From: Achromobacter deleyi
GTDB lineage: Bacteria > Pseudomonadota > Gammaproteobacteria > Burkholderiales > Burkholderiaceae_B
Direction: 5' to 3'
Assembly: GCF_902859705.1 (NCBI RefSeq)
Contig: NZ_CADIJO010000006.1
Coordinates: 186,001-250,000, forward strand
DNA length: 64,000 nt
Shown here in pieces: positions 1-64,000 of the stretch (within the stretch, counting starts at the first letter, position 1; each line of letters opens with the position of its first letter). The position numbers and the translations under genes are program-made. A model generated the notes under the pieces. The model was not told the origin of the DNA. It ran no database searches and saw only the letters and a list, made by a program, of their open reading frames with translations.

Positions 1-55
1 CGATACCCGATTCAGCCACCAGGTCGATCAGGGTTTTGAGTTTTCGGAGGTCCAT
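1..55 (-). CDS. accB: Biotin carboxyl carrier protein of acetyl-CoA carboxylase, N-terminus only
   Basis: Only the first 18 codons are inside the window; the gene runs off the left edge. The translation begins MDLRKLKTLIDLVAESGI, which matches the usual start of AccB, the biotin carrier of acetyl-CoA carboxylase (first step of fatty acid synthesis, cytoplasm). It lies 88 bp downstream of aroQ on the same strand, and aroQ-accB(-accC) is a common order in betaproteobacteria. The biotinyl domain is outside the window, so identity rests on the N-terminus and the context. Confidence 0.85.
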   Translation of the reverse strand, partial: MDLRKLKTLIDLVAESGI

Positions 56-143
56 AGAAGCTGCTTCCCGAGATAGTGTCGGCAACGTCCCGGTGTTCGG
101 GTTCGCGCCATATAAGATGTAAAAGCGGTGAGTTGGTGCGAGA

Positions 144-578
144 TCAGTGCCGCACTGCGTAACGCAGAGCCGCTTCGTAGCCGTCCGCGCCCAGGCCACT
201 GATAAGGCCTACTGCCAAGTCGGACAGATATGAGTGATGCCTGAAGGGCTCTCGCTTATACAGGTTGGACAAATGTACTTCAATAAATGGGATCGCGACC
301 CCGGCCAGCGCATCGCGGATCGCGACGCTGGTGTGCGTATATGCCGCCGCGTTGATGATGATGAAGTCCGTGCCGTCTTGCCGGGCCGCCTGGATGCGGT
401 CAACCAGCGCACCTTCGTGATTGCCTTGCCACGCCGTCAGCGTGGCGCCCAATTCGCCCGCCAGCAACTCAAGCCCCTCATTGATCTGGGACAGCGTGAG
501 GCTGCCGTAGATGTGAGGTTCCCGGGTGCCTAGCAGGTTCAGATTCGGGCCATGCAATACCAGTATGTTTTGCGCCAT
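144..578 (-). CDS. aroQ: 3-dehydroquinate dehydratase, type II
   Basis: Type II dehydroquinase converts 3-dehydroquinate to 3-dehydroshikimate in the shikimate pathway. The 144-residue product has the family opening [16 protein letters not shown], the catalytic Tyr in the following HIYG (about residue 24), the [10 protein letters not shown] block and the EVHLSN block near residue 102. Length is normal for the family. The open frame extends 12 codons further upstream, but the Met directly before [11 protein letters not shown] is where family members normally start, so I begin there. It is probably cotranscribed with accB. Confidence 0.95.
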
Positions 579-667
579 GCGCTTGCCAATGAGTGGATTG
601 CCAATTGTTGGCAAAACAGCCGATAAACCAGCTTTTTACGCCAATTCCTATTATTTGTCCAACAGAC

Positions 668-1201
668 TTACGCCTTGAGGCCGGATAGCGTTTGATTCAG
701 GTCGTCGGGCTGGATTTCACCCAGTATTTTCCGGTTAATGCTGCCATCTGCATTGAAAACGATGGTAAATGGCAGGCCGCCGCTGGGATTACCCAGTTTA
801 CGCAGGGTATCGATGGCACCCGCCCCGATGACCCACAGCGGATAGGAAACCTGTACTTTCTCGACAAATTTTTGCATGTTGGCGGCGGAATCGACGCCGA
901 TGCCGACAAAGCGGATTTGCGGATATTTTTTCTGCAAGGCGTCGAGTTCGGGCATTTCCTTGACGCACGGGGCGCACCAGGTTGCCCAGAAATTGACCAC
1001 GATGGGCTGGCCCTTCCAGGCGGCCAGCGAATGGGTCGCGCCGTTCAGGTCGGGCAGTTGCAGCTGCATCAGCCCGGCGACGGGATCGTCGGCGGCGGGT
1101 GCCGGAGCGGGCTGGGGCTTGTTGCGGCCCAGAAGCGTGTAGCCGCCCGCGACCGTGGCGGCTATGGCCACGCCGGCGGAAAGGAGTAGGCGTCGATTCA
1201 T
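668..1201 (-). CDS. TlpA/ResA-like membrane-anchored thioredoxin
   Basis: A 177-residue thiol-disulfide protein. Residues 1-24 form an N-terminal signal or anchor (MNRRLLLSAGVAIAATVAGG), followed by a Pro/Ala linker and a TlpA/AhpC-TSA thioredoxin fold. The redox motif is WCAPC at residues 75-79, inside the family signature VVNFWATWCAPCVKEMP. It likely acts as a periplasmic reductant, for example in cytochrome c or metalloprotein maturation; the exact partner is not evident. The frame is open 64 codons further upstream across the mpl promoter region, but only this Met gives a proper signal sequence. It is divergent from mpl. Confidence 0.88.
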   Translation of the reverse strand: MNRRLLLSAGVAIAATVAGGYTLLGRNKPQPAPAPAADDPVAGLMQLQLPDLNGATHSLAAWKGQPIVVNFWATWCAPCVKEMPELDALQKKYPQIRFVGIGVDSAANMQKFVEKVQVSYPLWVIGAGAIDTLRKLGNPSGGLPFTIVFNADGSINRKILGEIQPDDLNQTLSGLKA

Positions 1202-1310
1202 GGCGCGATCATAACCGTTGCGGCCGGTTTGCGCCGCAACCGCGCCGGGCGGCCCGGCGCGCCGATACAGCCGCTGCCTATATATACAATGCAGGGCAGG
1301 AGAGTTTTCA

Positions 1311-2681
1311 ATGCACCTGCACATTCTTGGCATCTGCGGTACGTTCATGGGCGGCCTGGCGTTGATCGCGCGCGCTGCCGGCCACAAGGTCACCGGTTGC
1401 GACGCGGGCGTCTACCCGCCGATGAGCACCCAGCTGTCCGAACAGGGAATCGAGCTGATCGAGGGCTTCGGCCCCGAACAGATGGCGCTCAAGCCCGACC
1501 TGTACGTGATCGGCAACGTGGTCAGCCGCGGCAATCCGCTGATGGAAGCCATTCTGGAGTCCGGCGCCCGCTATGTGTCCGGTCCGCAATGGCTGGGCGA
1601 CAACATCCTGCCCGGCGCGCACGTGCTGGCGGTAGCCGGCACCCATGGCAAGACCACCACCAGCTCGATGCTGGCCTGGATCCTGGAAGCCGCGGGCATG
1701 GCGCCCAACTTCCTGATCGGCGGCGTGGCCCCCGACCTGCAGGTATCGGCCCGCTACGACCCGGCGCGCCGCCCCTTCGTGATCGAGGCGGACGAATACG
1801 ACACTGCGTTCTTCGACAAGCGGTCCAAGTTCGTGCATTACCGCCCCCGCACGGCCATCCTGAACAACCTGGAATACGATCACGCCGACATCTTCCCGGA
1901 TCTGGCGGCCATCGAAACCCAATTCCATCACCTCGTGCGTACGATTCCGGCGTCGGGGCGCATTCTGCGCCCGGCCCATTCCGATGCGCTGGATCGCGTG
2001 ATTGCGCGCGGATGCTGGTCGGAAACCGTCACGTTCGGCCCCGATGGCGCCTGGCAGGCCGGCGCCCCCGATGCCGATGGCGCCTTCGAGGTGCTGCGGG
2101 GCGGCGCCCCCCTGGGCACCGTGCGCTGGGCGCTGACCGGCGAGCACAATCGCATGAACGCGCTGGCGGCGCTGGCTGCAGCCGAGCATATCGGCGTGCC
2201 GCCCGCCCAAGGCATCGAGGCGCTGGGCCGCTTTGGCGGCGTCAAGCGCCGCATGGAACTGCGCGGCACGGTCAACGGCGTCAAGGTCTACGACGATTTC
2301 GCGCACCACCCGACCGCCATCGCCACCACCCTGGAAGGCCTGCGCCGCCAGGTGGGATCGGCCCGCATCCTGGCCGTGCTGGAACCGCGTTCCAACACCA
2401 TGAAGCTGGGCGCCATGGCGGCCCGCCTGCCCGAATCGCTGGCTGATGCCGACCTGGTGTTCTGCTTTGGCGCCCGCGCCGGCAAGCACGCCCTGGGCTG
2501 GAACCCGGCCGAAGTGCTGGCGCCCCTGGGCGAGCGCGCTTCCAGTTACGATGACATCGACGCCCTGGTGGCGGCCGTGGCGCAGGCCGCCCGGCCCGGC
2601 GACCAGGTGCTGGTCATGAGCAACGGCGGGTTCGGCGGCATCCACGGCAAGCTGCTCGCCGCCCTGGAGCCGCGCGGCTGA
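1311..2681 (+). CDS. mpl: UDP-N-acetylmuramate:L-alanyl-gamma-D-glutamyl-meso-diaminopimelate ligase
   Basis: Mpl reattaches recycled murein tripeptide to UDP-MurNAc in peptidoglycan recycling (cytoplasm). The 456-residue protein starts MHLHILGICGTFMGG, has the Mur-ligase P-loop AGTHGKTTT at about residues 109-117, the acidic block EADEYDTAFFDKRSKF and the C-terminal domain block YDDFAHHPTAI. Length fits the family. The start is set by a GGAGAG ribosome site at 1299-1304; an upstream in-frame Met at 1218 lacks family support. A possible TACAAT -10 box lies at 1285-1290. Confidence 0.95.
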   Translation: MHLHILGICGTFMGGLALIARAAGHKVTGCDAGVYPPMSTQLSEQGIELIEGFGPEQMALKPDLYVIGNVVSRGNPLMEAILESGARYVSGPQWLGDNILPGAHVLAVAGTHGKTTTSSMLAWILEAAGMAPNFLIGGVAPDLQVSARYDPARRPFVIEADEYDTAFFDKRSKFVHYRPRTAILNNLEYDHADIFPDLAAIETQFHHLVRTIPASGRILRPAHSDALDRVIARGCWSETVTFGPDGAWQAGAPDADGAFEVLRGGAPLGTVRWALTGEHNRMNALAALAAAEHIGVPPAQGIEALGRFGGVKRRMELRGTVNGVKVYDDFAHHPTAIATTLEGLRRQVGSARILAVLEPRSNTMKLGAMAARLPESLADADLVFCFGARAGKHALGWNPAEVLAPLGERASSYDDIDALVAAVAQAARPGDQVLVMSNGGFGGIHGKLLAALEPRG

Positions 2682-2713
2682 GGCCCCGCCTACCGGCTAC
2701 AGAAAGGCACCCC

Positions 2714-3316
2714 ATGATTCTCTATCTGCACGGTTTCCGTTCGTCGCCGACCTCGTTCAAGGCCCGCATGATGGCCGACGCCATGGCCGAACGCGGCCTG
2801 GCAGCGGACTGGGCCTGCCCGCAACTGCCGGCCAGCCCGCGCGAAGCCGCCGAGCTGGCGCTGGGCATCGCCCGCCGCCAATTGGCCCAGGCGGCCGATC
2901 CCCTGGCGCTGACCGTGGTGGGCTCGTCGCTGGGCGGGTTCTACGCCACCTGGCTGGCCGAACAGCTGGGCTGCAAGGCCGTGCTGCTGAACCCCGCCGT
3001 CGAGGCGGCGCGCGACCTGGCGACCCAGGTGGGCGAGCACCGCATGTATCATTCCGACGCGCCGTTCGTGTTCCTGCCCGCCTATGTCGACGAACTGGCC
3101 GCCCTGCACGTGCCCCGCATCATCCGGCCGGACCGCTACTTCCTGGTGGCGGCCACGGGCGACGAGGTGCTGGATTGGCAGGAAATGCGCGATCGCTATG
3201 CGGGCTGCCGCCAGCGTATCGTGCAAGGCAGCGACCACGGCTTGTCCGACTTTGCCACCTGGCTGCCCGAGGTGCTTGATTTCGCCCTTGGCCCCCAGCC
3301 GGATGGCCCCAGATAG
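2714..3316 (+). CDS. YqiA/YcfP-family alpha/beta-hydrolase (esterase)
   Basis: A 200-residue cytoplasmic hydrolase of the YqiA family. It opens with ILYLHGFRSSPTSFKA, has the nucleophile elbow GSSLGGFYATWLAEQ near residue 78, and ends with a GSDHGLSDF segment that would supply the catalytic His. The family has esterase activity on short or CoA-linked acyl substrates, but the physiological substrate is unknown. It sits 32 bp after mpl on the same strand with an AGAAAGG ribosome site, so cotranscription is likely. Confidence 0.85.
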   Translation: MILYLHGFRSSPTSFKARMMADAMAERGLAADWACPQLPASPREAAELALGIARRQLAQAADPLALTVVGSSLGGFYATWLAEQLGCKAVLLNPAVEAARDLATQVGEHRMYHSDAPFVFLPAYVDELAALHVPRIIRPDRYFLVAATGDEVLDWQEMRDRYAGCRQRIVQGSDHGLSDFATWLPEVLDFALGPQPDGPR

Positions 3317-3388
3317 TCCCCAGTACTCAACACTCTATATATAGCTGCGCAAGGCGGCGCGTGCGCGCCGCCCAGGATGACCCTCACC

Positions 3389-5317
3389 ATGTATGTGTTT
3401 TACGAAGACGACGGCAGCTTCAAGGCCGGCCATATCCTGTCTGAAACCGACGCCAGCCTGCAGGTGGAATCGGAATCGGGCAAGCGCAGCAAGATCAAGC
3501 GCGCCAACACCCTGTTCAACTTCGCCGCGCCCGAACCGGCGGCGCTGATGAGCCAGGCGGCCGCGACCGCCGACACCCTGGACCTGCAATTCCTGTGGGA
3601 ATGCGCGCCGCAGGAAGAGTTCGACACGCCGACGCTGGCGGCGGACTATTTCGGTCACGCCCCCACCCCGGTCGAGCAGGCCGCGCTGCTGATGCGCCTG
3701 CACGGCGCGCCGGCCTATTTCCACCGCCGCGGCAAGGGCCGCTACCGCCCTGCCCCGCCCGATATCCTGGCCGCCGCGCTGGCCGCGCTGGACAAGAAAC
3801 AGCGCCAGGCCGAGCAGCAGCAGGAATGGGTCGACGAAATGGCCGCGGGCCGCCTGCCCGAGCCGATCGCCCAGGCCGCCGAGTCGCTGCTGATCCGCCC
3901 GGACAAGAATTCGCAGCAATGGAAGGCGCTGGACGCCGCCTGCGCCAAACTGGGCAAAAGCCCGGACCGCCTGCTGCTGGAACTGGGCGCGTGGCCGCAC
4001 GCGCTGGCGCTGCACAAGCGCCGCTTCCTGGCGGTGAATTTCCCGCGCGGACTGGCCTTCCCCGACCTGGAACTGCCGCCGATCGACCGCGACCTGCCGC
4101 TGTCCGACGCCGAGATCTATTCGGTGGACGACGTGACCACGACGGAAATCGACGACGCGCTGTCGGTGTCGACGCTGCCTGACGGCAATCTGCGAGTCGG
4201 CGTGCACGTGGCGGCCCCCGGCCTGTCGGTGACCCGCGACAGCGAGTTCGACAAGCTGGCGCGCGCCCGCCTGTCGACGGTGTACATGCCGGGCGACAAG
4301 ATCCCGATGCAGCCGGACAACGTGATCCGCGCGTTCTCGCTGGACGCGGGCCGCGAGGTGCCGGTGCTGTCGCTGTACGTGACGGCCAACCCGGAAACGG
4401 GCGAGGTGATTGAGTCCGAAACGCGTCTGGAACGCGTGGTGGTGCGCGAAAACCTGCGCCACAACATGCTGGACACGCAAGTCACGGAAGAAAGCCTGTC
4501 CGATCCGGCGGCGGACCTGCCGTACGGCCACTGGCTGCGCCCGCTGTGGAAGCTGGCGCAGGCGCTGTCGGCGCAACGCGAAAACGTGCGCGGCAAGCCG
4601 GAAAACAATTCACGGGTGGAGTACAGCTTCTACCTGGACGGCAATCCGGACGACCCGGACACGCCGGTACGCCTGGTGCCGCGCCAGCGCAATGCGCCGC
4701 TGGACCGGATGGTGGCCGAATACATGATCCTGGCGAACAATCTGTGGGGCGGCCTGCTGAACCAGCACGGCGTTCCGGGAATCTACCGTTCGCAACAGGC
4801 CGGCCGGGTGCGCATGAGCACGCAGGCGCTGCCGCACGAAGCGATCGGGGTCCCCCAATACGCGTGGAGCACGTCGCCGCTGCGCCGCTATGTTGACCTG
4901 GTGAACCAATGGCAGCTGATTGCCGCGGTGGAGCACGGGGTATCGGCCCGCCTGGTGGCCCCATTCAAGCCACGCGACGCAGACCTGTTCGCGATCATCG
5001 GGGCGTTCGACGCGCAGTATGCGGCATGGGCGGAGTTCCAGAGCGCGATGGAGCGTTACTGGTGCCTGCGCTGGTTGAAGCAGAACCACATTACGCGGAC
5101 GGTGGCGCATGTGCTGCGCGAGGATTTGATCCGGTTTGCGAATTGTCCGTTGGTGACTCGGATTGGGGGGATGCCTGAGTTGGAGCGGGGGACGGCGGTG
5201 GAAGTCGAGATTCTGGGGATGGATGAGTTGTCTCTGGAACTCGATTGCCGGTATGTGGGGGAGGTCAGTATTTCTGCTTCTTCTGCTGATTCTGCTGCTG
5301 AGGGTTCGGGTAGCTGA
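3389..5317 (+). CDS. Exoribonuclease of the RNase II/RNB family
   Basis: A 642-residue 3'-5' exoribonuclease-like protein. The RNB catalytic region begins near residue 250 with SVDDVTTTEIDDALSVS, which holds the acidic metal ligands. The block RMVAEYMILAN and the later SPLRRYVDLVNQ are further RNB signatures. It would degrade single-stranded RNA in the cytoplasm. I start at MYVFYEDDG because AGGA at 3374-3377 is a plausible ribosome site; an in-frame ATG at 3377 would add four residues. The last 200 bases shift to T/G-ending codons as the gene approaches the repeat region downstream. Confidence 0.87.
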   Translation: MYVFYEDDGSFKAGHILSETDASLQVESESGKRSKIKRANTLFNFAAPEPAALMSQAAATADTLDLQFLWECAPQEEFDTPTLAADYFGHAPTPVEQAALLMRLHGAPAYFHRRGKGRYRPAPPDILAAALAALDKKQRQAEQQQEWVDEMAAGRLPEPIAQAAESLLIRPDKNSQQWKALDAACAKLGKSPDRLLLELGAWPHALALHKRRFLAVNFPRGLAFPDLELPPIDRDLPLSDAEIYSVDDVTTTEIDDALSVSTLPDGNLRVGVHVAAPGLSVTRDSEFDKLARARLSTVYMPGDKIPMQPDNVIRAFSLDAGREVPVLSLYVTANPETGEVIESETRLERVVVRENLRHNMLDTQVTEESLSDPAADLPYGHWLRPLWKLAQALSAQRENVRGKPENNSRVEYSFYLDGNPDDPDTPVRLVPRQRNAPLDRMVAEYMILANNLWGGLLNQHGVPGIYRSQQAGRVRMSTQALPHEAIGVPQYAWSTSPLRRYVDLVNQWQLIAAVEHGVSARLVAPFKPRDADLFAIIGAFDAQYAAWAEFQSAMERYWCLRWLKQNHITRTVAHVLREDLIRFANCPLVTRIGGMPELERGTAVEVEILGMDELSLELDCRYVGEVSISASSADSAAEGSGS

Positions 5318-5337
5318 TTGTTTCTTCGCGTCTTCTT

Positions 5338-5513
5338 CGTAGGTCGCCCCTGGCGGGGGTGGCATGCGGAGTGGGCGCCCACGATTGCGGTCCGGAGCCT
5401 TCGCTCCGGACTTCCCCTTCGTCATCTTCGTCCGGGCCTACGGCCCCTCCTTCAGATTCCCTCGGGCGCATCGAGGTTGCCCACTCCGCATGCCACCCCC
5501 GCCAGGGGCTACG
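5338..5513 (+). repeat. Alpha hairpin element, copy 1
   Basis: A perfect 30-bp inverted repeat (5347-5376 pairs with 5479-5508) is bounded by CGTAG and CTACG. The left side has four extra bases, GTCG, next to CGTAG. Inside are the inner stem CCGGAGC-CTTC-GCTCCGG, a pyrimidine-rich TTCGTCATCTTCGT segment and the apical stem GGGCC-TAC-GGCCC, then GATTCCCTCGGGCGCATC. No T-run follows, so it is not a typical intrinsic terminator. Confidence 0.9.
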
Positions 5514-6177
5514 TGCGTCTTGGGTCGTTGCGCTGCTAGACCTGTGGTCAGGGATGACGTTGCTGCTGCCCGCCGATGACGGCCGCGCGGGCGGCCGCCA
5601 GCGGCTTACGCGGTGTCTTGGTTTGCTTGATGACGCTTGCGCGCGTTTTGTCAGTTGCTTGCTTGGGGGCCTCCCCCACTTTGGGGTGGGCGGTGATGGG
5701 CGGCGCGGTGGCGGGTGGTTTGCGTTTGACGGGCGGTGGCGCGCCGCCCATCTTTGTGGGGGCTGGGGTTCTTGCCGAATAGGGTTCTTTTGGAACTGGG
5801 CATTTGCCACATCGGTTTTTGACAGACCAGGTCGCTTTTGCCGCATCGGTTCATGTCGCAGCGACGATTCTTGCCACTGGCGCTCTTTCAACGGGCCGAC
5901 GTTCGTACCTACCAATGCTCGTTTGAAGGGCCGTCGGTTCATCGCGCACCCCTCCACCGACCGCGCTTGTTTTTCTCTTCCCCCCACCCCGAGTCGCACT
6001 CCCCCTTTCCTACAACTCTCCTCCCCCCTTCAACCGACCACTCCCCATAAGCCAAAGAAGGCCGCCCGCGCGGCCGCTTTTGGCGTCCCCGCAAGATCTT
6101 CCATTGCCGAGGAAGCGTTTCCCAAGAACGCCAAGCACACTGCCCGCCCCAGCGGCGGTCAAGATGCTGCAGTGGAG

Positions 6178-6354
6178 CCCGCGGCGTTGGCGGTCTCCCG
6201 TGCGCGGGGCGTCGATGCGCCCGAGGGAATCTGAAGGCAGTCGCCGAAGGCGACAACGAAGATGACGAGGGGGGGGGCCGCCTAGGCAAGTCCGGAGCGA
6301 AGGCTCCGGACCGCAATCGTTGCCCCGCGCACGGGAGACCGCCAACGCCGCGGG
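6178..6354 (-). repeat. Beta hairpin element, copy 1
   Basis: A perfect 33-bp inverted repeat: 6178-6210 pairs with 6322-6354. It keeps the same inner core as the alpha element but in the opposite direction, with GTCGCC-TTCG-GGCGAC as the apical stem when read on the minus strand. The arm sequence is unlike the other beta copies except for the GTTGGCGG and CGGGGC blocks. Confidence 0.9.
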
Positions 6355-6441
6355 CGGCCGTCGAAGATCTGACCGCCCACTAAAACGCACAGCCTCCCGT
6401 TAAACTCCCCCAAAAAACCACAACAACATTGGAGAACAAAC

Positions 6442-7113
6442 ATGCGCATTTTGCTCGTCGAGGACAACCTTGACCTGGGCGATGCCGTGGAGAGCAAACT
6501 GCGCTCGGCCGGCCATAGCGTGCAGTGGGTGCGTAATGGGGTGGAGGCGTTGCGGTGGGGGTTGGACGAGACTTGGGATGCCTTGGTGCTCGACATCAAC
6601 CTGCCTGGCAAAGATGGGTTTACCGTTATTCGGGAATTGCGGGCCGCCGGGCTCGAAGCGCCCGTGCTCGTCGTCACTGCGCGGTCCGAGATTGAAGACA
6701 AGATCGACATGCTGGACCTGGGCGCTGATGATTATCTCGTCAAGCCCTTTGACCTGCGCGAGCTTGAGGCGCGGTTGCGGGCCTTGCTGCGGCGGCCCGC
6801 GGGGCAGACCACCAGCGTCACCACCTATGGCAACCTGAGCCTGGACATGGCCAATCGGCATGTCGTGTTGGCCGGGACGCCGCTGGAACTGGGGCGGCGT
6901 GAATTTCGGTTGCTGGAGATTCTGCTCGGCAAATTGGGGCAGACCGTGGCCAAGGAGCGGTTGATGAACCAGTTGTTCGACCTGGATGATGGGTCGCTCA
7001 ATGCGCTGGAATTGCTGATTTCGCGGCTACGCAAGAAATTGGCGGGCGCGTCCATCGATATCGTCACCGTACGGGGCGTGGGGTATCAGGCCCGCAGCCA
7101 TGAGCCTTCCTGA
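6442..7113 (+). CDS. OmpR/PhoB-family response regulator
   Basis: A 223-residue two-component regulator. The receiver domain starts MRILLVEDN, with phosphoacceptor Asp51 in LDINLPGKDG and the conserved Lys101 in VKPFD. The winged-helix DNA-binding domain covers about 125-220 and ends VTVRGVGYQA. It overlaps the downstream kinase gene by 14 bp, so the two are translationally linked. It presumably controls the adjacent transporter operon, by analogy with TctD- or PgtA-type systems. Codons are unusually rich in G/T third positions, unlike the transporter genes further along. Confidence 0.93.
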   Translation: MRILLVEDNLDLGDAVESKLRSAGHSVQWVRNGVEALRWGLDETWDALVLDINLPGKDGFTVIRELRAAGLEAPVLVVTARSEIEDKIDMLDLGADDYLVKPFDLRELEARLRALLRRPAGQTTSVTTYGNLSLDMANRHVVLAGTPLELGRREFRLLEILLGKLGQTVAKERLMNQLFDLDDGSLNALELLISRLRKKLAGASIDIVTVRGVGYQARSHEPS

Positions 7114-9595
7114 CAGCTTCTCGATTCGGCGGCGCGTCTTCACGTTGGGCGCCGTCTTGCTGGCCTGCGCCTTGTTGGGGCTGGTCTTCTTTTTGCGCGG
7201 CTATGCGCAGCGGGCCGCCGAGCAGGCGTTTGACCGGTTGCTGGCGGCGTCGGCGTTGACGATTGCGGGGTCGGTGCAGATCGAGGACAACGGCGTCACC
7301 GTTGAGCCGCCGGTGTCGTCGCTGGCCATGCTGTCGGGCAGCGAGCGGGTGTTCTACGAAGCCCGCACGTCCAACGGCCGGCTCATCACCGGGTATGCAG
7401 ACCTGGCGCCGGGGCTGCCGCTGGCGCAGTCGGCCACGCCTGTCTTCACGTATCTGAGCTATCACGATGAACCCGTGCGCGTAGCGACGGTGGGGCGGCT
7501 GGTGTCGGCCAGCCAGCATGCGGGTTGGGTGACCGTGCGGGTGGCGGAAACGCTTGGGTCGCGCGAAGAACTGGCCGACGAGATATTGGGGCGCAGCGTG
7601 TTGCCGTTGATCGTGGTGTCACTGGTGGCGCTGGGCCTCTTGTGGTTTGGGGTGCAGCGGGCCTTTGCGCCGCTGGCCGTGGTGGAACGCGAGCTGCGGC
7701 GGCGGGCGCCGGATGACCTGGCGCCGCTGGTCACGCCCGTGCCCACCGAAGTGCGGCGGCTGGTCGAGGCGCTCAATGCGTTCATGCAGCGGCTGTCCGG
7801 GCTGATGGATACGCTGAACACGCTGGTCGCCGACGCGGCGCACCAGGTGCGCACACCGCTGGCTTCGCTGCGGGCGCAGGCCGAGGTGGCGCTGGACGAA
7901 ACCGATCCCAAGCGCCTGCACGAGCGACTGGGGCGCATCCACTTGAACGCCATGCATGCCAGCCAGCTCATCAATCAGTTGCTGATGGACGCCACCATCA
8001 CGCACCGGCTGGGCAAGGGGTCGCGGGCGCCGGTGGGCGTGGCCGAGACCATCAATGAAACGCGGCGCCGCATCGGACCGCTGGAGGCCCAGCGGCTGCG
8101 CATCGAGATCGCGCCGCAGGTGCGGCGGGCGCGCATCGCGGGCGATCGCGTGGCCTTGCGTGAAATGCTGCGCAACCTGGTGGACAACGCGCTGCGCTAT
8201 GCGCCGGACGGCACCGTGGACATCCAGGCCACGCCCGTGGCGGGATTCCGGGTGGCGCTGACCGTGTCCGACCGCGGGCCGGGCATTGCCGATGACGAAA
8301 AGGATGCCGTGCAGCAGCGCTTCATACGCGGACGAACCGGCGAATCGCAGCCCGGTTCCGGGCTGGGCCTGGCCATCGTGCGGTCGGTGGCGGTGGCGCA
8401 TGGCGGGTCGCTGTGGCTGCAGGACCGCCCCGGCGGCGGCCTGTCGGCGCGGGTGATCCTGCCGCTCGCGCGCCAGCGCAGCGGGGCCGGCGGGCGCACG
8501 CTGGCCGGCTGGCTGGGCGCCGCGTTCGCGGCGGCCCTGTTGCTGGTGGCTGCCCCGGCCGACGTGCGTGCCGCCGACATTCCCGAGATCGTCACCCGCT
8601 ATCCGGCGCCGCAGCCGTCGTCGCGCGTGCTGACCATCGCCGGGCCGACCGACACGCCGGTGGTGGCGCCGCTGATCCTGGGCTTTCAGGCGCAGCGGCC
8701 CGACGTCACGGTGGTGTACCGGGAGATGGGCAGCCGCGAACTGTACGAGGCGGCCATCGAGAACCAGCTGAAGGACGTGGACGTGCTGATGAGCTCGGCC
8801 TCGGACCTGCAGATCCGGCTGGCCAACGACGGCTACGCGCAGCGCTATACCTCGCCCTATGCGGCCAAGCTGCCGTCGTGGGCGGTGTGGCGCAACGAGG
8901 TCTACGGCTTCACCTTCGAGCCAGCGGTGATCGTCTACAACCCCAAGCGCTACACCGAAGCCACCGTGCCGCGCTCGCGCCAGGACCTGCTGCGCACGCT
9001 GGAACACGACCGCGTGCGGCTGCATGGCCGGGTGGGCACCTACGACATTTCGCGCAGCAGCGTGGGCTACCTGATGGCCGAGCAGGACGAGCTGGTGTCG
9101 TCGAATTTCTGGGGGCTGGCCAACGCCTTCGGCCAGGTCGGCGTACGGCTGTCGGCCACCAGCGCGGAACTGCTGGACGCGATCGAGAACGACGAGATGG
9201 ACCTGGGCTACAACATCCTGGGGTCCTATGCGCTGTCGCGCCAGGCGGCAGGCAGCAAGATCGGCATCGTGTTTCCGCAGGACTACGTGCTGGTGCTGGC
9301 GCGTTCGGTGCTGATCGCCCGCAAGGCCCCCAATCCGGACCTGGGCCGCGCGCTGGTCGACTGGCTGCTGTCGCCGGCTGGACAGCAGGTGGCATCCAGC
9401 CACGCGGCGCTGGGCTCGATCATGGAAGACACGCCGGGGCGCTGGACCTCGGAAGCCGTGCTGGCGCGTTCGCAGGGCATCGTGCAGCCGGTGGTGCTGT
9501 CGCCCGCGCTGCTGGTGGGGCTGGACCAGCGGCGCCATTCGCGCTTCGTGCAGAACTGGATTCGGCTGGTCACCGATACGCCGGAACGTCCCTGA
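7100..9595 (+). CDS. Sensor histidine kinase fused to a C-terminal periplasmic solute-binding domain
   Basis: An 831-residue hybrid. Residues 1-35 and about 166-186 are membrane segments flanking a periplasmic loop of the TctE N-terminal type. The dimerisation domain has phosphoacceptor His248 (AAHQVRTPLASL) and the ATPase domain has NLVDNALRYAP, DRGPGIADDE and GSGLGLAIV. After the kinase come a third hydrophobic stretch at about 467-490 ending in an AxA-like site (VRAAD), and then an approximately 340-residue family 1 solute-binding domain. That domain is a paralogue of the next gene: LPSWAVWRN, TFEPAVIVYN, GYNILGSYA and FPQDYVLVLAR all have counterparts there. The layout would put the binding domain in the periplasm. 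Ligand unknown; PgtB/PgtC-like sensing is an inference. Confidence 0.9.
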   Translation: MSLPDSFSIRRRVFTLGAVLLACALLGLVFFLRGYAQRAAEQAFDRLLAASALTIAGSVQIEDNGVTVEPPVSSLAMLSGSERVFYEARTSNGRLITGYADLAPGLPLAQSATPVFTYLSYHDEPVRVATVGRLVSASQHAGWVTVRVAETLGSREELADEILGRSVLPLIVVSLVALGLLWFGVQRAFAPLAVVERELRRRAPDDLAPLVTPVPTEVRRLVEALNAFMQRLSGLMDTLNTLVADAAHQVRTPLASLRAQAEVALDETDPKRLHERLGRIHLNAMHASQLINQLLMDATITHRLGKGSRAPVGVAETINETRRRIGPLEAQRLRIEIAPQVRRARIAGDRVALREMLRNLVDNALRYAPDGTVDIQATPVAGFRVALTVSDRGPGIADDEKDAVQQRFIRGRTGESQPGSGLGLAIVRSVAVAHGGSLWLQDRPGGGLSARVILPLARQRSGAGGRTLAGWLGAAFAAALLLVAAPADVRAADIPEIVTRYPAPQPSSRVLTIAGPTDTPVVAPLILGFQAQRPDVTVVYREMGSRELYEAAIENQLKDVDVLMSSASDLQIRLANDGYAQRYTSPYAAKLPSWAVWRNEVYGFTFEPAVIVYNPKRYTEATVPRSRQDLLRTLEHDRVRLHGRVGTYDISRSSVGYLMAEQDELVSSNFWGLANAFGQVGVRLSATSAELLDAIENDEMDLGYNILGSYALSRQAAGSKIGIVFPQDYVLVLARSVLIARKAPNPDLGRALVDWLLSPAGQQVASSHAALGSIMEDTPGRWTSEAVLARSQGIVQPVVLSPALLVGLDQRRHSRFVQNWIRLVTDTPERP

Positions 9596-9767
9596 GAAAA
9601 CCGGCGTGGCCTGAAGCCTGGCTGCGCCGGTGGCCTTGTCCCCGATACCGGGATTACCCCTATCCCACCCCGCCCCCCATGACAGGACGACGACAGACGC
9701 CGGCCCCTAAGATGCGGGCGAACAGGCTTGACGCCTGTCGATACTAATTCCAACGGAGACAAGACCC

Positions 9768-10865
9768 ATGCTTGCCAAGTCCAGACTGGCGGCCGCCTGC
9801 GCCGCCGCATTCGCCATCGCCGCCGGCAGCGCCTACGCCCAATCCGTACCCGCGGGCTACCCGGCCGATTACCAGAAGATTCTCGACGGCGCCAAGAAGG
9901 AAGGCAAGGTCGTGATCTATTCGACCACCGACACCAAGGCCGCCGGCCCCATCATCAAGGGCTTCGAAGCGCTGTACCCGGGCGTCAAGGTCGAATACAA
10001 CGACATGAACAGCACCGAGCTGTACAACCGCTACATCAGCGAACAGGCAGCCGGTGGCAGCAGCGGCGACATCGTCTGGAGCTCGTCGATGGACTCGGCC
10101 CTGAAGCTGGCCACCGACTACGCGCTGCAGTACAAGTCGCCCGAGATCGCCAAGCTGCCGGCCTGGGCCGTATGGAAGGACTCGGCCTACGGCACGACCT
10201 ACGAGCCGGCCGTGTTCATCTACAACAAGCGCCTGATTCCGGCCAACGAAGTGCCGACCACGCACGGCGCCCTGGCCAAGCTGATCGCCAGCCAGCCGGA
10301 CAAATTCAAGAACAAGGTCACCACCTACGACATCGAGAAGTCGGCCGTGGGCTTCATGCTGGCCGTGCAGGACAAGGCCAACGACCCCAAGTACTTCGAC
10401 ACGCTCAAGGACATCGCCAAGGGCGGCCTGATCGTGCAGTCGTCCACCGGCACCATGATGGAACGCGTGTCGTCGGGTGAAAACCTGATCGGCTACAACA
10501 TCCTGGGCTCGTACGCCGAAACCCGCGCCAAGACCGATCCGTCGCTGGGCGTGGCGTACCCGACCGACTACGCGCTGGTGCTCTCGCGCGTGGCGTTCAT
10601 CAGCAAGAAGGCCAAGAACCGCAATGCGGCCAAGCTGTGGATGGACTACCTGCTGTCGCAGAAGGGCCAGGAAATCATGGCCAACCAGGCTGACCTGGCC
10701 TCGGTGCGCGACGACATCGAAGGCGACAACGATGTGGACGGCATGACCAAGAAGCTGGGCGCCTCGCTCAAGCCGATTCCGGTCAACGAGACGCTGCTGG
10801 ACTACCTGGAGCAGAACAAGCGCCTGCAGTTCATCAAGGACTGGCGCGCTGCCGCAGGCAAGTAA
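9768..10865 (+). CDS. ABC transporter periplasmic binding protein, FbpA/AfuA type
   Basis: A 365-residue solute-binding protein with a clear signal peptide (cleavage after SAYA, about residue 24). The mature part starts QSVPAGYPADYQKIL and carries VVIYSTTDTKAAGP, TTYEPAVFIYN, GYNILGSYA and YPTDYALVLSR. It feeds the permease and ATPase that follow. Members of this group bind ferric iron or phosphorylated organic acids; I cannot choose. The gene is preceded by AACGGAGAC at the ribosome site and followed by a strong hairpin that may favour high expression of this first gene. Confidence 0.92.
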   Translation: MLAKSRLAAACAAAFAIAAGSAYAQSVPAGYPADYQKILDGAKKEGKVVIYSTTDTKAAGPIIKGFEALYPGVKVEYNDMNSTELYNRYISEQAAGGSSGDIVWSSSMDSALKLATDYALQYKSPEIAKLPAWAVWKDSAYGTTYEPAVFIYNKRLIPANEVPTTHGALAKLIASQPDKFKNKVTTYDIEKSAVGFMLAVQDKANDPKYFDTLKDIAKGGLIVQSSTGTMMERVSSGENLIGYNILGSYAETRAKTDPSLGVAYPTDYALVLSRVAFISKKAKNRNAAKLWMDYLLSQKGQEIMANQADLASVRDDIEGDNDVDGMTKKLGASLKPIPVNETLLDYLEQNKRLQFIKDWRAAAGK

Positions 10866-10934
10866 GGCTGACGGCGCCACGGGGGCAACGCATCCGCCCC
10901 CGGCCGCCAGCACGCGGGAGGGCGGCATGCCCCC

Positions 10935-10979
10935 CACCCGCCGGCCGGACATTCACCTGCGGGTGAATGCCGGCGGGTG
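10935..10979 (+). promoter_or_regulatory. Intercistronic stem-loop between binding protein and permease
   Basis: CACCCGCCGG (10935-10944) pairs with CCGGCGGGTG (10970-10979), and inside it ATTCACC (10951-10957) pairs with GGTGAAT (10962-10968). There is no T-run. Such hairpins after the binding-protein gene of ABC operons commonly stabilise the upstream mRNA or cause partial termination; that role is inferred here. Confidence 0.6.
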
Positions 10980-11027
10980 ATCGCCAGCGGGCGCCCCCCG
11001 CGTCTATCGAATCAACAGGATTTCCCC

Positions 11028-12806
11028 ATGCAGTCATTGCGCAGAAAATGGCAGTCCCTGCCGCGCGGCGTGGTGGTGCTGATCACAGCCTTGGCCATCT
11101 ACGTGCCGCTGTCGTTCATCATCATCCAGAGCTTCCTGTCCGCGCCCTTCTTTTCGCCGTCCAAGGTCTTCAGCCTGGACGCGTTCCGCTTCATCTTCGC
11201 GGACCCTGATTTCTACAAGGCGCTGAAAAGCGGCTTCATCCTGGCCTTCGGGCTGGCCGTCATCGCCATCCCTCTGGGCGGCATGCTGGCTTTCCTGATG
11301 ATCCGCACCGACCTGCCCGGCCGGCGCTGGATCGAGCCCCTGATCCTGGTGCCGGTGTTCGTGTCGCCGATGGTGCTGGGCTTTGGCTACGTGGTGGCGG
11401 CCGGCCCGGTCGGCTTCTTCTCGATCTGGGCGCAGAACATCCTGGGCTTCGTGCCCTGGAACGTGTATTCGCTGACCAGCATCGTCATCATCGCCGGCCT
11501 CACGCACGTGCCGCACGCCTACCTGTACATCTCGTCGGCCCTGCGCAGCATGGGTTCGGACGTGGAAGAAGCGGCCCGCGTCACCGGCGCCTCGCCGCTG
11601 CGCGTGATGGTGTCGGTGAGCCTGCCGATGGTGCGCCCGGCCATGCTGTACGCCACCGTGCTGCTGTTCTTCCTGGGCCTGGAAGTGTTCGGCCTGGTGC
11701 TGGTGCTGGGCGATCCGGAAGGCAACCTGGTGTTGGCCACCTATCTGTACAAGCTGACCAACAAGCTCGGCATTCCGTCGTACCACCTGATGGCCGCCGT
11801 GGCCGTGGTGCTGATCTGCATGACGATTCCGCTGGTGATGCTGCAGCGCCGCCTGATGCGTACCGCCAACCGTTTCGTCACCGTCAAGGGCAAGGCCTCG
11901 CGCGCCCGTCCGCTGCCGCTGGGCAAGTGGCGCTGGGTGGCGGGCGGCGTGGTGGCGTTCTGGCTGCTGGTCACCATCGTGGTGCCGCTGATGGGCGTGC
12001 TGCTGCGCGCGTTCGTGTCCAACTGGGGCATGGGCGTGTCGCTGTTCGACGTGCTGTCGCTGGACGCCTTCCGCACCGTGTTCGCGCAACCGAACCTGAT
12101 GCGCGCCATCGTCAACTCGGTTGCCATCGGCGTGTTCGGCGGTGCGCTGGCCGTGATGTGCTACATGTTCGTGGGCCTGGCGATGCACCGCAAGCCGGAC
12201 AACGTCACCCGCTTCATGGACTACAGCGTGCTGGTGCCGCGCGCGGTGCCCGGCCTGCTGGCAGGCCTGGCGTTCCTGTGGGTGTTCCTGTTCGTGCCGA
12301 TGTGGCTGGACAACGCGCTGGATCCGGACCTGGGCGGCTGGCTGTCGGGCCTGCCGTTCGCCGAATGGCTGCGCGAGAACTTCATCGAATGGCTGCGTGC
12401 CATGCGCAGCACCATCTTCAGCGTGTGGCTGGCCTACACGGTGGTCTGGATGGCCTACGGCCTGCGCCTGATCTCGTCGACGCTGCTGCAGGTGGGGCCT
12501 GAACTGGAAGAGGCCGCCCGCAGCGCCGGCGCGCGCCGCGGCCAGGTCACCCGCCACGTCACCGTGCCGCTGGCCAAGTACGGCCTGATCGGTTCGTGGT
12601 TGCTGATGTTCCTGATCTTCGAGCGCGAATACTCCACCGGCGTCTACCTGCTGTCGCCCGGCACCGAGACCATCGGGTCCATGCTGGTGTCGCTGTGGGC
12701 GTCCGGCGCCATCGACATCGTGGCCGCGCTTTCCTTCATCAATATCGTTCTGGTCGTGATCGGCCTGGGCATCGCCCTGCGATTCGGAGTCAAACTTCAT
12801 GATTGA
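11028..12806 (+). CDS. FbpB-type ABC transporter permease (two fused permease halves)
   Basis: A 592-residue inner-membrane permease with about 12 hydrophobic segments. Each half carries an EAA-type coupling loop: SDVEEAARVTGASPLRV in the first and PELEEAARSAGARRGQV in the second. This duplicated single-chain arrangement is typical of ferric iron-type importers. The start MQSLRRKW is set by the ACAGGA ribosome site; the open frame begins 17 codons earlier. It overlaps the ATPase gene by 8 bp. It transports the ligand delivered by the upstream binding protein. Confidence 0.92.
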   Translation: MQSLRRKWQSLPRGVVVLITALAIYVPLSFIIIQSFLSAPFFSPSKVFSLDAFRFIFADPDFYKALKSGFILAFGLAVIAIPLGGMLAFLMIRTDLPGRRWIEPLILVPVFVSPMVLGFGYVVAAGPVGFFSIWAQNILGFVPWNVYSLTSIVIIAGLTHVPHAYLYISSALRSMGSDVEEAARVTGASPLRVMVSVSLPMVRPAMLYATVLLFFLGLEVFGLVLVLGDPEGNLVLATYLYKLTNKLGIPSYHLMAAVAVVLICMTIPLVMLQRRLMRTANRFVTVKGKASRARPLPLGKWRWVAGGVVAFWLLVTIVVPLMGVLLRAFVSNWGMGVSLFDVLSLDAFRTVFAQPNLMRAIVNSVAIGVFGGALAVMCYMFVGLAMHRKPDNVTRFMDYSVLVPRAVPGLLAGLAFLWVFLFVPMWLDNALDPDLGGWLSGLPFAEWLRENFIEWLRAMRSTIFSVWLAYTVVWMAYGLRLISSTLLQVGPELEEAARSAGARRGQVTRHVTVPLAKYGLIGSWLLMFLIFEREYSTGVYLLSPGTETIGSMLVSLWASGAIDIVAALSFINIVLVVIGLGIALRFGVKLHD

Positions 12807-13887
12807 GCTTTCTGTAGAAGACCTGCACCTGGATTACGGCGACAACCCGGTGCTCAAGGGCGTGTCCATGCAACTGCGCCAAGGCGAAGTGGTGTCCCTG
12901 CTGGGCCCGTCGGGCAGCGGCAAGACCACGCTGCTGCGCGCCGTGGCGGGCCTGGAAGGCCCCAAGCGCGGCCGCATCACCATCGGCGACCGCGTGGTCT
13001 ACGACGGCGGGGCCCGCAAGGAAATCCCGGCCGAAGAGCGCAACCTGGGCCTGGTGTTCCAGTCGTATGCCCTGTGGCCGCACAAGACCGTGTTCGAGAA
13101 CGTCGCCTACCCGCTGAAGCTGCGCAAGGTGCCGTCCACCGAAGTGCGCGAACGCGTGCAGGCCGTGCTGGACCAGCTGGGCCTGGGCAAGCTGGGCCAG
13201 CGCCATCCGCACGCGCTGTCCGGCGGCCAGCAGCAGCGCGTGGCCATCGGCCGGGCGCTGGTGTACAGCCCGCCCGTCATCCTGCTGGACGAGCCGCTGT
13301 CCAACCTGGATGCCAAGCTGCGCGAAGAGGCCCGCGCCTTCCTGCGCGAACTGATCATCCGCCTGGGGCTGTCGGCCTTGATGGTGACGCATGACCAGAG
13401 CGAAGCCATGGCCATTTCCGACCGCATCCTGCTGCTGAACAACGGCAAGATCGAGCAGCAAGGCACGCCACAGGAAATGTACGGCTCGCCGTCCACGCTG
13501 TTCACCGCCGAGTTCATGGGCAGCAACAACCGGCTGGACGGCAAGGTCACGGAAGTGCGCGATGGCCGCGCCCGCATCGAGGGCCACGGCTGGGCACTGT
13601 GGGGCAAGGCTGGCGAGGGCGTGACCCAGGGCCAGGACGCCACTGCGGTGATCCGGGTCGAACAGGTCCGCCTGGCGGACGATCCCGACGGCAACCACCT
13701 GGACATGCCGCTTCTGACCAGCATGTACCTGGGCGACCGCTGGGAATACCTGTTCCGCACCCCGGACGCGGACCCGGCCAACACGCTGGCGCTGCGCGCC
13801 TACGGCCCCGAAGGCCGTGAGCCCGGCCCCTGCCGCCTGGCCCTGCCGGCCAGCAAGGTCTGGGTCTTCCCCCGGCCCTCGAAGTAA
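12799..13887 (+). CDS. FbpC-type ABC transporter ATP-binding protein
   Basis: A 362-residue ATPase of the CUT2/iron-type importer class. Walker A LGPSGSGKTTLL is near residue 35, the Q-loop is in VFQSYALWPH, the signature is [15 protein letters not shown], and Walker B is VILLDEPLSNLD. About 110 C-terminal residues form a TOBE-like regulatory domain. It powers the preceding permease. Substrate specificity is not visible in the ATPase. Confidence 0.94.
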   Translation: MIELSVEDLHLDYGDNPVLKGVSMQLRQGEVVSLLGPSGSGKTTLLRAVAGLEGPKRGRITIGDRVVYDGGARKEIPAEERNLGLVFQSYALWPHKTVFENVAYPLKLRKVPSTEVRERVQAVLDQLGLGKLGQRHPHALSGGQQQRVAIGRALVYSPPVILLDEPLSNLDAKLREEARAFLRELIIRLGLSALMVTHDQSEAMAISDRILLLNNGKIEQQGTPQEMYGSPSTLFTAEFMGSNNRLDGKVTEVRDGRARIEGHGWALWGKAGEGVTQGQDATAVIRVEQVRLADDPDGNHLDMPLLTSMYLGDRWEYLFRTPDADPANTLALRAYGPEGREPGPCRLALPASKVWVFPRPSK

Positions 13888-13943
13888 GCCCCGCGGGCAG
13901 CCACAGGTGACGGCGGCGGGCGGACTGGCTCTACAATGCGTGC

Positions 13944-14843
13944 GTGCAACGCCTTGCTGATTCCCCCTCTCCGCTGAGCCGTCTGCTGTGGTGGCTGGGC
14001 GCCCCCGCCCAGCACTACCTGCGCATCGGCATCGCGATTTCGCTGTTGGTGCACGCCGGCGCCCTGGCGTGGCGCTTCGGTGCGCCCGCGCTGTCCCGCC
14101 CCCCGGCGACCAGCCTCGAAGTGGTGCTGCTGAACGCCCGCAGCGAAACGCCGCCCGATACCCCCCGGGCCCAGGCGCAGAACCAGATGAGCGGCGGCGG
14201 CAACGCCGAACGCGGCCTGTCCACCACCCCCCTGCCCCAGACCGGCGCGTCGGCCGAGACCATCGTGCTGGAAGCCATGCGCCGCCGCCAGGTGCAGCTG
14301 GAAGCCGAACAGGCCCGCCTGATGACCCAGCTGCGCGCGGCCGACAAGGCCGGCGCCGAGCGCCAGGCGGTCAACCCCTGGCCCGACGGCAACGACCGCG
14401 GCCAGGACGCCCAGGACCAGGCCAGCGTCATCCAGAACGCCCAGGTCGCAGCCCTGGCCGCCAAGGTCCAGCAATACAGCGCCGAGCCGCGCAAGCAGTT
14501 CGTGGCGCCCTCGGCCGAGGCCTCGCGCTTTGCCGCCTATCTGGATGCCTGGCGCACCCGCATCGAATCCGTCGGCACCCAGCATTACCCGGACGAAGCC
14601 CGCGGCCGCATCTATGGGTCGCTGCGCATCACCGTGTCGGTGCGCGCCGACGGCAGCATCGCGGCGGTCGACATCGACCAGCCCTCGCCCCACGCCGTGC
14701 TGAACCAGGCCGCCCGCCGCATCGTGCAGCTGGCCGCGCCGTTCCCGCCGTTCCCGCCCGACATCGCCCGCGACACCGACGTGCTGGTCATCACCCGCAC
14801 CTGGCATTTCGTCAACGACACCCTGGAAACCGAAGCCCCATGA
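13944..14843 (+). CDS. TonB-like energy transducer
   Basis: A 299-residue protein with one N-terminal membrane anchor (about residues 27-45), a long Pro/Ala/Gln-rich and probably coiled periplasmic linker (VLEAMRRRQVQLEAEQARL), and a C-terminal TonB domain from about residue 195 (HYPDEARGRIYGSLRITVSV...). It would couple the proton motive force to outer-membrane receptors, but no exbB/exbD lies nearby. It begins with GTG; an ATG at 13936 reads into a stop after 13 codons. It overlaps aroE by 4 bp (ATGA). Confidence 0.82.
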   Translation: MQRLADSPSPLSRLLWWLGAPAQHYLRIGIAISLLVHAGALAWRFGAPALSRPPATSLEVVLLNARSETPPDTPRAQAQNQMSGGGNAERGLSTTPLPQTGASAETIVLEAMRRRQVQLEAEQARLMTQLRAADKAGAERQAVNPWPDGNDRGQDAQDQASVIQNAQVAALAAKVQQYSAEPRKQFVAPSAEASRFAAYLDAWRTRIESVGTQHYPDEARGRIYGSLRITVSVRADGSIAAVDIDQPSPHAVLNQAARRIVQLAAPFPPFPPDIARDTDVLVITRTWHFVNDTLETEAP

Positions 14844-15703
14844 CCGAGGCGCCTCCTCTTGCCCGCTACGCCGTCATCGGCAACCCCATTGCGCACAGCC
14901 GTTCGCCCCAGATCCACGCCCTGTTCTCGCAGCAGACCGGCAAGCCGCTGACCTACGAGCGCCTGCTGGCGCCGGTGGACGGTTTCGGCGCCGCGGTGGC
15001 CGCCTTTGCCGCCGAGGGCGGGCTGGGCCTGAATGTCACGGTGCCGTTCAAGCAGGACGCCTACGCGCTGGCCTCGGGCCACCTGTCCAGCCGCGCCCGG
15101 CTGGCCGGGGCGGTCAACACCCTGTCGTGGCGCGACGGCGCCTGGCACGGCTGCAACACCGACGGCGTCGGCCTGGTGTCCGACCTGCTGCGCCTGGGCG
15201 TGCGCCTGACCGGCGCGTCCGTCCTGCTGGTGGGCGCGGGCGGCGCCGCCCGCGGGGTACTGCAACCGCTGGCCCAGGCCGGCTGCGCCCGCATCCACAT
15301 CGTCAACCGCACCGCCGCCCGGGCGCTGGAGCTGGCCGAAGGCTGGCGCGAAACCGGCGCCGAACCCCAGACCCGCGTCACCGCCGGGGGCCTGGCCGAC
15401 GCCGCCCAGCCGGGCGGCTGGAACCTGGTGGTCAACGCCACGGCCAGCGGCCTGCAGGACGCCGCCCCCGACCTGCCCGCCGGCCTGTACGCCGAGGGCG
15501 CGGCTGGCTACGACATGATGTACGGCGCCCAGCCCACCGCCTTCATGCGGCAGGCCCGCCGGGATGGCGCCGCCCTGACCGCCGACGGCCTGGGCATGCT
15601 GGTGGGCCAGGCGGCTGAAAGTTTCTTCATCTGGCACGGCGTACGGCCCGATCCGGCCCCCGTGCTGGCGGCGCTGCGCGAGGCGCTGATGGCCGGAAGC
15701 TGA
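14840..15703 (+). CDS. aroE: Shikimate 5-dehydrogenase
   Basis: AroE reduces 3-dehydroshikimate to shikimate with NADPH. The 287-residue protein has the substrate-binding block GNPIAHSRSPQIH at residues 13-25, the catalytic Lys in VTVPFKQDA (about 73), the Asp of NTDGVGL, and the Rossmann motif VGAGGAARGV. The ATG overlaps the TonB stop codon (ATGA). Together with aroQ at the left edge it is the second shikimate-pathway gene in the window. Confidence 0.95.
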   Translation: MTEAPPLARYAVIGNPIAHSRSPQIHALFSQQTGKPLTYERLLAPVDGFGAAVAAFAAEGGLGLNVTVPFKQDAYALASGHLSSRARLAGAVNTLSWRDGAWHGCNTDGVGLVSDLLRLGVRLTGASVLLVGAGGAARGVLQPLAQAGCARIHIVNRTAARALELAEGWRETGAEPQTRVTAGGLADAAQPGGWNLVVNATASGLQDAAPDLPAGLYAEGAAGYDMMYGAQPTAFMRQARRDGAALTADGLGMLVGQAAESFFIWHGVRPDPAPVLAALREALMAGS

Positions 15704-15707
15704 CCCG

Positions 15708-16442
15708 ATGGCCGCCCGCGGCAAGAGCGGCAAGCGCCGTTCCTGGTTCCGGATCATCACCGGCGTGCTGATGGCGCTGGTGTGCGCGGTGCTGCTGTAC
15801 CAGTTCTGGCTGTTCGGGCTGGTGGTCTGGTACAAGTACCAGAACCCGGGCAGTAGCGCCGTGATGCGCGAGGAACTGGCCCGCCTGCAGGACGGCAATG
15901 TCGATTTCCGCCTGAAATACGAATGGGTGCCCTACGACAAGATCAACCGCAGCCTGAAGCTGGCGGTGGTGGCATCCGAAGACTCCAATTTCACCGAACA
16001 TGACGGCGTCGAATGGGACGCCATCCGCAAGGCCTGGGAATACAACCAGAAACAGGAAGAAGCCGGCCGCAGCAAGATGCGCGGCGGCTCGACCATCACC
16101 CAGCAGCTGGCCAAGAACCTGTTCCTGTCCAGTTCCCGCAGCTACGTGCGCAAGGGCCAGGAACTGGTGCTGACCTACATGATCGAACACGTCATGACCA
16201 AGGAACGCATCCTGGAGCTGTACCTGAACGTGGCGGAATGGGGCGTGGGCGTCTTCGGCGCCCAGGCGGCGGCCAAGCATTATTTCAATGTGCCGGCGGC
16301 CAACCTGGGGGCCAGCCAGTCGGCCCGGCTGGCGGCCATGCTGCCCAACCCGCGCTTCTATGACAGCCACCGCAATTCCAACTACCTGAACTCCCGCGTC
16401 TACACCCTGACCCGCCGGATGCAGATGGTGGACATCCCCTGA
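15708..16442 (+). CDS. mtgA: Monofunctional biosynthetic peptidoglycan transglycosylase
   Basis: MtgA polymerises lipid II into glycan strands at the periplasmic face of the inner membrane. The 244-residue protein has one N-terminal membrane anchor (about 16-40) and a GT51 domain with the catalytic Glu in VVASEDSNFTEHDGVEWDAI and the block GGSTITQQLAKNLFLS. There is no transpeptidase domain, which fits the monofunctional type. It follows aroE after 4 bp, a frequent betaproteobacterial arrangement. Confidence 0.95.
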   Translation: MAARGKSGKRRSWFRIITGVLMALVCAVLLYQFWLFGLVVWYKYQNPGSSAVMREELARLQDGNVDFRLKYEWVPYDKINRSLKLAVVASEDSNFTEHDGVEWDAIRKAWEYNQKQEEAGRSKMRGGSTITQQLAKNLFLSSSRSYVRKGQELVLTYMIEHVMTKERILELYLNVAEWGVGVFGAQAAAKHYFNVPAANLGASQSARLAAMLPNPRFYDSHRNSNYLNSRVYTLTRRMQMVDIP

Positions 16443-16535
16443 CACCAGAAACCGACTGATTTCCAAGGCTTGCGCCCACCTTGAACGGCGGGATTTGTTA
16501 AGCTTTCACGTTTACGCGCTCACTCGTCCCTTTTC

Positions 16536-17714
16536 ATGCGTACCGCACGTCGCTACCTGGCCCGCGAGATCTATCGCTCTTGTGCAGTGGTCCTTATGGC
16601 CCTGCTGGGCCTTTTCACGTTTTTCGCGCTGGTGGACGACCTGGACAACGTGGGCGACAAGTTCTCCATGCTGGCCCTGCTGTACATGCAGGCGTTGGCC
16701 ATTCCCACCCGCCTGTACGACCTGCTGCCGATCGGCCTTCTGATCGGCGCGATCCTGGCGCTGGCGGGCCTGGCCCAGCGTAACGAACTGGTCATCTTGC
16801 GGGTTTCGGGCGTCAGCGGCATGCGGCTGCTGCGCATGCTCTGGATCGTGACCATTCCGCTGATGATCGGCGCGGCCCTGCTGTCCGAATACGTCACGCC
16901 CTGGGCCGAAATCAAGTCTGGCGAAGCCAACCTGCAATTTCGCGGCCGGGCCGGCGGCGACCGCCTGAACAGCGGCTACTGGTTCAAGGAACCCACGGCC
17001 AACGGCGGCACCCGCATCATCAATATCGCTGAACTCAAGGGCGACGGCCAGGTCACGGGCGTGACGCTGTACGAGTTCAAGAAAGACCTGACGCTGTCGG
17101 TGCTGTCTACGGCGCCCACGGGCCTGTTCGCCCACGGCGACCTGGTGCTGAAAGACGTGGCCGAAACCCGCCTGGACGACGAGGCCGCCGAGGCGCTGGC
17201 CAACGCCCGCCCGCCGAAGAATCCCCCCGCCACGGTAGTGAAGGTGCCCGAACGCACGGTGGACACCACGCTCAGCGCCGAACGCCTGCTGGCCCGGGTG
17301 CTGACCCCCGAGCGCATGTCGATCGTGACGCTGCTCGACTATGTGGATTATTTGCGCAACAACCAGCTGCAATATGGTCGACAGGTTGTCGCGTTGTGGC
17401 GCAAACTGGCATATCCGTTCACGCTGCTGGTGATGATCACCATCGCGGCCCCCATCGGGCTGATGCAGACGCGCCGCGGCGGCGTGGGCGCCAAGGTCTT
17501 TATCGGCATCCTGCTGGGCGTGGGCTTTTTCATGCTGAACCAGCTGGCGCTGAACGTAGGCATGCTGGGCAAGTGGCCGCCCTGGCTGACGGCCCTGGGC
17601 CCGAATATCGGGGCCATGGCCTTGGCGCTGGGCGCCATGAGCTACATGGAATACCGCCACACCATTACCCGTATCGTCCAACAACGTTGGCCCTGGAGTA
17701 AGAGTCCCGCATGA
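16536..17714 (+). CDS. lptG: LPS export ABC transporter permease LptG
   Basis: A 392-residue YjgP/YjgQ permease. The N-terminus [16 protein letters not shown] is typical of the family, with membrane segments at about 15-40, 60-82 and 100-120. A periplasmic jellyroll domain follows, then three C-terminal membrane segments ([17 protein letters not shown] onward). It moves LPS from the inner membrane to the Lpt bridge. LptG is favoured over LptF by the single complete YjgQ-like frame, but the partner is not adjacent and the LptF/LptG choice is less certain than the family. It overlaps apaH by 4 bp. Confidence 0.85.
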
Positions 17715-18544
17715 ACAGCAGTATCTGGATGATCGGCGACGTGCAAGGTTGCTGCTCGCCGCTGGATCGCTTGCTGTCCCATCCCGAACTGGTCGGCGAC
17801 CCGAAGTCGCGTTTCTGGTTCGCCGGGGATCTGGTCAACCGCGGCCCGCAGTCGCTGGCAACGCTGCGCCGCATCATCGACCTGGACGACCGCGCCACGG
17901 TGGTGCTGGGCAACCATGACCTGCACCTCTTGGCAGCGGCCGCGGGCGTACGCAAGCCGTCAAAATCAGACACGCTCGACGAGATTCTTCGCGCGCCGGA
18001 TTCGGCCGCGCTGATCGACTGGCTGCGCTCGCGCCCGCTGGCCCATTTCGAGCACGATCACCTGATGGTGCACGCAGGCACGTTGGCAAAATGGGACGTG
18101 GCCAAGACGCTGTCGCTGGCGGCCGAGGTACAGGACGCGCTGCGCGGCCCGAACTGGCAGAAGGCACTGCAAAAGATGTACGGCAACGAGCCGTCGACGT
18201 GGAAGGAAGACCACAAGGGCAGCAAGCGGATGCGGGTGATCATCAACGCACTGACGCGCATCCGCCTGTGCACGCCGAACGGCCACATGGAGTTCGCCAC
18301 GAAGGTAACGCCGGGCGCATGGCCGGCCGGACTAGTCCCGTGGTTCGATGTCCCTAACAGGGCGACGCGCAATATCACGACGGTATTCGGACATTGGTCT
18401 ACGCTGGGGCTGATGCAGCGGCCGGATGTGATCTGCCTGGATACGGGTTGCGTATGGGGTGGGGCGTTGACGGCGTTGCGGTTGCAGGATCGGAAGCTGG
18501 TGCAGATCAAGTGTTCGCAGTTTCAGGATCCGATGTCGGAGTGA
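17711..18544 (+). CDS. apaH: Symmetrical bis(5'-nucleosyl)-tetraphosphatase
   Basis: ApaH hydrolyses Ap4A to two ADP. The 277-residue protein has the calcineurin-type metal motifs in order: GDVQGC at 9-14, GDLVNRGP near 38, GNHDLH near 66 and the later MVHAG. Length is normal. The ATG overlaps the lptG stop (ATGA). The final 100 bases change to T/G-ending codons toward the repeat region that follows. Confidence 0.95.
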
Positions 18545-18616
18545 AGTTTCTTCTGATTTTTGAGGGTGGCTGACTGGGTGTTGCTTGCCGTTTGCTTGCT
18601 TGCGGCGGTTGGGCTT

Positions 18617-18788
18617 CGTAGGTCGCTCGGCGCGGGGGGCACTTGTGGAGTGGGCGCCCACGATTGCGGTCCGGAGCCTTCGCTCCGGCCTTCCCCTTCG
18701 TCATCTTCGTCCGCCTTCGGCTCCCTTCAGATTCCCTCGGGCGCATCGAGGTTGCCCACTCCACAAGTGCCCCCCGCGCCAAGCTACG
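18617..18788 (+). repeat. Alpha hairpin element, copy 2
   Basis: Perfect 27-bp arms, 18629-18655 with 18754-18780, are bounded by CGTAG/CTACG with the extra GTCG on the left. The arm middle reads GCACTTGTGGAGTGGGC here against GGCATGCGGAGTGGGC in copy 1, and the right arm changes in step. The apical stem is short, with a CTTCGG core. Confidence 0.9.
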
Positions 18789-19263
18789 TCCTTTGAGATT
18801 TGTCGCGCTGCTAGACCTGTGGTCTGGGCATGAGATCTACAGGGTCGCCAAGCCGCGGCCGCGCGGGCGGCCACGTTTGGCATTCGTGTTGCTGACAGTG
18901 TTGCGGGTGCGCTTCGCGCTGTTGTAGATGGGTTTTCTATTGGGTCGCACATCGTGGGGGTGGGGCGGTGATGGGCGGCGCGGCAGAGTCCTGCTTGCGC
19001 ATGTTGACCATCTCGCGCGCCGCCCATCGGGCGCTGCACATTCCTGTCGAACGCCACGGCATCCGCGCCGCTAGAAAAAACTGCATCTTCACCTACACGC
19101 GAGAGCGGCATCGGCGCACGCAAGACGCCGCGTAAGCTTCGTAAGGCCGCCCGCGCGGCCGGCACGAAGCGGGCAACGCCCTACCCCGCCCACCCCCACT
19201 GACCGTGAGAAAAACGCCAAGCACACCGCCCGCCCCAGCGCCCGTGACTAATCTTCATCATGA

Positions 19264-19438
19264 GCGCTTGGCGGTGTCGGTGTGGGGTGGGCGGGGCGTT
19301 AGATGCGCCCGAGGGAATCGGAAGGGAGCCGAAGGCGGACGACGATGACGAAGGGGGGGGCCGCCTAGGCAAGTCCGGAGCGAAGGCTCCGGACCGCAAT
19401 CGTAGCCCCGCCCACCCCACACCGACACCGCCAAGCGC
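19264..19438 (-). repeat. Beta hairpin element, copy 2
   Basis: A perfect 34-bp inverted repeat, 19264-19297 with 19405-19438. The outer block GCGCTTGGCGGTGTCGG and the inner block GCGGGGC are shared with the other beta copies; the TGTGGGGTGG between them is private to this copy, and its complement is present in the opposite arm. The inner core is on the minus strand. Confidence 0.92.
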
Positions 19439-19478
19439 GGCTCAAGAACTCCACCCGCCAACCAAACCACGACCCCCT

Positions 19479-20204
19479 CTACCTCCGTATCTCCGCCAAG
19501 AACTTCTTCGCCCTCTCACTCCCAGGCCGACAAAAGAAATCCTCCGGCCCCCCCACCTCCACAATCCTCCCGGCATCCATAAACCAAACAGTGTCAGCTA
19601 CCTCCCTCGCGAAACCCATTTCGTGGGTGACGCAGACCATGGTCATGCCGTCCTTGGCCAGCGTCTTCATCACTTGCAGGACCTCGCCTACCATTTCGGG
19701 GTCCAGCGCGCTGGTCGGTTCGTCGAACAGCATGACGGGCGGGTTCATTGCCAGGGCGCGGGCGATGGCCACGCGTTGTTGTTGGCCGCCGGAGAGTTGG
19801 GCGGGGTAGGCGTCGGCCTTGTGGGACAGGCCGACCCTGTCCAGCAGTTGCAGGGCGCGGTCGCGGGCTTCGGGGCGGCGGGCGCGCTTGAGTTGCAGGG
19901 GGGCCAGGGTCAGGTTTTCCAGGACGGACAGGTGGGGGAACAGGTTGAACTGCTGGAACACGAAACCGATGTGGCTGCGCAGCGTGTCCAGGTGGATCTT
20001 GCTGCCGTAGATGTCCTGGCCGTCTACCTCGATCTTGCCTTGCTGGATCGGTTCCAGGCGGTTCACGGTGCGGATCAGGGTCGATTTGCCTGAGCCTGAC
20101 GGGCCGCAGACCACGACGACTTCGCCCTGCTTCACCTGGGCCGAGACGTCGGCCAGAGCCTGGTAGTCGCCGTACCACTTCTGGACGTCGGTGAATCGGA
20201 TCAT
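19479..20204 (-). CDS. Polar amino-acid ABC transporter ATP-binding protein (GltL/GlnQ type)
   Basis: A 241-residue ATPase. Walker A is [16 protein letters not shown], the Q-loop [11 protein letters not shown], the signature [19 protein letters not shown] and Walker [15 protein letters not shown]: the standard glutamate/glutamine-type set. It is the last gene of a four-gene importer operon. The open frame runs on upstream through the permeases, but [13 protein letters not shown] at 20204 is the family start and overlaps the permease end by 4 bp. Codons near its 3' end are T/G-ending next to the composite repeat. Confidence 0.93.
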
Positions 20205-20917
20205 GTGGGCACCACCTTGGTTGCGGGCGCGAGTCCGGCGCGGCGTCTGCCGATGCGTCGCTCGGTCAGGTGCACCAGCGAACTCAGGCCAAAGTTCAGG
20301 ATGAAATAGGTCAGCGCCAGCAGCGCGAAGACCTCGAAGGGACGCGTCAGCAGCACGCTGTTGATCTGGTTGGCGGCGTAGGTCAGTTCCTGCACGCTGA
20401 TCACGTAGGCCAGCGACGTTTCCTTGACCGTGGAAACGAACTGGCTGAGCATGCTGGGCAGCATGTTGTAGAGCGCTTGTGGCAGGATCACGCGGCGCAT
20501 GGTCTGCAGGTAAGACAAGCCCAGCGCGCGGCTGGCCTCTTGCTGGCCGGGGGGCAGCGCCTGGATGCCGGCGCGGATGATTTCGGCCAGATAGGCGCTT
20601 TCGTAGCAGACCAGGGCCACCACCATCGTGGTGGTGCCGGCCACCGGGCGGCCGATGATGAGCGGCACGAAGAAGTAGGCCCAGAAGATGAACATCAAGA
20701 GCGGCAGGCCGCGCACCAGGTACACCATGGCCGAGGCGGGCCAGCGCAGCAGCCTGTAGGGACTGATGCGGCCCAGTGCCAGCAGGATGCCGCACGGCAG
20801 GGCCAGCGCCAGGCTGATGGCCGCCAGGCCCAGCGTGGCGGCCAGGCCGCCGATGGGGCCGTGCGGGTATTGGCCGATGAGCAGCAGCAGCCAGTTGTCT
20901 TTCAGGATGTCCCACAT
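20201..20917 (-). CDS. Amino-acid ABC transporter permease (GltK type)
   Basis: A 238-residue HisM-family permease with about five membrane segments and the EAA coupling loop [21 protein letters not shown]. It pairs with the neighbouring permease gene to make the membrane channel of the importer. Its start codon follows the stop codon of the upstream permease directly, so translation is probably coupled. Confidence 0.92.
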
Positions 20918-21619
20918 TCAATGGCCTCCCAGCGGCCGGTAGCGCCGCTGCAGCAGCGCGCCGCCGCCCATGATCAGGCACGACAGCGCCAGGTAGATCG
21001 CCGTCACCACGGCGTAGGCCTCGAAGGTGCGGAACGTGTAGTTCTCTATTTCGCGGCCCGCGGCCGTCAGTTCCGCCACGCCGATGGCCATGGCCAGGCT
21101 GGTGTTCTTGACCAGCAGCAGGGTCTGGTTGAGCAGCGGCGGGATGGCGATGCGAAAAGCCTGCGGCAGGACGACGCAGCGCATGGTGCGCAGGAAGCCC
21201 AGGCCCAGCGCCCGCGCGGCCTCGACCTGGCCGGGCGGGATGGCGCGGATGGCGCTGCGCAGGTCTTCGCAGACGTAGGCGGACATCACCAGGCCGATGG
21301 CGATGCACGACAGGATGAATTCGCTGCCGTGGCTGTTGAGCCAGTCGGTGGCGGCCTGCGGCAGCAGGGCCGGCACGCCGAAATACCAGAACAGGATGTG
21401 CACCAGCATGGGCACGTTGCGGTGAAAGGCCACGTACAGGGCGATCACCGCGTTGGCCACGGGCGAGCCGGTCAGGCGGATGACCGCCAGCAGGCTGCCC
21501 ACCAGGAAGGCCAGCAGCCAGGCGAAGCCGGCCAGCGCCAGGGTGGTGATGACCCCCCGGAGCAGCCAGGCCGGATATTCGCCCTGGAAGATGGCAGAGA
21601 AGTCGAAGACGTAATGCAT
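20918..21619 (-). CDS. Amino-acid ABC transporter permease (GltJ type)
   Basis: A 233-residue HisM-family permease. The N-terminal block [22 protein letters not shown] is typical of GltJ-like proteins, and the coupling loop is [21 protein letters not shown]. It is the second gene of the operon, 27 bp after the binding-protein gene. Confidence 0.92.
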
Positions 21620-21646
21620 CGGCGACAGGCTCCGGCGCGCGGGGCG

Positions 21647-22474
21647 TCAGCCCTTGATCGCTTCGATGCGGAAGTCGCGCTTCATGTTGAACGGCGTGCC
21701 GGCGCCGAACCACTTGTCGAAGATCTGCGCGGCCTTGCCCGAGGCTTCCAGCCCGTCCAGCACTTTATTGACCTGGCCCAGCATGGCGCTGTCGCCACGG
21801 CGCACGCCCATGCCCCAGGGTTCGACGAACAGCGCAGGCTCCAGGATCTTGGCGGGCACGGCGCTGGCGGCGGCCTGCTGCTTGAGCTTGACCAGCATCA
21901 GTTCCGATCCGACGAAGCCGGCGACCTTGCCCTGTTGCAGGGCCAGGAAGGCGCCGCTGGGGTCTTTGAAGGTGACGGGTTCGACATTGGGGATGAACTT
22001 GCGGGCGCCCTGCTCCGACGACGAGCCGCGCACGGCGCTCACGCGCTTGCCGGCCAGGTCGGCGGGGGCCTTCAGGTCCTTGTCCGAGTCGCGTGCCAGC
22101 ACTTTCTGCAGGCTCACGAAGTGCTGGTGGGAATAGTCGATCTGCTGGGCCCGTTCGGGGCTCCAGCCCAGGTTGGCGGCAACGACGTCGACGCGGCCGG
22201 CGATCAGCTCGGGAATGCGGGCTTCGACGGCGATGAGCTTGAGTTCGAGCGGCACGCCCAGGCTGTCGGCCACGGCCTGGCACATGTCGACTTCGTAGCC
22301 GACGATGGCGCGCGTCTTGGGGTCCTGGAAACTGAAGGGCTCGGCGGTGCCCATGGTGCCGCAGATGAATTTGCCGCGCGCCTTGATGTCTTGCAGCGTG
22401 TCGGCGTGGGCGGCCGGCGCCAAGGCGGCGACCAGGCCGAGGGCGGCCGTGAAAGTGAGGAGGCGTTGCTTCAT
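21647..22474 (-). CDS. Amino-acid ABC transporter periplasmic binding protein
   Basis: A 275-residue family 3 solute-binding protein. The signal peptide [20 protein letters not shown]... is cleaved near AHA-DTLQ. The mature protein has [31 protein letters not shown] and a DYSHQHFVS segment. It probably binds a polar or acidic amino acid, consistent with the GltI-like operon. The start is set by an AAGGGA ribosome site; 16 upstream in-frame codons lack family support. Confidence 0.92.
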
Positions 22475-22530
22475 GTCGTTCCCTTGAAATATCGGTATGA
22501 GGCGGCTTATCCGGCGAGACATCGGCGGTG

Positions 22531-22800
22531 CCGCTTGTGGGGTGCTGCTTATGGGGTACTGCTTGTTGGATGCTGCTTGTTGGGTGCTGCTTGATGGGTG
22601 CTGCTTGATGCGTGCTGCTTGATGCGTGCTGCCAAATGCCTGCGGGGTGCTATCTGCTGCGGGTTGCCTGTTGCTTGAACTTGCTTGGTGTTCGCTTCTT
22701 GCTGTTCGCTTCTTGCTGTTCGCTGCTTGGTGCTAGCTGCTTGGTGCTAGCTGCTTGGTCCTCGCTGCTTGATGCTCGTTGCTGGGTGCTCGCTGCCTGA
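22531..22800 (+). repeat. Degenerate short tandem repeat tract
   Basis: The 404-bp gap 22475-22878 holds no gene. About 270 bp of it is a run of imperfect repeats built on TGCTGCTTG(A/G)TG, changing after about 22680 to TTGCTGTTCGCTTC and TGGTGCTAGCTGCT variants. The plus strand reads as Leu/Cys/Ala-rich nonsense. It lies between the aminotransferase 3' end and the binding-protein 5' end (both minus strand), so it occupies the promoter region of the importer. Confidence 0.85.
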
Positions 22801-22821
22801 TGGCGTGTCGCTCACGGCACA

Positions 22822-22849
22822 CACGGGCGTCTCAGGTATGACGCCCGTG
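22822..22849 (-). terminator. Possible hairpin after the aminotransferase gene
   Basis: CACGGGCGT (22822-22830) pairs with ACGCCCGTG (22841-22849) around a 10-base loop, 30 bp beyond the aminotransferase stop codon. There is no clear T-run, so termination is a guess. Confidence 0.35.
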
Positions 22850-22878
22850 CGCGCGGCAGGCTCACGACGGGCGCAACG

Positions 22879-24096
22879 TCACGTCAGCCGGCCACAAGCC
22901 TGGAAGATGCGCCGGCAGCCTTCTTCGATGTTCTCCATCGAGGTCGCGAAACTCAGCCGCAGGTACGGCGACAGGCCGTAGGCCGCGCCGTCCAGCACGG
23001 CCACGCCGGCTTCGTCGAGCAGGAACAGGACGACGTCCAGGTCGCTTTGCAGCAGGTGGCCGGCGGGGCTGCGGCGGCCCAGCAGGCCGGCGACGCTGGG
23101 ATACACGTAGAACGCGCCCTGTGGTTGCGGGCAGCGGATGCCGGGCGCCTCGTTCAGGCCCGCCACGATGCGGTCGCGGCGCGCATGGAACAGGGCCGCG
23201 GCTTCGGCCACGCAGGTCTGGTCGGCGGTCAGCGCGACGCGTGCGGCGGCCTGGCTGATGGCGCTGACGCAGCTGGTGCTTTGCGAGATCAACGTGGCCA
23301 TGGCCTTGATCAGAGCCTTGGGGCCGCCGGCATAGCCCAGCCGCCAGCCGGTCATGGCATAGGCCTTGGAAACGCCATTGACGGTCAGCGTGCGGCCGGC
23401 CAGCTCGGGCACGGCGGCGGCCGGCGAGACGTGGCGTTGGTCGCCATAAGCCAGGTGTTCGTAGATCTCGTCGGTCATCAGCCAGACGTGCGGATGGCGC
23501 GTCAGTACCTCGCCCAGGGCACGCAGCTCGGCGGCGCTGTACATGGCGCCGGTGGGATTGCTGGGGCTGTTCAGCAACAGCCACTTGGTGCGCGGCGTGA
23601 TGGCGCGTTCCAGCGCGTGCGGCGTGAGCTTGAAGCCATCGGCCTCGGGACACGGCACCACCACGGGCACGCCGTCGTTGACCAGCACCATGTCCGGGTA
23701 CGAGACCCAGTAGGGCGCGGGAATGATGACTTCGTCGCCGGCCTGCACGGTGGCGGCCAGGGCGGTGTAGAGAATCTGCTTGGCGCCCACGCCGACGATC
23801 AGTTCGTCCAGCGCATAGTCCAGGCCATTTTCACGCGCGAACTTGGCGCGCACGGCGTCGAGCAGCGGGCGGGCGCCGGTGGATGCCGTGTAGCGGATGT
23901 CGCCGCTGCGCAGCGCATCGATGCCGGCCTGCACGATGTGGGCGGGTGTGGGCAGATCGGGTTCGCCCACAGTGAAGTCGATGATGTCGCGCCCCTCGGC
24001 GCGCAACTGGTCGACCCGGCTCTTGGCCGCCATGCTGGGCGAGGGCTTGATGGCGCGGGCACGCGCCGCCAGGAAGGCGGTGTCGACGGCGCTCAT
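22879..24096 (-). CDS. PLP-dependent aminotransferase (aspartate aminotransferase family, class I)
   Basis: A 405-residue fold type I transaminase. FTVGEPDLPTPAHI, the tyrosine-containing block APYWVSYPDM, SPSNPTGAMY, the Asp of MTDEIYEHL and the PLP-binding Lys in VNGVSKAYAMTGWRLG are all in family order. It probably makes a 2-oxo acid from an amino acid brought in by the adjacent importer. It overlaps the RraA-family gene by 4 bp (ATGA). Confidence 0.92.
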   Translation of the reverse strand: MSAVDTAFLAARARAIKPSPSMAAKSRVDQLRAEGRDIIDFTVGEPDLPTPAHIVQAGIDALRSGDIRYTASTGARPLLDAVRAKFARENGLDYALDELIVGVGAKQILYTALAATVQAGDEVIIPAPYWVSYPDMVLVNDGVPVVVPCPEADGFKLTPHALERAITPRTKWLLLNSPSNPTGAMYSAAELRALGEVLTRHPHVWLMTDEIYEHLAYGDQRHVSPAAAVPELAGRTLTVNGVSKAYAMTGWRLGYAGGPKALIKAMATLISQSTSCVSAISQAAARVALTADQTCVAEAAALFHARRDRIVAGLNEAPGIRCPQPQGAFYVYPSVAGLLGRRSPAGHLLQSDLDVVLFLLDEAGVAVLDGAAYGLSPYLRLSFATSMENIEEGCRRIFQACGRLT

Positions 24097-24767
24097 GCCA
24101 GCCCCTTGGCGGCAAAGGCGGCCTGCATCCAGCTCTGGGTCCTGTCGCCGCGATCGATCTCGGCCATGATGCGTGCTTCTTTCTCGGCATGGGCACGCGC
24201 CGCGGCGATCAGGGCCGGCGCCTCATCGGCTGCAAAGCTGACCAGGCCGTCTTCGTCGCCAACGATGATGTCGCCGGGATGAATCACCTGGCCGCCGATG
24301 GACACGGGCACGTTGACCTCGCCCGGGCCGTCCTTGTACGGGCCGCGATGGATGTGGCCGCGCGCATAGCAGGGAAAGGTATCGGCCTCGAACGCGCCGA
24401 CGTCGCGGATGGCGCCGTCCACCACCACGCCGGCGCAGCCGTGCGCCTGCAGGTAGCGCTTCATGATCTCGCCCAGCACGGCATTGGTAAGGTCACCGCC
24501 CGCGTCCACCACCAGCACGTGGCCCGGCTGCACCTGCATCATGGCCTTGTAGATCATGAGGTTGTCGCCCGGCCGGGTCTTGACGGTGAGCGCGGTGCCG
24601 ACCAGCTTGCCGCTGCGGTTGTAGCGATGCAGGCCGGCAATGCCTTCGCGGCGCGCCAGGTTGTCGCTGAGGTGCGGGGTGACGATGCCGGCCAGCGCTT
24701 GCAGCAAGGCAGCGTCGGCAACGGGCGCGGCGGGCAAGAGGCGGGCGCCGGTAGTAAGGGTGGCCAT
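24093..24767 (-). CDS. RraA/HMG-CHA aldolase family protein
   Basis: A 224-residue RraA-like protein. The family blocks are LSDNLAR, TVKTRPGDNLMIYKAM, VVDAGGDLTNAVLGEIM and VVVDGAIRDVGAF, the last holding the Arg-Asp pair used for metal binding in the 4-carboxy-4-hydroxy-2-oxoadipate aldolase/oxaloacetate decarboxylase group. Given the aminotransferase behind it, a role on a 2-oxo acid is more likely than RNase E inhibition. It is first in the minus-strand operon, divergent from the LysR gene. Confidence 0.87.
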   Translation of the reverse strand: MATLTTGARLLPAAPVADAALLQALAGIVTPHLSDNLARREGIAGLHRYNRSGKLVGTALTVKTRPGDNLMIYKAMMQVQPGHVLVVDAGGDLTNAVLGEIMKRYLQAHGCAGVVVDGAIRDVGAFEADTFPCYARGHIHRGPYKDGPGEVNVPVSIGGQVIHPGDIIVGDEDGLVSFAADEAPALIAAARAHAEKEARIMAEIDRGDRTQSWMQAAFAAKGLA

Positions 24768-24841
24768 GGCGATCTGCGTAGTCCTGAGTCAAATGGGTCA
24801 GACCGCATGGTGGGCGCTTTCCGCGCCGGGAAAAAGGGATT

Positions 24842-24900
24842 AAATTTCCACGAACTTCATCTCTTTCAGGAATATAAGGGTTAGCCCTTAAAGGAAATTT
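24842..24900. promoter_or_regulatory. Likely LysR-type operator between divergent genes
   Basis: The 166-bp divergent gap contains two nested dyads: AAATTTCC (24842-24849) with GGAAATTT (24893-24900), and TAAGGG (24875-24880) with CCCTTA (24885-24890). AT-rich dyads of this kind beside a LysR gene are typical binding sites for the regulator controlling both directions. The assignment is by position and symmetry only. Confidence 0.6.
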
Positions 24901-24933
24901 CGGAATGAACTTACCTGCCTATCCCCTGCCGCC

Positions 24934-25833
24934 ATGCTGACGTTCAAACAGATCGAGGCGCTGTACTGGACGGTGCGCCTGGGCACGTTTGCAGCGTCGG
25001 CGCAGAAGCTGCACACGACACAATCGGCCATCACCAAGCGCATCCAGGAACTGGAGGCAGACTTCGACGTGGCGCTGTTCGACCGCTCGGGCCACCGCGC
25101 GGAACTGACGGCGCGCGGCCACGAGGTCTACGCGCTGGCCGAAGAAATGCTGGGCCACCGCGACCGCCTGCTGGTAAGGCTGAAGGGCCAGCACACGCTG
25201 ACCGGCACGTTCCGATTCGGCATCACGGAAATCACGGCGATGACGTGGCTGCCAGCCCTGATCCGCCTGCTGCGCGCCCACTACCCCCGCATTACGCTGG
25301 AGCCGCACATCGACCTGGGCGCAGACCTGCAAAAGCGCTTGCAGGCGGGCCAACTGGACATGGCCTTCCTGCACGGCGAGTTCGCGGAACCCGGCCTGCA
25401 AGTGGTGGCGCTGCAACGCCTGGAATTCGCCTGGATGGGCAGCCCCGACCTGATCGACCCGAGCCGCGTATACACGCCCGCCGACATCGCCGCACTACCG
25501 CTCCTGCGCCAAAGCCGCGAGTCGGGCCTGAACATGATCTACGACGGCTGGCTAAAGCCCCACACCCCCGCAAACAACCTGTTCACGATCAACAGCCTGA
25601 TCGCCATGGCCGGCCTGACCGCAGCCGGATTCGGGGTGAGTTGTCTGCCGCGAGATTATTTTGCGGAGATGGTGAGCGGGCGGCAGTTGGTGATTGCTCG
25701 GACGAGCATTGCGGCGCCGCAATCAGTGTATTGCGCGATGTTCAGACGTGATGCTGATGTGGCGTTTTGTGAGAGTGTTGCGGAGTTGGCGTTGAGTTGT
25801 TGTGATTTTTCTGCTTCTGGGGGGAGGCATTGA
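24934..25833 (+). CDS. LysR-family transcriptional regulator
   Basis: A 299-residue regulator. The N-terminal helix-turn-helix (MLTFKQIEALYWTVRLGTFA..., with QSAITKRIQELE as the recognition region) is followed by a LysR substrate-binding domain. Its position divergent from the RraA/aminotransferase operon suggests it controls that operon. The last 200 bases become rich in T/G-ending codons and the C-terminus (SCCDFSASGGRH) looks weakly conserved, next to composite repeat copy 3. Confidence 0.92.
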   Translation: MLTFKQIEALYWTVRLGTFAASAQKLHTTQSAITKRIQELEADFDVALFDRSGHRAELTARGHEVYALAEEMLGHRDRLLVRLKGQHTLTGTFRFGITEITAMTWLPALIRLLRAHYPRITLEPHIDLGADLQKRLQAGQLDMAFLHGEFAEPGLQVVALQRLEFAWMGSPDLIDPSRVYTPADIAALPLLRQSRESGLNMIYDGWLKPHTPANNLFTINSLIAMAGLTAAGFGVSCLPRDYFAEMVSGRQLVIARTSIAAPQSVYCAMFRRDADVAFCESVAELALSCCDFSASGGRH

Positions 25834-25861
25834 AGTGTGCGGGAGGCGTCATTCTTAAGCC

Positions 25862-26027
25862 GCGCTTGGCGGGGTCGGCGGGTGGAGGGCGGGGCTACGA
25901 TTGCGGTCCGGAGCCTTCGCTCCGGACTTCCCCGTCCTCATCCTCGTCCAGGCCTTCGGCCTTCCCTACGGATTCCGTCGGGCGCATCTACACGCCCCGC
26001 CCTCCACCCGCCGACACCGCCAAGCGC
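25862..26027 (+). repeat. Beta hairpin element, copy 3
   Basis: 34-bp arms, 25862-25895 with 25994-26027, match at 33 of 34 positions. The private middle of the arm is GGCGGGTGGAGGG, mirrored in the right arm. The inner stem is CCGGAGC-CTTC-GCTCCGG and the apical stem AGGCC-TTCG-GCCTT, both on the plus strand. Confidence 0.9.
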
Positions 26028-26499
26028 TCACGATTAGGATCAATCTCGGGCGCTGGGACGAGTGGTGTGTTTGGCGTTTTTCTCACGGTCAGTGGGGGGG
26101 GCGGGGTGGGACGGTGCCCGCTTCGTGCCGGCCGCGCGGGCGGCCTTACGAAGCTTACGCGGCGTCTTGCGTGCACCGATGCCGCTCTCGCGTGTAGGTA
26201 GCGGTGCTGTTTTCTAGCGGCGCGGATGCCGTGGCGTTTCACGTCAGTGTGCAGCGCCTGATGGGCGGCGCGCGAGATGGTTTACATGCGCAAGCAAGAG
26301 TCTGCCGCGCCGCCCATCACCGCCCCACCCCCACGATGTGCGACCCATTAGAAAACCCATCTACAACAGCGCGAAGCGCCACAGCAACACTGTCAACAAC
26401 ACGAACGCCAAACGTGGCCGCCCGCGCGGCCGCGGCTTGGCGACCCTGTAGATCTCATGCCCTGACCACAGGTCTAACAGCGCAACGACCCGAGACACG

Positions 26500-26671
26500 C
26501 GTAGTCCCTCGCGGCGGTGGCATGCGGGGCGGGCAACCTCGATGCGCCCGAGGGAATCTGAAGGGAGCCGAAGGCGGACGAAGATGACGACGGGGAAGTC
26601 CGGAGCGAACGCTCCGGACCGCAATCGTGGGCGCCCGCCCCGCATGCCACCGCCGCGAGGGACGACCTACG
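26500..26671 (-). repeat. Alpha hairpin element, copy 3
   Basis: A perfect 30-bp inverted repeat, 26505-26534 with 26633-26662. The arms TCCCTCGCGGCGGTGGCATG... are the same as alpha copy 5 and different from copies 1, 2 and 4. The inner stem has GAAC/GTTC instead of the usual CTTC loop. The extra four bases lie on the right side, as expected for the reversed direction. Confidence 0.9.
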
Positions 26672-26702
26672 AAGCACAGCTCACCCGATCAACTGATCAA
26701 CC

Positions 26703-26734
26703 GATCAAAGAATCAAAGAATCAAAGAATCAAAG
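26703..26734. repeat. Octamer tandem repeat at the plsC 3' end
   Basis: Four consecutive copies of (G/A)ATCAAAG occupy 26703-26734. The TGA stop codon of the plsC-like gene (26729-26731) is inside the last copy, so the repeat begins in the final codons and extends downstream of the gene. Confidence 0.85.
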
Positions 26735-27469
26735 CACAGCCCGAATAGCATCCCGAGCCTGATGCGACAACTCCAACCGAGTAGGCAACGTCCCATCAGC
26801 ATGCTTAGCCGCCAAAGCCGGCAAAAACACCACTTCCACAGCCAACCCCGTAGACCCCATCACCTTCCAAAGATTAGCCACCAGCGTCTCCTCGCCCACA
26901 AATGCTGCGAAGCCGCTGCGTTCGCCGTCTTTTAGAAAGCGTAGGGCTACCGGTTGGATTTCGATCGCGGCTGACCTGGCCGGTTCGAACAGGCTCGCGT
27001 GGAAGGGGCGCAGGTCGAAGCCTTCGCTGGTGGTGCCTTCGGGGAACAGGCCCACCGCGTCGCCCAGCTTGAAGCGGGCTTGCATCGACTCGCCCATTGC
27101 GTGGACTGCGTGGCGTTGGCCGCGTTCGATGAAGAGTGTGCCCGCGCCCGCCACCAGCCAGCCGATCACCGGCCAGCTGCGGATCTCGCTCTTGGCCACG
27201 AACGACGTCGCGCGGGCCGAGTTGAGTACGAAAATGTCGATCCAGGAGACGTGGTTCGCCACCAGCAGCACCGGGCCTGTCATGCGCGGTTCGCCCTTGA
27301 AGACGACCCGCAGCCCACAGGCCGCCATCAGGCAGCGTGACCACGTCCGGTTCAGCCAGGCGCGCGACTTGGGACGCAGCAGCGGATACACCAGGCCCAC
27401 GCACAACAGGCCGAAGAGGATCAAAGGCACGACGAGAAAAAGCCGGAGGACAAAGCGCAGCAGCTTCAA
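26729..27469 (-). CDS. PlsC-family 1-acylglycerol-3-phosphate acyltransferase
   Basis: A 246-residue membrane acyltransferase. One N-terminal membrane segment (LFLVVPLILFGLLCVGLVYP) precedes the HX4D motif NHVSWID near residue 75 and the FPEGTTS block near 145. It would acylate a lysophospholipid or related acceptor. I start at TTG 27469 because the TTGA there overlaps the pyrC' stop codon and gives MKLLRFVLRLF; the longer frame from 27616 begins inside pyrC'. T/G-ending codons increase toward the 3' end. Confidence 0.85.
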   Translation of the reverse strand: MKLLRFVLRLFLVVPLILFGLLCVGLVYPLLRPKSRAWLNRTWSRCLMAACGLRVVFKGEPRMTGPVLLVANHVSWIDIFVLNSARATSFVAKSEIRSWPVIGWLVAGAGTLFIERGQRHAVHAMGESMQARFKLGDAVGLFPEGTTSEGFDLRPFHASLFEPARSAAIEIQPVALRFLKDGERSGFAAFVGEETLVANLWKVMGSTGLAVEVVFLPALAAKHADGTLPTRLELSHQARDAIRAVL

Positions 27470-28839
27470 GCAGGGGTCTCCCAGGCCGGGCTGCCACCCA
27501 CCAGGGTGGCGCGGACACGACCGGGCAGCATCATACCCGCGAACGGCGTATGGCGGCTGTGGCTTTGCAGCGCCGGCGGGGCCACCAGCCATTCCGCTTC
27601 CAGGTCCACCAGACACAGGTCTGCCGGGGCGCCCACCGCCAGGTCACCTCGGGCGGACTGCGACGGCGACAGGCCGCGCAGCACCGCCGCCGGGCCGGTC
27701 GTGACGCGGGCCAGCGCCTGCGACAGCGGAATCCGGCTGTCGCGGGCCCATTTCAGCGTCAGCGACAGCAATAGTTCCAGCCCCGTGGCGCCGGGTTGGG
27801 ACAGCGGGAATGGCGCGGCCTTGCCGGCGGCGTCCACCGGCGTGTGGTCCGAGCACAGCGCGTCCACCAGTCCGTCGCGCAGCGCCGCCTGGATCGCCTC
27901 GCGGTCGCGTTGGCCGCGCAGCGGCGGCGTCAGGTGGAAATTCGTATCGAAATAGCCGATGTCCACATCCGTCAGCAGCAGGCTGTGCGCCGACACGTCG
28001 GCGCTGACCGGCAGGCCTTCGCGGCGTGCGGCGCGCAGCAGCTCCAGGCCCGCGGCGGTCGACAGGCGCGACAGGTGCACACGGGCGCCCGTGGCGCGTT
28101 GCAGCTCGAAGATCGTCTGCAATGCCAATGTTTCAGCCTGCGGCGGCAGGCCTGGCAGGCCCAGGCGGTCGGCGTAGGCGCCGGCCGCCACCACTGCGCC
28201 CTGGGCCAGCCAGGGGTCTTGCGGGTGCAGCCATAGCGTCAGGCCCTGCCCGCTGGCGTAGCGCATAGCGCCCCACAGCACGCGGGTGTCGGCAATGCCG
28301 GCGTTGCCTTGCGAAAACGCGATGGCGCCGGCCTGGGACAAGAGCGCCATCTCGGCCAGGGTGTCACCGCGCAGGCCGACCGTCAGCGCGCCCAGCGGCA
28401 GGATGCGGGGCTGGCCGGCCAGGGCCTGGCGCAGCAATGCGTCGAGCTTGGCGGGTTCGTCCAGCGGCGTGTCGGGCTGCGGCGGCAGGACCAGCGTGGT
28501 CACGCCCCCGGCCAGCGCGGCGCGCAGTTCGGCCGGGGCGAACTGCGGGTCGGATGGGGCGATGCGCGACCCTGGCGCAAGCGGGTCGGCATGCGCGGGC
28601 GCAGCGGCCATCGCGGCCGCGCCATGGCTGGCCGCCGGATCCCGCAACACCCGGGCCGACAGGTCCACCAGGCCGGGCAGCACGGCCAGGCCCGTGGCGT
28701 CCAGCCGGCGATCGGCCTGGAAGCCGTCCGGGGACTGGCCGGCGGCGACGATGCGGCCGTCGGCGATGTAGAGGTCTTGCGGGCCGTCGTGGCCGCTGGC
28801 CGGATCGATCACGCGGCCGTTGGCGATGTGCAGTCTCAT
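27466..28839 (-). CDS. pyrC': Dihydroorotase-like protein, probably non-catalytic (PyrC' type)
   Basis: A 457-residue amidohydrolase-fold protein matching class I dihydroorotase (IDPASGHDG..., CSDHTPVDAAGK, GLSPSQSARGDLAVGAPADL). The metal-binding HxH that normally follows PGLVDL is missing: the sequence is PGLVDLSARVLRDP at residues 55-68. This matches the inactive DHOase subunits that assemble with ATCase in pseudomonads. The ATG overlaps the pyrB-like stop codon (ATGA). An active DHOase must be encoded elsewhere if the cell makes its own pyrimidines. Confidence 0.85.
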   Translation of the reverse strand: MRLHIANGRVIDPASGHDGPQDLYIADGRIVAAGQSPDGFQADRRLDATGLAVLPGLVDLSARVLRDPAASHGAAAMAAAPAHADPLAPGSRIAPSDPQFAPAELRAALAGGVTTLVLPPQPDTPLDEPAKLDALLRQALAGQPRILPLGALTVGLRGDTLAEMALLSQAGAIAFSQGNAGIADTRVLWGAMRYASGQGLTLWLHPQDPWLAQGAVVAAGAYADRLGLPGLPPQAETLALQTIFELQRATGARVHLSRLSTAAGLELLRAARREGLPVSADVSAHSLLLTDVDIGYFDTNFHLTPPLRGQRDREAIQAALRDGLVDALCSDHTPVDAAGKAAPFPLSQPGATGLELLLSLTLKWARDSRIPLSQALARVTTGPAAVLRGLSPSQSARGDLAVGAPADLCLVDLEAEWLVAPPALQSHSRHTPFAGMMLPGRVRATLVGGSPAWETPA

Positions 28840-29810
28840 GGCGCGGCCCCCAGAACGGTCAGCGCCGCCAGGCGCAGATGCTGTTCGGTGTCGGCCAGTT
28901 GCGCATCGACGGCAGTCAGGCCGGCGGCCAGATCGCCGTCGACCTCGATGCCGGGGGTCAAGCGGCCCGCGGGCAGCAGCAGCGCGTCGGGCTTGGCGGC
29001 GGCCAGGCGGGCCGGCGTCAGGCCGTAGACGGCGGTGTATTCGCGGGCCGAGGGCAGCAGCGCGCCGCTCAAGGATTCGATATGCAGCGGCAGGACGATC
29101 ACCACGTCGGCGTCGGCCAGGCATTCCTGCAAGGTGGCGCAGGCGCGCACCCCCAGTTGCGGCAGGCCGTCGGGCAGCAAGGTGCGCGGCGCGGCGGCGC
29201 GCACTTCGGGCACGCCCAGCGTGGTGAATGCGTGGATCAGGCTGCGGGCGACGGCGCTATGGCGGATGTCGCCGACCAGGGCGACCGCCAGGTTGGTCAG
29301 GTCTTGCTTGGCGCGCAGCATCGCCGCCACCCGCGCCAGGGCGGGCAAGGGATCGGCATGGATGCCGTCGCCGGCATTGAGAATGCGCAGGCCGGACGGC
29401 GCAGCCGCCGCCGCGCTGACGGCGGCGCCGCTGGCGGCGTGGCGCAGTACCAGGATGCCGGGAGGCAGGCCGGCGGCGGGCGCGGGGAGATTCCCCGCAG
29501 GCAGGTCGTCATCCAGCGGGATCGGCCGCAAGCCCAGCCGCTGGCCGGCGGACTCGTAGGCCCGGCGCAGATCGGCGTCATCGGCAGGCACGCCCAGATA
29601 CAACGGCAGGTCCAGAGGCGCGGCGGACGATGCCACGAAGGTTCCTGACGTCGTAGCGGGTGTTGCGGCGCTGGCATTGGCGGCCGCCCCATCCTCCTGC
29701 GCAAACCCCGCGGCCGCGTCCAGCAGCCGTTCGACGTGGCGGCGCGGCAGCCCTTCCGTGGTGAGCAGGTGGATGAGTTCGCCGCGGCGGTCGAGTTGGG
29801 GATTGAGCAT
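28836..29810 (-). CDS. pyrB: Aspartate carbamoyltransferase-like protein with altered active site
   Basis: A 324-residue protein that aligns along its length with PyrB (MLNPQLDRRGELIHLL, VLRHAASGA, LNAGDG, ARS-IHAFTTLGVPEVR, PRTLLP). The catalytic motifs are not conserved. The carbamoyl-phosphate motif STRTR is replaced by PADDAD (about 75-80), HPTQ by DPLP, HSRVARS by HSAVARS, LRLQ by LPLH and HPGPMNRG by LPAGRLTPG. It keeps the canonical position in yqgE-ruvX-pyrB-pyrC'. Either it is a non-catalytic subunit or the true ATCase lies elsewhere; function is uncertain. Confidence 0.75.
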   Translation of the reverse strand: MLNPQLDRRGELIHLLTTEGLPRRHVERLLDAAAGFAQEDGAAANASAATPATTSGTFVASSAAPLDLPLYLGVPADDADLRRAYESAGQRLGLRPIPLDDDLPAGNLPAPAAGLPPGILVLRHAASGAAVSAAAAAPSGLRILNAGDGIHADPLPALARVAAMLRAKQDLTNLAVALVGDIRHSAVARSLIHAFTTLGVPEVRAAAPRTLLPDGLPQLGVRACATLQECLADADVVIVLPLHIESLSGALLPSAREYTAVYGLTPARLAAAKPDALLLPAGRLTPGIEVDGDLAAGLTAVDAQLADTEQHLRLAALTVLGAAP

Positions 29811-29831
29811 GGGCGGACCGGAGGGCGGGCG

Positions 29832-30233
29832 TCAGGGCGCCGGCAGTTTATCCAGGTAGCGTTGCAGGATGACGGCGGCGGCCATGGCGTCGTCGGCCTC
29901 GTGGGTGCCCAGCAGGCGCTGGGCTTCCATGCTGGACCCGCGTTCGTCGACCAGCTCGACGGTGACACCGAAGCGGCCGTGCAGTTGGTTGGCGAAGCGG
30001 CGGCAGCGCGCGGTGGCGGGCTGTTCGCCGCCATCGGCGTCCAGCGCCAGGCCGACCACCACGCGGTGCGGCTGCCATTCCGCAAGCAGCGCGGCGATGC
30101 GCGAGAAGCGCACGTCGCGGACCTCGCTGAAAATGATTTCCAGGGGCCGCGCGTGGCGCGTCAGCGTATTGCCGATGGCGATGCCGAGCTTTTTCTCGCC
30201 GAAATCGAAGGCAAGCAGGGTTTCTTCAGGCAT
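29832..30233 (-). CDS. ruvX: Holliday junction resolvase-like protein YqgF (RuvX)
   Basis: A 133-residue RNase H-fold protein, also implicated in 16S rRNA 5' processing. The nuclease motifs are LLAFDFGEKKLGIA at the start, VDERGSS in the middle and the C-terminal acidic block HEADDAMAAA. The Met at 30233 is preferred; an upstream Met at 30245 lies further inside yqgE. It overlaps yqgE by 8 bp, the usual pairing. Confidence 0.93.
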   Translation of the reverse strand: MPEETLLAFDFGEKKLGIAIGNTLTRHARPLEIIFSEVRDVRFSRIAALLAEWQPHRVVVGLALDADGGEQPATARCRRFANQLHGRFGVTVELVDERGSSMEAQRLLGTHEADDAMAAAVILQRYLDKLPAP

Positions 30234-30813
30234 GGCCCGCATCACCGGCCAGCATCACGGGATCGATGCCCAGCAGCTTGAGGGCCGCGGGGTAGCGATC
30301 TTCGGGCGGCACGTCGAAGATGATGTGATCGTCGGCGCCGACCGACAGCCAGGCGTTCTGGCCCATTTCGCTTTCGAGCTGGCCGGCGCCCCAGCCGGCG
30401 TAGCCCAGCGTGACCAGCATGCGGGCGGGGCCGTTGCCGTCGGCCACGGCCTGCAGCACGTCGCGCGAGGTGGTCAGCGCCATGCCGCCCAGCTTGATGC
30501 TCGAGCTGTAGTCACCGGCAGGCGCGTGCAGCACGAAGCCGCGGTCGGTCTGGACCGGGCCGCCAAAGAACACCAGCGTGTCCTTGACCGGGCCGATTTC
30601 CAGCGCCAGGTCGATGCGTTCGAACAGCGTGCCCAGCGTCAGGTCGGTGGGGCGGTTGATGACCAGGCCCAGCGCGCCGCGCTCGGTGTGTTCGCAGACG
30701 TAGATGACCGAACCCGCCAGGCTGCCTTCGACCATGCCGGGCATGGCGATCAGGAACTGGTTGGCGAAGTTGGCCGACTGGGTCTTGGGGTCTTCGTGGT
30801 GTTTTTCCGTCAT
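30226..30813 (-). CDS. YqgE/AlgH family protein
   Basis: A 195-residue DUF179 protein. Family blocks are NQFLIAMPGMVEGSLAGSVIYVCEH, GALGLVINRPTDL, FFGGPVQTDRGFVLH and LGYAGWGAGQLE. The biochemical role is not established. It is first in the minus-strand operon leading to ruvX, pyrB-like, pyrC' and the plsC-like gene. Confidence 0.93.
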   Translation of the reverse strand: MTEKHHEDPKTQSANFANQFLIAMPGMVEGSLAGSVIYVCEHTERGALGLVINRPTDLTLGTLFERIDLALEIGPVKDTLVFFGGPVQTDRGFVLHAPAGDYSSSIKLGGMALTTSRDVLQAVADGNGPARMLVTLGYAGWGAGQLESEMGQNAWLSVGADDHIIFDVPPEDRYPAALKLLGIDPVMLAGDAGHA

Positions 30814-30852
30814 GGCAACCCCTTTATTGGCGGAACGGGTCGGTGCGACCGA

Positions 30853-31017
30853 TCAGATTTCCATCAGCTCGAAGTCCTCTTTGCGGGCGCCGCATTCAGG
30901 ACAGACCCAGTTCGGGGGCACATCTTCCCAGCGGGTGCCGGGTGCGATGCCTTCGTCGGGCAGGCCGGCTTCTTCGTCGTAGACCCAGCCACAAATCAGA
31001 CACATCCAAGTACGCAT
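30853..31017 (-). CDS. Rubredoxin
   Basis: A 54-residue iron protein. It has two CxxC pairs, Cys6/Cys9 (MCLICGYVYDEEAG) and Cys39/Cys42 (NWVCPECGARKEDF), with the family Trp-Glu-Asp-Val-Pro segment between them. It is a small electron carrier, for example to an alkane or aromatic hydroxylase. It is divergent from thiD and 39 bp upstream of yqgE on the same strand. Confidence 0.94.
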   Translation of the reverse strand: MRTWMCLICGWVYDEEAGLPDEGIAPGTRWEDVPPNWVCPECGARKEDFELMEI

Positions 31018-31174
31018 AGTTCTCTCTTACATCAATTCCCCGCCGTCTTCCCCGTGATGGGGCAAAGGCGGAAGGCATCCATTAGAATGGGGACAATCTT
31101 ACCGAAACCCAATAGGGGTTCCCCTGATTCACCGCAAATGAGTCACGGGGCGCCCTCACTCAAGCGCTGTCCAC

Positions 31175-31984
31175 GTGGCCTCCGTTACTCCCCCTCTCGT
31201 TTTGGTCTTCGGCCCGCTCGACCCCTCGGGCGCCGACGGTTTGCCCGCGGACGCCGTTACCTGCGCCCGGCTGGGCTGTCATGGCCTGGCGGCCGTCACG
31301 GCGCTGACCGTGCAGGACACCGCCGGCATCGAAGAAATCCATCCCGTATCGCCTGACCTGCTGGACGACCAGGCGCGCTGCCTGCTCGAAGACATGTCCG
31401 TGCAGGCAATCAAGGTGGGCGGACTATACACCGCCGAAACGGCAAGCGTAGCCGCCCAGGTGGCCGCCGATTACAGCCAGGTGCCGCTGGTGCTGCACCT
31501 GGGCCAGCGCGCCCAGGTGCCGGCCGACGCCGCCGACGAGGACGACGCCGACGACCTGCTGGCCGCCACGCTGGAACTGGTGCTGCCGCAGACCGACCTG
31601 CTGGTCATCGAGCACCTGCGCCTGGCGCAGTGGCACGCCGACGGCGACATCGATATCGGGGACGCACCGTCGCCCATGCACGCCCTGGTCGCGGCCGGCG
31701 CCGAATGGGTGCTGGTGCTGGGCAGCCCGCAACGCCCTGGCCACTACGCCAACGTGCTGCTGGGCCCCAACGGCCAGACCACCACCCTGCCCTGGCAGGC
31801 GCCGCCCGACCGCAACGGCGATGCCGGCGGCCTGGCCGCCACCGCCATCACCGCCTTGCTGGCCCGCGGCCTGGAAATGCCCGAGGCCGTGCGCCAGGGC
31901 CTGGCGCACGCCGATTCGGCGGTGGCTGCCAGCTTCCTGCCCGGCATGGGCCGGCGCATTCCCAACCGGATCCAACCGCAATGA
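31175..31984 (+). CDS. thiD: Divergent ThiD-like hydroxymethylpyrimidine (phosphate) kinase
   Basis: A 269-residue ribokinase-fold protein starting at GTG. The N-terminal LVFGPLDPSGADGLPADAVT matches the ThiD substrate block, and it overlaps thiE by 4 bp, fitting thiamine biosynthesis. The C-terminal anion-hole motif, normally GTG(C/D)T, reads RNGDAGG, and the metal/ATP segment (LVLHLGQRAQVP) is far from the usual DPV motif. Identity as ThiD is likely by context, activity is uncertain. Confidence 0.75.
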   Translation: MASVTPPLVLVFGPLDPSGADGLPADAVTCARLGCHGLAAVTALTVQDTAGIEEIHPVSPDLLDDQARCLLEDMSVQAIKVGGLYTAETASVAAQVAADYSQVPLVLHLGQRAQVPADAADEDDADDLLAATLELVLPQTDLLVIEHLRLAQWHADGDIDIGDAPSPMHALVAAGAEWVLVLGSPQRPGHYANVLLGPNGQTTTLPWQAPPDRNGDAGGLAATAITALLARGLEMPEAVRQGLAHADSAVAASFLPGMGRRIPNRIQPQ

Positions 31985-32646
31985 AAGCCCTGCGTTTTCC
32001 CGCCGGCCTGTACGGCGTCACCCCCGAATGGGACGACACCGAGCGCCTGATGCGCGCGGTGCGCCAGGCCGCCGACGGCGGCATGCGGGCGCTGCAGCTG
32101 CGCCGCAAGAACGTGCCCGACGCCGTGCGCGCCGAGCAGGCACGCGCCCTGGCGCCGCTGTGCCGCGAACTGGGCGTGGTGTTTCTCATCAATGACGACT
32201 GGCGCCTGGCGCTCGAGGTCGGCGCCGACGGCGCCCACGTCGGCCGCGACGACGACAGCCTGGCCCGCATCCGCGCCGAAGTCGGCCCCGACCTGATCCT
32301 GGGCGGCTCCAGCTACGACGACCTGGCCCGCGCCCGCGAACTGCTGGACGCCGGCGCCGACTACATCGCCTTCGGCGCGATGTTCGCCTCGCAGGTCAAA
32401 CCCGACACGGTGCGTGCGCCGCTGTCGGTGCTGACCGAAGCCCGCGCGCTGGTCGAAGAGCGCGACGCGCCCCGTCCGGCCGTGGTCGCCATCGGCGGCA
32501 TCACGCCCGACAACGCGGCGCTGGTCGCTGCCGCCGGCGCCGATTCCATCGCCGTGATCACCGGCCTGTTCGAGGCGCCCGCTATCCGCGCCGCCGCGGC
32601 CGCCTGCTCGGCGCCTTACTCCGTTAACCGCAACCAGAAGCCTTGA
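31981..32646 (+). CDS. thiE: Thiamine phosphate synthase
   Basis: ThiE joins hydroxymethylpyrimidine diphosphate and thiazole phosphate. The 221-residue TIM-barrel protein has ALQLRRK, the [22 protein letters not shown] block, [10 protein letters not shown] and the C-terminal [11 protein letters not shown] with [12 protein letters not shown], all in order. The ATG overlaps the thiD stop (ATGA), so the two are translationally coupled. The next gene, hemL, follows within 6 bp. Confidence 0.93.
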
Positions 32647-32651
32647 CCGCC

Positions 32652-33929
32652 ATGTCCCGTAACGCTCAGCTTTTCGAACGCGCCTGCCGCAGCATTCCCG
32701 GCGGCGTCAATTCGCCCGTCCGCGCCTTCCGCTCCGTGGGCGGCACGCCGCGCTTCATCAAGCGCGCGCAAGGCCCGTACGTCTGGGACGCCGAAGAGAA
32801 GCAGTACATCGACTACGTCGGTTCGTGGGGCCCCGCCATCCTGGGCCACTCGCACCCGGAAGTGGTGCGCGCGGTGCAGGAAGCCGCCGTCAACGGCCTG
32901 TCGTTCGGCGCCCCCACCGAAGCCGAGATCGAACTGGCCGAAACGCTGATCGCCCGCCTGCCGTCGCTGGAACAGGTGCGCCTGGTCAGCTCGGGCACCG
33001 AGGCCACCATGACGGCCATCCGGCTGGCGCGCGGCGCCACCGGCCGCGCCAAGATCGTGAAATTCGAAGGTTGCTACCACGGCCATTCCGACAGCCTGCT
33101 GGTCAAGGCCGGCTCGGGCCTGCTGACGTTCGGCAACCCCAGCTCGGCAGGTGTGCCACCCGAATTCGTCTCGCACACGCTGACCCTGGAATACAACAAC
33201 CTGGACGCCGTGCGCGAAGCCTTCGCCCAGCACGGCGCCGACATCGCCTGCATCATCGTCGAGCCGATCGCCGGCAACATGAACCTGATCAAGCCCGCCC
33301 CCGGCTTCCTGGAAGGCCTGCGCGAGGTCTGCACGCAGCACGGCGCGCTGCTGATCTTCGACGAAGTCATGACCGGTTTCCGCGTGGGTCCGCAGGGCGT
33401 GCAGGGCCTGTCGGGCGTCAAGCCCGACCTGACCACGCTGGCCAAGGTGATCGGCGGCGGCATGCCGGTGGGCGCCTTCGGCGGCAGCGCCGAGATCATG
33501 AAGCACATCGCCCCGCTGGGCGGCGTGTACCAGGCAGGCACGCTGTCGGGCAACCCGGTGGCCGTGGCCGCGGGCCTGGCCACGCTGCGTCTCATCGCCG
33601 CGCCCGGCTTCTACGAGAAGCTGTCGGCCCAAACCGCCAAGCTGGCCCAGGGCCTGCAGGAACGCGCCCGCGCAGCCGGCCTGGCCTTCTCGGCCGACTC
33701 GGTGGGCGGCATGTTCGGCATCTACTTCAGCGACACGGTGCCGGCGTCGTTCGCCGAGGTCTCGACCTGCGACACTGCGCGCTTCAACCGCTTCTTCCAT
33801 GCCATGCTGGACCATGGCGTGCATTTCGCGCCGTCGGCCTTCGAGGCCGGCTTCGTCTCGGCCACCCACGACGACGCCGTCATCCAGTCGACGCTGGACA
33901 TCGCCGAAAAGGTCTTCGCCTCGATCTGA
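32652..33929 (+). CDS. hemL: Glutamate-1-semialdehyde 2,1-aminomutase
   Basis: HemL makes 5-aminolevulinate for haem synthesis. The 425-residue PLP protein has [30 protein letters not shown], the FDEVMTGFR block and the PLP Lys in [16 protein letters not shown] (about 265). I use the ATG at 32652; a TTG at 32643 overlapping the thiE stop would add three residues. It is cotranscribed with thiD and thiE. Confidence 0.95.
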
Positions 33930-34004
33930 GGCCAGCGTAAGAGCTGCCGCCAGGCGGCACCCGCCGGACCGCCCCAGAGGGACGATCCGGCAGCCCGCTC
34001 CCCC

Positions 34005-34751
34005 TCAGGGCGCCTTGTAGTGCTTGTACAGCGCCGTCACATCACGCACGTACTGCTGCGTTTCCGCATAGGGCGGCACGGCGTCGTACTTGCGCACCGC
34101 CCCCTCGCCCGCGTTGTAGGCCGCCAGTGCCAGGTCGAGCCGGCCGGGATACTGGTCGATCAGCCGGCGCAGCAGGCTGGAACCCGCCTTCACATTGGTC
34201 GCCGGGTCCACCAGCGCGCGTTCGATATCGTCGGACGCCAGCAGCGTGGCGGCCGTGGCCGGCATCAGCTGCATCAGACCCAGCGCGCCCTTGGGCGAGC
34301 GCGCATCGCTGCGAAAACCCGACTCCACCGCGATGACCGCGGTGATCAGCGCCTGGTCCACCCCAGAATCCTTGGCCGCCTGCGCGATCAGCCCGTCGTG
34401 CGCCGTGGATGGCGGCACCGGGCCCCAGCGCAGCACCCGGTTGCCCAGCGCCAGCACGCTGGCGCCATCGCCCGACTGCGGCTCGCAATCCAGGCAGACC
34501 TTGATGCGATTGCCGCGCAGCGCGGTGCGCACCTGGGCCCGCTTGTAGTACTTGGCGTAGCCGTTGGGCACCTTCATGGCGCGCCAGACGCCGAACGGGT
34601 CTTTGTAACGGTAGATCTCGTCGGCATGAGCGGCGCCGGCAGGTAGCAGCGTGCCCGCGATCCCGGCCAGGGCAACGGCCAGCGCCAGGCCGGCTGCACG
34701 CGCCCAGGCGGCGCCAGGCGCGGGGGGCAGGAAGTAGGCAAGGCGGAACAT
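34005..34751 (-). CDS. Lytic murein transglycosylase, SLT domain
   Basis: A 248-residue exported protein. The signal sequence ends near GAAHADEIYRYKD. A short N-terminal region (IYRYKDPFGVWRAMKVPNG) of the DUF4124 type precedes the SLT domain from about residue 130, with the catalytic Glu in ITAVIAVESGFR and the family blocks GLMQLMPATAA and AAYNAGEGAVRKY. It cleaves peptidoglycan glycan strands in the periplasm. It is convergent with hemL. Confidence 0.92.
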   Translation of the reverse strand: MFRLAYFLPPAPGAAWARAAGLALAVALAGIAGTLLPAGAAHADEIYRYKDPFGVWRAMKVPNGYAKYYKRAQVRTALRGNRIKVCLDCEPQSGDGASVLALGNRVLRWGPVPPSTAHDGLIAQAAKDSGVDQALITAVIAVESGFRSDARSPKGALGLMQLMPATAATLLASDDIERALVDPATNVKAGSSLLRRLIDQYPGRLDLALAAYNAGEGAVRKYDAVPPYAETQQYVRDVTALYKHYKAP

Positions 34752-35054
34752 GGGGTGGGCGCTCCGGCGGCGTCCAGAGACGCGTAATCGAACGCCTATG
34801 CTGAGCCGGCCGCGACGCTTTGTCGCTCGTGCCTATGTCCTAAGACCTATCCCATTACGCTGCCCGCCGGCGTGTATCCCATTCGTTACAGGTTCCCGGG
34901 CTGAAATAAGGGACGGCATTACAACTTTTGGTTGAGTTTCCCTGTCGCTACTACGCAGTAGCCCAAGGTTCATGGGTTAACATATGTCGCAATATTTCGT
35001 TTAATTACTAAATGAATGAACTCGGCGGAGATCGCCGGGCGGGAGAGGCGACAG
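34752..35054. other. Divergent intergenic region with a short dyad
   Basis: 303 bp between the transglycosylase and fapA-like starts, less GC-rich than its surroundings. It holds one clear dyad, GCTACT (34947-34952) with AGTAGC (34957-34962), which could be an operator or a leader hairpin for the rightward gene. No gene is supported. I could not pick a confident promoter. Confidence 0.5.
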
Positions 35055-36794
35055 ATGGGCGCAGACCACAAGCTCCAGCTAGTGCTGGATGCGAATACCA
35101 ACGTCCTGACGGCGGTGTACGTACCGCCGCCCGTTCCCGACGCCGCCGATAACGCCATGGCGCCCGCCATCGATACGGCCCAGGACGCCGACGCCGCCGC
35201 GCAGCAAGGCGACACCGCCCTGGCCCCCGCCCCCACCCGCACCGACCTGCCCAGCTGGGATTCCCTGGCCGCGCTGGCCGCGGCCCAGGGCTGGTCCACC
35301 GAGGCGCTGGACAACCACGCCGTCATCACCTTCATCGACCTGTGCCGCGAGGCCACGGAACCCGTGGAGGCCCCCGTGGGCAAGGTGGTGGACGGTTCGT
35401 TCGACCTGGAAGTGGACGCCAGCTGCATGTCGGCCCTGGTGACCCTGCACCCGCCCAAGGGCGGCAAGCCGGTAGCGCTGGCCGTGCTGCGCCAGGCCGT
35501 GGCCGACCAGGGCATCGTGCATGGCGTACTAGAACAGGAACTGGCCGACGCCGTGGAACGCGGCGGCAGCCAGACGGTGCTGATCGCCCAGGGTACGCCG
35601 CCCACCCGCGGCACCCCCACCCGCTTCGAAAGCCTGCTGGACCGCCTGAAGCCCCGCGCCCAGGAAATCGACGAACTCGCCCAGGTGGACTACCGCGACC
35701 TGGGCAGCCTCTTGCTGGTCACGGCCGGCACGCCGCTGATGCGCCGGGTGCCGCCGTTGCCGGGCATCGACGGCTGTGACGTGCTGGGCCAGCCGGTGCT
35801 GCCGGACGAACTGCCCGACACCCCGTTTTCCAAGGACATGTCCGGCGTCGAAGTCGACCCCGAAGACCCGAACCTGCTGCGCGCCAGCATCGCCGGTTCG
35901 CCCAAGCTGATCCACCAAGGCGCCCAGGTCAATCCGGTGGTCGAGGTGGACGCCGTGGACCTGTCCACGGGCAACATCAACTTCGAAGGCTCGCTGCAGG
36001 TGCGCGGCGACATCAGCGCCACCATGGAAGTGCGGGTGACGGGCGACGTGGTCGTCAACGGCACCATGGAAGCCGCGCTGGTCGAGGCCGGCGGCAACGT
36101 CACGGTCAAGGGCGGCATCATCGGCATGGCCGAGGCCATGCAGGACAACGCCGGCGCCGCGGCCGCCACCGCACGCACCGCGCACATCGTCTGTGGCGGC
36201 GACCTGAAGGCCCGCTTCATCGCGAACTCGATCATCAGCGCCGGCCAGAACGTCGAGGTGGAACGCGAAATTCGCCAGAGCAGCATCGCCGCGGGCGGCA
36301 GCGTCAACGTCGGCGCGCCCAACAGCCAGCAGACCGCCATCACCGGCGGCCACACCCGCGCCCTGAAGTCGGTGCGCGCCGGCACCATCGGCTCGCCGGC
36401 CGGCGTACCCACGCTGGTGCAGGCCGGGCTGGACCCGCATGCCGACATCAAGCGGTCGGCGCTGACGCGCAAGCGGCTGAAGATGAACGAGGAAAAGGCC
36501 AAGCTGGAACAACTGCTGCTGTTCCTGCACTCGCACCCCGAACGCGCCACCGGCGACGTGGTCGAGCGTGCCCGCAACACCCACACCAAGCTGGGCCGCG
36601 ACCTGATCCAGCTGGACGAGGAAGAAGCCCAACTGATCCGCGACCTGCAACCCCTGCACGAAGCCACCATCATCGCCGCGCGACGCTTTTGCGGCGGCGC
36701 GAAGATTCAGGTGGGCAACAAGCAGCAGGAATTCCTGGAAGACCAGGTGGGCGGCAAGGCCGCACTGGAAGAAGGCCAGATCGTCATTCGCTGA
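35055..36794 (+). CDS. FapA/DUF342-family protein
   Basis: A 579-residue cytoplasmic protein. An N-terminal region up to about residue 260 precedes the DUF342 beta-helix, with repeated motifs such as INFEGSLQVRGDIS, VRVTGDVVVNG, GGNVTVKGGI, GGDLKARFIANS and IAAGGSVNVG. A coiled region (KLEQLLLFLHSHPE...) and a short terminal domain follow. The family affects flagellar assembly or polysaccharide regulation in several bacteria, but no flagellar gene is near. The start is chosen by GGGAGAGG at 35041-35048; a Met at 35016 adds 13 residues. Confidence 0.85.
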   Translation: MGADHKLQLVLDANTNVLTAVYVPPPVPDAADNAMAPAIDTAQDADAAAQQGDTALAPAPTRTDLPSWDSLAALAAAQGWSTEALDNHAVITFIDLCREATEPVEAPVGKVVDGSFDLEVDASCMSALVTLHPPKGGKPVALAVLRQAVADQGIVHGVLEQELADAVERGGSQTVLIAQGTPPTRGTPTRFESLLDRLKPRAQEIDELAQVDYRDLGSLLLVTAGTPLMRRVPPLPGIDGCDVLGQPVLPDELPDTPFSKDMSGVEVDPEDPNLLRASIAGSPKLIHQGAQVNPVVEVDAVDLSTGNINFEGSLQVRGDISATMEVRVTGDVVVNGTMEAALVEAGGNVTVKGGIIGMAEAMQDNAGAAAATARTAHIVCGGDLKARFIANSIISAGQNVEVEREIRQSSIAAGGSVNVGAPNSQQTAITGGHTRALKSVRAGTIGSPAGVPTLVQAGLDPHADIKRSALTRKRLKMNEEKAKLEQLLLFLHSHPERATGDVVERARNTHTKLGRDLIQLDEEEAQLIRDLQPLHEATIIAARRFCGGAKIQVGNKQQEFLEDQVGGKAALEEGQIVIR

Positions 36795-36903
36795 CGACGG
36801 GCGGCGGCGTCTCGCCGGGCGCCGTGTGCGTCTGCGCTGGCCCATGCCGATGCACGCAGCGCGGTGCCAGCCTGGCCCCCGCGCCCGGACCAGGACACCC
36901 GCG

Positions 36904-37710
36904 TCAGGGCGCCAGTTGCTTGAACCACTCGCGCGGCGAAATACCGCGGTCCGGGCCCAGGATCGAAAAGCCGCCGTCCACCGGAATATCCACCCCGGTC
37001 ATCCAGGACGCCGCGTCCGAACACGCAAAGCACACCGCCGCGGCGATCTCTTCGCCCGACCCCACCCGCCCCAGCGGATGGAAATGCGCGCCCACGGCAT
37101 CGGCGGCTTCGCGCGAGCCGCCCGCCAGTTGTTCGACCGACGGCGACCAGGTCCAGGCGGGCGACACCGCCAGCACGCGGATGCCGGCGGGCGCCAGTTC
37201 CACCGCGAAATTCTTGGTGATCTGCAACAACGCCGCCTTGGACGCCGGATACAGCGCACGCCCGGCCGCGCCGAACTTGCCGCCGGTACTGCCCAGGTTG
37301 ATCACCGCGCCGCCGCGCGGCATCCGCGGCGCCGCCATCTGCGTGAAGATCGCCGCCGACACCAGGTTGGTGTCCAGCGTGGCATGCCATTCTTCGCGGG
37401 TGGATGCCAGGCCGCGGTCGGCGTACTGGCAGGCGTTGTTGACCAGGATGTCGACCCGGCCGAAGCGCGCCTGCGCCGCGTCCAGGCAGCGCTGGATCTG
37501 GCTGTCCTGGCCGATGTCGGTTTCGCAGAACAGCGCCGCGTCGCCCAGTTCAGCGGCCAGCGCCAGGCCGGCCTGCGCGTTGCGCCCCACCAGCACCACG
37601 TTGGCGCCGGCCGCGGCCAGGCCGCGTGCGATGTCGGCGCCCAGGCCCTGCGTGCTGCCGGTAATGATGGCGGTCTTGCCGGCCAAGCCGGGAAAGCCTG
37701 AAAAATCCAT
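36904..37710 (-). CDS. Short-chain dehydrogenase/reductase
   Basis: A 268-residue SDR with TGSTQGLGADIARGLAAAG at the NAD(P) site, NNACQYAD, an LGSTGG catalytic Ser block and Tyr/Lys in YPASKAA. It is the last gene of a catabolic operon that includes a ring-hydroxylating dioxygenase, where it may oxidise a cis-diol or hydroxy intermediate. The true substrate is not evident. The open frame extends 23 codons upstream; MDFSGFPGLAGKTAIITG is the normal start. Confidence 0.88.
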   Translation of the reverse strand: MDFSGFPGLAGKTAIITGSTQGLGADIARGLAAAGANVVLVGRNAQAGLALAAELGDAALFCETDIGQDSQIQRCLDAAQARFGRVDILVNNACQYADRGLASTREEWHATLDTNLVSAAIFTQMAAPRMPRGGAVINLGSTGGKFGAAGRALYPASKAALLQITKNFAVELAPAGIRVLAVSPAWTWSPSVEQLAGGSREAADAVGAHFHPLGRVGSGEEIAAAVCFACSDAASWMTGVDIPVDGGFSILGPDRGISPREWFKQLAP

Positions 37711-37723
37711 GGAAAATCCTTGA

Positions 37724-38335
37724 TCAGTGCGGCGCCGTGGCCCAGCGCACAGCTTGCGCCACCGAACCGGTCTGCGCAATCAGGCGCATGCTGGCCAGCG
37801 AGGCGTCGTGCACGGCCGGGTCGGCCGAGGCGCAGGCATCTTCAGCCACCATCACGTGAAAGCCGATATCGGCCGCGTGCCGCACCGTGCCTTCGACCAC
37901 CGAATGCGTAGCCACGCCCGCCACCACCAGGCGACGCGCGCCCAGCACCCGCAGCGTTTCCTCCAGCGGCGTGCCGTAGAACGCGCTGATGCGGGTGTGC
38001 TTGACCACGAACTCGCGCGTGCTGCCGGCCAGCGGTTGCAGCCCTTCGTAGAAATCGCTGCCCCACTGCCCTTCGGCCACCGCGCCGATGCTGGCCACGT
38101 TGCGAAAGATATCGCAGTTAGGCAGCAGGTCCGCGTAGTCGGGCCGAAAGGCAATGCGCACGTGCACGATGGGCAGCCCCTGGGCGCGGGCGCTGTCCAG
38201 CAGCGTCGCAGCGCCGCGCAGCAGCCGCTGGCGCACGCCGCCGTCGGCATCCAGCCCGACGCGGATCTTGCCTTCCGGATGCAGCACGTCGTTCTGGTAG
38301 TGCAGCGCCAGCACCGCGGCGTCGGCCGCGCTCAC
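37724..38335 (-). CDS. Isochorismatase-like hydrolase with altered catalytic residues
   Basis: A 203-residue protein of the isochorismatase/cysteine hydrolase fold. It has the expected blocks IVHVRIAFR and VKHTRISAFYGTPL with Lys112, but two triad positions differ. The N-terminal Asp of D-x-Q-N-D is His12 (LALHYQND) and the Cys of T-x-x-C-V is Val146 (ATHSVVEG). So it is either non-catalytic or uses other chemistry. It starts at GTG, overlapping the dioxygenase beta stop (GTGA). Confidence 0.8.
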   Translation of the reverse strand: MSAADAAVLALHYQNDVLHPEGKIRVGLDADGGVRQRLLRGAATLLDSARAQGLPIVHVRIAFRPDYADLLPNCDIFRNVASIGAVAEGQWGSDFYEGLQPLAGSTREFVVKHTRISAFYGTPLEETLRVLGARRLVVAGVATHSVVEGTVRHAADIGFHVMVAEDACASADPAVHDASLASMRLIAQTGSVAQAVRWATAPH

Positions 38336-38865
38336 ACGAACACCTCGAACACGTCGTGGGCATCGTCGCAATTGACCAGGTCCACGCGCTTCATGCGGAT
38401 GCGCCAGCTGTCGCCGTCGGCCGCCAGCTTGTGGGTGTAGCGCCCGGCCAGCTGGCGCGGCTGGCGCTTCCGCCATTCGGTCATCTGAAACGCGGAATGC
38501 ACGACCAGGTTGCCGCCCGCGTCCACGCCTTCGACCTGCACGCCGCCCACCAGCCGCACGCTGCGCGTGGGCGGCTGCTGCGACCAGTTGCGCGGGTGCT
38601 CAAGGCGGCGGATGCGCACGTCGCGCAGCATGCGGTCTTCCCAGAACAGCGAGATGTGGTCGTAGGGGTTGGCCTGGCCCGGTTCGCGCGGCATCCAGTA
38701 CATGCCGTCGTCGGTCCACAGCGACTGCCAGTCGTCGTAGCGGCGTTCGTCCAGCAGGCGGGCCTCGCGGTACAGGAACTGGGCGATGCGGTGGTAGGCC
38801 TCGGCCGGCACGTCGGCCGGCGCCAGTTGATCGGTCGAGACGTCGAATTCCAGGTCTAGCAGCAT
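38332..38865 (-). CDS. Aromatic-ring-hydroxylating dioxygenase, beta (small) subunit
   Basis: A 177-residue NTF2-fold subunit. EAYHRIAQFLYREARLLDERRYDDW and the YWMPRE segment are characteristic of the family. It pairs with the alpha subunit in the oxygenase; the beta subunit is structural. The start MLLDLEFDVSTDQ overlaps the alpha gene by 10 bp. No ferredoxin or reductase gene is adjacent, so electron transfer partners must be elsewhere. Confidence 0.88.
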   Translation of the reverse strand: MLLDLEFDVSTDQLAPADVPAEAYHRIAQFLYREARLLDERRYDDWQSLWTDDGMYWMPREPGQANPYDHISLFWEDRMLRDVRIRRLEHPRNWSQQPPTRSVRLVGGVQVEGVDAGGNLVVHSAFQMTEWRKRQPRQLAGRYTHKLAADGDSWRIRMKRVDLVNCDDAHDVFEVFV

Positions 38866-40199
38866 GCGCCTTCTCCTTGGGCCGGGGCCTGCGCCACCGC
38901 GCCCGCTTCCATGTATTGCTTCCAGGCGCGGAACTGGTTGCGCATCGGCAGTTCGCTGGTGCCGTTGACCGACACCATGCCGTCGGCATCGCTGCGGTCG
39001 GTGCCGTGGTAGCGGTGCATGCTGACCCATTCACCGCCGCGCGTGGCGTTGCCTTCCTGGCAGCGGTTGTAGAGTTCGATATCGTCCGGCATGACGTTGG
39101 ACGACGGCGAGTTGATCACGTTGGCATACAGCATGGCGCGCTTGAACACGCCGTCGGGCGCGCCCTTGCAGCGGAACGTCTGGATCTCGATCAGCGTGCG
39201 GTCAACAGCGATCGGACGTATGACGCGGAACTGCTGGAACACGGTGTGGGGCGAGCCGCTGCCGTAGATGACGGTGTTGTGGCGGTTCATGCCCAGGATC
39301 TCGCGGGCGCGGTCCGGCCCGTAGGCGGCGGACAGCGTCTCGAAGTGCTCGCGCGAGATCGGATCGCGCTCGGCCGCGCCGGGGTTGAAGATGCCCTCCA
39401 TGTAGCCATGGCCGTTGTCGTAGGCGCGCAGTTCCAGCTTTTCCCAGAACTCGTAGGGCTCGCCGTTGCCATCCATGATGTGCAGCTCGAACGGCATCTC
39501 GCCGATTTCCTTGGCCTCGTCGCGGGCCGCGGCGAACGACGATTCATGCGTCACGCGGGCATGCATGGTGTCGTGCAGGTTCTCGTAGAACACCTTCCAG
39601 TTTGACCGCTGCATCACGCGGAAGATGCCGCCGGCCACTTCCACCTCGCCCACCGGCGAACGGTCGCAGAGGTTGTCGATGGACGAGCGCGCACCACCCA
39701 GGAACGCTTCCAGGCCCTGGCCATCGCGCGCCTGGCTGGCGAACACGAAGCCGCGATAGCTTTCCACGCGCGGCAGGCGCCGCATCGAAAAGCTGGGATC
39801 GGTGGGGTCATAGGACGTGCCTTCAAGCCCTTGCTTGAGCGGCACGCCCAGGTGGCTGCCGTCCAGCTTGAAGGTCCAGGCGTGATACGGGCAGCGGAAG
39901 AACTTGCCCACGCAGCCGTCGCCGTCGGCCACCACCTTGGCGCCCTTGTGCGGGCAGCGGTTGTACAGCACGTGCACGCGGCCATCGGTGGCGCGCACCA
40001 TCAGCACGTCCTGGTCGCCCAGGCGGGTGGTGTGATAGTCGCCCGTCTTGGGCACCTGGCTTTCATGGCCCACATAGACCCAGGCGCGACCGTAGATGCG
40101 CTGCATCTCCAGGTCGAAAATGGCCGGGTCGGTATACAGGCTGCGGTGCACGCTGTCGCCGCGCACCATCTGGCCCAATTGTTGATCGCTGTACGACAT
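38856..40199 (-). CDS. Aromatic-ring-hydroxylating dioxygenase, alpha subunit
   Basis: A 447-residue Rieske oxygenase. The [2Fe-2S] ligands are Cys82-x-His84 (RCPHKGAKV) and Cys103-x2-His106 (RCPYHAW). The mononuclear iron His ligands are likely His213 and His218 in ENLHDTMHARVTH. It resembles the salicylate/anthranilate-type group, but the substrate cannot be fixed. It is the third gene of the operon starting with a liv-type binding protein. Confidence 0.92.
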   Translation of the reverse strand: MSYSDQQLGQMVRGDSVHRSLYTDPAIFDLEMQRIYGRAWVYVGHESQVPKTGDYHTTRLGDQDVLMVRATDGRVHVLYNRCPHKGAKVVADGDGCVGKFFRCPYHAWTFKLDGSHLGVPLKQGLEGTSYDPTDPSFSMRRLPRVESYRGFVFASQARDGQGLEAFLGGARSSIDNLCDRSPVGEVEVAGGIFRVMQRSNWKVFYENLHDTMHARVTHESSFAAARDEAKEIGEMPFELHIMDGNGEPYEFWEKLELRAYDNGHGYMEGIFNPGAAERDPISREHFETLSAAYGPDRAREILGMNRHNTVIYGSGSPHTVFQQFRVIRPIAVDRTLIEIQTFRCKGAPDGVFKRAMLYANVINSPSSNVMPDDIELYNRCQEGNATRGGEWVSMHRYHGTDRSDADGMVSVNGTSELPMRNQFRAWKQYMEAGAVAQAPAQGEGACC

Positions 40200-40208
40200 G
40201 GCGGTCTC

Positions 40209-41453
40209 CTACTTGTTCTCGCTGTCTTGCCAGCGCGCCATCAGCGTGTTGGACGGCAGCGTCTCGTCCAGCAGCTTGCGCGCGGTGTCACGGCCGGCCA
40301 CCGGCAGGCCCTTGGGGTCCAGCACGCCGATCTGCACCAGCACGCTGGCCTGGTCCCAATAGATGTGTTCGTGGCAGAGCTTGTCGCCGCGGAACTTCAC
40401 GATGGCCACCAGCGGAATCTCGACATACTTGCCCGTGGGCGGCACGCCCGGCAGCATCCAGTCGATTTCGGTGGTGTGGGTGAAGCAGAACAGCACTTCG
40501 TCCACGATCTGCGTGGCCCCCACGGTGCGCGACAGCGGCACCAGCCGGGTGTCGGGCGGATTGCTGTTGACGAAATGATGCTGGTAGAAGCGCGACAACT
40601 CGCGGTAGCCCACCCCGCCCGTCATGGTGGGAATGTGGTTGACGTAAGGCTCGGCCACCATGGTGGCCATGGTGGCGGCCACGTCGCGGGTGCCGAATTC
40701 GTATTCGCAGTGCTTGTCCCACAGGTACGAATAGTCGAACTGCGGGCCGATCACGCGTTGCAGCGCGGCCATGCTGCGCTGGTGCGCCATCAGCGCCGAC
40801 GGCTTGTCGTAATGCGCGCCGCCCGTGCGGGCAAAGGCGTGATCCATGCCGGGGTAGACGTACAGCTCGACGCCCGGCTTGCCGCCCAGCGCCTCGAGAA
40901 TGCGCTGGCGCGCGGGCGGCGGACAGAAGCCATCCTGCTCGGCGATGTGCAGCACCAGCCGGCCGCGCAGGTTCGCGGCTTCGTCCAGGCTGTCTTCGAT
41001 GCCCACGCCGTAGTAGCCGATGGCCACGTCCGCATCGGTACGGCAGGCGGCCAGATAGGCCAGCTTGCCGCCCAGGCAATAGCCCAGCACGCCGGCGCCG
41101 CCCTGCTGCTCGGGCAGCGCTCGCAGCGCCGCGAGGGTCGAGGCGATGTCCTTGATGCCCAGGTCCACGTCAAAGCGCTGGTACAGCTCGAAGGCGCGCG
41201 GCATGTCGGCCGGGCCGTCGGTCAGCTGGATGCCGGGCTGCTGGCGCCAGAACAGATCGGGCGCCAGCACCACATAGCCTTCCTCGGCCAGGGCCTGCGC
41301 CGTGCGGCGCATGAAATCGTTGATGCCGAAGATTTCCTGGCACAGCACCAGGCCCGGTCCGTGGCCCGCGGCCGGCACGGCCAGGTAGGCGCCGAAAGAC
41401 TGGCCGTCGTGCGAGGCAATGGTGACCTCGCGGGTCGAGATAGTCGCTGTCAT
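40209..41453 (-). CDS. Dienelactone hydrolase fused to a SnoaL-like domain
   Basis: A 414-residue two-domain protein. Residues 1-235 are a dienelactone-hydrolase alpha/beta fold with nucleophile Cys126 (GYCLGGKLAY), the acid in EQDGFCPP and the His in GMDHAFAR. Residues from about 240 are an NTF2/SnoaL-like domain (EPYVNHIPTMTGG..., KLCHEHIYWDQASV). It probably hydrolyses a lactone or ester in the aromatic pathway. Its genomic partner is the dioxygenase. The SnoaL role (cyclase, carrier or dimer module) is unknown. Confidence 0.88.
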   Translation of the reverse strand: MTATISTREVTIASHDGQSFGAYLAVPAAGHGPGLVLCQEIFGINDFMRRTAQALAEEGYVVLAPDLFWRQQPGIQLTDGPADMPRAFELYQRFDVDLGIKDIASTLAALRALPEQQGGAGVLGYCLGGKLAYLAACRTDADVAIGYYGVGIEDSLDEAANLRGRLVLHIAEQDGFCPPPARQRILEALGGKPGVELYVYPGMDHAFARTGGAHYDKPSALMAHQRSMAALQRVIGPQFDYSYLWDKHCEYEFGTRDVAATMATMVAEPYVNHIPTMTGGVGYRELSRFYQHHFVNSNPPDTRLVPLSRTVGATQIVDEVLFCFTHTTEIDWMLPGVPPTGKYVEIPLVAIVKFRGDKLCHEHIYWDQASVLVQIGVLDPKGLPVAGRDTARKLLDETLPSNTLMARWQDSENK

Positions 41454-41484
41454 GCGTAAAGCTCCTTTGCGGTCGTTGCCGCGC

Positions 41485-42663
41485 CTACTTCATCTGGCAG
41501 GCGGCGGCGAACGGGTCCTGGTACTGCGTCAGCACCGTGCCCGACAACTTGTTGGCCAGCTTGCCGTCCGCGCCCTTCTCGATGGTGCGCAGGTAGTAGT
41601 TCTGGATGGGATATTGGTTGCGATTGAATTTGAAATCGCCACGCACCGACTTGAAGTCCGCGCGGCGCAACGCCGGCCGCAACGCATCGGCGCCGAGCTT
41701 GCCGCCCGTCTGGCGCACTGCGCTGTCCAGCAGCATGGCGGCGTCGTAGCCCTGCGACGCATATAGCGTGGGGCTGCGGTTGTAGGCCTTCTTGAAGTCG
41801 GCCACGAATTGGCGGTTGGCCGGATTGTCCAGATCCACCGCCCACTGCGAGGTATTGCGCAGGCCCTCGATCGGCGCGCCCACGGCGCCGATGGTGTCTT
41901 CATCGCCCGAGAAGCCCGGCGCCAGCAGCACGATGTCCTTGCCCAGGCCCGCGCCGTTGAACTGCTTGATGAAATTCACGCCCATGCCGCCCGGCAGAAA
42001 GAAGAACACCGCATCCGGCTTGCTGGCGCGCAGCCGCGTGATTTCCACGCCATAGTCCAGCTGGCCCAGCTGGGTATAGATCTCTTCGGACAGGCCGCCC
42101 TTGTACAGGCGCTTGAAGCCGTTGAGCGACTCGCGTCCGCCCGGATAATCCGGCGCGATCAGCGCCACGCGCTTGAAACCCTGGTCCGCGGCGTACTTTC
42201 CCATGGCGGCGGGAATATCCTCGTTCTGCCAGGCCACCGCGAAGAAATTCGGATTACAGCCCACGCCCGCATAATTCTCGGGCCCGGTATTGGTGCTGAG
42301 ATAGATAGTGCCCGACTGCAAAATGGCCGGCATCACCGGCAGCAGCACATTGGAAAACACGATGCCGGTCATGATGTCGACCTTGTCGCGCTTGAGCAGG
42401 CGCTCGACCGCCTGGCGGCCGGTGTCGGCCTTCTGCTGGTCATCGGCCACCACCACTTCGGCGGGCAGTCCGCCCAGCTTGCCACCGGTATGCTGCAACG
42501 CAAGATTGAAACCATCACGGATTTCATTGCCCAGCGCCGCGCCCGGCCCGGACAGCGTCGTCAACAGCCCGACCTTGATCTTTTCCTCGGCCGACACCCC
42601 GGCCGCAGCCGTCATGCAAACCAGCGCCGCCAGCGCGCGCCGACCCCATTGTTTTCCATTCAT
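41485..42663 (-). CDS. Branched-chain amino-acid-type ABC substrate-binding protein
   Basis: A 392-residue LivK-like periplasmic protein. The signal MNGKQWGRRALAALVCMTAAAGVSA is cleaved before EEKIKVGLLT. LSGPGAALGNEIRDGFNLAL and ALIAPDYPGGRESLNGFK are family blocks, and the C-terminus has NYYLRTIEKGADG. No permease or ATPase follows, so it may share the liv system seen at the right edge, or sense/scavenge an aromatic acid as related proteins do. It is first in the dioxygenase operon. Confidence 0.9.
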   Translation of the reverse strand: MNGKQWGRRALAALVCMTAAAGVSAEEKIKVGLLTTLSGPGAALGNEIRDGFNLALQHTGGKLGGLPAEVVVADDQQKADTGRQAVERLLKRDKVDIMTGIVFSNVLLPVMPAILQSGTIYLSTNTGPENYAGVGCNPNFFAVAWQNEDIPAAMGKYAADQGFKRVALIAPDYPGGRESLNGFKRLYKGGLSEEIYTQLGQLDYGVEITRLRASKPDAVFFFLPGGMGVNFIKQFNGAGLGKDIVLLAPGFSGDEDTIGAVGAPIEGLRNTSQWAVDLDNPANRQFVADFKKAYNRSPTLYASQGYDAAMLLDSAVRQTGGKLGADALRPALRRADFKSVRGDFKFNRNQYPIQNYYLRTIEKGADGKLANKLSGTVLTQYQDPFAAACQMK

Positions 42664-42925
42664 GAGCCACCCCGTATGTGTCCGCCGACGCCGCCGGCGC
42701 GATGCTGACAGAATCCGTCTGCCGTCGGTTACCGCAAGCCGCCCTGAAAATCGCCAGCTTACGCGCCGCGGCGCCGCCTTCCAACAACCCCCAGAGTAGG
42801 CCCGCCCGCCCCGCCGCTCTATCCGATTCCGCCCACGCTTATCCGGGATTCACTTAATTCCCACGGCAGGCCGATTGCTTTACGCTGGTCGGCAATACGG
42901 GAGCGTTCCCGTCCCGGAGACTCCC

Positions 42926-43912
42926 ATGCACGGCTGGTCCCGCATCGAGCTGGCGCCATTGCTCAAAAGGCGCGTGTTCAGTTCCACCCAGCCGGCGGAA
43001 ACGCGCGAACGCGTGTCCGAAGCGCTGAAAGAACACCGCCTGACCTGGAAAGGCGGCCGCGTCGACGCCGAACTGAACCGCGGCCGCTTCGGCGCCCTCA
43101 GCGTCTGTACACTGCGCTACGGCGCCGAAGTCCACATCGAACCCGACCGCCTGCAAGACTTCATGCTGGTCCAGGTCCCCCTGCACGGCCGCGCCCGCAT
43201 CGAATGCGGCGCCGACAGCGTAGACACCCACCCCGACTGCGCCGCCGTCATCGCCCCCAACCGCGCCCTGAAACTGCACTGGGAAGCCGGCTGCGAACAA
43301 CTGCTGTTGAAGATCCCCCGCGGCAAACTGGAAACCATCGGCCGCCGCATCTTCGGCGACGCCGCCACCCGCCCCCTGGACTTCACCCCCGCGCTACGCC
43401 TGGACACCCCCATCGGCGCCGCCTGGCGCAGCATGGTCACCGGCCTGATCCACCTGCTCCCCACCCTGGACGACGGCGCCCCCCGCCCGCCTGCGGCATG
43501 GCTGGAACACCTGGAAGACACGTTGGTGCTGCACCTGCTGTACAACCAGCCGAACACTTGGCAAAGCGGCGCGACGCAAGCCCCAGCGCAACCGCGCAGG
43601 CTGGCCCAAGCCGAGTCATACATGAGAAAGAACCTGTCAGCCCCGCTAACGCTGACAGAAATCGCCCGCGGCGCAGGCGCCAGCGCAAGCGCGCTGACAC
43701 GGCTGTTCCAGGAACATCGCGGCACAACCCCGATGCAAGCGCTGAGAACGCTACGCCTGGACGCCGCACGAGAACGCTTACAGCAAGGCTCCTGCGCAAG
43801 CGTGACGGAAGTAGCGGTATCCGTAGGAATCGGACACCTGGGAAGATTCTCGGAGTACTACCGAGAACGTTTCGGTGAACTGCCGCGAGAGACGTTTCAG
43901 CATCGGAGTTGA
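42926..43912 (+). CDS. AraC-family transcriptional regulator
   Basis: A 328-residue regulator. A cupin-like effector domain (about 20-190) is followed by a C-terminal AraC helix-turn-helix pair (LTEIARGAGASASALTRLF and VTEVAVSVGIGHLGRFSEYYRERFGELP). It is divergent from the dioxygenase operon and is its likely activator. An ATG at 42926 with GGAGA at 42916-42920 is the start; an in-frame Met at 42875 is weaker. The 3' quarter uses many A-ending codons, unlike the rest of the gene. Confidence 0.9.
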   Translation: MHGWSRIELAPLLKRRVFSSTQPAETRERVSEALKEHRLTWKGGRVDAELNRGRFGALSVCTLRYGAEVHIEPDRLQDFMLVQVPLHGRARIECGADSVDTHPDCAAVIAPNRALKLHWEAGCEQLLLKIPRGKLETIGRRIFGDAATRPLDFTPALRLDTPIGAAWRSMVTGLIHLLPTLDDGAPRPPAAWLEHLEDTLVLHLLYNQPNTWQSGATQAPAQPRRLAQAESYMRKNLSAPLTLTEIARGAGASASALTRLFQEHRGTTPMQALRTLRLDAARERLQQGSCASVTEVAVSVGIGHLGRFSEYYRERFGELPRETFQHRS

Positions 43913-43938
43913 GCGGCTCGTTGGCGTTTATTGTTCTT

Positions 43939-44115
43939 CGTAGGTCGCCCGGCGCGGGGGTGGCTTGCGGAGTGGGCGCCCACGATTGCGGTCCGGAGCC
44001 TTCGCTCCGGACTCCCCCTTCGTCATCTTCGTTGTCGCCTTCGGCGACTGCCTTCAGATTCCCTCGGGCGCATCGAGGTTGCCCACTCCGCAAGCCACCC
44101 CCGCACCGGGCTACG
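43939..44115 (+). repeat. Alpha hairpin element, copy 4
   Basis: 30-bp arms, 43948-43977 with 44081-44110, match at 29 of 30 positions. The arm sequence contains GGCTTGCGGAGTGGGC where copy 1 has GGCATGCGGAGTGGGC, with the matching change in the other arm. The apical stem is GTCGCC-TTCG-GGCGAC, a CUUCGG tetraloop, on the plus strand. Confidence 0.9.
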
Positions 44116-44587
44116 GTTTTCGAGGTTTGTCGCGCTGCTGGACCCGTGTTCAGGGAATGGAATCTACAGGGCCGCCAAGCCGCGGCCGCGCGGGCGGCCA
44201 CGTTTGGCATTGCGTTGCTGGAAAGTGTTGCGAGTGCGCTTCGCGCTGATGAAGACTGGTTTTCTAATGGTTCGCAGTCAAGAGGGAGGGGCGGTGATGG
44301 GCGGCGCGGCAGACTCTTGCTTGCGCATGCTGACCGTCTCGCGCGCCGCCCATCAGGCGCTGCACACTGACGTGAAACGCCACGGCATCCGCGCCGCTAG
44401 AAAACAACATCCTCACCTACACGCGAGAGCGTCATCGACGCACGCAAGACGCCGCGTAAGCCTCGTAAGGCCGCCCGCGCGGCCGGCACGAGGCGGGCAA
44501 CGCCCTACCCCGCCCACCCCCACCGACCGTGAGAAAAACGCCAAGCACACCGCCCGCCCCAGCGCCCGAGATTGATCCTAATCATGA

Positions 44588-44748
44588 GCGCTTGGCGGTG
44601 TCGGTGGGCATAGGGCGGGGCGTTAGATGCGCCCGAGGGAATCGGAAGGGAGCCGAAGGCGGACGACGATGACGAAGGGGCAGTCCGGAGCGAAGGCTCC
44701 GGACCGCAATCGTAGCCCCGCCCTATGCCCGCCGACACCGCCAAGCGC
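44588..44748 (-). repeat. Beta hairpin element, copy 4
   Basis: 34-bp arms, 44588-44621 with 44715-44748, match at 33 of 34 positions. The arm middle GGGCATAGGG is shared with copy 5 and differs from copies 1-3. It lies just downstream of the minus-strand ridA gene. Confidence 0.92.
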
Positions 44749-44780
44749 GGCTAAAGAACTCAACCCGCAGCAATCAAAAC

Positions 44781-45185
44781 CTACCCCGGCACAACAGCCG
44801 TAACTTCAATCTCAACCTTAGCCCGATCCTCAACCAGATCAGCCACCTCCACCGCCGTCATAGCCGGAAAATGCCTTCCAATCAGCTCCCGATAATGCTT
44901 CCCGATCTCCGGATAAGCCGCCACATAAGCATCCTTGTCGGTCACATACCAAGTCATCCGCACAATATGCTCAGGCTTCGCCCCACCCTCAGCCAAAATC
45001 GCAACGATATTGGCCAACGTCTGCCGAACCTGATCAGCCAGATCATCCGATTCAAACTGCTGCTGCCCGTTCCAGCCGACCTGCCCCCCCACGAACACCA
45101 GCTTGCTCCCCACCGTCATCTCGGTCAGGATTCCATTCGAATAGCCCCGCGGCGCCATCCAATCCGGCGGTTGCAGAATCTTCAT
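44781..45185 (-). CDS. RidA family (YjgF/YER057c/UK114) protein
   Basis: A 134-residue RidA-like enamine/imine deaminase-family protein. It has SNGILTEMTVGSKLVFVGGQVGWN, the block ALANIVAILAEGGAKPEHIVRMTWYV and the C-terminal KVEIEVTAVVPG. It is last in the 2-aminobenzoate-type operon, where removing ammonia from an enamine/imine intermediate would fit. Codons are strongly T/G-ending, unlike the operon genes upstream of it, and the gene abuts composite copy 4. Confidence 0.88.
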   Translation of the reverse strand: MKILQPPDWMAPRGYSNGILTEMTVGSKLVFVGGQVGWNGQQQFESDDLADQVRQTLANIVAILAEGGAKPEHIVRMTWYVTDKDAYVAAYPEIGKHYRELIGRHFPAMTAVEVADLVEDRAKVEIEVTAVVPG

Positions 45186-45225
45186 AACGTCTCATCCTAT
45201 TATCAAAAAAACAAATAGCGCGGAG

Positions 45226-45651
45226 TCACTCCGCGGCGACCAGATAAGCCTGCATCCGTTCACGCAGATCGTCCGGCAGCGGCATCGACTTCATCGTCCG
45301 CAGATCCACCGTCACGATCGTCAGCGTCGCCGACAGCCGCAATTGGCCGTCCGGCCCCTCGAAACGCACCAGCGCCTTGAACGACGCCCCGCCGATACGC
45401 TGCACCTGCAACGTCTGGCGCAGCTTCTCGTGCCAACGGCTCGGTGCGCTGAAATCGCACGTCACCGACGCCATCGGCGTGCCGATATGGCGGTCCACGT
45501 GCAGTGCATGAAAAGGCAACCCCATGCCCTTGTCGAACCATTCCTCGACAAAGTCATTGATCATCTCGAAATAGCGAGGATAGAAAACGATGCCCGCCGG
45601 GTCGCAATGACGAAAGCGGACTTCGACCTGGCTGATGAAAGGGGCTGCCAT
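45226..45651 (-). CDS. Acyl-CoA thioesterase (4HBT hotdog family)
   Basis: A 141-residue hotdog thioesterase. The N-terminal EVRFRHCDPAGIVFYPRYFEMINDFVEEWF is the 4-hydroxybenzoyl-CoA thioesterase signature, with the catalytic Asp in HCDPAGI (about residue 17). It would release acid from a CoA ester, perhaps protecting the CoA pool in the pathway. It is cotranscribed with the CoA ligase gene. Confidence 0.9.
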   Translation of the reverse strand: MAAPFISQVEVRFRHCDPAGIVFYPRYFEMINDFVEEWFDKGMGLPFHALHVDRHIGTPMASVTCDFSAPSRWHEKLRQTLQVQRIGGASFKALVRFEGPDGQLRLSATLTIVTVDLRTMKSMPLPDDLRERMQAYLVAAE

Positions 45652-45681
45652 GGGATTTCCTTGTGATTCCTTAATACGGGC

Positions 45682-47322
45682 TCACGCCATCTTGCGCAGC
45701 GCAAAGCGTTGCAGCTTGCCCGTTTCCGTGCGCGGCAATGCCGACACGAACTCGATGGCGCGGGGATACTTGTAGGGTGCGATGCTGGCCTTGACGAACT
45801 GCTGCAGCGCCGCCACCAGCGCGTCGCCCGGTTCGAAACCCGGCTTGAGCACCACGAACGCCTTCACCAGCTGGCCGCGCTCCTCGTCCGCCGCGCCCAC
45901 CACCCCGCACTCGGCCACCGCCTCGTGGCGCAGCAGCGCGTCCTCGACCTCGGGGCCCGCGATGTTGTAGCCGGCCGACACAATCATGTCGTCGTTGCGG
46001 GCCTGGTAGAAAAGGTAGCCTTCGTCGTCCTGCAGGAACGTATCGCCCGGCAGGTTCCAGCCCTTCTGCACGAAACGGCGCTGGCGCTCGTCGGCCAGGT
46101 AGCGGCAGCCGGTGGGGCCCTTGATCGCCAGGCGGCCCACCGTGCCGTTGGGCACCGGGTTCATGTCGTCGTCCACGATCTGCGCGATGTAGCCGGGCAC
46201 CACGCGGCCGATGGCGCCGCGGCGCACCGACTCGGGCGGGCTGGACACGAACACGTGGATCATTTCCGTGCCGCCGATGCCGTCGATCATCTCGATGCCG
46301 CTCGCTTCCTTCCAGAGTTGGCGGGTGGCGTCGGGCAGGGCTTCGCCGGCCGACACGCTTTTCTTCAGCGACGACAGGTCGAACTTGCCGACCAGCGCCG
46401 ACATCTGGCGGTAGAACGTGGGCGCGGTGAACACGATGGTGGCGCGGAAGTCCTGGATCAGCTGCAACAGGCTTTCCGGCGTCAGGCGTTCGGCCAGCAC
46501 GGTGCTGGCGCCCACGCGCAGCGGAAAGCACAGCAGCCCGCCCAGCCCGAACGTGAACGCCAGCGGCGGCGTGCCGCAGAAGATGTCGTCCGGGCCCGGC
46601 TTGATGACGTGCTTGGGGAACAGGTCGCACATCGCCAGCACGTCGCGGTGAAAGTGCATGCATCCCTTGGGCGCGCCCGTCGTGCCGCTGGTGAAGGCGA
46701 TCAGGCAGACGTCGTCGGCGGCCGTGTCGCAGGCCGTGAAGTCGTCGGGTTTGGCCGCGGCCAGCGCGTCCAGCGCATCGGGCGCGGTGTCATTGAAGTA
46801 CATGATCTGCGCCAGTTCGGCGCAGTGATGTTCGTGGCCGGGCTGGGCGCAGAACTCGGCTTCTTCTTTCAGGCGCGCATCGCACAGCACCGCCTGGATC
46901 TGCGCCTTTTCGATGATCTGCTTGAGTTCCTTGGCACGCAGCAGCGGCATGGTCGGCACGGTGACCAGGCCCGCCTTGATGGCGGCCAGCCAGGCAGCGG
47001 CCATCATGGGGTTGTTGGGGCCGCGCAGCAGCAGACGGTTGCCGGGCACCAACTTCATGTCTTCGGCCAGCACGCGGGCAATGCGGTTGGTCAGCGCCGC
47101 CAATTCGCGATAGGTCATGGTGGCCTGCTTGCCGTCCTGCGGCCAGCGCAGCGCGATGCGCTCGCCATGGCCGCGCTCGACCATGGCGTCCACCAGTTCC
47201 ACCGCGCAATTGAAGCGCTTGGGATAGGCCACGTCGGGGCCGTCCAGCAGGAATTCTGGCCATTGTTCGCCCGGGGGCAGGTTGTCCCGGGCAAAGGTGT
47301 CGATGTGGGCGGATACTTCCAT
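45682..47322 (-). CDS. Benzoate/2-aminobenzoate-CoA ligase family protein
   Basis: A 546-residue acyl-adenylate ligase. The AMP motif is FTSGTTGAPKGCMHFHRD, with GIGGTEMIHVFVS and the C-terminal SAGYNIAGPEVEDALL and ALPRTETGKLQR hinge/Lys block. It is placed with 2-aminobenzoate (anthranilate)-CoA ligase by its neighbours: the same operon carries a fused monooxygenase/reductase of the 2-aminobenzoyl-CoA type. Other benzoate-like acids are possible. Confidence 0.88.
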   Translation of the reverse strand: MEVSAHIDTFARDNLPPGEQWPEFLLDGPDVAYPKRFNCAVELVDAMVERGHGERIALRWPQDGKQATMTYRELAALTNRIARVLAEDMKLVPGNRLLLRGPNNPMMAAAWLAAIKAGLVTVPTMPLLRAKELKQIIEKAQIQAVLCDARLKEEAEFCAQPGHEHHCAELAQIMYFNDTAPDALDALAAAKPDDFTACDTAADDVCLIAFTSGTTGAPKGCMHFHRDVLAMCDLFPKHVIKPGPDDIFCGTPPLAFTFGLGGLLCFPLRVGASTVLAERLTPESLLQLIQDFRATIVFTAPTFYRQMSALVGKFDLSSLKKSVSAGEALPDATRQLWKEASGIEMIDGIGGTEMIHVFVSSPPESVRRGAIGRVVPGYIAQIVDDDMNPVPNGTVGRLAIKGPTGCRYLADERQRRFVQKGWNLPGDTFLQDDEGYLFYQARNDDMIVSAGYNIAGPEVEDALLRHEAVAECGVVGAADEERGQLVKAFVVLKPGFEPGDALVAALQQFVKASIAPYKYPRAIEFVSALPRTETGKLQRFALRKMA

Positions 47323-47385
47323 GAAATTCCCCTTGCTGCTGCGGTGTGGTTGACTATGCGGAAGGCGGAAGGCTCGATGGCCTCT

Positions 47386-48558
47386 TTACGCCTTCAGCAG
47401 TTCGCGGGCGATGATCAACTTCTGCACTTCGGTGGCGCCTTCGTAGATACGCAGCGCTCTGATTTCCCTGTAAAGCTTCTCCACCGGCATCCCCGACACC
47501 ACGCCCGCGCCGCCGAACATCTGCAACGCGCGGTCGATCACGGTCTGCGCCGATTCGGTGGCCGTCATCTTGGCCATGGCCGCTTCGCGCGTGGTGCGTA
47601 CTTTCTGCACGTCGCGCATCCACGCGGCGCGGTACGTCAACAGCGCCGAGGCATCGATGGCGGTGGCCATGTCGCCCAGCGCGGCCTGCGTCAGTTGCAG
47701 GTCGGCCAGCGTCTGGCCGAACATGCGGCGCGACTTCGAACGCGCCAGGCCTTCGTCCAGCGCGCGGCGGGCAAAGCCCAGCGCGGCGGCGGCCACCGAG
47801 GCGCGGAAGATGTCCAGCGTCATCATGGCCAGCTTGAAGCCCTGCCCCGCATCGCCCAGCCGGTGCGACACCGGCACGCGGCAGTTGTCGAACGTGATGG
47901 TGGCCAGCGGGTGCGGCGCGATCAGCTCGATGCGCTCCGAGACCTCGAAGCCCGGAGTATCGGCATCCACCACGAAGGCGCTGATGCCGCGCGCGCCCGG
48001 GGCCTCGCCGGTGCGGGCGAAGACGCAATAGAAGTCGGCGATGCCGCCGTTGGAAATCCAGGTCTTGGCGCCGTTCAGCACATAGGCGTCGCCATCCAGG
48101 CGGGCCTCGCAGGCCAGCGCGGCCACGTCGGAACCGGCATCGGGTTCGGATAGCGCAAAGGCGGCGATGGCCTCGCCGCGGGCCACGCGCGGCAGGTAGC
48201 GCTGGCGCAATTCGTCAGAGCCCATCAGCGAAATCGCGCCGCTGCCCAGGCCTTGCATGGCGAAAGCGAAGTCGGCCAGGCCTTCGTGGCGTGCCAGGGT
48301 TTCGCGCAGGATGCAGACCGCGCGCGAATCGACTTCCGGCAAAGCGCCGCCCCAGGCGCCGCCCGGGCCGCCCGCCACCGCGTAGCGCAGCCAGCCGGCC
48401 TGGCCCATGGCCTTGACCAGCTTCTTGCAGGCCGCGTCGGCATCGTGGTGGTCCACGTCGCCCAGCGCGCCCTCGCACCAGGCGTCGACCTCGTGCGCCA
48501 ACTGGCGATGGGTCTCGTCGAAAAAGGGCCAGACCAGCCAGCTTGCGTCGCGCATCAT
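47386..48558 (-). CDS. Acyl-CoA dehydrogenase
   Basis: A 390-residue FAD acyl-CoA dehydrogenase. [48 protein letters not shown] and the catalytic Glu in [11 protein letters not shown] are in family order. It would oxidise a cyclic or aliphatic acyl-CoA in the pathway. The ATG is joined to the enoyl-CoA hydratase stop by a TGATG overlap at 48558, so translation is coupled. An ATG three bases later is equally usable. Confidence 0.9.
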
Positions 48559-49415
48559 CAATTCCCTTCGAAAACGGGCTTTTGCTTGGCCACGAAGGCC
48601 TCGTAGGCGCGATGGAAGTCGCGCGTCTGCATGCAGATGGCCTGGGCCTCGGCTTCGGCCTCGATGGCCTCGTCCACGCCCATGTTCCATTCCTGGTGCA
48701 GCAGCTTCTTGGTCACGCCGTGGGCAAAGGTGGGGCCGGCGGCCAGTTGCGCGGCCAGCTTGGCGGCGGCTTCCATCAGTTCGCCGGACTCATGCAGCGC
48801 GTTGAAGAAGCCCCAGCTGGCGCCCTCTTCAGCCGTCATGGCGCGGCCGGTGTACAGCAATTCAGAGGCGCGGCCCTGGCCGATCATGCGCGGCAGCAGC
48901 GTGCAGGCGCCCATGTCGGCGCCCGCCAGGCCCACCCGCGTGAACAGGAACGCGGTGCGCGAGGCCGGCGTGCCCAGGCGCATGTCGGACGCCAGCGCCA
49001 CCATCGCGCCAGCGCCGGCGCAGATGCCGTCCACCGCTGCCACGATGGGCTGCGGGCAGGCGCGCATGGCCTTGACCAGGTCGCCCGTCATGCGGGTGAA
49101 GTCCAGCAGTTCAGGCATGCTCATCTTGGTGAGCGGCCCGATGATCTCGTGCACGTCGCCGCCCGAGCAGAAGTTGCCGCCAGCGCCCGTCACCACCACC
49201 ACCTTGATGTCGGTCGCGTACACCAGGGCGCGGAACAGGTCGCGCAGCTCGGCGTAGGAATCGAAGGTCAGCGGGTTCTTGCGCTCGGGGCGGTTGAGCG
49301 TGATGGTGCCGATCTTGCCGTCGGCCGACACCTGCCACAGGAACGTCCGGGCCTGGTAACCGGCCAGCGGGCGCTTGTGGTGTTTCATGGTGTGCTCTTC
49401 GGGCTGGGTGCTCAT
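48558..49415 (-). CDS. Enoyl-CoA hydratase/isomerase family protein
   Basis: A 285-residue crotonase-fold protein. [34 protein letters not shown] and [20 protein letters not shown] are the CoA-binding and oxyanion blocks. The ATG at 49415 has a perfect GGAGA ribosome site six bases away, so I prefer it to an ATG five codons upstream. Substrate is probably an alicyclic or aliphatic enoyl-CoA of this operon. Confidence 0.9.
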
Positions 49416-49453
49416 GGTGTCTCCGTTCATGAATGCTGGGGATGGGGGCCGGC

Positions 49454-50245
49454 TCAGCCGGTCATCACTTCACCGCCGTCCACGGCGATGGCCTGGCCGT
49501 TGATCGATGCCGATGCCGGCAAGGCCAGCCAGGCGACCGTCTCGGCCACTTCTTCGGGCTGCACCAGGCGGCCCTGCGGGTTGCGTTCGGCCAGCTTGGC
49601 GCGCGCGGCTTCCGGCGTCATGCCGGTCTTGTCGACGATATTGGCCACCGCGCCGCGCACGATGTCGGTTTCGGTATAGCCGGGGCAGACGGCGTTGACG
49701 GTGACGCCCTTCTGCGCGGTTTCCAGCGCCAGCGAGCGGGTCAGGCCGATGACGCCGTGCTTGGCCGCGCAATAGGCGCTGACGTAGGCATAGCCGATCA
49801 GGCCCGCGGTGCTGGCCACGTTGATGACGCGGCCCCACCTGGCGGCCAGCATGCCGGGCAAGGCGGCCTGGATGCAATGGAAAGTGCCGGTCAGGTTGAC
49901 TGCCAGCATCGACTGCCACAGGGCGGCGTCGGTGCGGTCAAAGCGCTGGCTGACGGCCTGGCCGGCGTTGTTGACCAGCACCAGCACGGGGCCGAGTTCG
50001 GCCTCGGCCTGGGCGAAGGCCTGGCGGACCGAGGCCTCGTCGGCGATGTCGGCGCTGACCGCCTGCACCTGGCCCAGGCTGGCCAGGCTGTCGACGGCGG
50101 CTTCCAGCGCACCGCCGTCGCGGCCCAGCAGCGTGACGCGGGCACCGCGCGCCAGCAGCGCGCGGGCACTGGCCAGGCCAATGCCGCGGGCGCCACCCGT
50201 CACCAGGGCGTGGCGGCCTGCCAGGGGGAGTGCGGACGTACTCAT
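49454..50245 (-). CDS. SDR, probable 3-hydroxyacyl-CoA dehydrogenase
   Basis: A 263-residue SDR with [19 protein letters not shown] at the cofactor site, [20 protein letters not shown] and Tyr/Lys in YCAAKHG. The ATG overlaps the monooxygenase stop codon (ATGA). Among hydratase and dehydrogenase genes a 3-hydroxyacyl-CoA dehydrogenase role is likely, though 3-oxoacyl reductases look the same. The frame runs 55 codons further upstream but those residues have no family match. Confidence 0.88.
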
Positions 50246-52593
50246 TTGATGTCCAGTTGCGCCATGGCGGCGGCGCGCTCGAAGTTGGTTTCCAGCTGGC
50301 GCTTGCCGGCGAAGTACTGGCTGGGCCAGGCCACGTCGCGGTAGCCCACGCGCGCCGATTCGCGCAGCGTCCACGAAGCGTCGGCCAGGTGCGGCCGCGC
50401 CAGGGCGCACAGGTCGGCGCGACCCGAGGCGATGATGGCGTTGGCGTGGTCGGCCTCGAAGATGGCGCCCACCGCGATGGTGGGAATGCCGGCTTCGTTG
50501 CGCACGCGGTCGGCGAACGGGGTCTGGAACATGCGGCCGTAGACGGGCTTTTCTTCCTTGCTGACCTGGCCCGACGAGCAGTCGATCATGTCGGCGCCGG
50601 CGGCCTTGAAGTGGCGGGCGATCTCGACGGCGTCGTCGGCGGTGATGCCGCCCTCGACCCAGTCGCTGGCCGAGATACGCACCGACATGGGCTTGTCTTC
50701 GGGCCAGACGGCGCGCACGGCGTGGAACACTTCCAGCGGGAAGCGCAGGCGGTTTTCCAGGCTGCCGCCGTATTCGTCGTCGCGCAGGTTGGTCAGCGGC
50801 GAGATGAAGCTGGACAACAGGTAGCCGTGGGCGCAGTGCAGTTCCAGCCAGTCGAAACCGGCGGCCTGCGCACGGCGGGCGGCGGCCACGAAGTTATCGC
50901 GCACCTGATCCATATCGGCGCGCGTCATGGCGCGCGGCGTGTCCGACACGCCTTCGATATAAGGCAAGGCCGACGCCGACAGCAGCGGCCAGTTGCCTTC
51001 GGCCAGCGGGTGGTCGATCTTCTGCCAGCCCAGCTGGGTGGAACCCTTGCGGCCAGCATGGCCGATCTGCACGCCAATGCGCGCATCGCTGTTGCCATGC
51101 ACGAAGCCGACGATGCGGGCAAAGGCCTGCTGCTGCGCGTCGTTCCACAGCCCCGGGCACCCCGGGGTGATGCGGGCGTCAGGCGACACGCAGGTCATTT
51201 CGACCATGACCAGCCCGGCGCCACCCATGGCGCGCGCGCCCAGGTGCACCAGGTGGAAGTCGCCCGGCACGCCGTCGGTGCACGAGTACATGGCCATGGG
51301 CGACACCAGGATGCGGTTCTTGAGCCGCACGCCGCGCGCCTGGTAGGGCGTCAGCATGGGCAGCGGGGGCCGCTGGCCGGCCGGTGCCGGGGTGCCGGCA
51401 TGTTCGGCGATCCAGCGCTCGAAGCCTTCGAGCCAGGCCGGATCGCGCAGGCGCAGGTTTTCGTGCGAGATGCGCTGCGAACGGGTGAGCAGCGAGTAGG
51501 CGAATTGTTCGGGTTCGAGTTCTGCATAACGCTCGACGTTTTCGAACCACTCGGTGGAGTTGCGAGCGGCGTTCTGGATTTTCAGCACTTCCACGCTGCG
51601 CACGTCTTCGTAGTGCTTGAGGCCGCGCTCGACACTGCCTTCGGCGCCGCTCAGGCAGCGCGCCAGTTCGATGGCGTCTTCCAGCGCGAGCTTGGTGCCG
51701 GAGCCGATGGAGAAGTGGGCGGTATGGGCGGCATCGCCCATCAGCACGACGGGGACGGCGCGCTTGCCGCGGGCGGTTTCAAGCTGGTTCCAATGCACCC
51801 AGGTGTTGCAGATGACGCGCGGAAAGCGAATCCAGATGGCCGAGCCGCGCAGGTGCGAGGCGTTGCTGATGAGCGCATTGCCATCCAGCCAGGGCGCGAA
51901 CAGCTTTTCGCAGTAGGCGATGCCCTCTTCCTGGCTCATCTGTTCGATGCCGGCGGCCTGCCAGGTTTCTTCGGGCGTTTCGACGATAAAGGTCGACATG
52001 CCGTCTTCATACCGATAGGCATGGGCCTGGAACCAGCCATGCTCGGTCTGGACAAAGGCAAAGGTGAAGGCGTCGAAGACTTTCTTGGTGCCCAGCCAGA
52101 CGAAGCGGCAGCGGCGCTGGTCGATGTCGGGATGGAAGGTGTCGGTGTAGCGGGTGCGAATCTGGCTGTTGATGCCGTCGGACGCGATGACGAGATCGGC
52201 ATCGTATTCACGGGCAATGGCCTGGTCGTCCTGGACGAAGTTCTCGAAGACCAGCTTGACGCCGACGTCTTCGCAGCGCGCCTGCAAAATATTCAACAGC
52301 TTCTTGCGGCCAATGCCGATGAAGCCGTGGCCGCCGCTGCGAATGCTGCGGCCCTTGAAGTGGATGTCAATATCATCCCAATGATTGAAGGCATCGCCAA
52401 TGGTCTGCGCGGAAACCGGGTCCGCTTCGCGCAGGTTCTGCATGGTGGCATCGGAAAACACGACGCCCCAACCAAAGGTGTCATACGGCCGGTTGCGCTC
52501 GATGACGGTAACTTCGTTGGCGGGGTCTTGCAACTTCATGAGCAGACCAAAATACAAGCCGGCGGGACCCCCACCAATGCAGACTATTTTCAT
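50242..52593 (-). CDS. 2-aminobenzoyl-CoA/salicylyl-CoA monooxygenase-reductase fusion
   Basis: A 783-residue two-domain flavoprotein. Residues 1-385 form an FAD monooxygenase ([17 protein letters not shown] at the start, [22 protein letters not shown]). Residues from about 390 form an old-yellow-enzyme FMN domain ([32 protein letters not shown]). This fusion is known for bacterial 2-aminobenzoyl-CoA monooxygenase/reductase and salicylyl-CoA 5-hydroxylase. With CoA ligase, dehydrogenase, hydratase, SDR and RidA genes behind it, the pathway is a CoA-dependent 2-aminobenzoate-like route. It is first in the operon. Confidence 0.9.
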
Positions 52594-52783
52594 TGCCGTA
52601 ATGCTCCATGAAGGGCGATCTGCGAATGACGGGATCGCGGCTTTTTAGGTCTTGATAGTTTAGGCTTGAAATATATACCTGGATGGGGAGGATCGCAAAT
52701 GGGGGAAACGTTTAGTTGAAATGGGGACGGGGTGTTTGGGTTTTTTGCGGGGGTTGGTTTGGGGGCTGGCGGAGGGTGGTCTT

Positions 52784-52959
52784 CGTGGGTCGTCCCTCGC
52801 GGCGGTGGCATGCGGGGCGGGCGCCCACGATTGCGGTCCGGAGCGTTCGCTCCGGACTTCCCCTTCGTCATCTTCGTCCGGGCCTACGGCCCCTCCTTCA
52901 GATTCCCTCGGGCGCATCGAGGTTGCCCGCCCCGCATGCCACCGCCGCGAGGGACTACG
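52784..52959 (+). repeat. Alpha hairpin element, copy 5
   Basis: A perfect 30-bp inverted repeat, 52793-52822 with 52925-52954. The arms are identical to alpha copy 3, including the changed GTTC loop in the inner stem. The left flank is CGTGG rather than CGTAG. The apical stem is GGGCC-TAC-GGCCC as in copy 1. Confidence 0.9.
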
Positions 52960-53492
52960 CGCGTCTGGGTTCGTCGCGCTGTTAGACCTGTGGTCAGGGC
53001 ATGAGATCTACAGGGTCGCCAAGCCGCGGCCGCGCGGGCGGCCACGTTTGGCATTGCGTTGCTGGAATGTGTTGCGGGTGCGCTGCGCGCTGTTGGAGAT
53101 CGGCTTTCTAGTGGTCCGTCATGTTGGGGGTGGGGCGGTGATGGGCGGCGCGGCGGGGTCCTGCTTGCGCATGCTGACTGTCTCGCGCGCCGCCCATCGG
53201 GCGCTGCACATTCATGTCGAACGCCACGGCATCCGCGCCGCTACAGACCACCAGCGATTCTGATGCCATCTGCTTCGCTCACACGCAAGAGCGACATCTT
53301 GGCGCCACCAGCACCGCCACCCACACGCGAGAGCGGCATCGGCGCACGCAAGACGCCGCGTAAGCTTCGTAAGGCCGCCCGCGCGGCCGGCACGAAGCGG
53401 GCAACGCCCTACCCCGCCCACCCCACTCCGACCGTCGCTATCACGCCAAGCACACCGCCCTCCCCGACGACCGAGGCGAATCCTCATCGTGA

Positions 53493-53653
53493 GCGCTTGG
53501 CGGTGTCGGCGGGCATAGGGCGGGGCGTTAGATGCGCCCGAGGGAATCGGAAGGGAGCCGAAGGCGGACGACGATGACGACGGGGCAGTCCGGAGCGAAG
53601 GCTCCGGACCGCAATCGTAGCCCCGCCCTATGCCCGCCGACACCGCCAAGCGC
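53493..53653 (-). repeat. Beta hairpin element, copy 5
   Basis: A perfect 34-bp inverted repeat, 53493-53526 with 53620-53653. It is nearly identical to beta copy 4; the one arm mismatch present in copy 4 is paired here. It lies just past the minus-strand EAL gene. Confidence 0.92.
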
Positions 53654-53693
53654 GGCTAAAGAACGACAACCGCCCGCACGAAAACAAAAACAA

Positions 53694-56270
53694 TCACCCC
53701 CTAGCTCTCAACCATTCCTCAAGATCCCCCGCCGGCAACGGCGGCGAAAACAAGAACCCTTGTCCTGCTGCACACCCTTGCTCGATCAAAAACCGCCGCT
53801 GCTCCTCATTCTCGATCCCCTCCGCAACAACCGGCAAGCTCAGACTCTCCCCGATCCGAATCACAGCGCTTGTCAGCGCCCGAGCCGCATCGTCGCTCTC
53901 CAGCCCCTGAACGAAACTGCGATCCAGCTTCAGTTCATCGACGATCAAGCGCCTCAAATGCCCCAGGCTTGAATAGCCCGTCCCGAAATCGTCCATCGAC
54001 AGGCGTACGCCCAGGCGGTGGAGTTCAGCGATCGTGCGCAGCGTGCCGGCCGTGGCGTCCAGGACCACGCCTTCCGTGATTTCCAGCATCAGGTCCTGGG
54101 CGGCCAGGCCGAACTCGGCCAGGGTCGCCGCGATCATGCGGGGCAGGTTCAGGTTGTGGAAATTGGTGGCTGACAGGTTCACCGATACCGAAGGGACGCG
54201 CAGGCCGTTGTGGCGCCAGATCGAGAGTTGCGAGCAGGCTTCGCGCACCGCCCAGTCGCCCAGGTCGCCGATCAGGCCGCATTCTTCGGCCAGGGGCACG
54301 AAACGCGCGGGGGAAATGTCGCCCAGCGTGGGGTGGCGCCAGCGGGCCAGCGCCTCGACCCCGTACAGGCTGCCGTTCTTCAGGCCGACCTGGGGTTGGT
54401 AGTGCAGGCGCAGCGCGCGGCCTTCCAGGGCGTCGCGCAGGGCGGCTTCCAGGGCCAGGCGTTCCTGGGCCTGGCGGTTCATTTCGGCGCTGAAGAAGGA
54501 AATGCGGTTGCGGCCCGCGGTCTTGGCCTGGTACATCGCCATGTCCGCATGGCGCAGCAGCGTATCCATGTCGCGGCCGTTTTCCGGGAACACGCTGATG
54601 CCGATGCTCACCGACGGGTTCAGCGTGATGCCGCCCACCACGAAGGGTTGCGCCAGGGCCACCAGGATGTGTTCGGCGGCGGCGGTCAGGCGGCCGTGCT
54701 CGAAATCGGGCATCAACATCACGAACTCGTCGCCCGACAGGCGGCCGACGATGTCGGTGGCGCGGGCCAGGCGGCGCAGGCGCTGGGCGATGTCGCGCAG
54801 CAGCGCGTCGCCGATGGGGTGGCCTAGCGTGTCGTTGACCTGTTTGAAGCGGTCCAGGTCCAGGAACAGCACCGCCACGCGCTTGCGTTCGGGTTCGGCG
54901 CGGGCGATGGCCTGTTCGGCCTGGGCCAGCAGCAGGTTGCGGTTGGGCAGGCCCGTCAGCTCGTCATAGAACGCCAGCTGGCGGATGCGGGCGCGGGCTT
55001 CTTCGCGTTCCAGCGCCAGCGCGCACAGGTAGACGCAGACGTCGACCAGGCGGTGGTGAAAATCGTCGGGCAGGCGGCGTTCGCGGAAATAGAAGCCGAA
55101 CGTGCCGATCACCCGGCCGTCGCTGGACTTGATGGGCGAGGACCAGCAGGCCTTGATGTCTTCCGGCAGCGGCAGGTGGCGGTAGCCGTCCCACAGCGGA
55201 TCGGTGGCGATGTCCGGCACGATCACCGGGCGGCCCAGGAAGGCGGCGGTGCCGCAGGCGCCGGATTGCGGGCCGATGGCTTCGCCGTCCAGCGCGTCGG
55301 CGTAGGCCGACGGCAGGCTGGGGGCTGCCAGCGGGCGCAGCTTGCCGGCCTCGTCCACACGCAGTACGGTCGCCGCCACTTCGGGCGCCAGGCGCTCGAC
55401 CTCGCGGCACACCATGTTCATCACTTCCACCACCGAGGCCTCGTTCACCATGGCCTGCAGCACCCGGCGCTGCAGCACCTCGTGCACCTTGGTGGGCGTG
55501 ATGTCGGTCAGCACGTCGACGATGTTGACCAGCGAGCCGCGCTCATCGAACACGGAGTTGGCCATCACCGAGACCCACAGCGGCTTGCCGCCGCGGTCGT
55601 AGACCAGTACGTCCTTGTGGTAGCCCTCGCGGCAGGCGATGCGGCGGTCGAGTTCTTCGCGGGTGCCGCCGTCGGGGCGGCCGCCGGCCAGCAGTTCGCC
55701 CAGTTCCTGGTTCAGCGCGTCGCCGCGGGCAAAGCCCAGCATGCGCTGGAAGCCGTCGTTGACGTAGACGATGCGGCCGTCGCGGCCCGAGACCGCCACG
55801 GCGTTGCCGGTTTCGTTGATGCCCAGCAGCAGCAGGCGGATTTCTTCCTGGCGTTCGGCATCGGCGATGGATTTGCGGGAAATGACCGAAATGCGGCGCA
55901 CCTCGCCGGTGTCGTCGCGCATCGGCAGGTAGGTGGCTTCGATCCAGAGGGACCCACCATCCTGCCTGCGGTAGCGGCAGGTGCCGGAAAAGAAGTCGCC
56001 GCGGCGCAGCCGGGCCCAGAGGTGTTCGGCGCTGGCGATGCCCTTGCCTTCGTCCATGCTGTCGCACAGCAGGTCGTGGCGCAGGCCGGCGATGTCGTCG
56101 CGGGTATAGCCCACGGCGGCCAGGAAGTTGTCATTCGCGTGCAAGAGGGAGCCAGCCGCGTCGAAATCGAACAGCAGCAGCGCCCGGTCCATCGACGCCA
56201 GGTAGTTGTCCACCTGCCACGCGGCGCCCTGCGGGGCCGCGCTTGAACCACCTGGATGAGAATCAAGCAT
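53694..56270 (-). CDS. PAS-PAS-GAF-GGDEF-EAL c-di-GMP protein
   Basis: An approximately 858-residue sensor enzyme. Two PAS domains (MDRALLLFDFDAAGSLLHAN; INETGNAVAVSGRDGRIVYVND) are followed by a GAF domain and a GGDEF domain with a degenerate RLSGDEF. An RxxD I-site (RATD) lies five residues before SGDEF. The EAL domain keeps YGVEALARW, LEITEGVV and MDDFGTGYSSL, so phosphodiesterase activity is likely. I start at MLDSHPGG (56270) because GGAG sits six bases upstream; MTPESQ at 56309 is an alternative. Its 3' end has T/G-ending codons beside composite copy 5. Confidence 0.88.
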   Translation of the reverse strand: MLDSHPGGSSAAPQGAAWQVDNYLASMDRALLLFDFDAAGSLLHANDNFLAAVGYTRDDIAGLRHDLLCDSMDEGKGIASAEHLWARLRRGDFFSGTCRYRRQDGGSLWIEATYLPMRDDTGEVRRISVISRKSIADAERQEEIRLLLLGINETGNAVAVSGRDGRIVYVNDGFQRMLGFARGDALNQELGELLAGGRPDGGTREELDRRIACREGYHKDVLVYDRGGKPLWVSVMANSVFDERGSLVNIVDVLTDITPTKVHEVLQRRVLQAMVNEASVVEVMNMVCREVERLAPEVAATVLRVDEAGKLRPLAAPSLPSAYADALDGEAIGPQSGACGTAAFLGRPVIVPDIATDPLWDGYRHLPLPEDIKACWSSPIKSSDGRVIGTFGFYFRERRLPDDFHHRLVDVCVYLCALALEREEARARIRQLAFYDELTGLPNRNLLLAQAEQAIARAEPERKRVAVLFLDLDRFKQVNDTLGHPIGDALLRDIAQRLRRLARATDIVGRLSGDEFVMLMPDFEHGRLTAAAEHILVALAQPFVVGGITLNPSVSIGISVFPENGRDMDTLLRHADMAMYQAKTAGRNRISFFSAEMNRQAQERLALEAALRDALEGRALRLHYQPQVGLKNGSLYGVEALARWRHPTLGDISPARFVPLAEECGLIGDLGDWAVREACSQLSIWRHNGLRVPSVSVNLSATNFHNLNLPRMIAATLAEFGLAAQDLMLEITEGVVLDATAGTLRTIAELHRLGVRLSMDDFGTGYSSLGHLRRLIVDELKLDRSFVQGLESDDAARALTSAVIRIGESLSLPVVAEGIENEEQRRFLIEQGCAAGQGFLFSPPLPAGDLEEWLRARG

Positions 56271-56310
56271 AAGGGGCTCCATACCGGAAGACTGCGATTC
56301 CGGGGTCATT

Positions 56311-57108
56311 TCAGGGCCGGGGGAATCCAAGCGCGACGCGATCGCGTCCGTCCTGCTTGGCCAGGTACAGCGCCTGGTCCGCCCGGCTGAGCGTTTCTGA
56401 AAAAGTTTCTCCGAGCTGGTGATACGCCATGCCGATGCTGACGGTCAGGCGCAGCACGTCCGCGCCGACATCGATCGCCAGGCCGCGCACCGCGCCCACC
56501 AGGCGGTCCATCACGCCTTGTGCCGTTTCCGGCGGGGTCGCGGGCAGCAGCACCAGGAATTCTTCGCCCCCCCAGCGGCCGCACAGGTCGTATTCACGCA
56601 CGCTGTCGCGCATGGCGCCGGCCAGCTCGACCAGGGCGCGGTCGCCGATTTCGTGGCCATAGCGGTCGTTGACCGACTTGAAGTGATCCACGTCCAGCAT
56701 GGCGACGACGAAGGCCTGGCCGCCGCGGGCGGCGCGCTGGACTTCCTGCTTGATCATTTCCATCAGGGCGCGCCGGTTCAAGAGGCCCGTCAGGGGATCG
56801 CGGCTGGAGGTCTCTTCCAGCGCCGCGTTCAGGTCGCGCATCATGCTCTGGTAATGGTCGGAGATACGGGCGATGCGGGCAAGGCGGCGCAACTGCCGGT
56901 CGAACTGTTCGCACAGGCCCATTTCGCGCTGGTGCGCCATGGACTGGTAGGCGTCGGACAGGTGCGTGACGCGCTCGATCCGCGCCATCTGCTCGGCCGT
57001 GTGCCGCCACAGGTCCTGGAGCGCCTCGCGCAGGGGGTGTCCGGCGTAGGCCGGGTCCGCCAGCAGGCGGCCGATGCGTTCGTCCAGCTCGGCGTTGCCG
57101 GGCTTCAT
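56311..57108 (-). CDS. siaD: Diguanylate cyclase (SiaD-like)
   Basis: A 265-residue protein with an N-terminal helical region (ARIERVTHLSDAYQSM...) and a C-terminal GGDEF domain (DPLTGLLNRRALMEMI, active site RWGGEEF). An inhibitory I-site RxxD (REYD) lies five residues before GGEEF. In Pseudomonas aeruginosa SiaD is activated by unphosphorylated SiaC to make c-di-GMP. It overlaps siaC by 4 bp (ATGA), matching the known siaABCD order. Confidence 0.88.
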   Translation of the reverse strand: MKPGNAELDERIGRLLADPAYAGHPLREALQDLWRHTAEQMARIERVTHLSDAYQSMAHQREMGLCEQFDRQLRRLARIARISDHYQSMMRDLNAALEETSSRDPLTGLLNRRALMEMIKQEVQRAARGGQAFVVAMLDVDHFKSVNDRYGHEIGDRALVELAGAMRDSVREYDLCGRWGGEEFLVLLPATPPETAQGVMDRLVGAVRGLAIDVGADVLRLTVSIGMAYHQLGETFSETLSRADQALYLAKQDGRDRVALGFPRP

Positions 57109-57482
57109 TGGCGGCCGACGACCGAGAACGGGAAGGTGCAGTCTTCCTTGAATTCCTCGGCCAGCTCGCCCACGCGCTCGTTGCGCATGTCGTAGAACCA
57201 GGTCACGCTGACGTTGCGGCCCTTGCCATGGGCGGCTTCGAGCAGGTCGAAGATGTCCATGACGGACTTGATGCTGCTGGTGTTCAGGTACAGCAGCTCA
57301 AGCTCCAGGTTCAGCGGCGCGGCGCCGCTTTGCAGGTAGGCCTCGACCCACTCGATGACCGGGCCGAACAGCTCGAAGGAATTCTCGGGGTAGGAATCGC
57401 CGCGCATCGCCAGCACGCCGGCAGCGAAGTCGGCGGTGATGGCGGGCGTGGACTGGGTCCCGGGAATATTCAGGTCTTTCAT
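57105..57482 (-). CDS. siaC: SiaC-like DUF1987 regulatory protein
   Basis: A 125-residue protein. With the ATG at 57482 (preceded by GGAG), the Thr of LYLNTSSIKSVMDIF is residue 68, the same number as the phosphorylated Thr68 in Pseudomonas SiaC; a TTG one codon earlier would shift it. It acts as a phosphorylation-controlled partner of the diguanylate cyclase. The next gene codes the cyclase. Confidence 0.88.
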   Translation of the reverse strand: MKDLNIPGTQSTPAITADFAAGVLAMRGDSYPENSFELFGPVIEWVEAYLQSGAAPLNLELELLYLNTSSIKSVMDIFDLLEAAHGKGRNVSVTWFYDMRNERVGELAEEFKEDCTFPFSVVGRQ

Positions 57483-57518
57483 CAATCACTCCGAAAAGGG
57501 TCTGTGCGCGGGCGGCGG

Positions 57519-58058
57519 TCAGATCACGACGCTCAGGCTGAAGAACGCCTTGCCCTCGCCCGCTGCGGGCGTCAGGCTGGCTTCCAGCGGTGCGCCCGCC
57601 CGGCGCGCGATGTCGATCAGCCCCAGGCCGGCGCCCGAGGCAGTGCCCGGGGTGCGCGGCTTGTGCAGCTGGGCCTTGTATTCGGCTTTCAGGGCCGCCT
57701 TGTCCAGCGCGGCCAGTTGCTGGATGCGGTCCACCAGGTGGCGGCCGTCTTCGGCCTTGACCAGGTTGCCGGCCGACACGACGTAGCGGCTTTCGTCGCG
57801 GCGGCCGATCACGACCGTGGCGGCGGCATCGGCATCGCCGTTCTGCGCGGCGTACTGGCGGATGTTCTGGATCATCTCGATATAGACCGAGAACACGTCC
57901 ATGGCTTCCGCCGGCCGGGCATGCTCGGCGTTCAGGTAGTTCTTCAGCGCATTGCCGATTTCCTCGATCAGGCTACGGGAGATCGGCCCGTTGAAGCACA
58001 GCAGGGTGCGGTTCTGGTCGAACCGCTCGCCCAATGCGTAGAGATCGGAGGCATTCAT
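57519..58058 (-). CDS. siaB: SiaB-like kinase (DUF6272)
   Basis: A 179-residue GHKL-type protein. EEIGNALKNYLNAEH, MIQNIRQYAAQNGD and the glycine-rich TASGAGLGLIDIARR near the end resemble the SiaB/anti-sigma kinase fold. In Pseudomonas SiaB phosphorylates SiaC. It lies between siaA and siaC, as expected. Confidence 0.87.
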   Translation of the reverse strand: MNASDLYALGERFDQNRTLLCFNGPISRSLIEEIGNALKNYLNAEHARPAEAMDVFSVYIEMIQNIRQYAAQNGDADAAATVVIGRRDESRYVVSAGNLVKAEDGRHLVDRIQQLAALDKAALKAEYKAQLHKPRTPGTASGAGLGLIDIARRAGAPLEASLTPAAGEGKAFFSLSVVI

Positions 58059-58081
58059 GGGAGTTACCGCCCTGATAACGA

Positions 58082-60076
58082 TTATTCGAAACGGAAAGAC
58101 AGCAAGGTAATGTCGTCGCGCTGCGGCCGTCCGCCTTGATACTGGGCCAAGGCTTCGGAAAAAGCGGCCGCCTGGTCGGTTAACGGCTGCTGCGCGTGTC
58201 TCTTGAGCATTTCGGCAAAACGCGTGTTGCCAAAACCGAAACCGTGCTCGCCGCCCGCCTGGTCCAGGAAGCCGTCGGTGGCCAGGTAATAGGTCCAGCC
58301 GGGCTCCATGCGCAGTTCGATGTTCTGGTAAACCCCGGTGCGCTTGTCGCCCAACGCGCGCTTGCCGCCGGGCACTTCGCGCAGGGTCCGGCCGTCGCTG
58401 GCGTACAGGCTGATCTTGGCGCCGGCATACCGCAAGCTGCCGGATTCGCGGTCAATATATACCAGGCCCGCGTCAGTATTGGTGGCCAGGGCGCGAGGCA
58501 GTTGCGCATCCGCAAGCATGGCCCGGATCGCGCTGTCGGTGCGCGCCAGGATGCCGGCCGGATCGGCCGGGCCGGCCTCGGTGATGGCCAGGTCGATGGC
58601 GGCGCGGGCCAGCATGGTCATCAGCGCGCCCGGCACGCCGTGGCCGGCGCAGTCCATGATGCCCAGCAGGCAATTGTTGCCATCGGAACGGAACACGTAG
58701 AAATCGCCGCCGACCACGTCGCGCGGCTTCCACAGCACGAAGTGGTGTGCGCCCAGCGACTGGGTCAGCTGGCGGTCGGGCAGGATGGCGCGCTGGATCA
58801 GGCTGGCGTAGTCGATGGAATCGCCGATCTTCTTGTGGGCCGCGGCCATGGCGCGGTTGGCGTCTTCCAGCTCGGAGGTGCGTTCGCGCACCTTGGTCTC
58901 GAGTTCGGCGGTGTGCTGGCGCACCTTGTCGGCCATCACGCCGAAGGCGCGGCTCAGGTCGCCGATCTCGTCCTGGCCGCCAGGCGGCAGGCGCACGTCG
59001 TAGCTGCCGTTGGCAATGGCGCGAGCGGACTGCTGCAGGCGGCGCAGCGGCCGCAGCATCAGGCGTTCGATGGCGTAGCCGAAACAGAGCAGCAGCGCGG
59101 CAAACAGCAGCACCAGGCCGATGGCCGCGGGCCACAGCCAGTCGGTGTCCAGCACCCGGGCGGCGCCCAGGTCCACCACGGTCAGCACGTGCCAGCGCAA
59201 CTCGGGCATGTAGGCCACCGACACCAGCTGGCGCACGCCGTCGATGGCCACCCACGCCGACTGCACCGACTGCGGGTCGGCCTGGGCGGCGTGCAGCGCC
59301 GCGCGCAGCTCGTCGCGGCCGTGGCCGGCGTCGACCAGGTTGAACACCAGGCCATGGCCGTCCTTGCCGCCGGCCCCGCCCGCGCCCGAGTTGTAGGCGA
59401 TCAGGGTGGGGTCCATGTGCGCCTGGATGGCGCCGTCTTCGTCGACGATGATGGGGGTTACGCCCGGCTGGCCGCTGTTGACGAAGTCGCGCAGGAAGCC
59501 GCCCACGTCCAGGCCGGCGCCGGTCAGGCCGATGACCTTGTCGCCGTCGCGCACCTGCACGTTGATCCAGACGCGCGTGGTCTTGAGCTTCAGGTCAGGA
59601 TTGACGTTGATGTTGTAACGGTTGGGCGACTTGAGCGTGCTGTAGAACCAGCCGTCGTCGGCGGCCTCGCGGCTGAGCGTATAACGCGGCGCCTCGGACA
59701 GGGGCTGGTCATCGTTGAAGTAGTAGTGGCCGGTGGCGGCGCTGGCGATGAAATAGGCGCGGCCCAGGAGGTCGCGCCGGTAGCCGTCGGCCTCGCGGAA
59801 AAACAGCTCGCGTGCGGCCGGATCGCTTTCGTTGCGTAGCCAGCGGCGCGTGACTTCGCTGTCGGCCAGGCGCTGCGACAGTGCCAGTTCGCGCGACACG
59901 GGCGCCAGGATGCGCTGGCGGTTCAACTGCGTGAAATTGTCGGAGAACGCGCGGCCGAAGTGGTCGCGAACCCCATCCAGCACCTGCCAACCTATCAGCG
60001 CAGCCGGCGCCAAGGCGACCAGGCACGCCAGCAACAGCGCCATCAATGATTTTTTGCGCAAACCCCATTTCGCCAT
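58082..60076 (-). CDS. siaA: SiaA-like membrane PP2C-type phosphatase
   Basis: A 664-residue protein. An N-terminal membrane segment (residues 10-30), a dCache-like periplasmic sensor (about 50-300), a second membrane segment (LWPAAIGLVLLFAALLLCFG), a HAMP region, a coiled segment (KVRERTSELEDANRAMAAAHK) and a SpoIIE/PP2C phosphatase domain (VVGGDFYVF, GIMDCAGHGVPGALMTML). It would dephosphorylate SiaC and so switch on SiaD in response to an outside signal. The start MAKWGLRKKSL is chosen over a much longer frame that lacks a signal sequence. Confidence 0.88.
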   Translation of the reverse strand: MAKWGLRKKSLMALLLACLVALAPAALIGWQVLDGVRDHFGRAFSDNFTQLNRQRILAPVSRELALSQRLADSEVTRRWLRNESDPAARELFFREADGYRRDLLGRAYFIASAATGHYYFNDDQPLSEAPRYTLSREAADDGWFYSTLKSPNRYNINVNPDLKLKTTRVWINVQVRDGDKVIGLTGAGLDVGGFLRDFVNSGQPGVTPIIVDEDGAIQAHMDPTLIAYNSGAGGAGGKDGHGLVFNLVDAGHGRDELRAALHAAQADPQSVQSAWVAIDGVRQLVSVAYMPELRWHVLTVVDLGAARVLDTDWLWPAAIGLVLLFAALLLCFGYAIERLMLRPLRRLQQSARAIANGSYDVRLPPGGQDEIGDLSRAFGVMADKVRQHTAELETKVRERTSELEDANRAMAAAHKKIGDSIDYASLIQRAILPDRQLTQSLGAHHFVLWKPRDVVGGDFYVFRSDGNNCLLGIMDCAGHGVPGALMTMLARAAIDLAITEAGPADPAGILARTDSAIRAMLADAQLPRALATNTDAGLVYIDRESGSLRYAGAKISLYASDGRTLREVPGGKRALGDKRTGVYQNIELRMEPGWTYYLATDGFLDQAGGEHGFGFGNTRFAEMLKRHAQQPLTDQAAAFSEALAQYQGGRPQRDDITLLSFRFE

Positions 60077-60277
60077 GCGAAGTCTTCCTGACAGTCCGGG
60101 CCTGCCGATGCCTAAGGCCCTGTTTGAGACGTGACGCATCCACGCGGGATCGCACGGCGCGCTAAGTGTAGAGAACAGCGGGATGAATTGAAACAGGCGT
60201 AAACGCGCGAATTTGCCAAAGGTCAGCCTGTTTTGCACAGGCCGCGCCGATCGACAGGTTTATTGCGTTTTATATCG

Positions 60278-60314
60278 AAAGAAAAGCCGCCGCCCGCACC
60301 GGGGCTGCGGCTTT
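60278..60314 (-). terminator. Rho-independent terminator of the liv operon
   Basis: AAAGCCGC (60283-60290) pairs with GCGGCTTT (60307-60314) around a GC-rich loop. On the minus strand the stem runs directly into TTTTCTTT. It lies five bases after the livF stop codon, ending the livH-M-G-F transcript. Confidence 0.85.
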
Positions 60315-60318
60315 CGCG

Positions 60319-61023
60319 CTACACGCCCAGGTAGCGTTCCCACAGGCCGCGGTCGGCGTCCAGCGCGGCGGAGTCGCCGTTCCAGACCACCTTGCCGCGT
60401 TCCAGGATGACGTGCCGGTCGGCCAGGCTGAGCAGGCGTTCGACGTATTTGTCGATCACCAGGATCGTCTGGCCGGCCTGCCGCAGGCGCGCCAGGCAGT
60501 GCCAGATTTCCTCGCGGATCTTGGGCGCCAGGCCTTCGGTGGCCTCGTCCAGGATCAACAGGCGCGGGTTGGTGACCAGCGCGCGGCCGATGGCCAGCAT
60601 CTGCTGTTCGCCGCCCGACAGCTGGTTGCCCATGTTGCGGGCGCGTTCGCCCAGCCGGGGAAACAGTTCGAACACGCGTTCGGGCGTCCAGGGCTCGCCG
60701 ATGGACGGGTTGCGCGCGGCCACGAAGGCCGTCAGGTGCTCGCGCACGGTCAGGTTGGGAAAACACTGGCGCCCTTCCGGCACGATCGCCATGCCGGTGC
60801 GCGCGATGCGGTCGGGGCTCCAGCCGCTGATGTCCTGGCCGGCGAAGCTGATCTTGCCGCCGCGCAGCGGCAACTGGCCGAACAGCGTGCGCAGCAGCGT
60901 GGTCTTGCCCATGCCGTTGCGGCCCAGCAAGGTCACCACCTGGCCGGCGCCGATCTGCAGGTCCACGCCGAACAGCACCTGGCTGGCGCCGTAGCCGCTC
61001 TGGGCCGATTCAATGCTGAGCAT
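60319..61023 (-). CDS. livF: Branched-chain amino-acid ABC transporter ATP-binding protein LivF
   Basis: A 234-residue ATPase. Walker A is LGRNGMGKTTLLRTLFG, the signature LSGGEQQMLAIGRALVTNP and Walker B LLILDEATEGLAP, the usual LivF set. It is last in the operon, sharing a TGATG overlap with livG and followed by a strong terminator. It works with LivG in the same ATPase pair. Confidence 0.94.
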   Translation of the reverse strand: MLSIESAQSGYGASQVLFGVDLQIGAGQVVTLLGRNGMGKTTLLRTLFGQLPLRGGKISFAGQDISGWSPDRIARTGMAIVPEGRQCFPNLTVREHLTAFVAARNPSIGEPWTPERVFELFPRLGERARNMGNQLSGGEQQMLAIGRALVTNPRLLILDEATEGLAPKIREEIWHCLARLRQAGQTILVIDKYVERLLSLADRHVILERGKVVWNGDSAALDADRGLWERYLGV

Positions 61024-61829
61024 CAGGCTGTCTCCTGGCGCGCGGGCGCCGTCTCGTCATCGCCCAGGTAGGCCTGGCGCACGTCCGGATTGGCGCGGAT
61101 CTCGTCGGGCGTGCCGGTGGCGATCACGCGGCCATAGACCAGCACCGAGATGCGGTCGGCCAGCCGGAACACGGCCTGCATGTCGTGTTCGACCAGCAGC
61201 ATCGCGGCGCGGCCGCGCAGGGCTTCGATCAGTTCGGTCAGGCGCAGGGTCTCGTCGGGCCCCATGCCGGCCATGGGTTCGTCCAGCAGCAGCACGCTGG
61301 GCCGCGCGGCCAGGGCCAGCGCGAATTCCACCTTGCGCTGCTCGCCGTGCGGCAGCGTGCCGGCGGCGCGCCCCAGCAGCGCCGGGTCGATGGCGCATTC
61401 GTGCGCCAGTTCGCGGGCCTGCTCGTACAGGGCCGCTTCGGCGGCGCGCGGCCGCCAGAAGCGGAAGCTGCTGCCGGCGTGCGCCTGCACGGCCAGCACC
61501 AGGTTGTCCAGCACGCTGGACTGCTTGAAGATGTTGGTGATCTGGTACGAACGCGACAGGCCCGCCGCCACGCGCTGGTGCGCGTTCAGGGCAGTGACGT
61601 CACGCCCGCCCACGGCCAGCGTGCCCGAGTCTGCCGCCAGGGTGCCGGACAGCAGGTGGATCAGTGTGGACTTGCCGGCGCCGTTGGGGCCGATCAGGGC
61701 GTGGATTTCGCCAGGGTTCAGCGAGATCGAGACATTGTCGGTGGCGACCAGCGCGCCAAAGCGGCGCACCAGGTTGCTCGCCTGCAGCGCAGGCGCGTTG
61801 GACTGCGATGGGGATTGGGGTTGGCTCAT
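61023..61829 (-). CDS. livG: Branched-chain amino-acid ABC transporter ATP-binding protein LivG
   Basis: A 268-residue ATPase with Walker A IGPNGAGKSTLIHLLSG, signature LPHGEQRKVEFALAL and Walker B VLLLDEPMAGMGPDE. The altered signature LPHGEQ is common in LivG proteins. The ATG at 61829 overlaps the livM stop codon by 4 bp. The N-terminal MSQPQSPSQSNAPALQ is a short Ser/Gln-rich leader. Confidence 0.94.
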   Translation of the reverse strand: MSQPQSPSQSNAPALQASNLVRRFGALVATDNVSISLNPGEIHALIGPNGAGKSTLIHLLSGTLAADSGTLAVGGRDVTALNAHQRVAAGLSRSYQITNIFKQSSVLDNLVLAVQAHAGSSFRFWRPRAAEAALYEQARELAHECAIDPALLGRAAGTLPHGEQRKVEFALALAARPSVLLLDEPMAGMGPDETLRLTELIEALRGRAAMLLVEHDMQAVFRLADRISVLVYGRVIATGTPDEIRANPDVRQAYLGDDETAPARQETA

Positions 61830-62794
61830 GATCCCGCCTTGCCGGTTGATGCTGCCTTGGCGCCGCCGAACAGCGGGCCGAACAGGCCCACCAGGCCGCG
61901 CGGCGCGCCGAACACCACGCACAGCAGCAGCACGCCCAGGGGCAGATGCCAATATTCGGTCCATTGGCGCAGCACTTCTTCCAGCACCAGCATCACCACG
62001 GCGCCGGCCACGCCGCCGTAGCGCAGGCCGATGCCGCCCACCAGCACCATGATCAGCAGGTTGGCCGACTGGGTCCAGTGCATCAGGCTGGGCGAGATGA
62101 ACAGGTTGTGGTTGGCCAGCAGCGCGCCCGCCAGCCCGGCCGCCGCGCCGCTCAGCGTGAACGCCGTGAGCTTGATGCGGTAGACGGGGTAGCCCAGCGA
62201 TTCCATGCGCGACTCGTTTTCGCGGATGCCTTGCAGCGCCGTGCCGAACCGCGAGGCCACCACCCGGCCGAACAGCCACATCGCCACCGCGAACAGCGCC
62301 AGCACCAGGTAATAGAACGACACGTCGTTGGCCAGGTCGATGCCGGGCAGCGTGGAATAGCCCGGCAGGTTCAGGCCGTCTTCACCGCCATACTGGCGCA
62401 GCGAGATGAAGATGTAGAACAGCATCTGGGCGAACGCCAGCGTGATCATGATGAAGTACACACCGCGGGTGCGCAGCGAGATCGCGCCCGTGATGCAGGC
62501 CAGCAGCCCCGCCAGCCCCATCGCCACCGGCCAGGACACCAGCGCCGAGGTCACGCCCGACATGGCCAGGATGCCCACCGCGTAGGCGCCCGCGCCGAAG
62601 AAGGCCGCGTGGCCCAGCGCCACCATGCCGCCATAGCCCAGGATCAGGTTCAGGCTGGTCGCGGCCAGCGCGTAGATCAGCACACGGCGCACGAAGGAAA
62701 TATAGAAGTCCAGGCCCAGCGCCGGCGCCACCAGCGGAAACGCCGCCAGCAGGGCCAGCAGGGCCACGGTCCAGAGAGTCGACGAAATTCGCAT
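61826..62794 (-). CDS. livM: Branched-chain amino-acid ABC transporter permease LivM
   Basis: A 322-residue permease with about nine hydrophobic segments. LIYALAATSLNLILGYGGMVALGHAAFFG is the LivM signature, and ALQGIRENESRMESLGY is the coupling loop. It pairs with LivH. The frame runs upstream across livH in another register; MRISSTLWTVALLALLAAF is the true start. Confidence 0.93.
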   Translation of the reverse strand: MRISSTLWTVALLALLAAFPLVAPALGLDFYISFVRRVLIYALAATSLNLILGYGGMVALGHAAFFGAGAYAVGILAMSGVTSALVSWPVAMGLAGLLACITGAISLRTRGVYFIMITLAFAQMLFYIFISLRQYGGEDGLNLPGYSTLPGIDLANDVSFYYLVLALFAVAMWLFGRVVASRFGTALQGIRENESRMESLGYPVYRIKLTAFTLSGAAAGLAGALLANHNLFISPSLMHWTQSANLLIMVLVGGIGLRYGGVAGAVVMLVLEEVLRQWTEYWHLPLGVLLLCVVFGAPRGLVGLFGPLFGGAKAASTGKAGS

Positions 62795-62796
62795 GC

Positions 62797-63717
62797 TCAG
62801 CCTCGCGCCGGAAACAGGCCGGAAGGCCGGAACACCAGCACCGCCGCCATCAGCACATAGATGGCGATCGCGGCCAGCGTGGGGCCGACGCTGGAAGCCA
62901 CGGCAGGCGAAAACACCTGGCGCAGCAGCATCGGCAGGAAGGCCCGCCCGGCGGTATCCACCATGCCCACCAGCAGCGCCCCGACAAAGGCGCCGCGGAT
63001 CGAGCCGATGCCGCCGATGACGATGCACACCAGCACCAGGATCAGGATTTCCTCGCCCATGCCGACCTGCACCGAAGTGATCGGGCCCAGCAGCGCGCCG
63101 GCCACGGCCGCCAGCATGGCGCCCAGCACGAACACGCCCAGGAACAACAGCGGCACGCGCACGCCCATCAGCGTGGCCATCTGGCGATTCGAGGCGCCGG
63201 CCCGCACCAGCACGCCGGCACGGGTGCGCGTGACGAACCAGTACAAGCCCACGGCCGAGGCCACGCCGAAGACGATGATCATCAGGCGGTAGGCGGGATA
63301 GAGCAGGTCGGGCAGGAGCCGCACCGGGCCGGACAGCACCGCAGGCATGTTGAGCATGACGGGGGCCGGGCCCCAGATCATCTTGACCAGGTCGTTGGCG
63401 ATGAGAATGATGGCGTAGGTGCCCAGTACCTGGGCCAGGTGGTCGCGCAGCGCCAGGCGGCGGATCAGCGTGAGTTCCAGCGCCACGCCGACCAGGCCGG
63501 TGGCGACCGCTGCGACCAGCACCGCGGCCGTGAACGAGCCCGTGCGTTGCATGGTTTCGGCGGCGACATAGGCGCCTGCCATATAGAGCGAGCCGTGCGC
63601 CAGATTCATGATGTCCATGATGCCGAACACCAGGGTCAGCCCGGCCGCGATCAGAAACAACATCAACCCAAACTGCAGACCGTTCAGCAATTGCTCGACG
63701 ATGAGCGTGAACGTCAT
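62797..63717 (-). CDS. livH: Branched-chain amino-acid ABC transporter permease LivH
   Basis: A 306-residue permease. EQLLNGLQFGLMLFLIAAGLTLVFGIMDIMNLAHG is the LivH signature, and RAGASNRQMATLMGVR holds the coupling loop. The ATG at 63717 has GGGG six bases away; an upstream Met eight codons earlier lacks a ribosome site. It is first of the four transporter genes after the binding protein. Confidence 0.93.
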   Translation of the reverse strand: MTFTLIVEQLLNGLQFGLMLFLIAAGLTLVFGIMDIMNLAHGSLYMAGAYVAAETMQRTGSFTAAVLVAAVATGLVGVALELTLIRRLALRDHLAQVLGTYAIILIANDLVKMIWGPAPVMLNMPAVLSGPVRLLPDLLYPAYRLMIIVFGVASAVGLYWFVTRTRAGVLVRAGASNRQMATLMGVRVPLLFLGVFVLGAMLAAVAGALLGPITSVQVGMGEEILILVLVCIVIGGIGSIRGAFVGALLVGMVDTAGRAFLPMLLRQVFSPAVASSVGPTLAAIAIYVLMAAVLVFRPSGLFPARG

Positions 63718-63834
63718 GAAAATCCCCTGCTGTGTGCCCACCCCGAAGTGCTGCTCCCCCTGAAAGGGACATCGCTACGGACCAGCAAAGCCGGATGCGT
63801 GCGACCCAGCTGGGTCAGGCATCGAACCGGCAAT

Positions 63835-63866
63835 GCCGGCCCCCTGCGACGCAGCGGGGCCGGGCT
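63835..63866 (-). promoter_or_regulatory. Intercistronic stem-loop between livK-type gene and livH
   Basis: GCCGGCCCC (63835-63843) pairs with GGGGCCGGGC (63857-63866). The hairpin lies about 20 bp past the binding-protein stop codon and well upstream of livH, the same arrangement as the hairpin at 10935-10979. On the minus strand no T-run follows it, so it more likely modulates the transcript than ends it. Confidence 0.55.
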
Positions 63867-63887
63867 TTATCGTGTGGCCGTACGTTT

Positions 63888-64000
63888 TAAAGCTTGCAGT
63901 CGCCGACGTAGACGTCTTGATACTTGTCGAAGACCTTGCCCACCAGCTTGTTGGTGATGCGGCCGCTGGCGTCCTTGTCGACGACGCGCAGGTAGTAGGC
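63888..64000 (-). CDS. Branched-chain amino-acid-type ABC substrate-binding protein, C-terminus only
   Basis: Only the last 37 codons are inside the window. The ending AYYLRVVDKDASGRITNK... followed by KYQDVYVGDCKL resembles the C-terminus of the LivK-like protein encoded at 41485-42663 (NYYLRTIEKGADGKLANKL). It supplies ligand to the livHMGF system. The stop is TAA at 63888-63890. Confidence 0.8.

Follow-up and report, generated by a model that had tools for sequence, protein, structure and literature searches.

Paired long-hairpin repeats with variable but complementary stems in Achromobacter and related genera

Architecture of the composites in the window

The window, the whole analysed stretch of 64,000 nucleotides from Achromobacter deleyi (contig NZ_CADIJO010000006.1, positions 186,001 to 250,000; genome G000 below), contains ten long hairpins (H1) arranged as five inverted pairs (Table 1). 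The initial annotation had described five composite repeats with paired hairpin ends at these places, and the regions exist with their coordinates right within a few bases. The paired-hairpin description captured the family and its layout; it overlooked the single units, the unit of ~320 nt bearing a second hairpin, and the hypervariable, near-perfectly paired stems. Likewise unnoticed were the apex of a second hairpin (H2) in each half and the central hairpin (H3) present in every middle. A repeat finder bore out that one copy, at 25.9 kb, is inverted as a whole (arms of 277 nt and 237 nt being 93% and 92% complementary to other copies) and that the middle is alike in four copies and diverged in composite 1. 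The division of the ends into alpha and beta types applies to four composites; the right hairpin of composite 1 belongs to a third apex subtype and not to the beta type.

Table 1. Positions of the H1 hairpins, H2 apexes and H3 hairpins of the five composites in the window
Composite	Feature	Position	Strand	Remarks
1	left H1	5346..5509	+	alpha type, perfect 31-bp stem
1	left unit H2 apex	5581..5596	+	
1	H3	5696..5751		central hairpin
1	right unit H2 apex	6060-6075	-	
1	right H1	6177..6355	-	third apex subtype, perfect 34-bp stem, poly-C insert
2	left H1	18625..18784	+	alpha type
2	left unit H2 apex	18857..18872	+	
2	H3	18971..19027		central hairpin
2	right unit H2 apex	19145-19160	-	
2	right H1	19264..19438	-	beta type
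3	H1	25862..26027	+	beta type, inverted copy
3	left unit H2 apex	26130..26145	+	
3	H3	26261..26317		central hairpin
3	right unit H2 apex	26416-26431	-	
3	H1	26504..26663	-	alpha type, inverted copy
4	H1	43947..44111	+	alpha type
4	left unit H2 apex	44184..44199	+	
4	H3	44297..44353		central hairpin
4	right unit H2 apex	44469-44484	-	
4	H1	44588..44748	-	beta type
5	H1	52792..52955	+	alpha type
5	left unit H2 apex	53028..53043	+	
5	H3	53141..53197		central hairpin
5	right unit H2 apex	53373-53388	-	
5	H1	53493..53653	-	beta type

Each composite consists of two units of ~320 nt placed tail to tail with H3 at the centre. Within a unit, H1 is followed by a linker and by the smaller hairpin H2 with the apex GGCCGCGCGGGCGGCC. 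H1 is 158-179 nt long (~160 nt being typical) and carries an apex of ~90 nt on a stem of 31-34 bp; at the borders of the composites every stem measures either 31 or 34 bp and contains at most one mismatch. The apex is branched and includes invariant unpaired letters, the P2 hairpin (TCCGGAGC/GCTCCGGA), a short helix whose sequence varies with pairing retained, and a small P4 hairpin. Three subtypes are distinguished at the base of the apex, and the distance from the core to the stem base is 36-37 nt in 72 of 74 hairpins. The arms flanking H2 look complementary and variable, ungapped extension having failed in 34 of 69 cases because of an internal loop. The fold of the 886-nt segment 52780-53665 had z = -16 against 20 shuffles. 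The structure of lowest energy computed for one complete copy consists mostly of the alpha end folded back onto the beta end.

In some hairpins (10 of 74 in G000, 3 of 37 in the genome G026) P2 is separated from the helix that follows it by a C-rich insertion with a long C run; hairpins 6177-6355 and 19264-19438 are examples in the window. The 45-nt flanks of the five composites are 64-84% G+T on both sides when read toward the element, and the flanks of single copies appeared similarly G+T-rich by eye.

Distribution, empty sites and insertions

The large genome-wide family anticipated from the five copies was found. A 16-base core with at most one mismatch gave 76 matches in G000 (68 exact), whereas the reversed pattern gave 0, a difference beyond chance. 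From these cores 74 hairpins were extracted; 40 of them lack a second core within 1.3 kb, single units being about as common as paired ones. Comparison of one 836-bp composite with its own genome gave at least 137 matching pieces, with 40 of the 175 first-look candidates scored. The core is present in 42 of 43 Achromobacter genomes at 3 to 76 copies per genome. The lone exception, the smaller genome G003, has one match to the composite (E 1e-16) and none to H1 or to the covariance model R1, which was built from 77 sequences.

BLAST with the composite gave matches in 37 of 37 Achromobacter genomes and in 0 of 24 others of the order. With H1, over 250 genomes of the bacterial family and with three candidates scored in each, 28 Achromobacter genomes matched, and elsewhere two weak matches of 31-41 bp were obtained. 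The covariance-model search of related genomes, which the initial annotation had put forward, detected the repeat at E <= 0.001 in 61 of 268 genomes of the bacterial family (42 Achromobacter and 19 in 8 other genera), so the five window copies are not the only ones. The E-values of R1 are rough and favour GC-rich stems, and weak single matches are therefore doubtful; nine genomes of four other genera have 2 to 65 matches each. Many loci in other genera have, by eye, the same apex sequence. Stems were evaluated in 24 of 30 such loci, where the best inverted repeat is 29-44 bp and 850 of 927 pairs are Watson-Crick, the exceptions falling mostly at a conserved internal loop. Bordetella genomosp. 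4 (G160) has 65 R1 matches; 16 inverted pairs, each with a separation below 1 kb, account for 32 of these.

Two unusual arrangements were noted. At locus L146 (G026:C1:6484634 and 6484654), two opposite-strand cores lie 20 bases apart and the apex has seemingly been turned into one palindrome; G000 has a pair at this place, and the same core spacing occurs in G002, G023 and G034. At L110 (G000:C7:41000-50000), three tandem repeats of ~1.45 kb each contain an alpha hairpin and an ORF of 318-319 aa; the one ORF tested had no Pfam match.

In G026 each of the five window composites has its counterpart at the corresponding place, with neighbouring blocks 82-90% identical and the alpha side of locus 4 missing; the window copies are therefore old and not moving. 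In sister species some of these sites are empty. At locus 2 the aligned neighbour blocks are separated by 20 bp in G012 and 99 bp in G007, and at locus 3 by 56 bp in G012, 70 bp in G020 and 209 bp in G007; at locus 2 in G020, 1,650 bp of other sequence lies between them. In G003 the elements of both loci are absent and the neighbour genes are differently arranged. One composite of Bordetella genomosp. 4 is absent from all five same-genus relatives compared (G180, G225, G211, G111, G197), which have 60-129 bp in place of 986-1,037; three more distant genomes were uninformative for this site. A second, half copy in the same stretch (~520 bp) corresponds to 34, 42 and 149 bp in three relatives and to 304 and 492 bp in two, so its site is not empty in all five. 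The empty sites in the sister species and in the five Bordetella relatives indicate that the element has probably moved.

Bordetella genomosp. 4 also has mutually similar copies, which were read as young. When 11 loci were compared with L263, six aligned over 875-925 bp with 89.5-93.9% identity and four yielded shorter or more diverged stretches; L271 had no match longer than 300 bp. The flanks of the matching loci look unrelated. Seven loci inspected by eye have clean-looking ends with no recognised target-site duplication, and their diverged spacers hide the exact junctions.

No gene of the element's own was recognised; the initial annotation had seen no transposase either. One 836-bp composite had no match in a plasmid collection or a phage collection, and a plasmid or phage origin was rejected on this ground. 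An autonomous form, carrying a gene between its two ends, was also sought: pairs spaced ~2-2.3 kb in G029 and 2.5-3.6 kb in G105 hold IS110- and IS256-family genes, which look like insertions, and no parent IS with shared ends was recognised. Three different hairpins of G029 (L403:1115-2302, L405, L406) carry one and the same IS110-family element at exactly the same apex point, as if the repeat were a guide-specified target. An IS256-family element (PF00872) lies inside five of the six repeat loci read in G105 (L257-L261) and is near-identical between loci over up to ~1.38 kb. IS110, IS256 and other families are among those described as targeting REPs (PMC1525189).

Hypervariable stems with retained pairing

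The stem sequence of H1 differs widely from copy to copy at a near-fixed length. In the 74 hairpins of G000, 2361 of 2388 pairs (98.9%) are Watson-Crick, the remainder comprising 17 A-C, 2 G-T and 8 other combinations. In 35 of the 37 hairpins of G026, 1078 Watson-Crick pairs were counted together with 14 A-C, 1 G-T and 7 others. Alignment A1 shows both-side changes at 26 of 28 stem pairs. Counted over the structure (77 sequences, all 50 pairs), both sides had changed in 617 cells against 175 in shuffles, and there were just 8 single-side standard changes.

The same is seen between orthologous hairpins, which were paired through an upstream flank of more than 78% identity, pairs with a stem shorter than 28 bp being dropped. 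Between G000 and G018 (28 pairs, flanks on average 91.7% identical), 779 positions were unchanged, 107 had changed in both arms with pairing kept, 18 in one arm, and 0 in both arms without pairing. The corresponding counts were 432 unchanged, 39 in both arms with pairing and 9 in one arm for G023 (15 pairs), and 698, 171 and 22 for G026 (28 pairs), where 4 positions had changed in both arms without pairing. Gap positions were set aside (17, 9 and 46 for G018, G023 and G026). These paired changes at orthologous stems mean that pairing is maintained locus by locus. Stem length differs from G026 in 11 of 25 comparable stems, mostly as 34 against 33 bp and possibly in a way common to paralogs; in ten of them both arms differ by one base pair, and one is probably a stem cut at a mismatch. 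Two of 23 comparable stems differ from G018, both probably cut at a mismatch, and 0 of 14 from G023.

G-T intermediates are almost absent among the stem changes. RNA families usually have more G-U intermediates. The question of G-U intermediates in hairpin change is discussed in PMC8794818, where, as outlined there, hairpins maintained by template switching likewise undergo double compensating changes without such intermediates; that source infers the process in RNA genes, whereas here the repeats are dispersed and the stem is unusually long. Adjacent changes were slightly more frequent than at random in the three ortholog comparisons, not significantly (498, 327 and 237 of 2000 draws were as high), and a case for multi-base template switching built on such clustering was rejected. 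Changed arms were nearer to some G000 paralog than to the ortholog in 8 of 13, 4 of 7 and 8 of 15 cases in the three comparisons, which, many paralogs having been compared, only suggests exchange between copies.

Alternative readings and related repeats

Several readings of the family were weighed. The gene context was counted with a home-made gene caller, both hairpins of a composite being taken separately. Both neighbouring genes were called for 72 hairpins of G000; 42 of these are flanked by a convergent gene pair, 28 by a co-directional and 2 by a divergent one, and in G026 the numbers are 19, 15 and 1 of 35. Convergent orientation applies to 5 of the 54 pairs of adjacent genes in the window, and three of those five hold a composite, the other two composites lying between co-directional genes; composite 5 is placed between two minus-strand genes, the minus-strand ORF 50242-52593 being supported by Pfam. 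Such placement would be expected if the repeats served the host by organising the chromosome or as insulators or terminators between convergent genes, and the large chromosomal deserts of copies in three of five complete genomes point the same way (in G026, 1 of 33 loci falls in the emptiest 36% of the chromosome). However, the deserts are not significant in the other two genomes and may be explained by the distribution of conserved genes, some loci keep, by eye, their own terminator-like hairpin ahead of the element, and species with 3 cores exist. A host function of this kind is considered very unlikely. It is doubtful, although less improbable, that the element is a structured RNA read from the complementary strand (e.g., a 3'-end or antisense RNA on convergent genes) and selected for a perfect helix of 31-34 bp with a branched protein-binding apex. 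Among 165 distinct Achromobacter stems, the mismatches as written are 84 A-C against 10 G-T (53 and 10 distinct contexts); on the complement the A-C mismatches would read as G-T/U. The apical loop of P4 is mostly TNC as written, hence GNA on the complement, and the unpaired apex positions are invariant. These features hint that folding may take place on the complement, either as RNA or as single-stranded DNA, and the conserved position of the element between G000 and G026 speaks for an RNA. Even so, G-U would make up only about 1.6% of the pairs on the complement, and the A-C excess is missing in the 24 loci from other genera (20 G-T, 12 A-C); where it exists, its source could instead be a more efficient repair of G-T mismatches on the written strand. 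A scan of one composite revealed no sigma-70-type promoter-like site, and an essential RNA is at odds with 0 to 76 copies per genome. A known structured RNA was rejected, Rfam giving 0 matches at the gathering score over the whole window; at low stringency, one unit gave a single chance-level match (E 3.2), whose 15.9 bits fall far below the cut-off of 112.

The layout had been likened to REPINs with far longer units, and this comparison holds: inverted hairpin pairs are present and the unit is ~320 nt. As described in PMC3116915 and PMC3733652, REPs and REPINs share with the present family the pair of inverted hairpins with a conserved spacer between them (a layout matching that of PMC3116915), the occurrence of pairs and of singles as possible remnants, many extragenic copies, the lack of an own gene and the targeting by IS110-family elements. 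An ordinary REPIN or REP moved by a RAYT is nevertheless highly improbable. The conserved REP unit is given as 20-40 bp (PMC3733652), whereas H1 alone is ~160 nt (158-179 nt), has a variable stem and a branched apex, and is joined to a second hairpin. Furthermore, a PF01797 profile search of 16 Achromobacter genomes found no mobilising enzyme for the family: the Y1 transposase is present in two and missing in 14, including the high-copy carriers G026, G002, G017 and G029 (40, 42, 36 and 43 cores), and RAYT was rejected as the mobiliser. The sole Y1_Tnp matches in G000 are two on a 22-kb contig (G000:C48:5969-7774; L100, L102), separated by ~1.46 kb. The absence of a named element in the initial annotation stands as regards Rfam and the plasmid and phage collections; the Bordetella families Bor-1 and Bor-2 were compared by description only. 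These are intergenic stem-loop families of a carrier genus (PMC2267715, PMC1590033). Bor-2, with 167 bp, 17 matches, an intergenic location and a structured sequence (PMC2267715), is of the same size class and location type as H1 and may be related to it; that it is this very H1, already described, is unlikely. The accessible part of its description mentions no paired units, variable stems or Achromobacter (PMC2267715), and the earlier Bor repeats are given as 26-30 bp (PMC1590033). In the descriptions consulted, neither a paired architecture nor stem covariation appears for the two families.

YPAL is a structured intergenic hairpin repeat of the ERIC/RU type, and ERIC, RU and YPAL are single palindromes. 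ERIC and RU, as they are described, resemble the present family as hairpin-forming intergenic repeats of 100-170 bp without a transposase; here two units face each other and stems of near-fixed length have a free sequence. The likeness to MITEs lies in the non-autonomous nature, inverted ends and empty sites, whereas each end here is a long hairpin, and no parent IS or target duplication was recognised. No description of the family in Achromobacter was found in the literature searched, subscription papers being mostly outside the search. Its unusual part is the hypervariable, perfectly paired stem of near-fixed length.

The preferred reading, held at about even odds (probability roughly 0.5), is that of a non-autonomous REPIN-like element of unusual size, mobilised in trans, lying mostly between convergent genes and having its arms kept complementary by templated correction. 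The unit would comprise H1 and H2, and the replicating form would probably be an inverted pair of units. It may be copied in trans by an enzyme recognising the folded single strand, as the invariant apex and the near-constant distance from apex to base suggest, and inserted copies would persist where they are harmless. Complementarity of the arms would be restored inside the hairpin, either through template switching or by conversion of one arm to the other, and whole hairpins may to some extent be exchanged between copies; that the arms are corrected rather than selected is a conjecture. Weighing against the preferred reading are the missing mobiliser, the lack of recognised target duplications, the age of the window copies, the non-significant clustering of changes and the scarcity of stem-length differences from G018 and G023. 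A bolder possibility, to which little probability is given, is a new class of mobile element with T-shaped hairpin ends and self-primed, rolling-hairpin-like copying of a single strand, in which one arm is rewritten from the other at each event. If true, such copying would yield stems of near-fixed length, perfect pairing and free sequence under an invariant apex.

Apart from their own spread, the repeats double as landing sites for IS110-family elements. Under the preferred reading, the mobiliser, if found, would represent an enzyme type other than the RAYTs, one that reads a large folded end. Long perfect stems with changing sequence could be maintained either by selection through G-U intermediates or by templated correction. 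The family provides dozens of replicates in many genomes, many of them orthologous, in which double changes number in the hundreds and intermediates are few, and this makes the choice between the two directly testable.
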